A stretch of 22,053 bases of DNA from a virus. Shown here piece after piece: positions 1 through 22,053 of the stretch. The stretch lies in the IMG/VR virus record IMGVR_UViG_3300042691_036597, positions 1-22,053 of that record; one strand, written 5' to 3'. Numbering within the stretch: position 1 is the first letter of the stretch; each line of letters opens with the position of its first letter. The position numbers and the translations under genes are program-made. The notes below the pieces were generated by a model. That model was not told the DNA's origin and did no database searches. It saw nothing but the letters and a program-made list of their open reading frames with translations.

Positions 1-2
1 TC

Positions 3-485
3 GCGAGCAAGAAGTTCCTGAAGTCGAGTGACCAGCAGAGGCTCGAGGCCCTGCAGGCGCATCTGCGGACACGCTACAAGCCGAACGTCCTCGGACAAAT
101 CACACGCGAGATCGCCGGCGACGTCAACACGATGGATCCGACCCGGCAGATGCGGGCGCTCCTTGAGTCCCTGCACGGCGTGACGGCCGATCCCGACATT
201 CAGGGCCGGTCGAAGATGATGCTGAACCCGGCGGTGCAGGAGGCCGTGCAGGCGATGGCCGGCACCGAGGAGGTCGTCAAGAAGAAGGGCCGGGTCGGGA
301 AGCAGCGGATCACGGGCACGGCCCGGGAGACCGGCATCGTGACGGAGGCGCAGGCCGGCAAGGTGATGAAGAAGGTGGCCAACCGGCTCGGGCTCAAGCC
401 ACGGAACGCGCCGATGGTGATGGCGATCGCGGCGATCCTGTCGGCCGGGTTCATGGTGGGCGGACTTCAGGAGGAGGCGGCATGA
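3..485 (+). CDS. hypothetical protein, 5' end outside window
   Basis: The reading frame is open from the window edge, so the gene starts upstream and about 160 codons are visible. The first ATG in the window (position 132) is probably internal, because the frame before it reads as a plausible basic, helical protein (for example ASKKFLKSSDQQRLEALQ). A Lys/Arg-rich middle (VVKKKGRVGKQR) is followed near the C-terminus by a hydrophobic stretch (APMVMAIAAILSAGFMVGG) that could be a membrane segment or a buried helix. The stop overlaps the next start by 4 nt (ATGA), which implies translational coupling. I do not recognise the family. Its place upstream of terL fits a packaging-module gene, but no function can be assigned. 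Confidence 0.7.
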   Translation, partial: ASKKFLKSSDQQRLEALQAHLRTRYKPNVLGQITREIAGDVNTMDPTRQMRALLESLHGVTADPDIQGRSKMMLNPAVQEAVQAMAGTEEVVKKKGRVGKQRITGTARETGIVTEAQAGKVMKKVANRLGLKPRNAPMVMAIAAILSAGFMVGGLQEEAA

Positions 486-907
486 GCAAGGGGAAGGACA
501 AGATCGAGAGCGGCGAGGACGTGATCCGGGCGATGTTCTCGATCGACGGGGCCGCTGCCGCCATCCAGCGGTCGGGCTTCGACGTCGAGGAGGAGATGTC
601 CATGTACATCGACATCGCCCGCAACTCCCTCGAGGACAACACGAGGCTTGCCGCATTGCAGAGAATGAACAGGCGTGTACGGGAAATCGCGGAAGTGAAC
701 GGGATGATCTCGACGGGATCGGTTAGGATGGTGTCCCATGAAGAAGACGGAACCAGAATCGAGCAGGTCCGCTCCGAGTCCAGAATCCTCTCTCAGGTCC
801 GTGGCCTTCCGCTCCCCGGCAAGTCCATCATCTCCAGCCGCGTCCTCCCGCCCGCATCCAGCGGTCGAGAAGCTGAACCAGCGGCTGCCGAGCCTCGCGA
901 ACCTTGA
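482..907 (+). CDS. hypothetical protein, possible small-terminase-like
   Basis: 141 aa. The start is set by a strong Shine-Dalgarno run (AGGAGGAGG, 469-477) and an ATGA overlap with the preceding stop. The first 90 residues look helical and acidic, with a segment reading NSLEDNTRLAALQRMNRRVR; small terminase subunits often carry such an 'N/D-t-r-l-x-A-l' helix, but that resemblance is weak. From about residue 100 the protein becomes Pro/Ser/Ala-rich. The last 170 nt overlap the next gene, and GC-rich third positions stay in this frame only to about position 860. The true functional end may therefore be earlier than the stop, or a frameshift could join it to the next frame. The terminase role is inference from position only. 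Confidence 0.65.
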   Translation: MSKGKDKIESGEDVIRAMFSIDGAAAAIQRSGFDVEEEMSMYIDIARNSLEDNTRLAALQRMNRRVREIAEVNGMISTGSVRMVSHEEDGTRIEQVRSESRILSQVRGLPLPGKSIISSRVLPPASSGREAEPAAAEPREP

Positions 908-1181
908 CTTCGCCCGCTGGGGCGCGATGTTCATCGAGGACCTCGGCGTCCTCGACGTCGATGCCGTGATCGTCTCGGGCAGCGACTTCGGGCACAGGAT
1001 CCGCCACGAGCTCACGGACGGGACCGGCCGGCTCAACGAGAAGTGGACCGCCGTGGCCAACCGGTTCATCAGGTTGGCGCCCGTCCTCAACCAGACCAGC
1101 GAACTGCTGTCGGTCCTCTGCATCTCGGCCACGGCACATCTGCTGATCGAGGACCGTCTCCATGGGCCGAAAGCCGACTAA
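738..1181 (+). CDS. hypothetical protein overlapping its upstream neighbour
   Basis: 147 aa. ATG 738 has AGGA at 725-728, nine bases upstream. The first ~45 residues are low-complexity Ser/Pro/Ala/Arg and are overprinted on the end of the preceding gene (+1 frame relative to it). From about residue 40 onward codon third positions become GC-rich, and the protein looks like a compact fold (segments VDAVIVSGSDFGHRIRHEL and LLSVLCISATAHLLIEDRL). No in-frame ATG, GTG or TTG lies between about 805 and 927, so ATG 738 is the best start; GTG 801 is an alternative. The gene overlaps the next start by 20 nt. The family is not recognised. Confidence 0.65.
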   Translation: MKKTEPESSRSAPSPESSLRSVAFRSPASPSSPAASSRPHPAVEKLNQRLPSLANLDFARWGAMFIEDLGVLDVDAVIVSGSDFGHRIRHELTDGTGRLNEKWTAVANRFIRLAPVLNQTSELLSVLCISATAHLLIEDRLHGPKAD

Positions 1182-1368
1182 GACCATCCGTGTCGACCTC
1201 TACACGCACAAGGACCTCGACTGGCTCTCGAAGAGGATGTCCGAGCTGACCGGCAGGTACCTGAGCCTGGTGGACATCGTCCGCATGGGCGTCACCCTCG
1301 TGGCCCGCGAGTACGACAGAAGGAGGCACGGAAAGCCCGATGGAGATCAAGAGGATCCAAAGCCGTGA
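1162..1368 (+). CDS. ribbon-helix-helix-like small protein
   Basis: 68 aa, with GAGGA at 1149-1153 eight bases before the ATG. The layout matches the ribbon-helix-helix (CopG/Arc/MetJ) pattern. A short basic strand (KTIRVDLY, residues 7-14) is followed by helix A (HKDLDWLSKRMSEL) and, after a turn, helix B (LVDIVRMGVTLVAREYD). RHH proteins dimerise through the strand and place it in the DNA major groove. The gene lies immediately upstream of terL and overlaps it by 29 nt. It could be a regulator or a DNA-recognition partner of the terminase. The fold call is from pattern only; the role is inference. Confidence 0.6.
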   Translation: MGRKPTKTIRVDLYTHKDLDWLSKRMSELTGRYLSLVDIVRMGVTLVAREYDRRRHGKPDGDQEDPKP

Positions 1369-3298
1369 GCAGGGAAACCCGAACTATCCGCTGCCGGCGG
1401 ACTACGACGGCCTGACCAAGGAAGGCCAGCGTCTGGCCCGGGTCAATGCGTGCCGGCAGTGGCTCGTGCACGAGGACGACCTCGAGGCCCGCGGCAACAA
1501 CCTCGTGTCGTCGGTGTGGTGGTTCGACCGCTACTACCTCTGGCCCGACGACGACTCCGACTTCAACCCGCTCTTCTACGACGACACGCCGCTGGAGACG
1601 CCGGACTTCCACTGGGTCCTGCTGCGCCAGTGGGCTGCGTACCGAATGACGGCGGCCGTCGCGCCCCGTGGCTCCGCGAAGTCGTACCTGAACTGCAAGG
1701 ACATGCTGCTCCGCATGGTGACCCGGCCGGCGTACTCGTTCGTGTACGCGACGTCCACGCACCCGAATGCGCGCGAGGTCGGCGAGCGCATCAAGCGCCA
1801 GCTGATCCACAACCAGCGGCTCCACGACGACTTCGCCCCGGAGTTCGACGGACGCATCGTGCCCCGGCGCGGCGAAGGCTCGTTCAGCACCGAGCACATG
1901 ATCCTCAACAACGGCTCGTGGCTGCGGCTCCTGAGCGCGTCCAGCAAGCAGCGCGGCGGCCGTCCCCGCCGGTACCGGCTCGACGACCCCGAGTACGACC
2001 CCAAGAGCTCGACCCCGATGTCCGTGCTCCGCGCCTACATGGACGAGCTCCTCTTCAAGATCGTGATCCCGATGGTCACGCGCCCGGACACCGGCGTCGA
2101 CTGGGTCGGCACCTTCGTGTCCAAGCGCCACTACCTCTGGCACGCCATGCAGCTCGAGGATTCGCCGGAGGGCATGGTCGCCAAGGACCCGCGCTTCAAC
2201 CGGTGGTCCCGTCTCGTGATCCCGGCGGCCATCGAGGACAACGGCCAGATGACGTCGTGCTGGCCCGACATGTGGCCGGCCACGAAGGTGGAGCGCCTGC
2301 GGCTCGCGGCCACGCGCCCGCGCTTCAAGGAGGCCCTGTCGCTCGAAGAGATCCGGGAGGCGATCGGCTCGGCCAACTTCGCCTCCGAGTACATGGCGGC
2401 CCCGGGCGACGGCACCGGCGCATTCTTCGGCGACCTCACCGACCGGCACTCGTGGTGGCTCGAGGACATCGACGATCGGATCGACCAGCCCCTGCTGACC
2501 ACGACGAACATCTGCTGGAACGAGCGGCGCGACGACAAGTTCGAGACCCGCAAGATGCCGCTACCCGACTTCCTCCGAAGCTACGGCCGCATCTTCATGA
2601 CGGCGGACACCTCGCACACCTCTGGCACCGACTCCGACTTCAAGGTCTGCTGCCTCATGGCCGTGACCCCGCAGAACGACCTCTTCGTCCTCGATCTCTG
2701 GGCCCGCCAGGGCCAGGAGTCCGATCTGGTGCGGGCCGTCTTCGAGATGGCCGACCGCTGGCGCTGCCCGACCGTCCACCCCGAGGTGATCCGGCAGGGC
2801 GTCTCCCTCTTCAACGCCCTGAACGCCATCGTCTCCACCCGGGCCAACGACATGGCCGGCGTCTCCCACCTTCCGAAGATCGTCAAGCTGAACCCCGGCA
2901 TGACGGAGAAGCAGGACAAGATCGCCGGCCTCCAGTTCCGGTTCGAGCACGGCAAGATCAAGTTGCCGCTGTGGCGTCGCGACCAGATCCCGTGGCGACA
3001 CCTGTTCGACCAGATCGAGTCCTTCAACCCCGAGGCCCAGGACGGCGGCCTCGAAAAGGACGACTGCATCGACGCGGTCGCGATGTCTCAGTTCATCCTG
3101 AAGGGCCGCCTCGCCAAGGTCCAGGGCGCCGATCCCGCCAAGACGCTGTTCGAGCGGCTCCGCGACGGCGACTTCTACGAGAACGGCGTCCACATCGGCG
3201 AGGGCCTGAACCTCGATTCCCTGACGGCTGCGCAGATCAACGAGATCCTCGATGCACGAACCCCGGATCCAAGACCAACCGGCTACTCCAAGATCTGA
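1340..3298 (+). CDS. terL: terminase large subunit
   Basis: 652 aa, the usual size for TerL. This is the ATPase-nuclease motor that cuts concatemeric DNA and pumps it through the portal into the prohead. The N-terminal ATPase domain has a variant Walker A, APRGSAKS (residues 108-115, with Lys114 and Ser115). A Walker B-like acidic motif, RLDDPE, lies at residues 213-218. The C-terminal RNase H-like nuclease domain begins with IFMTADTSHTSGTDSD (residues 418-433, candidate metal ligand Asp423). It ends with KDDCIDAVAMS (about 573-583), the usual last acidic motif. A ribosome site AAGGAGG at 1320-1326 precedes ATG 1340 with a rather long 13-nt spacing. The gene overlaps the upstream gene by 29 nt. 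Confidence 0.93.
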   Translation: MEIKRIQSREQGNPNYPLPADYDGLTKEGQRLARVNACRQWLVHEDDLEARGNNLVSSVWWFDRYYLWPDDDSDFNPLFYDDTPLETPDFHWVLLRQWAAYRMTAAVAPRGSAKSYLNCKDMLLRMVTRPAYSFVYATSTHPNAREVGERIKRQLIHNQRLHDDFAPEFDGRIVPRRGEGSFSTEHMILNNGSWLRLLSASSKQRGGRPRRYRLDDPEYDPKSSTPMSVLRAYMDELLFKIVIPMVTRPDTGVDWVGTFVSKRHYLWHAMQLEDSPEGMVAKDPRFNRWSRLVIPAAIEDNGQMTSCWPDMWPATKVERLRLAATRPRFKEALSLEEIREAIGSANFASEYMAAPGDGTGAFFGDLTDRHSWWLEDIDDRIDQPLLTTTNICWNERRDDKFETRKMPLPDFLRSYGRIFMTADTSHTSGTDSDFKVCCLMAVTPQNDLFVLDLWARQGQESDLVRAVFEMADRWRCPTVHPEVIRQGVSLFNALNAIVSTRANDMAGVSHLPKIVKLNPGMTEKQDKIAGLQFRFEHGKIKLPLWRRDQIPWRHLFDQIESFNPEAQDGGLEKDDCIDAVAMSQFILKGRLAKVQGADPAKTLFERLRDGDFYENGVHIGEGLNLDSLTAAQINEILDARTPDPRPTGYSKI

Positions 3299-3755
3299 GA
3301 GCCGGATCCCGCTCGGCCTGTTCGAGGCCATGAGCCGCTGGTACTTCGGCGGCTCCGTCGAACGGGAGCGCCCCCTGGAACTCGGGATGGGCCAGATAGT
3401 CACAGTTTCCGATGCTTGGCTAGGGGTGCTCTGTCTGGCCTACTACGGCAACGGCCCCCGCCACCCGTCCGTGGGATCCAGTGGGGGTGCCACCGTGGGT
3501 GCCGAGCTCCCGCCCAAGGAGACGGTCATCCAATATGCTCAGCTCAAACCACAGGTCCGCATGATCCCGGGAGGGTATGCGGCAAAGAAGGCACAGGCGA
3601 ACAATGGCAACCGACCCGATCAAGCTGACCAAGGACCCGATGGGGCTCGCGAGGATCATCGACGAGCACTGCGAACGGGAGCAGAGCCGGCTGGCGTACC
3701 GGAGGGCTTCCTGGCTGGTGGCGCTGTACTACCTGATGGGGGCCCGGCAGTTTGA
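3252..3755 (+). CDS. unrecognised ORF between terL and portal
   Basis: 167 aa if started at ATG 3252, inside the end of terL. The 305 bases between the terL stop and the portal start would otherwise be empty. In this frame third positions from about 3299 to 3603 are almost all G or C, as in the neighbouring genes, which argues for real coding. After 3604 that signature disappears and the portal frame takes over, so the last ~50 codons look overprinted or non-functional. The Shine-Dalgarno is weak (GAGA, 3242-3245). The sequence includes a hydrophobic patch (AWLGVLCLAYYG) and a basic segment (YAAKKAQ). The repeated CAGTGGGGGT motif at 3479 is in the same SGG register as in confirmed genes. No family is recognised. 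Confidence 0.5.
   Translation: MHEPRIQDQPATPRSESRIPLGLFEAMSRWYFGGSVERERPLELGMGQIVTVSDAWLGVLCLAYYGNGPRHPSVGSSGGATVGAELPPKETVIQYAQLKPQVRMIPGGYAAKKAQANNGNRPDQADQGPDGAREDHRRALRTGAEPAGVPEGFLAGGAVLPDGGPAV
3479..3489 (+). repeat. CAGTGGGGGTG motif copy 1
   Basis: Full 11-base form on the plus strand, encoding Ser-Gly-Gly-Ala in the 3252 frame. Confidence 0.9.
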
Positions 3756-5604
3756 CGTGTTCGACCCGGTCAGCGGGTCCGTGCGCTACTCGTACCTCGA
3801 CGAGGACGACCGCCTGGACTTCCAGTCGAGCGAGCTCCTGAGCGCGGTCGACAAGATCTCCGGCCGTCTGAGCAGCCTCGACTTCCGGCCGCTGGTGCAG
3901 CGCGTGGGCTCATCGCTGAGCTCGATCCGGCAGCGGTCGATCGCGCAGATCATGCTGGACCAGGTGGTCTCGGAGCACCAGCTGCAGCGCGTGGTGCCGC
4001 AGTTCAACCACGTGTTCACGCTGCTCGGCTCGTGCGGCATCACCGGCCACATGGTGAACCATCCGACGGTCGGCATGACGGCCGACCTCGAGGTCGTGCA
4101 CCCGATGGAGCTGTTCCCGTTCCCGAGCCTGACGCAGGACTACACCAAGCAGCGCGGGCTCCTGCGCCAGCGCATGGTGTCCCTCGAGTACCTGAAGGAC
4201 GTGTTCGGAGCGAAGGTGTCCCGCAACAAGGACCGGCTCGAATACTTCACGATCAAGCCGGGCGAGACCTTCGAGCAGCAGACCGCCAACGAGTACGTGC
4301 TCGGCTCCAACGTCCAGTATTCGGACACCAAGGTCGTGGGCTCCGATCCGAAGTACGACGCCATCGAGGTCGTGAAGGTGCGCGAGCTCTGGCTCAAGGG
4401 CCCCCGGGACACCGTGAGCCGCTACGTGGTGACGAGCGGCGAGTACGTGATCCACGACGAGGAGTTCGAGGGCCGCGAGGTCTACTGCCCGATCGGGTTC
4501 GCCCGCTTCATGGAGAACGGCACGTTCCACGGCGCCGGTGTCTTCGACCTCCTGTTCCCGCTGTGCCGCGAGGCCGAGAAGCTCCAGAAGCAGCTCTTCA
4601 AGAACATCCACGACATCGACCGGTACGGAGTCCTCGTGCTGCCGCACGGCTCGTTCAACGCGAACACGATGCTGCGCGACGTCGGCAAGGGCCTGCGGGT
4701 GTTCCCGTGGGAGCCCGATCCGATCAGCGAGGGCTTCCGGCCTTTCAACATCACGCCGTTCAACTCGGGCGACGTGCCCGGCAAGGTGAGCGCGTTCGCG
4801 GTCCAGCAGATCGACCGCCTCAATCCGATCCGCGACCTGATCGCCGAGAAGGGACGGGTCGACTCGGCGACCGGCCTGCAGTTCCTGGACGAGCAGGTCA
4901 ACAGGGCGATGAACACCCCCACTGCCGGCGTGCAGGCGGCTTGGGGCGACTGCTACCGGAGCGTGCTTGCGGGCACGGTGCGCGAGGTCGTGTTCAGCCC
5001 GAAGACGTTCACGGTCGACCAGCTCACTCTCGATCTTGCGGGCGTCGTGGTGGACCCGGAGACGATGGCCGTCAGCTTCGAGCAGAACCCGCTGCCGTCG
5101 CTGAGCCAGCTCTCGTTCAAGATCAAGGACATCAACCCGCGGAGCAAGGTGGCCCGCAAGCAGGAGGCCCTGCAGCTCCAGCAGCAGTTCCAGATCGACG
5201 CCGACACCTTCATGCTGTTCGCGCTGAAGGAAGGCCTCGACTTCGCGATGTGGACCGACGAGCACCAGAGCGCCTACGAGTCGGTGGTCCGCAACTGCCT
5301 GCTCCTGTACGGCGACGGCAAGGTGCCCGGGCAGGTGGTGCTGACGCCGCAGACCTCGAAGCCCGAGATGCAGATCCGGGTGCTCAACTCCTTCATGGCC
5401 GGCCCCACGATGGCGGTGGCGTCGGCAGAGGTGCAGAACGCATTCATCGAGTACCATAAGACACTGATGGGCTTTATGGGCTTGGTACTTCCGAACGCCC
5501 TTCCCAACCCGGACGATATGGCTATGCTAGGCAAGCTGGACCAGCAGATGGCCCAGATGCAGGGCATGCAGCAGCCACAGGTTCCCCAGATGCAAGGGAT
5601 GTAA
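3604..5604 (+). CDS. portal protein
   Basis: 666 aa from ATG 3604 (AAGAAGG at 3585-3591). An in-frame ATG at 3577 is possible, but its purine run GGGAGGG (3569-3575) ends one base before it and the nine extra residues are just basic filler. Portals form a dodecameric ring at one capsid vertex, serving as the terminase docking site and DNA channel. Evidence is the position directly after terL and before scaffold and capsid genes, the typical 600-700 aa length, and the mixed alpha/beta body with an N-terminal helical region. The C-terminal tail is Met/Gln-rich with repeated MQGM (QMAQMQGMQQPQVPQMQGM), as many portals end in a flexible helical barrel or tail. No single diagnostic residue is used, so the call rests on synteny and overall character. 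Confidence 0.85.
   Translation: MATDPIKLTKDPMGLARIIDEHCEREQSRLAYRRASWLVALYYLMGARQFDVFDPVSGSVRYSYLDEDDRLDFQSSELLSAVDKISGRLSSLDFRPLVQRVGSSLSSIRQRSIAQIMLDQVVSEHQLQRVVPQFNHVFTLLGSCGITGHMVNHPTVGMTADLEVVHPMELFPFPSLTQDYTKQRGLLRQRMVSLEYLKDVFGAKVSRNKDRLEYFTIKPGETFEQQTANEYVLGSNVQYSDTKVVGSDPKYDAIEVVKVRELWLKGPRDTVSRYVVTSGEYVIHDEEFEGREVYCPIGFARFMENGTFHGAGVFDLLFPLCREAEKLQKQLFKNIHDIDRYGVLVLPHGSFNANTMLRDVGKGLRVFPWEPDPISEGFRPFNITPFNSGDVPGKVSAFAVQQIDRLNPIRDLIAEKGRVDSATGLQFLDEQVNRAMNTPTAGVQAAWGDCYRSVLAGTVREVVFSPKTFTVDQLTLDLAGVVVDPETMAVSFEQNPLPSLSQLSFKIKDINPRSKVARKQEALQLQQQFQIDADTFMLFALKEGLDFAMWTDEHQSAYESVVRNCLLLYGDGKVPGQVVLTPQTSKPEMQIRVLNSFMAGPTMAVASAEVQNAFIEYHKTLMGFMGLVLPNALPNPDDMAMLGKLDQQMAQMQGMQQPQVPQMQGM
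4914..4924 (-). repeat. CAGTGGGGGTG motif copy 2
   Basis: Full 11-base form on the minus strand; reads CACCCCCACTG on plus, encoding Thr-Pro-Thr in the portal. Confidence 0.9.
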
Positions 5605-6540
5605 ATGGACCCCCTAGACCTTCAGAGCAGGATCAAGCTGGACGACGGCAGCGAGGTTTCCGTAGCCGATCTCATCCAGAGCCGCAAGGACCTTGAGGAC
5701 GCGATCAAGATCAACGACACGCTGCAGAAGGACCTGCAGGAAGTCGGCGTCCTCTTCCAGGCCGGCATCCGGCCCGAGCGACGCGAGAACGCGATCCGCA
5801 ACGTGCTGGAGAACCTCGGCTACGAGGACCAGCAGATCACCCAGTACCTCGACGCAAGCCGTCAGGCCCGGACCCCCCAGGCCCCGGAGCCGGAAGCCCC
5901 GGACGACGACGAGATCGAGGAGATCGAGCTGCCGGACCTGCCGGACGAGGACGACGACATCGAGGATTCCAGTGGGGGTGAACAAGAGGACACCATGAGC
6001 ACAGAGCGTGAACAGCAGTTGCGGCAGGAGCTCGAGGCCCAGCGGGCGGAGATCCACAAGATGCGGGTGCGCGAGCTCCGCGAAAACCTGAACTCCCAGC
6101 TGGACCGGGTGTTGAAAAACAACCCGGACTTCCAGAAACTCATTGAGAGCGCACGGTCGACCCGTGGCGACGACGGCGTGAAGCAGGCAGAGCAGACGCT
6201 CCGGTCACAACTGGAGCAAAGGGCTCTGGAGCGCATGCAGTCCCGCCGGGCGACCGCCGGTACCTTCGAGGACTCTTGGATGTCCGAGGAGGTCGAGAAG
6301 GCAGTCGAGCCCGTCGTGGGCTCTTTCCGGTCGGTAATCGGCGACATCGACAAGCTCGGTCGGTCGTCGGAAACGGTCACTGGACTCGATGCGCAGGAGA
6401 TTCTGCGCAGCAAGCCTGTTCCTGTCCCGGAGTACAAGCCGGGCGCGACCCTCACGGACGTCGAATCGGACGTGAAGAACTACGCGGCCGACACGATCCG
6501 GCGGGCACTGGCATCGTCTCCAGGTGAATCCGTCGTCTGA
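5605..6540 (+). CDS. capsid scaffolding protein
   Basis: 311 aa, starting one base after the portal stop. Scaffolding proteins nucleate and shape the procapsid and leave before DNA fills it. The evidence is composition and place. There is an N-terminal helical part (1-90), a strongly acidic linker (about 94-129, with DDDEIEEIELPDLPDEDDD), and a Gln/Glu/Arg-rich coiled coil (about 133-165). A C-terminal region follows (about 215-311), which in scaffolds often contacts the coat. The gene sits between portal and major capsid genes. No Ser-His protease motif is evident, so this looks like a scaffold without a fused protease. An internal ATG (5995) with its own SD could give a shorter form. Confidence 0.8.
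   Translation: MDPLDLQSRIKLDDGSEVSVADLIQSRKDLEDAIKINDTLQKDLQEVGVLFQAGIRPERRENAIRNVLENLGYEDQQITQYLDASRQARTPQAPEPEAPDDDEIEEIELPDLPDEDDDIEDSSGGEQEDTMSTEREQQLRQELEAQRAEIHKMRVRELRENLNSQLDRVLKNNPDFQKLIESARSTRGDDGVKQAEQTLRSQLEQRALERMQSRRATAGTFEDSWMSEEVEKAVEPVVGSFRSVIGDIDKLGRSSETVTGLDAQEILRSKPVPVPEYKPGATLTDVESDVKNYAADTIRRALASSPGESVV
5970..5980 (+). repeat. CAGTGGGGGTG motif copy 3
   Basis: Full 11-base form, encoding Ser-Gly-Gly in the scaffold acidic linker, 14 bases before the possible internal start at 5995. Confidence 0.9.
5995..6540 (+). CDS. possible nested short scaffold (internal start)
   Basis: In-frame Met131 of the scaffold gene begins at ATG 5995, preceded by AAGAGGA at 5984-5990 with 4-nt spacing. 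It opens exactly at the start of the coiled-coil part, after the acidic linker (MSTEREQQLRQEL). It would encode 181 aa, containing only the coiled coil and the C-terminal region. Nested scaffolds made from an internal start are established for lambda (Nu3 within gene C). Whether this start is used here is inference. A copy of the repeated CAGTGGGGGT motif lies just upstream at 5970. Confidence 0.35.
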   Translation: MSTEREQQLRQELEAQRAEIHKMRVRELRENLNSQLDRVLKNNPDFQKLIESARSTRGDDGVKQAEQTLRSQLEQRALERMQSRRATAGTFEDSWMSEEVEKAVEPVVGSFRSVIGDIDKLGRSSETVTGLDAQEILRSKPVPVPEYKPGATLTDVESDVKNYAADTIRRALASSPGESVV

Positions 6541-6555
6541 CAAAGGAAGTGAACC

Positions 6556-8217
6556 ATGCCATTCGCAACAACCGGCTCGATCTTCGACCGGCATTCCAAC
6601 CGCATTCAGGAAGTCCTCAACAAGTCCCTCCGGGTGTTCCTCGCCGGCCTTGATCCGGTGTGGCGTGATAGCGTCGTCACCAGCCAGGGCGTCGGCAGCA
6701 ACTCCGATCTCGGCCGCGACCTCAAGATCACCAAGCTCTTTATGGGCAGCCTCACCGGTGTGATCGATCCGGGTCGTCCGTACGGCGAGCAGGACCTCTA
6801 CGGCGACAAGACTTCGACGCTCGGCCAGCTCATGCACACGCAGAGCCTCAATCAGGCGTATCCGAGCCCGACCGAGGGCCCGAACGCCACGGCGTACCGG
6901 CTCGCGATTCCGATGAAGTCGCTCGTCACCAACCTGATGATCACTCTCGGTGAGAAGCAGGCCGATGCGACCCCGGCGCTCATCGACCAGGTCGTGGCCC
7001 CGAAGCTGACGGCGTTCGCCCGCAACATGGCGCACACGCTGTGCAACTACTGGTACCTCAGCCAGAACAGCTCGTACCGGCTCTGCCTCATGTCCAACAG
7101 CGAGGTCATCAAGGTGGCTTCGGCGGGCGGTGTGGCGGATCACTGGAAGATCCGGTTCAATCCGCTTGGATTCGAGACCCACCGGTTCAGCCGGGGTCAG
7201 CGCGTCGACATCATCCACCCGTCCAACGGTCTTCGGGCCAACGATTCGCAGTCCACGCTCGGAAACCAGAAGACCACGACCCGCACTCAGTTGATCGTCG
7301 AGAGCGTCGATCCCCTGCAGAACCGCGTCGTCCTCGTCTCCAGCTCGGATACGAACCTGTTCTTTGATAACGCGGGCGCCGCGGCGGGCGCGGCGGCGAC
7401 GACCAGTTGGGCGGCCCAGACGGACTTCGACAACGCGGCGATCGTGTATGCGAATACGTCGATGAACGCCAGCAACGTCGGATCGAACACGTTCGTGGGC
7501 ATCGCCGGCATCAACAGCTGGCTCAAGAACGGCAACGAGACCAACACTGACGGCACCAGGCTGCTGGGCGCCGAGGCGGATTCGTCGGACTACATCGACG
7601 TGAACGACCGGCCGGAGTTCAAGAGCTTCAAGTACGACGTGGCCGGTGCGCTCACCGAGTACAACCTGAAGCGGTACCTCCAGCGCGTGCACTCGGCGTT
7701 CGAGCCGAACGGCAACACCATCGACACGCTGATCGCGTCCGAGGGCGTGTGGACCGCGTACGAGGCCCAGAAGATCGGCCAGTACCGGATCGACCGCACC
7801 AGCCGGGTGGCGTCGATCACGAACGAGGGCCAGGCCGAGGGCTTCAGCTTCAACTTCGAGGGCAAGACCTACAAGGGTCACACCTCGCGGTACGTGGAGG
7901 GCGGCACCCTCTACGGCATCAAGCTGGGCGGCAAGAACTGGAAGAAGTACGTTCCGCCGAGCCCGGCCGGACTGTCGAAGATGAGCCAGGCCGATGCGTA
8001 CGTGCCGTTCGAGTTCGTCGCGGGCGCCATCACCGGCACCAGCACGAACCAGCTGCCGATGTTCAACATCGTCGGGTCGAACAACCTGGTGACGCAGGCC
8101 AGCCAGATGCCGGGCCGCATCCGCATGCAGCTCGTGCCCGATCAGGTCAACGGCATGAAGCTCGTCGGCATCGCCGAGGATCGCGTGTACATGCCGAGCA
8201 CCGGCAACATCGCCTGA
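6556..8217 (+). CDS. major capsid protein
   Basis: 553 aa with a good ribosome site (AAGGAAG, 6543-6549, six bases before the ATG). Its position directly after the scaffold, its length and its composition fit a major capsid protein, probably of the HK97 fold. The N-terminal arm mentions helices (SIFDRHSNRIQEVLNKSLRV), followed by a long mixed body. A central Ala/Gly/Ser/Asn-rich insertion lies at about residues 270-330 (NAGAAAGAAATTSWAA), possibly a surface-exposed loop or domain. The C-terminal part is beta-rich (VPFEFVAGAITG, PGRIRMQLVPDQVNGMKLVG). No repeat motif copy lies in this gene. A strong hairpin terminator follows at once. Confidence 0.83.
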   Translation: MPFATTGSIFDRHSNRIQEVLNKSLRVFLAGLDPVWRDSVVTSQGVGSNSDLGRDLKITKLFMGSLTGVIDPGRPYGEQDLYGDKTSTLGQLMHTQSLNQAYPSPTEGPNATAYRLAIPMKSLVTNLMITLGEKQADATPALIDQVVAPKLTAFARNMAHTLCNYWYLSQNSSYRLCLMSNSEVIKVASAGGVADHWKIRFNPLGFETHRFSRGQRVDIIHPSNGLRANDSQSTLGNQKTTTRTQLIVESVDPLQNRVVLVSSSDTNLFFDNAGAAAGAAATTSWAAQTDFDNAAIVYANTSMNASNVGSNTFVGIAGINSWLKNGNETNTDGTRLLGAEADSSDYIDVNDRPEFKSFKYDVAGALTEYNLKRYLQRVHSAFEPNGNTIDTLIASEGVWTAYEAQKIGQYRIDRTSRVASITNEGQAEGFSFNFEGKTYKGHTSRYVEGGTLYGIKLGGKNWKKYVPPSPAGLSKMSQADAYVPFEFVAGAITGTSTNQLPMFNIVGSNNLVTQASQMPGRIRMQLVPDQVNGMKLVGIAEDRVYMPSTGNIA

Positions 8218-8238
8218 TCCTGAGTCAGACGGTACAAT

Positions 8239-8274
8239 GGGGCCATCCCGTAAATGGGGTGGCCCCTATTCTTT
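8239..8274 (+). terminator. rho-independent terminator after capsid gene
   Basis: GGGGCCATCCC (8239-8249) can pair with GGGGTGGCCCC (8256-8266) to form an 11-bp stem with one T-G wobble and a 6-base loop (gtaaat). A T-rich run, tattcttt, follows (8267-8274). It lies in the only clear gap of this part of the window (8218-8284). Partial termination here would give the capsid gene more transcript than the genes after it. Confidence 0.7.
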
Positions 8275-8284
8275 GGAGAGCAGC

Positions 8285-8836
8285 ATGACGATGTCGGAAG
8301 AACATATCTCGGCGGCCCTCCTGTTCGGCACCGAGATCACGCCGGAGCGATTCGAGCTTGTGCCGCCGTGCCCGTGGCTGGAGTCGCTGCGCCGGAAGAC
8401 CGGGATGCCGGACCTATTCGTGTACCGGCACCGGAAGACCGGCAAGTTCGGGCTGGCGCAGTGGGCGGTGAAGCCCAAGGTGTTTGGTCAGGACATCGCG
8501 GTCGCCACGGAGATCTGCCTGTTCTCGGGTCCTCCGGGCCACAACCCGGCGGACCTGCCCAGCATGGAGTGGCTCCTCTGGCGGTGCAAGCCGGAGGAGG
8601 AGATGATGGACGAGATGAAGAAGGGACGGCTTCGGAAGTACAGCGAGAAGCAGTCGGCGCTGATCGACCGCAAGAACATGCTGGACGACATGGAGAAGGT
8701 GCTTCGGAAGCGCAATCTGGATGAGGCCGCCGACAAGCTGAGTCTAGATGATGTGCCGGACGATGGGCCGGAGCTGGACCAGATGCGCGAACTCCTGAAC
8801 TGGGCCATGAAGGACCGGATCATCTCGACGGGCTGA
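8285..8836 (+). CDS. hypothetical protein
   Basis: 183 aa from ATG 8285, chosen because GGAGAG (8275-8280) lies just upstream. An in-frame ATG at 8237 falls within the terminator hairpin and is unlikely. The N-terminal half is compact, with aromatic and Pro/Cys residues (FELVPPCPWLESLRR, GMPDLFVYRHRKTGKFGLA). The C-terminal half (about 105-183) is a charged, helical, coiled-coil-like segment. It sits between the capsid and adaptor genes, where decoration, capsid-stabilising or connector genes are usual, but I do not recognise the family. Confidence 0.75.
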   Translation: MTMSEEHISAALLFGTEITPERFELVPPCPWLESLRRKTGMPDLFVYRHRKTGKFGLAQWAVKPKVFGQDIAVATEICLFSGPPGHNPADLPSMEWLLWRCKPEEEMMDEMKKGRLRKYSEKQSALIDRKNMLDDMEKVLRKRNLDEAADKLSLDDVPDDGPELDQMRELLNWAMKDRIISTG

Positions 8837-8839
8837 ACC

Positions 8840-9883
8840 ATGCACTCATCAGGCTCCATCCTCAAGACGTACTGCGAGAAGGTCCGGCACTACCTTGATG
8901 ACCCGGACCTGGACGCCAAGTACGACGACAACTACCTGGTGCGGTTCTTCCTGCCGAGCGCGATGACCGACGTCATCTCCCGCGTCTCCCAGATGTCCGA
9001 CGCCCAGATCGTCTCGGCCTTCAACCTGACGCTGGCTCCCGGCACGAACCAGTACAAGCTGCCGCCGGCGGTCGCGCAGGTGCTGAGGATCGGAACCCTC
9101 GAGGCGTCGACGGGCCTGTTCATCGAGGACATGAAGCCGCGCAACCGGTTCAACATGCTCGGCACCAACTGGTCGATCCACGGCAACTCGATCGTGTTCG
9201 AGCCGTCCGTGGACACGGCGAAGACGGTGACCGTGGTGTTCGTGCCGAGCGGCGACGTGATGTGCCACTACGTGTCGACGGCGACAGGCCAGTTGACCGG
9301 TACGGCCGAGTTCGTGATGCCGTCCACGGTGAGCCTGGGTTCGCTCGACAAGCGCCCGAACGCCTACCAGGGTTGCTATCTGCGGATCTTCGGGACCAAC
9401 CAGACCGACGAGGTCGTGGTCTCCTCGCACAATGCCGCCACCCGGACCCTCGGTCTTTCGTTTGCGCCCGTCAACACGGCCGGCGTCGGACAGGTCTACA
9501 GCTACGAGGTGGTGCCGTTCCTGATGGAACCGATGATCGACGCGATCTCGATCAGCGCCGCGATGCGCGCGGGCGTCGGACGCAAGATCAATCAGGCCCA
9601 CATGCAGGCGCTCGCGCTCGCGTACAAGCAGGCCATCAAGACCGCGCACGACACGCTGGCCAACATGAACGGCCGCGTCGGCAAATACTTCGCCGGAGAC
9701 ACCGTAGACGCCAGCCCTTACTTCTACGTCGGCGCCAGCATGGGTGGTTCCAGTTCGCCGGTAGCCAGCCTGTGCAACAACTGCGCCAGCGAGACAACCC
9801 TGCAGGAAGTCCTCGTCAACGTGAACTTCATCCAGGCCCAACTTGATGGCCAAGGCATCAACGGAGGGCTCTGGTACTCTTGA
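8840..9883 (+). CDS. head-tail adaptor (tail tubular A / gp6-like)
   Basis: 347 aa, starting 3 nt after the previous stop. The N-terminus has the pattern seen in short-tailed phage adaptor proteins: a helix, YLDDPD, then DNYLVRFFLPSAMTDVISRV. In T7 gp11-like and HK97 gp6-like families a 'YLnDpd...s.d.Ll.yLN.A' stretch occupies this place. A beta segment with LPPAVAQVLRIG follows, like the 'LPaDf..l.rV' of those families. The protein then runs through a beta-rich insertion (about 130-230) into a helix (NQAHMQALALAYKQAIKTAHDTLA) typical of the ring-forming region. Adaptors form a 12-fold ring under the portal. The stop overlaps the next start (TTGA). Confidence 0.65.
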   Translation: MHSSGSILKTYCEKVRHYLDDPDLDAKYDDNYLVRFFLPSAMTDVISRVSQMSDAQIVSAFNLTLAPGTNQYKLPPAVAQVLRIGTLEASTGLFIEDMKPRNRFNMLGTNWSIHGNSIVFEPSVDTAKTVTVVFVPSGDVMCHYVSTATGQLTGTAEFVMPSTVSLGSLDKRPNAYQGCYLRIFGTNQTDEVVVSSHNAATRTLGLSFAPVNTAGVGQVYSYEVVPFLMEPMIDAISISAAMRAGVGRKINQAHMQALALAYKQAIKTAHDTLANMNGRVGKYFAGDTVDASPYFYVGASMGGSSSPVASLCNNCASETTLQEVLVNVNFIQAQLDGQGINGGLWYS

Positions 9884-11064
9884 TCACGACACGCCCATAC
9901 AACCCTGTGAAGGACGATCTGTTCCTATATCAGGATCAGTTGTGGACGTGGGACAGCGGAAGCGCGACCATCAAGACTCCGTACGCATGGAACCCTTCAT
10001 GTTCTCTGTACGGCTACCGGCGGTCTCTTGAAGGCCTCGTGGCACCTCTCCGAACCTTGAGCACCTGGTACCCCCTCGGAGGGGGCTATCCAAACATAAC
10101 CAGCGGTTCGGATGCGGAAGCGGTAGACGCTGTGAATCCGCTTGCGGATCCTGCCAATCTCCCGCTTTGGAAGAACTCGTTTCCTCCGACATCTCGGATG
10201 ATCTCCAAGAACCATCTGGTTCTTTGCACTCATTGCTTCAACTTGCAAGTCACTAACAGGCAAAACCTGCTAAACCAGACGTTGGCCGGGCTTTATCCAG
10301 CCGGTGGTTATCTCGACACGGTGATGCGTCTACGCTTCATAGACGGGGACAACAACGTCATCGAGCTTCCGAAGAGTTCCTTTGAATATCCGTATGTCCG
10401 GGATGAACCTCCGCAGCCCCCCATTGAACCTCAGAAAGTAAAGAAAGGGGTAGCCATGGTCTACGGATACACGGGGGACACCGCCATATCCGTGCTGACG
10501 AATGGAAGTTTCCCCTTGAATCCCATCACATCGATTCATGCGGGCTCGATTCCTCCCAGGCAGAACCTCTTCTATCTGAACGCTGGAAACATGGTTCTCT
10601 GTGAAGTTGTCAACTGTGGTGCTGGAACCGGAGGGGCCTTCTATCCCACGGGGGTCGGTGACAGTCAGGGGGCTACAGGCATAACCCTTCAGGATGCTTA
10701 CCCATCCGACGACCCCTTTCTGCACGACAGTGGTAGTCTGTTTCTTTATCCTGTAAAGGCCCCCTCTAGTGTTGCGGCCGGAGACGGAATCATGGGCGTC
10801 GTGTTCGGGCACATACGAACCAACTATGGAGACCCCCTCTACGAACAAGCACCTATCAAGCCTGCTTGGATAACTAAGCAACCTGCGTGGACGGATCCCA
10901 ACCCCCAAGATCTGCAGGAGTTTCGGCAATACTGGATCAACCGTGGTTATCCGTATCCTGAGATTCTCAAGATTGATCCCGGAGCTGAGAAGAAGCGCGT
11001 GACCAAGACCCAGATCGACGATTTGGATACGCAGGTCTCCGGCTTATTGTCTCTATTTAGCTGA
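9880..11064 (+). CDS. hypothetical virion-region protein, low GC, TTG start
   Basis: 394 aa. The start is TTG 9880, overlapping the previous TGA in a TTGA tetranucleotide and supported by GGAGGG at 9863-9868 (11-nt spacing). The protein is rich in Pro, Tyr, Gly and Asn, with little predicted helix except near the C-terminus (KTQIDDLDTQVSGLLSLF), and is probably beta-sheet or extended. Base composition differs from neighbours: 26/60 G+C in 10201-10260 and 32/60 in 10321-10380, against 39/60 in 2041-2100 inside terL. That suggests later acquisition or a different evolutionary source. The family is not recognised; a neck or tail-surface role is a guess from position. Confidence 0.8.
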   Translation: MITTRPYNPVKDDLFLYQDQLWTWDSGSATIKTPYAWNPSCSLYGYRRSLEGLVAPLRTLSTWYPLGGGYPNITSGSDAEAVDAVNPLADPANLPLWKNSFPPTSRMISKNHLVLCTHCFNLQVTNRQNLLNQTLAGLYPAGGYLDTVMRLRFIDGDNNVIELPKSSFEYPYVRDEPPQPPIEPQKVKKGVAMVYGYTGDTAISVLTNGSFPLNPITSIHAGSIPPRQNLFYLNAGNMVLCEVVNCGAGTGGAFYPTGVGDSQGATGITLQDAYPSDDPFLHDSGSLFLYPVKAPSSVAAGDGIMGVVFGHIRTNYGDPLYEQAPIKPAWITKQPAWTDPNPQDLQEFRQYWINRGYPYPEILKIDPGAEKKRVTKTQIDDLDTQVSGLLSLFS

Positions 11065-11073
11065 GAGGTTTCC

Positions 11074-11916
11074 ATGTCCCTGAATGGCCCCGTTCGTCCG
11101 ATCCGTTATTTTGCGAGCCCGGCACCTGCTCCGCAACCCACAAGCAGCTTCGGTATCGGCGAACTTGTCGTGTGCCCGGGGACCGGGCGCATGTGGATTG
11201 CCAAGTCCGGCACACTAGGGGACGTCTCTCAGGTCCTGCCGTACGTGCGAACCGACGACGGTGTGACCGCCGTTCAAGCCGTCAACTCCACCGGCAACCT
11301 TCTGATTCAGCGTCCGGCCGGAGCCACCGGCGGCGAGGTCAACTTCTTCAACAACCTCGTCGTCGACCCCGCGGGCATCCGGTTCGGAAACCTTACTCAG
11401 CTTACCACTAATTCAGGCCCGCTTCTCTGCAAGCCTCGAAATTATGCCCCTTATACAGACGGCGAAGTGTTTGTTCCCCCCTTCCCCCTCAAGTATGTGC
11501 TTAGTGCGGATGTGACCTTGGGAACAACTCCGACGGTCATCGCGGACCTGACATACACGGCTCCGAGTACCGAGAACTACAGCATTCCGTACCGGTTCAA
11601 TCTGGGCGCGACCTTCTACCACAACAACCAATTCACCGTGCATGTCGGATTTGTTCGCTACGCAAGTGCCAGTGTTTACGGAACACAGGTCAGCACCTCG
11701 ATCCATTGCCAGCAGGGGGGTTATGTGCAGGCCAATCTTGAATGGTATGGAGAGTTGAATTATGGGGCATACGCCCAGAAGCTCGAGGTCGTGGCCTTTG
11801 CAGATGTGTCGGGCGTGGTCATGAAGCAACTGCCCGGAACCTCCGGTTTCCCTGAGTATCTTCCGGTTCTGAGCGCCAATGCGGCCACGTACCTGAACAT
11901 CGAGCGAAGGGGCTGA
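11074..11916 (+). CDS. putative tail fibre/virion decoration protein
   Basis: 280 aa, GAGAGG at 11063-11068 before the ATG. Residues about 25-60 (FGIGELVVCPGTGRMWIAK followed by GTLGDV) resemble the 'GELai.t.dgrlwik..dG.v' module found at the N-terminus of phage fibre and receptor-binding proteins. A related version occurs in the 74-aa gene at 12741. The rest is beta-rich, with many Thr, Val, Tyr and Asn, ending in a possible jelly-roll-like domain (about 140-280). Its position between the adaptor and the other fibre-like genes agrees. Receptor binding is inference. Confidence 0.7.
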   Translation: MSLNGPVRPIRYFASPAPAPQPTSSFGIGELVVCPGTGRMWIAKSGTLGDVSQVLPYVRTDDGVTAVQAVNSTGNLLIQRPAGATGGEVNFFNNLVVDPAGIRFGNLTQLTTNSGPLLCKPRNYAPYTDGEVFVPPFPLKYVLSADVTLGTTPTVIADLTYTAPSTENYSIPYRFNLGATFYHNNQFTVHVGFVRYASASVYGTQVSTSIHCQQGGYVQANLEWYGELNYGAYAQKLEVVAFADVSGVVMKQLPGTSGFPEYLPVLSANAATYLNIERRG

Positions 11917-11922
11917 GCCCCG

Positions 11923-12744
11923 ATGAGCAACGAGCGGCTCAACGACGCCAACCGCGAGTTCGAGCAGATCGAGCCGCGGTTCTCCGACGACCTGGTGCGC
12001 CGGGTCACGGACAGCTTCCAGATCCGCACGATCACTCCCGGCCTCAAGTTCATCGGGACCACGGCCTACACCTCGCCCGGCTCCCCTCCGCAGCTCGGCC
12101 CGTCCCCGATTACCAATGTGTTCGTCGGCGGATCCGGCGGCCAGGGCGATCCCGGCACGGTCATCTACAACATCATCAACAACCCGCCGAATCCGACGGT
12201 CCCGAACCCGGGCACCGAACCGCCGATCGGCCCAGAGGAGCGCATCCGCTACTCATGCCTGTCAGGCCTGTGCATCCAGGATCCGAACGGCGCGTTCCTT
12301 GGGATCGACGAGTGCCTGCAGTCCGGCTGCGGATCCGGCGGTGGCGGCGGAGGCGGCGGCGGAACCGGATGCGATTGCGGTTTCGGTGTATCGCACACGG
12401 TCTTCGAGGCCCAGATCACCGGGACCTCCGCCGGACCTCTCACCGTCTCCGGCCGCACCTACTGGCAATACACCTGGTCCGAGGTCGGAGGCGCCCGCAC
12501 CAGCACAGCTCTCGGGTCGGCCGTCAACCAGTACGAGATCTCGGTCGACGACGACGGCGACAACAGCCCGCCGGCGACGGCCACGCTCGCCCGCAAGCGG
12601 ATCCCGAACGGCGAGAACGTCGCCATGTACATCAGCGATCTCGGCGTCCCTTGGTTCGTGCAGGAGAACCCGCTCACCGTCGTCTGCGTCTCCAACCCCA
12701 CCCTGACAATCGACGGCGGAGCCTACGTAGGAGCCACCCCGTGA
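11923..12744 (+). CDS. Cys-motif, glycine-hinge virion protein
   Basis: 273 aa, starting 6 nt after the preceding stop. It has three parts. The N-terminal part is a charged helical segment (1-40), then a Pro/Gly/Asn-rich linker (about 45-107). The middle is a small Cys module at about 110-135 (YSCLSGLCIQDPNGAFLGI followed by DECLQSGC), joined by a run of nine glycines to CDCGFG. The C-terminal part is a beta-domain (about 155-273). The Cys module resembles short disulfide-type repeats of the form C-x-x-G-x-C-x-x-D-P-x-G that I associate with structural proteins of environmental phages and viruses. The glycine run is probably a flexible hinge. The stop overlaps the next GTG start. Confidence 0.7.
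   Translation: MSNERLNDANREFEQIEPRFSDDLVRRVTDSFQIRTITPGLKFIGTTAYTSPGSPPQLGPSPITNVFVGGSGGQGDPGTVIYNIINNPPNPTVPNPGTEPPIGPEERIRYSCLSGLCIQDPNGAFLGIDECLQSGCGSGGGGGGGGGTGCDCGFGVSHTVFEAQITGTSAGPLTVSGRTYWQYTWSEVGGARTSTALGSAVNQYEISVDDDGDNSPPATATLARKRIPNGENVAMYISDLGVPWFVQENPLTVVCVSNPTLTIDGGAYVGATP
12343..12366 (+). repeat. GGN codon run (glycine hinge)
   Basis: Tandem GGC/GGT/GGA codons give nine consecutive glycines between the Cys module and the CDCG segment of the 11923 gene. Mixed codons suggest the run is kept for the protein rather than being a fresh slippage tract. Confidence 0.7.
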
Positions 12745-12965
12745 CCGACATCCTCCACAAGTACAACGGCGTCGCCGGCAAGGTCCCTTTGGGCACTGAG
12801 CTCTCCACCCGTGAGCTCGCCATCAACACCGCCGACGGCCGACTGTTCACGAAGAAGCAGGATGGTACAGTGGTGCTCATCGGGCCAGGCCCCACGATCT
12901 ACTCCGGCACGACCGTCCCGAGCGCAGGCCTCGGCGTGAACGGCGACCTTTACTTCAAGTATTGA
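12741..12965 (+). CDS. 74-aa Mtd_N-like fibre module, GTG start
   Basis: The GTG start at 12741 overlaps the preceding TGA (GTGA) and has TAGGAG at 12728-12733, seven bases upstream. The core, ELAINTADGRLFTKKQDGTV, is close to the 'GELAiNtaDGkLFtKd.dGtVv.l' module found at the N-terminus of many phage tail-fibre and tropism-determinant proteins (Mtd N-terminal-like). Here the module stands almost alone, with only a short tail ending GVNGDLYFKY. It may be a small attachment or decoration subunit. An ATG-only gene finder would miss it. Confidence 0.75.
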   Translation: MTDILHKYNGVAGKVPLGTELSTRELAINTADGRLFTKKQDGTVVLIGPGPTIYSGTTVPSAGLGVNGDLYFKY

Positions 12966-12972
12966 GGCTTCC

Positions 12973-13413
12973 ATGGCTGACAACGTTGGATACACACCCG
13001 GAGCCGGAGCAACGGTCGCAGCCGACGAGATCGGCGGCATCCTCTTCCAGCGCGTGAAGCCATCAGTGGGGGTGGACGGCACTGCTGTCGATGTCAGCGA
13101 CTCCAATCCCATGCCGGCGCAGGTGACCGGCGAACTGCTCGAGGCCGTCGAGGCCCTCCGCATGGCCGTCCAGTCCCTCAACCGCAACCTGTCCCAATTG
13201 ACGCTCGACAATGCATATCGCGTTCGCGCCGTGCTCGACAGTTCCACCGCCGGTCTTTCCGTCTCAGGCGTTTCCACGGTGACATCCGTGAGCAACGTGA
13301 CCACCTTGAACAGCCTCTCGAATCTGGGTACGACGTTTCAGGCTTCCGATCTACCCCCACTGATTTCGCACATCGCAGCCGACGGGCTTCGCGCAAACAT
13401 CTCGGTGACCTAA
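12973..13413 (+). CDS. putative neck/fibre-associated virion protein
   Basis: 146 aa, GAGG just upstream of the ATG. The N-terminal region (IGGILFQRVKPSVGVDGTA then VDVSDSNPMPAQ) is of the kind seen in phage virion proteins: 'vKv.lG.dGtavDvs...PlPv'. The middle is a helix (about 58-85: LLEAVEALRMAVQSLNRNL). The C-terminus is a Ser/Thr/Val-rich beta stretch. The gene holds two copies of the repeated 10-mer, at 13064 and 13352. They are the only two that do not use the SGG/TPT codon register. Its stop shares one base with the next start (TAATG). Confidence 0.7.
   Translation: MADNVGYTPGAGATVAADEIGGILFQRVKPSVGVDGTAVDVSDSNPMPAQVTGELLEAVEALRMAVQSLNRNLSQLTLDNAYRVRAVLDSSTAGLSVSGVSTVTSVSNVTTLNSLSNLGTTFQASDLPPLISHIAADGLRANISVT
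13064..13074 (+). repeat. CAGTGGGGGTG motif copy 4
   Basis: Full 11-base form in the 12973 gene, in a different register from most copies (Ser-Val-Gly-Val). Confidence 0.9.
13352..13362 (-). repeat. CAGTGGGGGTA motif copy 5
   Basis: Minus strand; the last base is A instead of G. It encodes Leu-Pro-Pro-Leu in the 12973 gene, again off the usual register, 288 bases from copy 4 and opposite to it. Confidence 0.88.
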
Positions 13414-14840
13414 TGACCACTACCAATGGAAACCGCCGAATCCTCGATCTCAAGCGTTGGGAGCTCTGTTCATTTGTGCCCATCGCCACAGGCACCGGAT
13501 CTTTCACGATCCTGAGCCGCCACATTGACCCGGTCGTGATGTATTTCCCCCCCAGCCTGTCGACCCCCTACATCTACTACATCGGGGAAGACGGGTTTTC
13601 GACGCATTCGGCCCATGGGTTGCTCAACAATCCGGCCGCCGGGTCCGCCGGTGCTGCCTCGGCATTCGGACCTTCCGGCACTTGCCCAGTCAACGGGACA
13701 ACGACCTCAGTTCAAATCAACGAATCGCTTCCCCGCGACCTGCGGGGCTACAAGATTCGCATCACCGCGGGCCCTGCTGCCGGGGAAACAAGAACCATCG
13801 CATCCAACACGATCGGCCTCGCAGGCGCCGTCAACGTGACCACCGCATTCTCGACGGCCCCGACAACCGCCAGTTCCTACCAGCTGATCACGCCGCGCTT
13901 CTGGGTCATGTGCCACGGTTCCACGGGTGGCAATAGTTTCAGAATGTACGACTGGGCTACCAACGTCTGGACCGCCATGGCCAATGCACCGGCTTCCTTC
14001 GGAACGGATGCCAAGATGGTGGCCACGCCGTCATTCCTCGATGACGACTACTACGCATTCGCCACGGGCACCGCGACCAGTGGGGGTGCATCCACCCTGA
14101 CCAACAGCGCCAAGAGCTGGACCACGAACCAGTGGACCAACTACCAGATCCGCATCACCGGCGGCACCGGCATCGGGCAGATCAGGACGGTGGCCTCGAA
14201 CACCGGAACCGTGATCACGGTGTCGGTCGCGTGGACGACGCAACCGGACGCGACGTCGACGTATTCGCTGGAAGGCAACGACGACTTCCTGTATCTGTTT
14301 GGAAACAACGCGACAACCACGTGGCGGTATCAGATATCCAGCAACAGCTGGACTTCTCGTGCTGCCCGTGGAGGTAGCGCCGGTGCGGGCTTGAGCGGCC
14401 AATGGATCTACGAGGTACTGGACGCGGATTGGAACGTCGAGAATACGATCAAGAACGGCCGATACATCTATAGTTTCCGAGGTGGATCCACCCAGAATCT
14501 GGACGTGTACGACATCGCCGGAAACTCGTGGACCACAAGCATCCCCCCCGCACTGTCTTCAGCAGAGGTGAATGGATCCGGGTGGAAATACTCGTACTCG
14601 AACGGGCAGATCTATGTGCTTCCGGGAGTGGGAGGAACCACCGGTGGAAACCGTGTGTTGAAGTTCGACATCCCGAAGAACCAATGGGAACCGTTCTCCC
14701 AGATGCACTACACGCAGTCGACGGCGGTGGTGGGTGACACGATGTTCAACGTCCGGTACAAGGACGGGGCCACCAAGATCGATTACGTATACATCATGTT
14801 GAACTCAAGCAACACGATGCTGCGCTGCATGGTGATCTGA
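13413..14840 (+). CDS. beta-propeller virion protein with duplicated domain
   Basis: 475 aa. Two similar segments, about residues 87-158 and 216-286, share the scheme Y-x-I-R-I-T-x-G-x-x-x-G-x-x-R-T-[IV]-A-S-N-T. In the first this reads YKIRITAGPAAGETRTIASN; in the second it reads YQIRITGGTGIGQIRTVASN. Each ends in T-[TP]-x-x-x-[AS]-S-x-Y-x-L. The second half has kelch-like blades: DDFLYLFGNNATTTWRYQ, GRYIYSFRGG, then WTTSIPP, and YVLPGVGGTTGGNRVLKF followed by NQWEPF. This suggests a propeller-type adhesin or tail-surface protein; receptor or glycan binding is inference. Confidence 0.72.
   Translation: MTTTNGNRRILDLKRWELCSFVPIATGTGSFTILSRHIDPVVMYFPPSLSTPYIYYIGEDGFSTHSAHGLLNNPAAGSAGAASAFGPSGTCPVNGTTTSVQINESLPRDLRGYKIRITAGPAAGETRTIASNTIGLAGAVNVTTAFSTAPTTASSYQLITPRFWVMCHGSTGGNSFRMYDWATNVWTAMANAPASFGTDAKMVATPSFLDDDYYAFATGTATSGGASTLTNSAKSWTTNQWTNYQIRITGGTGIGQIRTVASNTGTVITVSVAWTTQPDATSTYSLEGNDDFLYLFGNNATTTWRYQISSNSWTSRAARGGSAGAGLSGQWIYEVLDADWNVENTIKNGRYIYSFRGGSTQNLDVYDIAGNSWTTSIPPALSSAEVNGSGWKYSYSNGQIYVLPGVGGTTGGNRVLKFDIPKNQWEPFSQMHYTQSTAVVGDTMFNVRYKDGATKIDYVYIMLNSSNTMLRCMVI
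14078..14088 (+). repeat. CAGTGGGGGTG motif copy 6
   Basis: Full 11-base form, Ser-Gly-Gly-Ala at the start of the second duplicated domain of the propeller protein. Confidence 0.9.
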
Positions 14841-14992
14841 TGTTCCTGACGCTGCTCCAGTCCCAGGCGGCGGGCACCACGGCCTACATCAAGGTGTCCG
14901 GGACATGGCAGCCGGCGACCGTGTACATCAAGGTGTCGGGCACCTGGCAGGTTGCGACGTCGTTCATCAAGGTCTCTGGAATCTGGGAGTGA
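14840..14992 (+). CDS. 50-aa triple-repeat virion protein
   Basis: This small gene lies between two large ones. ATG 14840 shares a base with the previous TGA, and the stop lies 3 nt before the next ATG. The protein opens MFLTLLQSQAAG and then carries three tandem units around [YF]IKVSG-x-W, spaced about 15 residues: AYIKVSGTWQPA, VYIKVSGTWQVA and FIKVSGIWE. Such IKV-G-W repeats are found in phage structural proteins and make short beta-hairpins. The regular repeat and clean coupling on both sides support a real gene. Its function is unknown; a small fibre or collar piece is possible. Confidence 0.75.
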   Translation: MFLTLLQSQAAGTTAYIKVSGTWQPATVYIKVSGTWQVATSFIKVSGIWE

Positions 14993-14995
14993 CCG

Positions 14996-17185
14996 ATGCC
15001 GAACGGCATGATCTCGAGCGTGTGCTGCTGCAGCGTGGACCCGCTCGTGTGCGAGGCCTGGGAGATCTGCAAGCTCGAGGGGCAGTCGACGTGCAATGTC
15101 ACCCCCACTGCTCAGCCGGTGATTCCGGGGTACGTGTCGATCGGAAGGCCGCTGGGACCCACGCTGTTCGACGGGCCGTTCTGGGTGGGATGGCACAACT
15201 CGGTCACCTCGACGAGGAATGCGAAGGTCCAGCTGCAGCTGAGCATCACGGCGTACAGGCGCGTGATCGTGCAGGACGACACGTCGCCTCCGGGATGCAC
15301 CACGTGTCCGGCACTGCCGCCGATCCCCGATGCCAAGCTGAACTGCACTCCATCGGCCGTGTCGGCGATCGCCGGATGCGGGCGAACCGAGTACATCGAC
15401 AACTTCAGCTACGAGCTCAACGGAACCTTCGACCTGATCGGAGGCGCGAAGAACCAGGTGATCTGCGGCTACGGCGAGTTCGACGAGGATCCGGGCGCGC
15501 CTCCGGGCCCGTGGCCCTTCGTGCTGACGGACGTGAACCGCACGGGCTTGACGCCGAACGATGCCTGGCAAGGCGGTGACAACCCGATATGGTGGCCCGC
15601 CGAGAACCGCAGGATCGTGCCGAGGTTCTTCGGGCAGGCGACCGTCACCTCGACGGCCGTGCCTTCGATGGAGTTCCCGCAGGTGGCGCCCTGCGGCACG
15701 ATCCAGCACATCAACAGATGCACCAACGTGACCGTGCAGTCCTTGAGGAGCGTCTGCGTGGATGCCCCGATCACCGTCGTGCCCGGGCACACCACGACGT
15801 TCACGCAGTCCGACATCGACCGGTGCACCTATGCCGGAGGCTGTCAGGGTTGCGGATTTCCGTTCGTCGGCTCGGGGGATCCGGCAGGTAGCGGCGTCCA
15901 GGCCAGCGAACTGCAGCCCCGCAACGGAGGGAGCCAGGCGGCATGGGGCGTCGACGTGTACGAGCTGGGGCTGCGGGACCTGATGAACACCATGTTCCCG
16001 ACGAACCATCCGTACATCGGGTCGCTCGACGAGGTGTGGACCGCGCAGACCGACCACGACCGCACCCGATTCCTCTACGGGATGCTGACCCGCTTGAGCG
16101 CCGATCAGGTGCTCAGGTTCCCCGACGGGCAGCAGAAGGTCGAGATCCACGACGTCGACTTCCAGGTCCGTGGACATTCGGTAGCCATGCACATCGAGCT
16201 CAGGATGACGCCGGTGGACTGGTGCGTGCACTCCGAGGACTGCGCCGGATTGTGCGTGCACTCGTGGTGCGAGAACGGGCCTGGAGCCATCGGGATCACC
16301 TTCTTTACGAATGGCAAGCTTGGACAGGGATTCTGTGGTGCCGATTTCAAGCCGGCAGGTGGAATCGCCCTCGGCTTAGAGGGCTATCAGATGCCTGCTT
16401 GCGCATTGATAACGTCCTGTGGGGCCAGCGCGACCACCAACTGCATGCAGTATCCGGTTCATACCACCTGCATCGGGCGCACCTGCGGTCTTTACGCCGA
16501 TGACTATGTCGGTGCAAAGCCCGTCGAGCGTCACCATCTTGGATGGAAGAGATATCGCAACAAGTACAACAATTCATGCTGCCTCAACGGGGGCTGCATC
16601 AGCCCGGGCGATGTGCCCTGCGCAGCCCGGGGATTCCAGATCGCCTCGGGAGGAGAACTTTGGCTGGACGATCCAAGCGGCTGCTATGGCCCGGACACCA
16701 ATTCGCAGGCTTGCGTGGACCCCGATGGCGACGGGGTGGTTGACTGCGATGTCGACTATGCGGGGCACCCATGGCCGAGCGACTGCCCGGGTGGTTACGG
16801 CAATCCAACCGCTGGATTCTGCTGCGGAGGTTGTCCTCCCGGAAGCATCGTCTTCTATCCACCCCCCTGTCAACGGGTCAGCATAGATCCCAACTTCCTC
16901 GGGTACTACGTGACCCTCGAACCTTCGGCGTGTCCCAACTACTTCCAGTGCGGAGGCTGCAACTTCGAGATCAATCCCGATTTCACCAATGGCGCATCTC
17001 CGTCTATCAACTACTGCAACTGCGCGTGCATCAGTTCAAGTATGGGCAGTTACCAGTTGTGGGTGGACTGGGATGTGACCTGGAGTTGCGGACCCATAGG
17101 TACTTGGCCTTTGTACTTTGGAACCACCTGCTACACTGGACCCATTACCCCGGACATGGTGGCAGGAAAGGCGGTGGTCTCGTGA
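14996..17185 (+). CDS. Cys-rich structural protein
   Basis: 729 aa with GGGAG at 14985-14989 before the ATG. It contains about 47 cysteines (over 6%), including a CCC cluster at residues 10-12 and many CxxC or CC pairs in the second half. Residues about 571-581 (DPDGDGVVDCD) form a DxDxDG calcium-binding loop like those of thrombospondin type-3 or EF-hand-like repeats. The first half (about 40-420) is beta-rich with Trp, Pro and Gly. I do not recognise the family. The richness in Cys suggests disulfide cross-linking outside the cell or metal binding, and the place between fibre-like genes and the nozzle-like gene suggests an external virion protein. Composition becomes somewhat less GC-rich in the last third. 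Confidence 0.75.
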   Translation: MPNGMISSVCCCSVDPLVCEAWEICKLEGQSTCNVTPTAQPVIPGYVSIGRPLGPTLFDGPFWVGWHNSVTSTRNAKVQLQLSITAYRRVIVQDDTSPPGCTTCPALPPIPDAKLNCTPSAVSAIAGCGRTEYIDNFSYELNGTFDLIGGAKNQVICGYGEFDEDPGAPPGPWPFVLTDVNRTGLTPNDAWQGGDNPIWWPAENRRIVPRFFGQATVTSTAVPSMEFPQVAPCGTIQHINRCTNVTVQSLRSVCVDAPITVVPGHTTTFTQSDIDRCTYAGGCQGCGFPFVGSGDPAGSGVQASELQPRNGGSQAAWGVDVYELGLRDLMNTMFPTNHPYIGSLDEVWTAQTDHDRTRFLYGMLTRLSADQVLRFPDGQQKVEIHDVDFQVRGHSVAMHIELRMTPVDWCVHSEDCAGLCVHSWCENGPGAIGITFFTNGKLGQGFCGADFKPAGGIALGLEGYQMPACALITSCGASATTNCMQYPVHTTCIGRTCGLYADDYVGAKPVERHHLGWKRYRNKYNNSCCLNGGCISPGDVPCAARGFQIASGGELWLDDPSGCYGPDTNSQACVDPDGDGVVDCDVDYAGHPWPSDCPGGYGNPTAGFCCGGCPPGSIVFYPPPCQRVSIDPNFLGYYVTLEPSACPNYFQCGGCNFEINPDFTNGASPSINYCNCACISSSMGSYQLWVDWDVTWSCGPIGTWPLYFGTTCYTGPITPDMVAGKAVVS
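15100..15110 (-). repeat. CAGTGGGGGTG motif copy 7
   Basis: Full 11-base form on minus; Thr-Pro-Thr near the N-terminus of the Cys-rich protein. Confidence 0.9.
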
Positions 17186-17604
17186 TCGATTGCAAGTATT
17201 GGAAGGATTGTGGAGTCAAGGGTGGGGGTTGCTGCACTGAGGGCTTGTACAGCGGACAGCCCTCGTTCGGCATCTGCATGTCCTGCTCGAACCGCACCCC
17301 CACTGGTCAAGAGGAGCCCATCGGGTTCCAGAAGATGGGGTTCGTGTCGAAGGCCGTCTCGTACGCCAAGGCCGAGATCTCGGCGCTGGTGTCCAGCATC
17401 CCGGACGAGGAGTTCCAGTTCCGCATGTCCCAGTGCAAGGCGTGTCCCCGGCTTGAGGCGGCGCCCGAACCGCAGGTGGGATGGTGCGGAGCCTGCGGTT
17501 GCGGCCGCGGGGTCCGGGCCGAACTGACGATCAAGGGGAAGATGCCGAAGGCGCACTGCCCGCTCAACAAGTGGGCCAAACCCCCCGATACTCCGAACGG
17601 GTGA
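17182..17604 (+). CDS. small Cys-cluster (zinc-ribbon-like) protein, GTG start
   Basis: 140 aa from GTG 17182, which overlaps the preceding TGA (GTGA). Two Cys groups are visible. The N-terminal one (residues 4-38) has the form C-x5-C-x6-CC-x13-C-x2-C. The C-terminal one (about 85-130) reads CKACP, then WCGACGCG, then HCPLNKW. The second group has the spacing of a small zinc-binding module (C-x2-C ... C-x2-C-G-C ... C-P-x-x-K-W) that recurs in short phage proteins. A helix lies between them (about 55-80). Zn binding is inference. It sits directly after the 47-Cys protein and may act with it, for example in folding or assembly. Confidence 0.72.
   Translation: MIDCKYWKDCGVKGGGCCTEGLYSGQPSFGICMSCSNRTPTGQEEPIGFQKMGFVSKAVSYAKAEISALVSSIPDEEFQFRMSQCKACPRLEAAPEPQVGWCGACGCGRGVRAELTIKGKMPKAHCPLNKWAKPPDTPNG
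17295..17305 (-). repeat. CAGTGGGGGTG motif copy 8
   Basis: Full 11-base form on minus; Thr-Pro-Thr-Gly in the linker between the two Cys groups of the 17182 gene. Confidence 0.9.
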
Positions 17605-17607
17605 CCC

Positions 17608-20600
17608 ATGCCTGAACTGAAGACCGACTGGTCGTATCCCGTCCTAGAGACCACCCTCGACAAGCGCCTTGAGCGGCCGGGGGTGCAGCGTGGCTACTCC
17701 AGCGAGATGACCGGCGTCGACGGCCGCAGCGAAGGCGGACTCAAGCCGTTCCCCGGGTTCAAGCTGGTGCACCGGATGACCCAGCTTCAGAACCAGGCGA
17801 ACCACGGCATCCTGTCGGTCGTGAAGGACTTCAAGCCGATCGACTTCAGGATCGGCTCCGAATACTACGGGTACGGCTTCGTGTACCGGGCGCAGCGCAC
17901 CAACAACGCCGCGCTGGCCGACGTCTTCATCGACTACTGGGACTCGGTCAATCAGGCCTGGACCTACTGCTACAAGATCATGAACGCCGTCAGCTCGACG
18001 GACCAGTTCGATGTGCAGGTGGCCGGCCGCTTCGTGTACTGCTTCGTCGCCGGCCGGAGCCCCGCGCTCTTCTACATCGCGGCCACGCGCACCAAGGAGT
18101 ACGCGGCCGAGGCCGACGCGCACCTGCTGTCCGTGTCTCCCACCGTCAACAACGGAACCGCAGCCACCCTTGAGCTGCTGGGTGGCGCCAATCCCCGGCA
18201 TGTGCTGTGGCGCTTCGACACGAGCGCCGAGGCTACCAAGACCGTCGAGACCGCCTTCCTCGAGTTCACGGTCTCCGGCACCCTCGTCTCGACCAGTGGG
18301 GGTGTGAACGTCACGGTCAATCCCGTCACCGATCCCGGGGCCAGCGGCGTCCTGTGGAACGAGACGGAGGTGACCTGGAACAACAGGACGACGGCGACAG
18401 CGTGGTCGACGGCCGGCGGCAGCTACAACGGACTGGTGGGGACCACCGTGAACGTGCCGAAGGGGTTCCTCGGCAAGGTGTCGGTGGACCTGAAGACGAT
18501 CGTGCAGGACTGCCTGAACTCGGTGCACCAGACGTTCACCTCGAAGGTCGACGTGATCGCGAGGAACAGCCTGTCGGAGCTGCTGTCGATCGTGGGCCGA
18601 GGCCAGACGAATCCGGCGATCCTGCCGAAGCTGACGGTGACGTACACCAACAAGGTGTTCCTGACGCCGACGGTTGTCGGGCTCTTGGGGACCGGCACGA
18701 TCCCGGGCCCGGGCAAGCAGCCGGTGCTCGCGAGCCCGGAGCGCGGCATCGCGGGCGGCAGCTACACGACGGTGGACACGGAGCGTCCGGCGACAGCGCA
18801 GGTGCTGCTGGAGCCGGAGAACCCGTACTCGAACGAGGACAACTTCCCGGATCCGCAGTCGGGCCTGTGCGCGGGCGACACCTTTCCGGCGGCCGGTGCC
18901 CCGTTCGTACCCGGCACCGCCCTCGTGCATTCGCCGACGGCCGGCGCCTGCTCAGCGACTCTCGATGGGATCACGGACGCGAACCTCGTGATCCAGCTGC
19001 TGACGCCCGCGAACCGGCAGACCTCGGTGAGCGTGACGCCGCGGCTCGACTGGACGGCGTTCTATGAGAACGGCGGAGCCCTGAGCGCCAACATGAAGTT
19101 CGACGTGTTCCTCGTGCAGGAGGACGTCGGAAACCTTGGGTCGAAGTGCGTGACCGCCGGAAGCCCACTGCCGTGGAACCAGTCGTACTTCGAGCCCGCG
19201 AGCCTGTGGCCCAGCGGCAAGATGCCGTACGGCAAGAAGTTCCTGTGGAAGGTCGTGGCCCGGCGCATCGACTGCGACGACTTCTACATCGAGAGCACCG
19301 TCGGCAGCTTCACCACCGAGAACAAGTACCAGGCCCGCAAGTTCGAGGCCGGCGACTACAGCTTCGGCTACCAGCTGGTGGACTCGAAGACCGGGCGGCA
19401 GAGCGCGCTCAGCAACATCGCGCAGGTGCGCAGCGAGGACTTCACCGTCACGAGGACGCAAGGTGGCAACGCGATCAGCGTGAAGCAGGACCAGTACATG
19501 GGCGTCGAGCTCGTGTACGACTCCGCCAAGTACGACCTGATGTACGTGTATCGCAGCGTCAAGATCCAGGACGCCGGCGGCACCATGATCGCCGGGCTCC
19601 TGTTCCTCGACCGCATCGTCAAGCTGTCGGACTACCTGACGTGCAAGAACGGCGCCGGCGTGTCGTACACGTTCAACACGCTCACCACGTCGAACAGGCA
19701 CGCGATGTACTTCTACGAGCTCGAGGACAAGCAGCTCGTCTACCAGAACCCGTACGTCGACCGCAGCGTGTTCGACGAGACCATGCCGTACGGGGGCGCC
19801 GCGCTCTTCTACCAGAGCACGATGCTGGTGTCGCGCATCGAGACCCCCACTGCATCGACGACCGAGGAGAGCCGCAACGTCGATCCGCACCGCGGTCTCG
19901 GCGAGATGCGCTGGTCCAGCCTGATGGAGATGAGCCCCGAGCTCTTCCCGCCGTTCAACCGGTACAACCCCACGATCCCGAGCAACGAGGTGATCTGCTT
20001 CGCGAGGATCGGCGCGAACGTCGCCGGCATCAGCCGCGACAAGGTGTACCACATCCGCAAGAGCGGGCCCTACGTCAAGGTGACGGAGATGCACGAGGGC
20101 TACGGCATCGTCAACCACAAGGCCGTGGACTCGGTGGGAAGCGCGGCCTACTACGTCAGCAGCCACGGCCTGAAGAGCGTGGACATGCAGGGCCAGCTTG
20201 ACGAGATTCGCAACCTGAACAGCGTGTTCGTCCGCGAGTGGCGCACCGACCTCACCTCGGTGCAGGTCGCGCACGACCCCTTCATGAACTGCCTGTTCGT
20301 GCACAACCCGGTGCAGGCCGAGTCGTACGTGCTCTGGTTCTCGACCGGCAAGACCACCAAGGTGGCCGACGCCAACTTCGATCTTGCGGCCCAGGGTCCG
20401 TGGCCGATCAATTTCACGACGAACCAGTACGGCAACGACCTGTGCCGCCGGGCGTTCTTCCTGCAGAACAACCAGGAGACCCGGGCCAGCGGCACCGGGT
20501 TCAACGTGTTCGCGGGTCCGGCCATCTACATCGTGGACGACGGCGCCACCAAGACGATCAGTGGGGGTACGACATCCTGGAACGGAGCCCGGCGCATCAC

Positions 20601-21330
20601 CACCCTCGACTTCGCCGGCGACTCCCGGTTCGTGGCCTCGGGGGCGGCGTCGAGCGGGGTGATCCCGATCTCGACGGGAACGGGCACGGTGGTGTCGACG
20701 GACGCATGGAAGTTCGCGTACGCCTACCTGGTGCACTCGACCACGATCCCCCAGCACATCGGCAAGAAGTTCAAGGTGATGTACAACACGGCGTCCAACG
20801 TGTACTACGACCCGCTGGTCGTCGGCGGCTGGGCGTCCACGGTCACGGCCGGCGACGTGTTCGTCGTGAGCCCGATCGTGTTCGAGTGGGCCGGGCATCC
20901 GCTGGCACTCACGACGGAGCAGGGCATGGTGTTCTCGAACGCCGACCTGTTCCGCATGAAGGTGATCAGCAGCGTCGGCGCCGCGTTCACCGACGTGTCG
21001 GGACCCCCCACCAGCGACTCCGTGACGGCGGCGACACCCCTTGACCGGTACACGGGCCTCGTGTACTCCGGGACGCTGGATGCGCCCGTGGCCACGGCCC
21101 AGACAAAGGACACGAATGGAAACCTGTACTCGTCTGTGGAGGACGATGAAGGCGTGGTGTACGCTGCCTTTGGATCTGATGCTTCCGACGGGAAGTACGG
21201 CGTCAAGGGGACGACCCTGACGCCCGGCATCCGCATTCTTTGCCCCGACCTGGATTTCCGATTGCTTGGCTGCATTGTCCGTGGGACCATCACTGCGGTG
21301 GAGCGCACGAACAACATTCGAGGTAGCTGA
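17608..21330 (+). CDS. tail nozzle-like protein with DNRLRE module
   Basis: 1240 aa, starting 3 nt after the preceding stop. Domains, approximate: 1-180 beta-propeller start (RRYY-like aromatic strands such as YYGYGFVYRAQ). Residues 185-350 form a DNRLRE/CBM96-type module, with ATLELLGG, VLWRFDTS, a segment VLWNETEVTWNNRT, and PKLTVTYTN near its end. Residues about 455-570 are Ig/FN3-like (TPRLDWTAFYENGG). Residues about 580-700 contain YSFGYQLVDSKTGRQSALSN. Residues about 720-1010 look like propeller blades (RIGANVAGISRDKVYHIR, GSAAYYVSSHGLKSVD). Nozzle proteins of short-tailed phages (T7 gp12-like) close the tail and are beta-propellers of 700-900 aa. This one is longer because of the inserted modules. 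The nozzle call is from fold impression and position; sugar binding by the DNRLRE module is inference. Confidence 0.68.
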   Translation: MPELKTDWSYPVLETTLDKRLERPGVQRGYSSEMTGVDGRSEGGLKPFPGFKLVHRMTQLQNQANHGILSVVKDFKPIDFRIGSEYYGYGFVYRAQRTNNAALADVFIDYWDSVNQAWTYCYKIMNAVSSTDQFDVQVAGRFVYCFVAGRSPALFYIAATRTKEYAAEADAHLLSVSPTVNNGTAATLELLGGANPRHVLWRFDTSAEATKTVETAFLEFTVSGTLVSTSGGVNVTVNPVTDPGASGVLWNETEVTWNNRTTATAWSTAGGSYNGLVGTTVNVPKGFLGKVSVDLKTIVQDCLNSVHQTFTSKVDVIARNSLSELLSIVGRGQTNPAILPKLTVTYTNKVFLTPTVVGLLGTGTIPGPGKQPVLASPERGIAGGSYTTVDTERPATAQVLLEPENPYSNEDNFPDPQSGLCAGDTFPAAGAPFVPGTALVHSPTAGACSATLDGITDANLVIQLLTPANRQTSVSVTPRLDWTAFYENGGALSANMKFDVFLVQEDVGNLGSKCVTAGSPLPWNQSYFEPASLWPSGKMPYGKKFLWKVVARRIDCDDFYIESTVGSFTTENKYQARKFEAGDYSFGYQLVDSKTGRQSALSNIAQVRSEDFTVTRTQGGNAISVKQDQYMGVELVYDSAKYDLMYVYRSVKIQDAGGTMIAGLLFLDRIVKLSDYLTCKNGAGVSYTFNTLTTSNRHAMYFYELEDKQLVYQNPYVDRSVFDETMPYGGAALFYQSTMLVSRIETPTASTTEESRNVDPHRGLGEMRWSSLMEMSPELFPPFNRYNPTIPSNEVICFARIGANVAGISRDKVYHIRKSGPYVKVTEMHEGYGIVNHKAVDSVGSAAYYVSSHGLKSVDMQGQLDEIRNLNSVFVREWRTDLTSVQVAHDPFMNCLFVHNPVQAESYVLWFSTGKTTKVADANFDLAAQGPWPINFTTNQYGNDLCRRAFFLQNNQETRASGTGFNVFAGPAIYIVDDGATKTISGGTTSWNGARRITTLDFAGDSRFVASGAASSGVIPISTGTGTVVSTDAWKFAYAYLVHSTTIPQHIGKKFKVMYNTASNVYYDPLVVGGWASTVTAGDVFVVSPIVFEWAGHPLALTTEQGMVFSNADLFRMKVISSVGAAFTDVSGPPTSDSVTAATPLDRYTGLVYSGTLDAPVATAQTKDTNGNLYSSVEDDEGVVYAAFGSDASDGKYGVKGTTLTPGIRILCPDLDFRLLGCIVRGTITAVERTNNIRGS
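18294..18304 (+). repeat. CAGTGGGGGTG motif copy 9
   Basis: Full 11-base form; Ser-Gly-Gly-Val in a loop of the DNRLRE-type module. Confidence 0.9.
19842..19852 (-). repeat. CAGTGGGGGTC motif copy 10
   Basis: Minus strand; core 10-mer intact, last base C. Thr-Pro-Thr in the nozzle-like protein. Confidence 0.88.
20559..20569 (+). repeat. CAGTGGGGGTA motif copy 11
   Basis: Plus strand; core intact, last base A. Ser-Gly-Gly-Thr in the nozzle-like protein. Confidence 0.88.
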
Positions 21331-22053
21331 TGAGCCAGTTCAACACCTACAACCAGAGCACGGATCCGCTGGGTTCGCTGATCACCCCCACTGGATCGAA
21401 GCCCGCCAAGCCCCGTCAGCCGGCGGGTCCCAAGTTCGGCACCATCAAGCCGATCGGGGGGCAGGCCCCGCAGGGAATGCCGACCACGGGGATGCCGCTG
21501 CCGTCGAGCCGTCCGGCCCCGGGCGCGATCCAGCAGGCGGCCGCACAGCCCAACGCGCACCTGCGCATGGGCGGATTCCCCAATGTCCCGATGACCCCGT
21601 TCGCCCCGGTCCCGCTCTTCTCGGTCAGTGGGGGTGCAACCGGGGCCGGACCCATGACCGTCCAGCAGCCGGCCATCTTCCCGGGTACGCCGGCGCCGGG
21701 TGGGCAGACGCTTGGGTTCCCGGCGGGCTACGCGGCGTGGGATCAGGCGCTGGCGAACGCGATCGGGTTCGACATGCGGAACCAGCAGGGCGCCATGAAC
21801 GAGCTGTACGGGCAGGTGGCCGGGCAGATCGGGCAGTACGAGCAGGCGCTTGGGCAGGGCCTTGGGACGCTGGAGCGAGTCGGGCAGGAGCAGCGGGGTG
21901 CGCTGCAGGGGATCGCCGGCGGCTTGGAGCAGAAGGGCCAGCAGGGCTACGAGGAGTTCAAGGCGTTCCGCGACCAGCAGATGCAGGCGGTCGGCGGAGA
22001 CATCTCGAAGGCAAACCAGCAGGCTGCGGCCGCGGTCCAGAACTACCGGGACG
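21330..22053 (+). CDS. Gly/Gln/Ala/Pro-rich virion protein, 3' end outside window
   Basis: ATG 21330 shares a base with the nozzle stop; the frame stays open to the window edge, giving at least 241 codons. The first ~150 residues are low-complexity Pro/Gly/Ala/Met. A helical, Gln/Gly/Ala-rich region follows (NAIGFDMRNQQGAMNELYGQ, GLGTLERVGQEQRGALQGI), probably a coiled coil. Short-tailed phages encode internal core or ejection proteins just after the nozzle, and these are helical and Gln/Ala-rich, so that is a reasonable guess. A coiled-coil fibre or tail-assembly protein is also possible. It carries two motif copies (21383 minus, 21626 plus). Confidence 0.75.
   Translation, partial: MSQFNTYNQSTDPLGSLITPTGSKPAKPRQPAGPKFGTIKPIGGQAPQGMPTTGMPLPSSRPAPGAIQQAAAQPNAHLRMGGFPNVPMTPFAPVPLFSVSGGATGAGPMTVQQPAIFPGTPAPGGQTLGFPAGYAAWDQALANAIGFDMRNQQGAMNELYGQVAGQIGQYEQALGQGLGTLERVGQEQRGALQGIAGGLEQKGQQGYEEFKAFRDQQMQAVGGDISKANQQAAAAVQNYRD
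21383..21393 (-). repeat. CAGTGGGGGTG motif copy 12
   Basis: Full 11-base form on minus; Thr-Pro-Thr-Gly near the N-terminus of the last gene. Flanked by GATC on both sides. Confidence 0.9.
21626..21636 (+). repeat. CAGTGGGGGTG motif copy 13
   Basis: Full 11-base form; Ser-Gly-Gly-Ala in the last gene, 243 bases from copy 12 and opposite to it. Confidence 0.9.

Follow-up and report, generated by a model that had tools for sequence, protein, structure and literature searches.

A G-rich word dispersed over both strands in a family of uncultured phages points to a genome-wide signal most like bacterial Chi

The window analysed here, a 22,053-nucleotide IMG/VR virus record (IMGVR_UViG_3300042691_036597), is a 22-kb fragment of an uncultured tailed phage with a genome of ~52 kb; its landmark genes and the copies of the word described below are collected in Table 1. 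No nucleotide or protein relatives of the window were found among about 50,700 phage records, no cultured relatives of the phage in the collections searched and no portal relatives in GTDB contigs; IMG/VR scans yield about 220 related loci. In several family contigs of 50.8-53.1 kb the first bases recur near the end, which sets the size of family genomes at about 52 kb. These genomes are laid out as one structural arm and one replication arm of opposite direction, the latter encoding a family A DNA polymerase, a P4-family/D5 helicase, a Sak4-like ATPase, a PD-(D/E)XK exonuclease, an ERCC4-type nuclease and a UDG-superfamily protein. We regard a universal protein of 174-185 aa that adjoins the Sak4-like gene, and has no family hit, as probably SSB-like. 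GC content across the family ranges from 47 to 67%, most genomes carry no tRNAs, and the tetranucleotides of high-GC members resemble those of Actinomycetota in a reference set that is small and biased.

Table 1. Landmark genes and copies of the 10-mer in the window
Feature	Position	Strand	Context and evidence
Terminase large subunit (TerL), 652 aa	1340..3298	+	phrog_38, E=2.8e-38; orients the genomes
Portal-like protein, 675 aa	3577..5604	+	named by synteny, no family hit; basis of the family tree
SU10-type adaptor protein	8840..9883	+	PF24175, E=1.5e-7
Site 1	3479..3488	+	TerL-portal intergenic stretch; kept in 14/15 alignable T-type relatives
Site 2	4915..4924	-	in portal-like gene; kept in 12/20, the others mostly CGGTCGGCGT (site gained or lost)
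Site 3	5970..5979	+	in ORF 5605-6540; kept in 19/20 T-type relatives
Site 4	13064..13073	+	in ORF 12973-13413
Site 5	13353..13362	-	in ORF 12973-13413
Site 6	14078..14087	+	in Kelch-repeat ORF 13413-14840
Site 7	15101..15110	-	in ORF 14996-17185
Site 8	17296..17305	-	in ORF 16771-17604
Site 9	18294..18303	+	in ORF 17608-21330
Site 10	19843..19852	-	in ORF 17608-21330
Site 11	20559..20568	+	in ORF 17608-21330; kept in 5/8 alignable T-type relatives
Site 12	21384..21393	-	downstream of ORF 17608-21330
Site 13	21626..21635	+	near contig end

The 10-mer CAGTGGGGGT occurs exactly 13 times between 3479 and 21635, seven times on the plus strand and six on the minus, as a preliminary description of this DNA had reported. 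Its judgement that the number lies far above chance also holds: dinucleotide shuffles of the window give 0.05 +/- 0.22 copies (0 of 100 reach 13), and codon-preserving shuffles (n=1000; 13 ORFs, 18.9 kb) average 0.06 copies and never exceed 2, against 9 observed. Allowing one mismatch returns only the same 13 sites, versus about 2 extra expected. Chance and codon use are excluded as causes by the shuffles and the mismatch count, and a longer repeat or mobile element is excluded because the flanks are not conserved, which bears out the earlier view that the 10-mers are not parts of a longer element. Its claim of a dispersed signal that protein ancestry does not explain is supported as well, and counts over whole contigs reach 16-27 exact 10-mers in 44-54 kb, so the excess over codon-shuffled expectation stands beyond the window. 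The base after the 10-mer is G in 10 copies, A in 2 and C in 1, in agreement with the earlier tally. The conserved 11-mer proposed from this tally holds in the window but not among relatives, in which only CAGTGGGGG is fixed and position 10 is T, or G in some phages; the G at position 11 is local to the window contig and lies outside the word proper.

When k-mers are scanned without bias against an order-3 Markov model, the 9-mer most over-represented in nearly all well-covered family genomes is a G-rich word, at an observed/expected ratio of roughly 20-180 in most of them. All close relatives of the window phage carry the word. Each clade has its own G-rich version (CAGTGGGGGT/G, GAGTGGGGG, TAGTGGGGAA, TAGCGGGGAA, GTGGGGGGAC, GGCTGGTGGGG, GGAGGGGTT), and spelling follows the clades in a tree of 79 portal sequences. 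Thus CAGTGGGGG with T or G occurs 24-35 times per ~53 kb, versus about 0.3-0.6 expected, GAGTGGGGG reaches 28 copies in phage G027, GTGGGGGGA(C) 31 in G026, TAGCGGGGAA 18 in G016, TAGTGGGGAA 13 in G021 and GGAGGGGTT 44 in 40 kb; further clade words are AGTGGGGGG, GGCTGGTGGGG, GTTGGTGGG and GTGGAGGGGT. The family holds about 8-10 related spellings, with dozens of sites per genome, and by eye all share the core G[T/A/C]GGGG, comparable to GCTGGTGG and AGCGG. Contigs L094, L102 and L036 at first seemed motif-free, but in full they carry TAGTGGGGAA or TAGCGGGGAA; no word was seen in the short L059 and L060. Applied to control phages, the same scan recovers the promoters of T7, ACGTGAGTA in phiC31 and, as a positive control, E. 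coli Chi, which ranks first among the 8-mers of phage P1 (50 in 94.8 kb, 31:19), and finds no comparable word in lambda or D3. Recovery of the P1 Chi and the T7 promoters indicates that the scan finds real signals.

The word recurs about every 2,000 nt, at 0.40-0.56/kb in the five best-sampled classes, 0.23-0.31/kb in single-genome classes and 1.4/kb in the GGAGGGGT class. The portal-sense strand holds 57-74% of copies in the five best-sampled classes, about 2:1. Most clades place 65-74% there, and density and polarity are similar among them irrespective of spelling. In G022 and G027, for which gene calls are reliable, the strand excess holds in both arms despite their opposite gene directions, so it is not a transcription signal. 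A promoter, terminator or RNA-level signal was rejected on this ground and for want of any Rfam match. Spacing within each strand, about 2.4 kb forward and 5 kb reverse, is more even than random: the forward CV is 0.49-0.79 versus about 0.93, and Fisher's combined p is ~4e-9 forward and ~1e-5 reverse, values that are too small because the genomes are related. Forward sites are evenly spaced in the distant clade of G027 as well (p=0.0017). Pooling both strands leaves little evenness (p~2e-3, from genomes that are not independent), and the two orientations therefore seem to be selected separately. Sites do not gather around an origin, and the two orientations are interspersed over the genome.

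Individual sites differ in how long they last. The copies at 3479 and 5970 are kept in 14 of 15 and 19 of 20 relatives, against 10% for random 10-mers, in flanks that are about 73% identical; other window sites turn over among relatives. Had the peptides been kept and the word lost, the preliminary description would have failed, but orthologous sites keep the DNA word. Alignment of these relatives shows the word to be kept by selection. Spelling itself also changes in concert. Within the T-type clade, the last base has gone from T to G in three separate lineages (L017/G043; L072/G042/L020; L031), which carry CAGTGGGGGG almost throughout, including alignment columns with CAGTGGGGGT in T-type phages; site 3, for example, reads CAGTGGGGGG in a multiple alignment of the G-type phages L017, L021 and L031. 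In structural genes, the nearest kin of each G-type lineage outside itself are T-type phages. A T-to-C change in the core separates two sister clades in the same manner: G016 has 18 copies of AGCGGGGAA and 0 of AGTGGGGAA, and G021 has 13 of AGTGGGGAA and 0 of AGCGGGGAA. Single-base switches on such a genome-wide scale imply that each genome has one trans-acting reader, and this clade-by-clade respelling at conserved positions is the strongest evidence for such a specific, still putative, reader. The 13 window sites belong to a strand-specific DNA signal that extends over whole genomes of the phage family, and represent the portion falling in this fragment.

The enrichment is absent from the bacterial genomes sampled and from other phages. 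A scan for pairs, defined as two copies of the word within 30 bases, gave only scattered or tandem-repeat hits in about 85,000 species genomes; by our estimate, an E. coli-like Chi density would produce a few pairs per genome, clustered among related species. Direct counts were at background in 27 mixed genomes, 229 Gammaproteobacteria and 256 Actinomycetota, the 9-mer in the latter two sets lying at or near the level of the reversed control. One genome alone was dense, that of a Coriobacteriales MAG (G078), but its copies have the look of a repeat family and it was set aside. Among 2.9 million viral contigs, the pair scan found dense carriers only in the phage family of the window. A host-wide Chi, uptake or translocation signal is not supported among the genomes sampled, since neither the pair scan nor the class and phylum surveys revealed an enriched host, and the earlier suggestion of a DNA uptake sequence, or of any host-enriched signal, is likewise unsupported: the word reaches such density in no sampled bacterial genome. 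A phage-encoded reader is likelier than host RecBCD/AddAB, since the word tracks the phage phylogeny and the sampled bacteria show no enrichment of it. To judge from these genome comparisons, the strand-specific trans-acting reader is probably phage-encoded, and the host may lie outside the sample.

The reading we favour, tentatively and with rather less than even confidence, is that the word works like Chi; a candidate reader alone is proposed, and membership in Chi is not claimed. An enzyme would enter at a DNA end, travel and read the word on one strand in one orientation, switching there from DNA degradation to feeding DNA into recombination. Dispersed sites would cap the loss of DNA from any broken or terminase-cut end and promote the recombination needed for concatemer building, and the surplus of sites facing the TerL/portal direction would shield the end that remains when packaging begins. 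Chi and cos in lambda offer a precedent for such an orientation, with an enzyme entering at the end left by packaging. Candidates for a phage-encoded reader are the PD-(D/E)XK exonuclease, the Sak4-like recombinase and the SSB-like protein, which are common to the family; these three and the P4-type helicase occur in 12 of 12 genomes compared. The phage exonuclease has no PDB relative by sequence.

What is found is in several respects what a Chi would show, namely an over-represented, dispersed, short and asymmetric word on both strands with a polarity independent of transcription. As a precedent, the Chi of the host is over-represented in phages that lack RecBCD inhibitors (PMC3784561). Among the candidates listed in the preliminary description, Chi is the best fit, with P1-like density and polarity and with one clade whose word contains GCTGGTGG, but the known Chi sequence itself does not account for the window, where GCTGGTGG occurs 3 times, near chance. 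It is enriched only in the G050-G054 clade, inside the longer word GGCTGGTGGGG, and even there TGGTGGGG is more enriched than GCTGGTGG, which makes the likeness to Chi partial. A more far-reaching version, possible but doubtful in our estimation, is that the phages carry their own Chi system, in which a phage end-processing or replication enzyme would read a 9-10-nt word strand by strand, enzyme and dozens of sites would co-evolve, and the clade-specific code would mark DNA as self. We know of no phage-encoded Chi system.

The main rival of the Chi-like reading is that the words are dispersed replication-initiation sites, at which a P4-alpha/D5-type SF3 helicase or a partner primase would load or prime on each strand; we hold this to be rather unlikely. 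The even per-strand spacing is explained as well by such sites, and the intervals on the two strands resemble the Okazaki scale. A P4-family primase C-terminal/D5 helicase is encoded in 12 of 12 genomes (TIGR01613 above cut-off; D5_N, Pox_D5). P4 alpha recognises asymmetric repeats about 10 bp long, and a GTG motif in the template is required by the pRN1 primase. Yet no primase domain turned up in the family proteins scanned, which contain just the C-terminal helicase portion of the P4 family; known primase sites are far shorter than 9-10 nt; and the sites are not clustered at an origin, their orientations being mixed rather than segregated around one. The helicase of the G-type phage L017 has few unique residues and a C-terminal domain without clear change, as seen in one G-type lineage, that of L017, the only one among G-type contigs in which the replication arm is covered.

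An improbable alternative is that the words are localized single-strand nick sites of a phage endonuclease, as in T5, phiKMV-like and LUZ24-like phages. Nick sites are 9-bp, phage-specific and dispersed in and outside genes, with a one-base difference between sister phages at similar positions (PMC3517423, PMC11780129), and the phage family likewise has two oppositely directed gene arms. They lie on one strand only in LUZ24-like phages and, as reported alongside these, in T5 and phiKMV, whereas 26-43% of the family words lie on the other strand, and they are described as uneven, whereas the family words are even and denser. Among precedents for a phage-encoded word that changes by single bases from clade to clade, nick words are nevertheless the best.

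Equally improbable is an ordinary host Chi, in which the sites would serve RecBCD, AddAB or AdnAB of an unsampled host and be respelled at host shifts. In numbers, the Chi-rich P1 matches the family closely, and the three parallel T-to-G switches would fit repeated moves between two host types. A Chi of this kind should, however, be enriched in the genome of the host and in its other phages too. Against this stand the surveys above, with merely scattered or tandem pairs among species genomes, near-control counts in both bacterial groups and dense viral carriers confined to one family, together with the persistence of the word across phages of such different GC.

Least probable is a set of binding sites for a DNA-organising or regulatory phage protein (stoperator-like repressor, partition or packaging sites). 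The stoperators of cluster A mycobacteriophages speak for it, as does a conserved tandem-HTH protein of 90-115 aa whose gene, in several clades, is flanked by those for the nuclease and the DNA polymerase. The word lies inside genes in orientations that ignore transcription, however, and the tandem-HTH protein was rejected as reader since its gene is absent at the matching place in G026 and G031, both with strong words.

Taken together, the findings point to a genome-wide and undescribed signal that is read one strand at a time and is most like bacterial Chi. According to a published statement, no more than five bacterial species have known Chi-like words (PMC8022716). The evolution of such words is difficult to follow, since hundreds of sites have to change at the same time. 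In this phage family, spelling intermediates between sister phages allow the co-evolution of reader and sites to be traced stepwise, and comparison of a small number of shared genes offers a route to the reader. A phage-encoded reader would represent a self-marking or replication system that, as far as we know, has not been described before.

Set beside known systems, the family word resembles Chi as a short, G-rich, asymmetric word dispersed on both strands with moderate polarity; P1, whose richness in Chi is known (PMC3784561), has 0.53 Chi/kb at 62:38 and so comes close to it in density and polarity. Known Chi sequences are 5-8 bp long, whereas the family words need 9-10. The P1 observed/expected ratio is 7, versus a far higher ratio in the family; P1 sites are not evenly spaced, whereas family sites are even per strand; and the family has one spelling per phage clade without enrichment in sampled bacteria. 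Type I iterons of P4 alpha share the asymmetric words of about 10 bp, and their helicase family is present in every member, but they cluster at the origin, whereas the family word is genome-wide on both strands. The nick motifs of LUZ24-like phages (tf, Rembedalsseter), T5 and phiKMV-like phages are 9-bp and phage-specific like the family word, but are strictly on one strand, fewer, unevenly spread and without a G-rich core. In cluster A mycobacteriophages, asymmetric repressor sites are numerous and dispersed, with a sequence that differs between subclusters. These stoperators match the family word in their many asymmetric copies per ~50-kb genome and their subcluster-dependent spelling, but they are mostly intergenic and aligned with transcription, whereas the family word is intragenic and ignores it.

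Among the structural-arm proteins, one of 1235-1240 aa is kept in all genomes compared, and its carbohydrate-binding CBM96 match exceeds the cut-off in locus L147. The Kelch-repeat protein of the same arm is possibly a tail or receptor-binding part. Elsewhere, a conserved protein of 89-115 aa contains two HTH-like stretches, with GerE and Terminase_5 matches; its gene lies between those for an ERCC4-type nuclease and the DNA polymerase, and genomes G026 and G031 carry no such protein at the matching place.

Sites of the word also occur in pairs. The divergent pair ACCCCCACTG-N9-CAGTGGGGGT is retained in six genomes, its L145 copy falling within a 122-aa gene. In G012 and G009, the DNA polymerase region contains two convergent sites separated by 22 bases.

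Positions of paired sites, proteins and bacterial word copies
Feature	Location	Strand	Matches
Divergent pair	L145:578-606
Divergent pair, other genomes	G012 32767; G005 31093; G001 409; G003 10027; G008 28445
Kelch-repeat protein	window 13413-14840		phrog_12615; weak Kelch Pfam
1235-1240-aa protein	window 17608-21330; L147:2838-6545		CBM96
Tandem-HTH protein	L138:6071-6361	-
Tandem-HTH protein	L145:14237-14527	-
Tandem-HTH protein	L157:12694-12963	-
Tandem-HTH protein	L162:9957-10304	+
Tandem-HTH protein	L171:19419-19763	-
Tandem-HTH protein	L374:3074-3388	-
G078 loci	L251-L253, L260, L264, L267, L279, L300

CAGTGGGGGT is present 238 times in G078, a termite-gut Coriobacteriales MAG, with many copies in tandem or paired approximately 130-170 bases apart; these look like a dispersed, unrelated repeat element. 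The distant relative G020 (L168 and L169) has tRNA-His and tRNA-Met genes, which are rare across the phage family. Its word, GGAGGGGT, exceeds twice the family density, with about 1.4/kb in its class.
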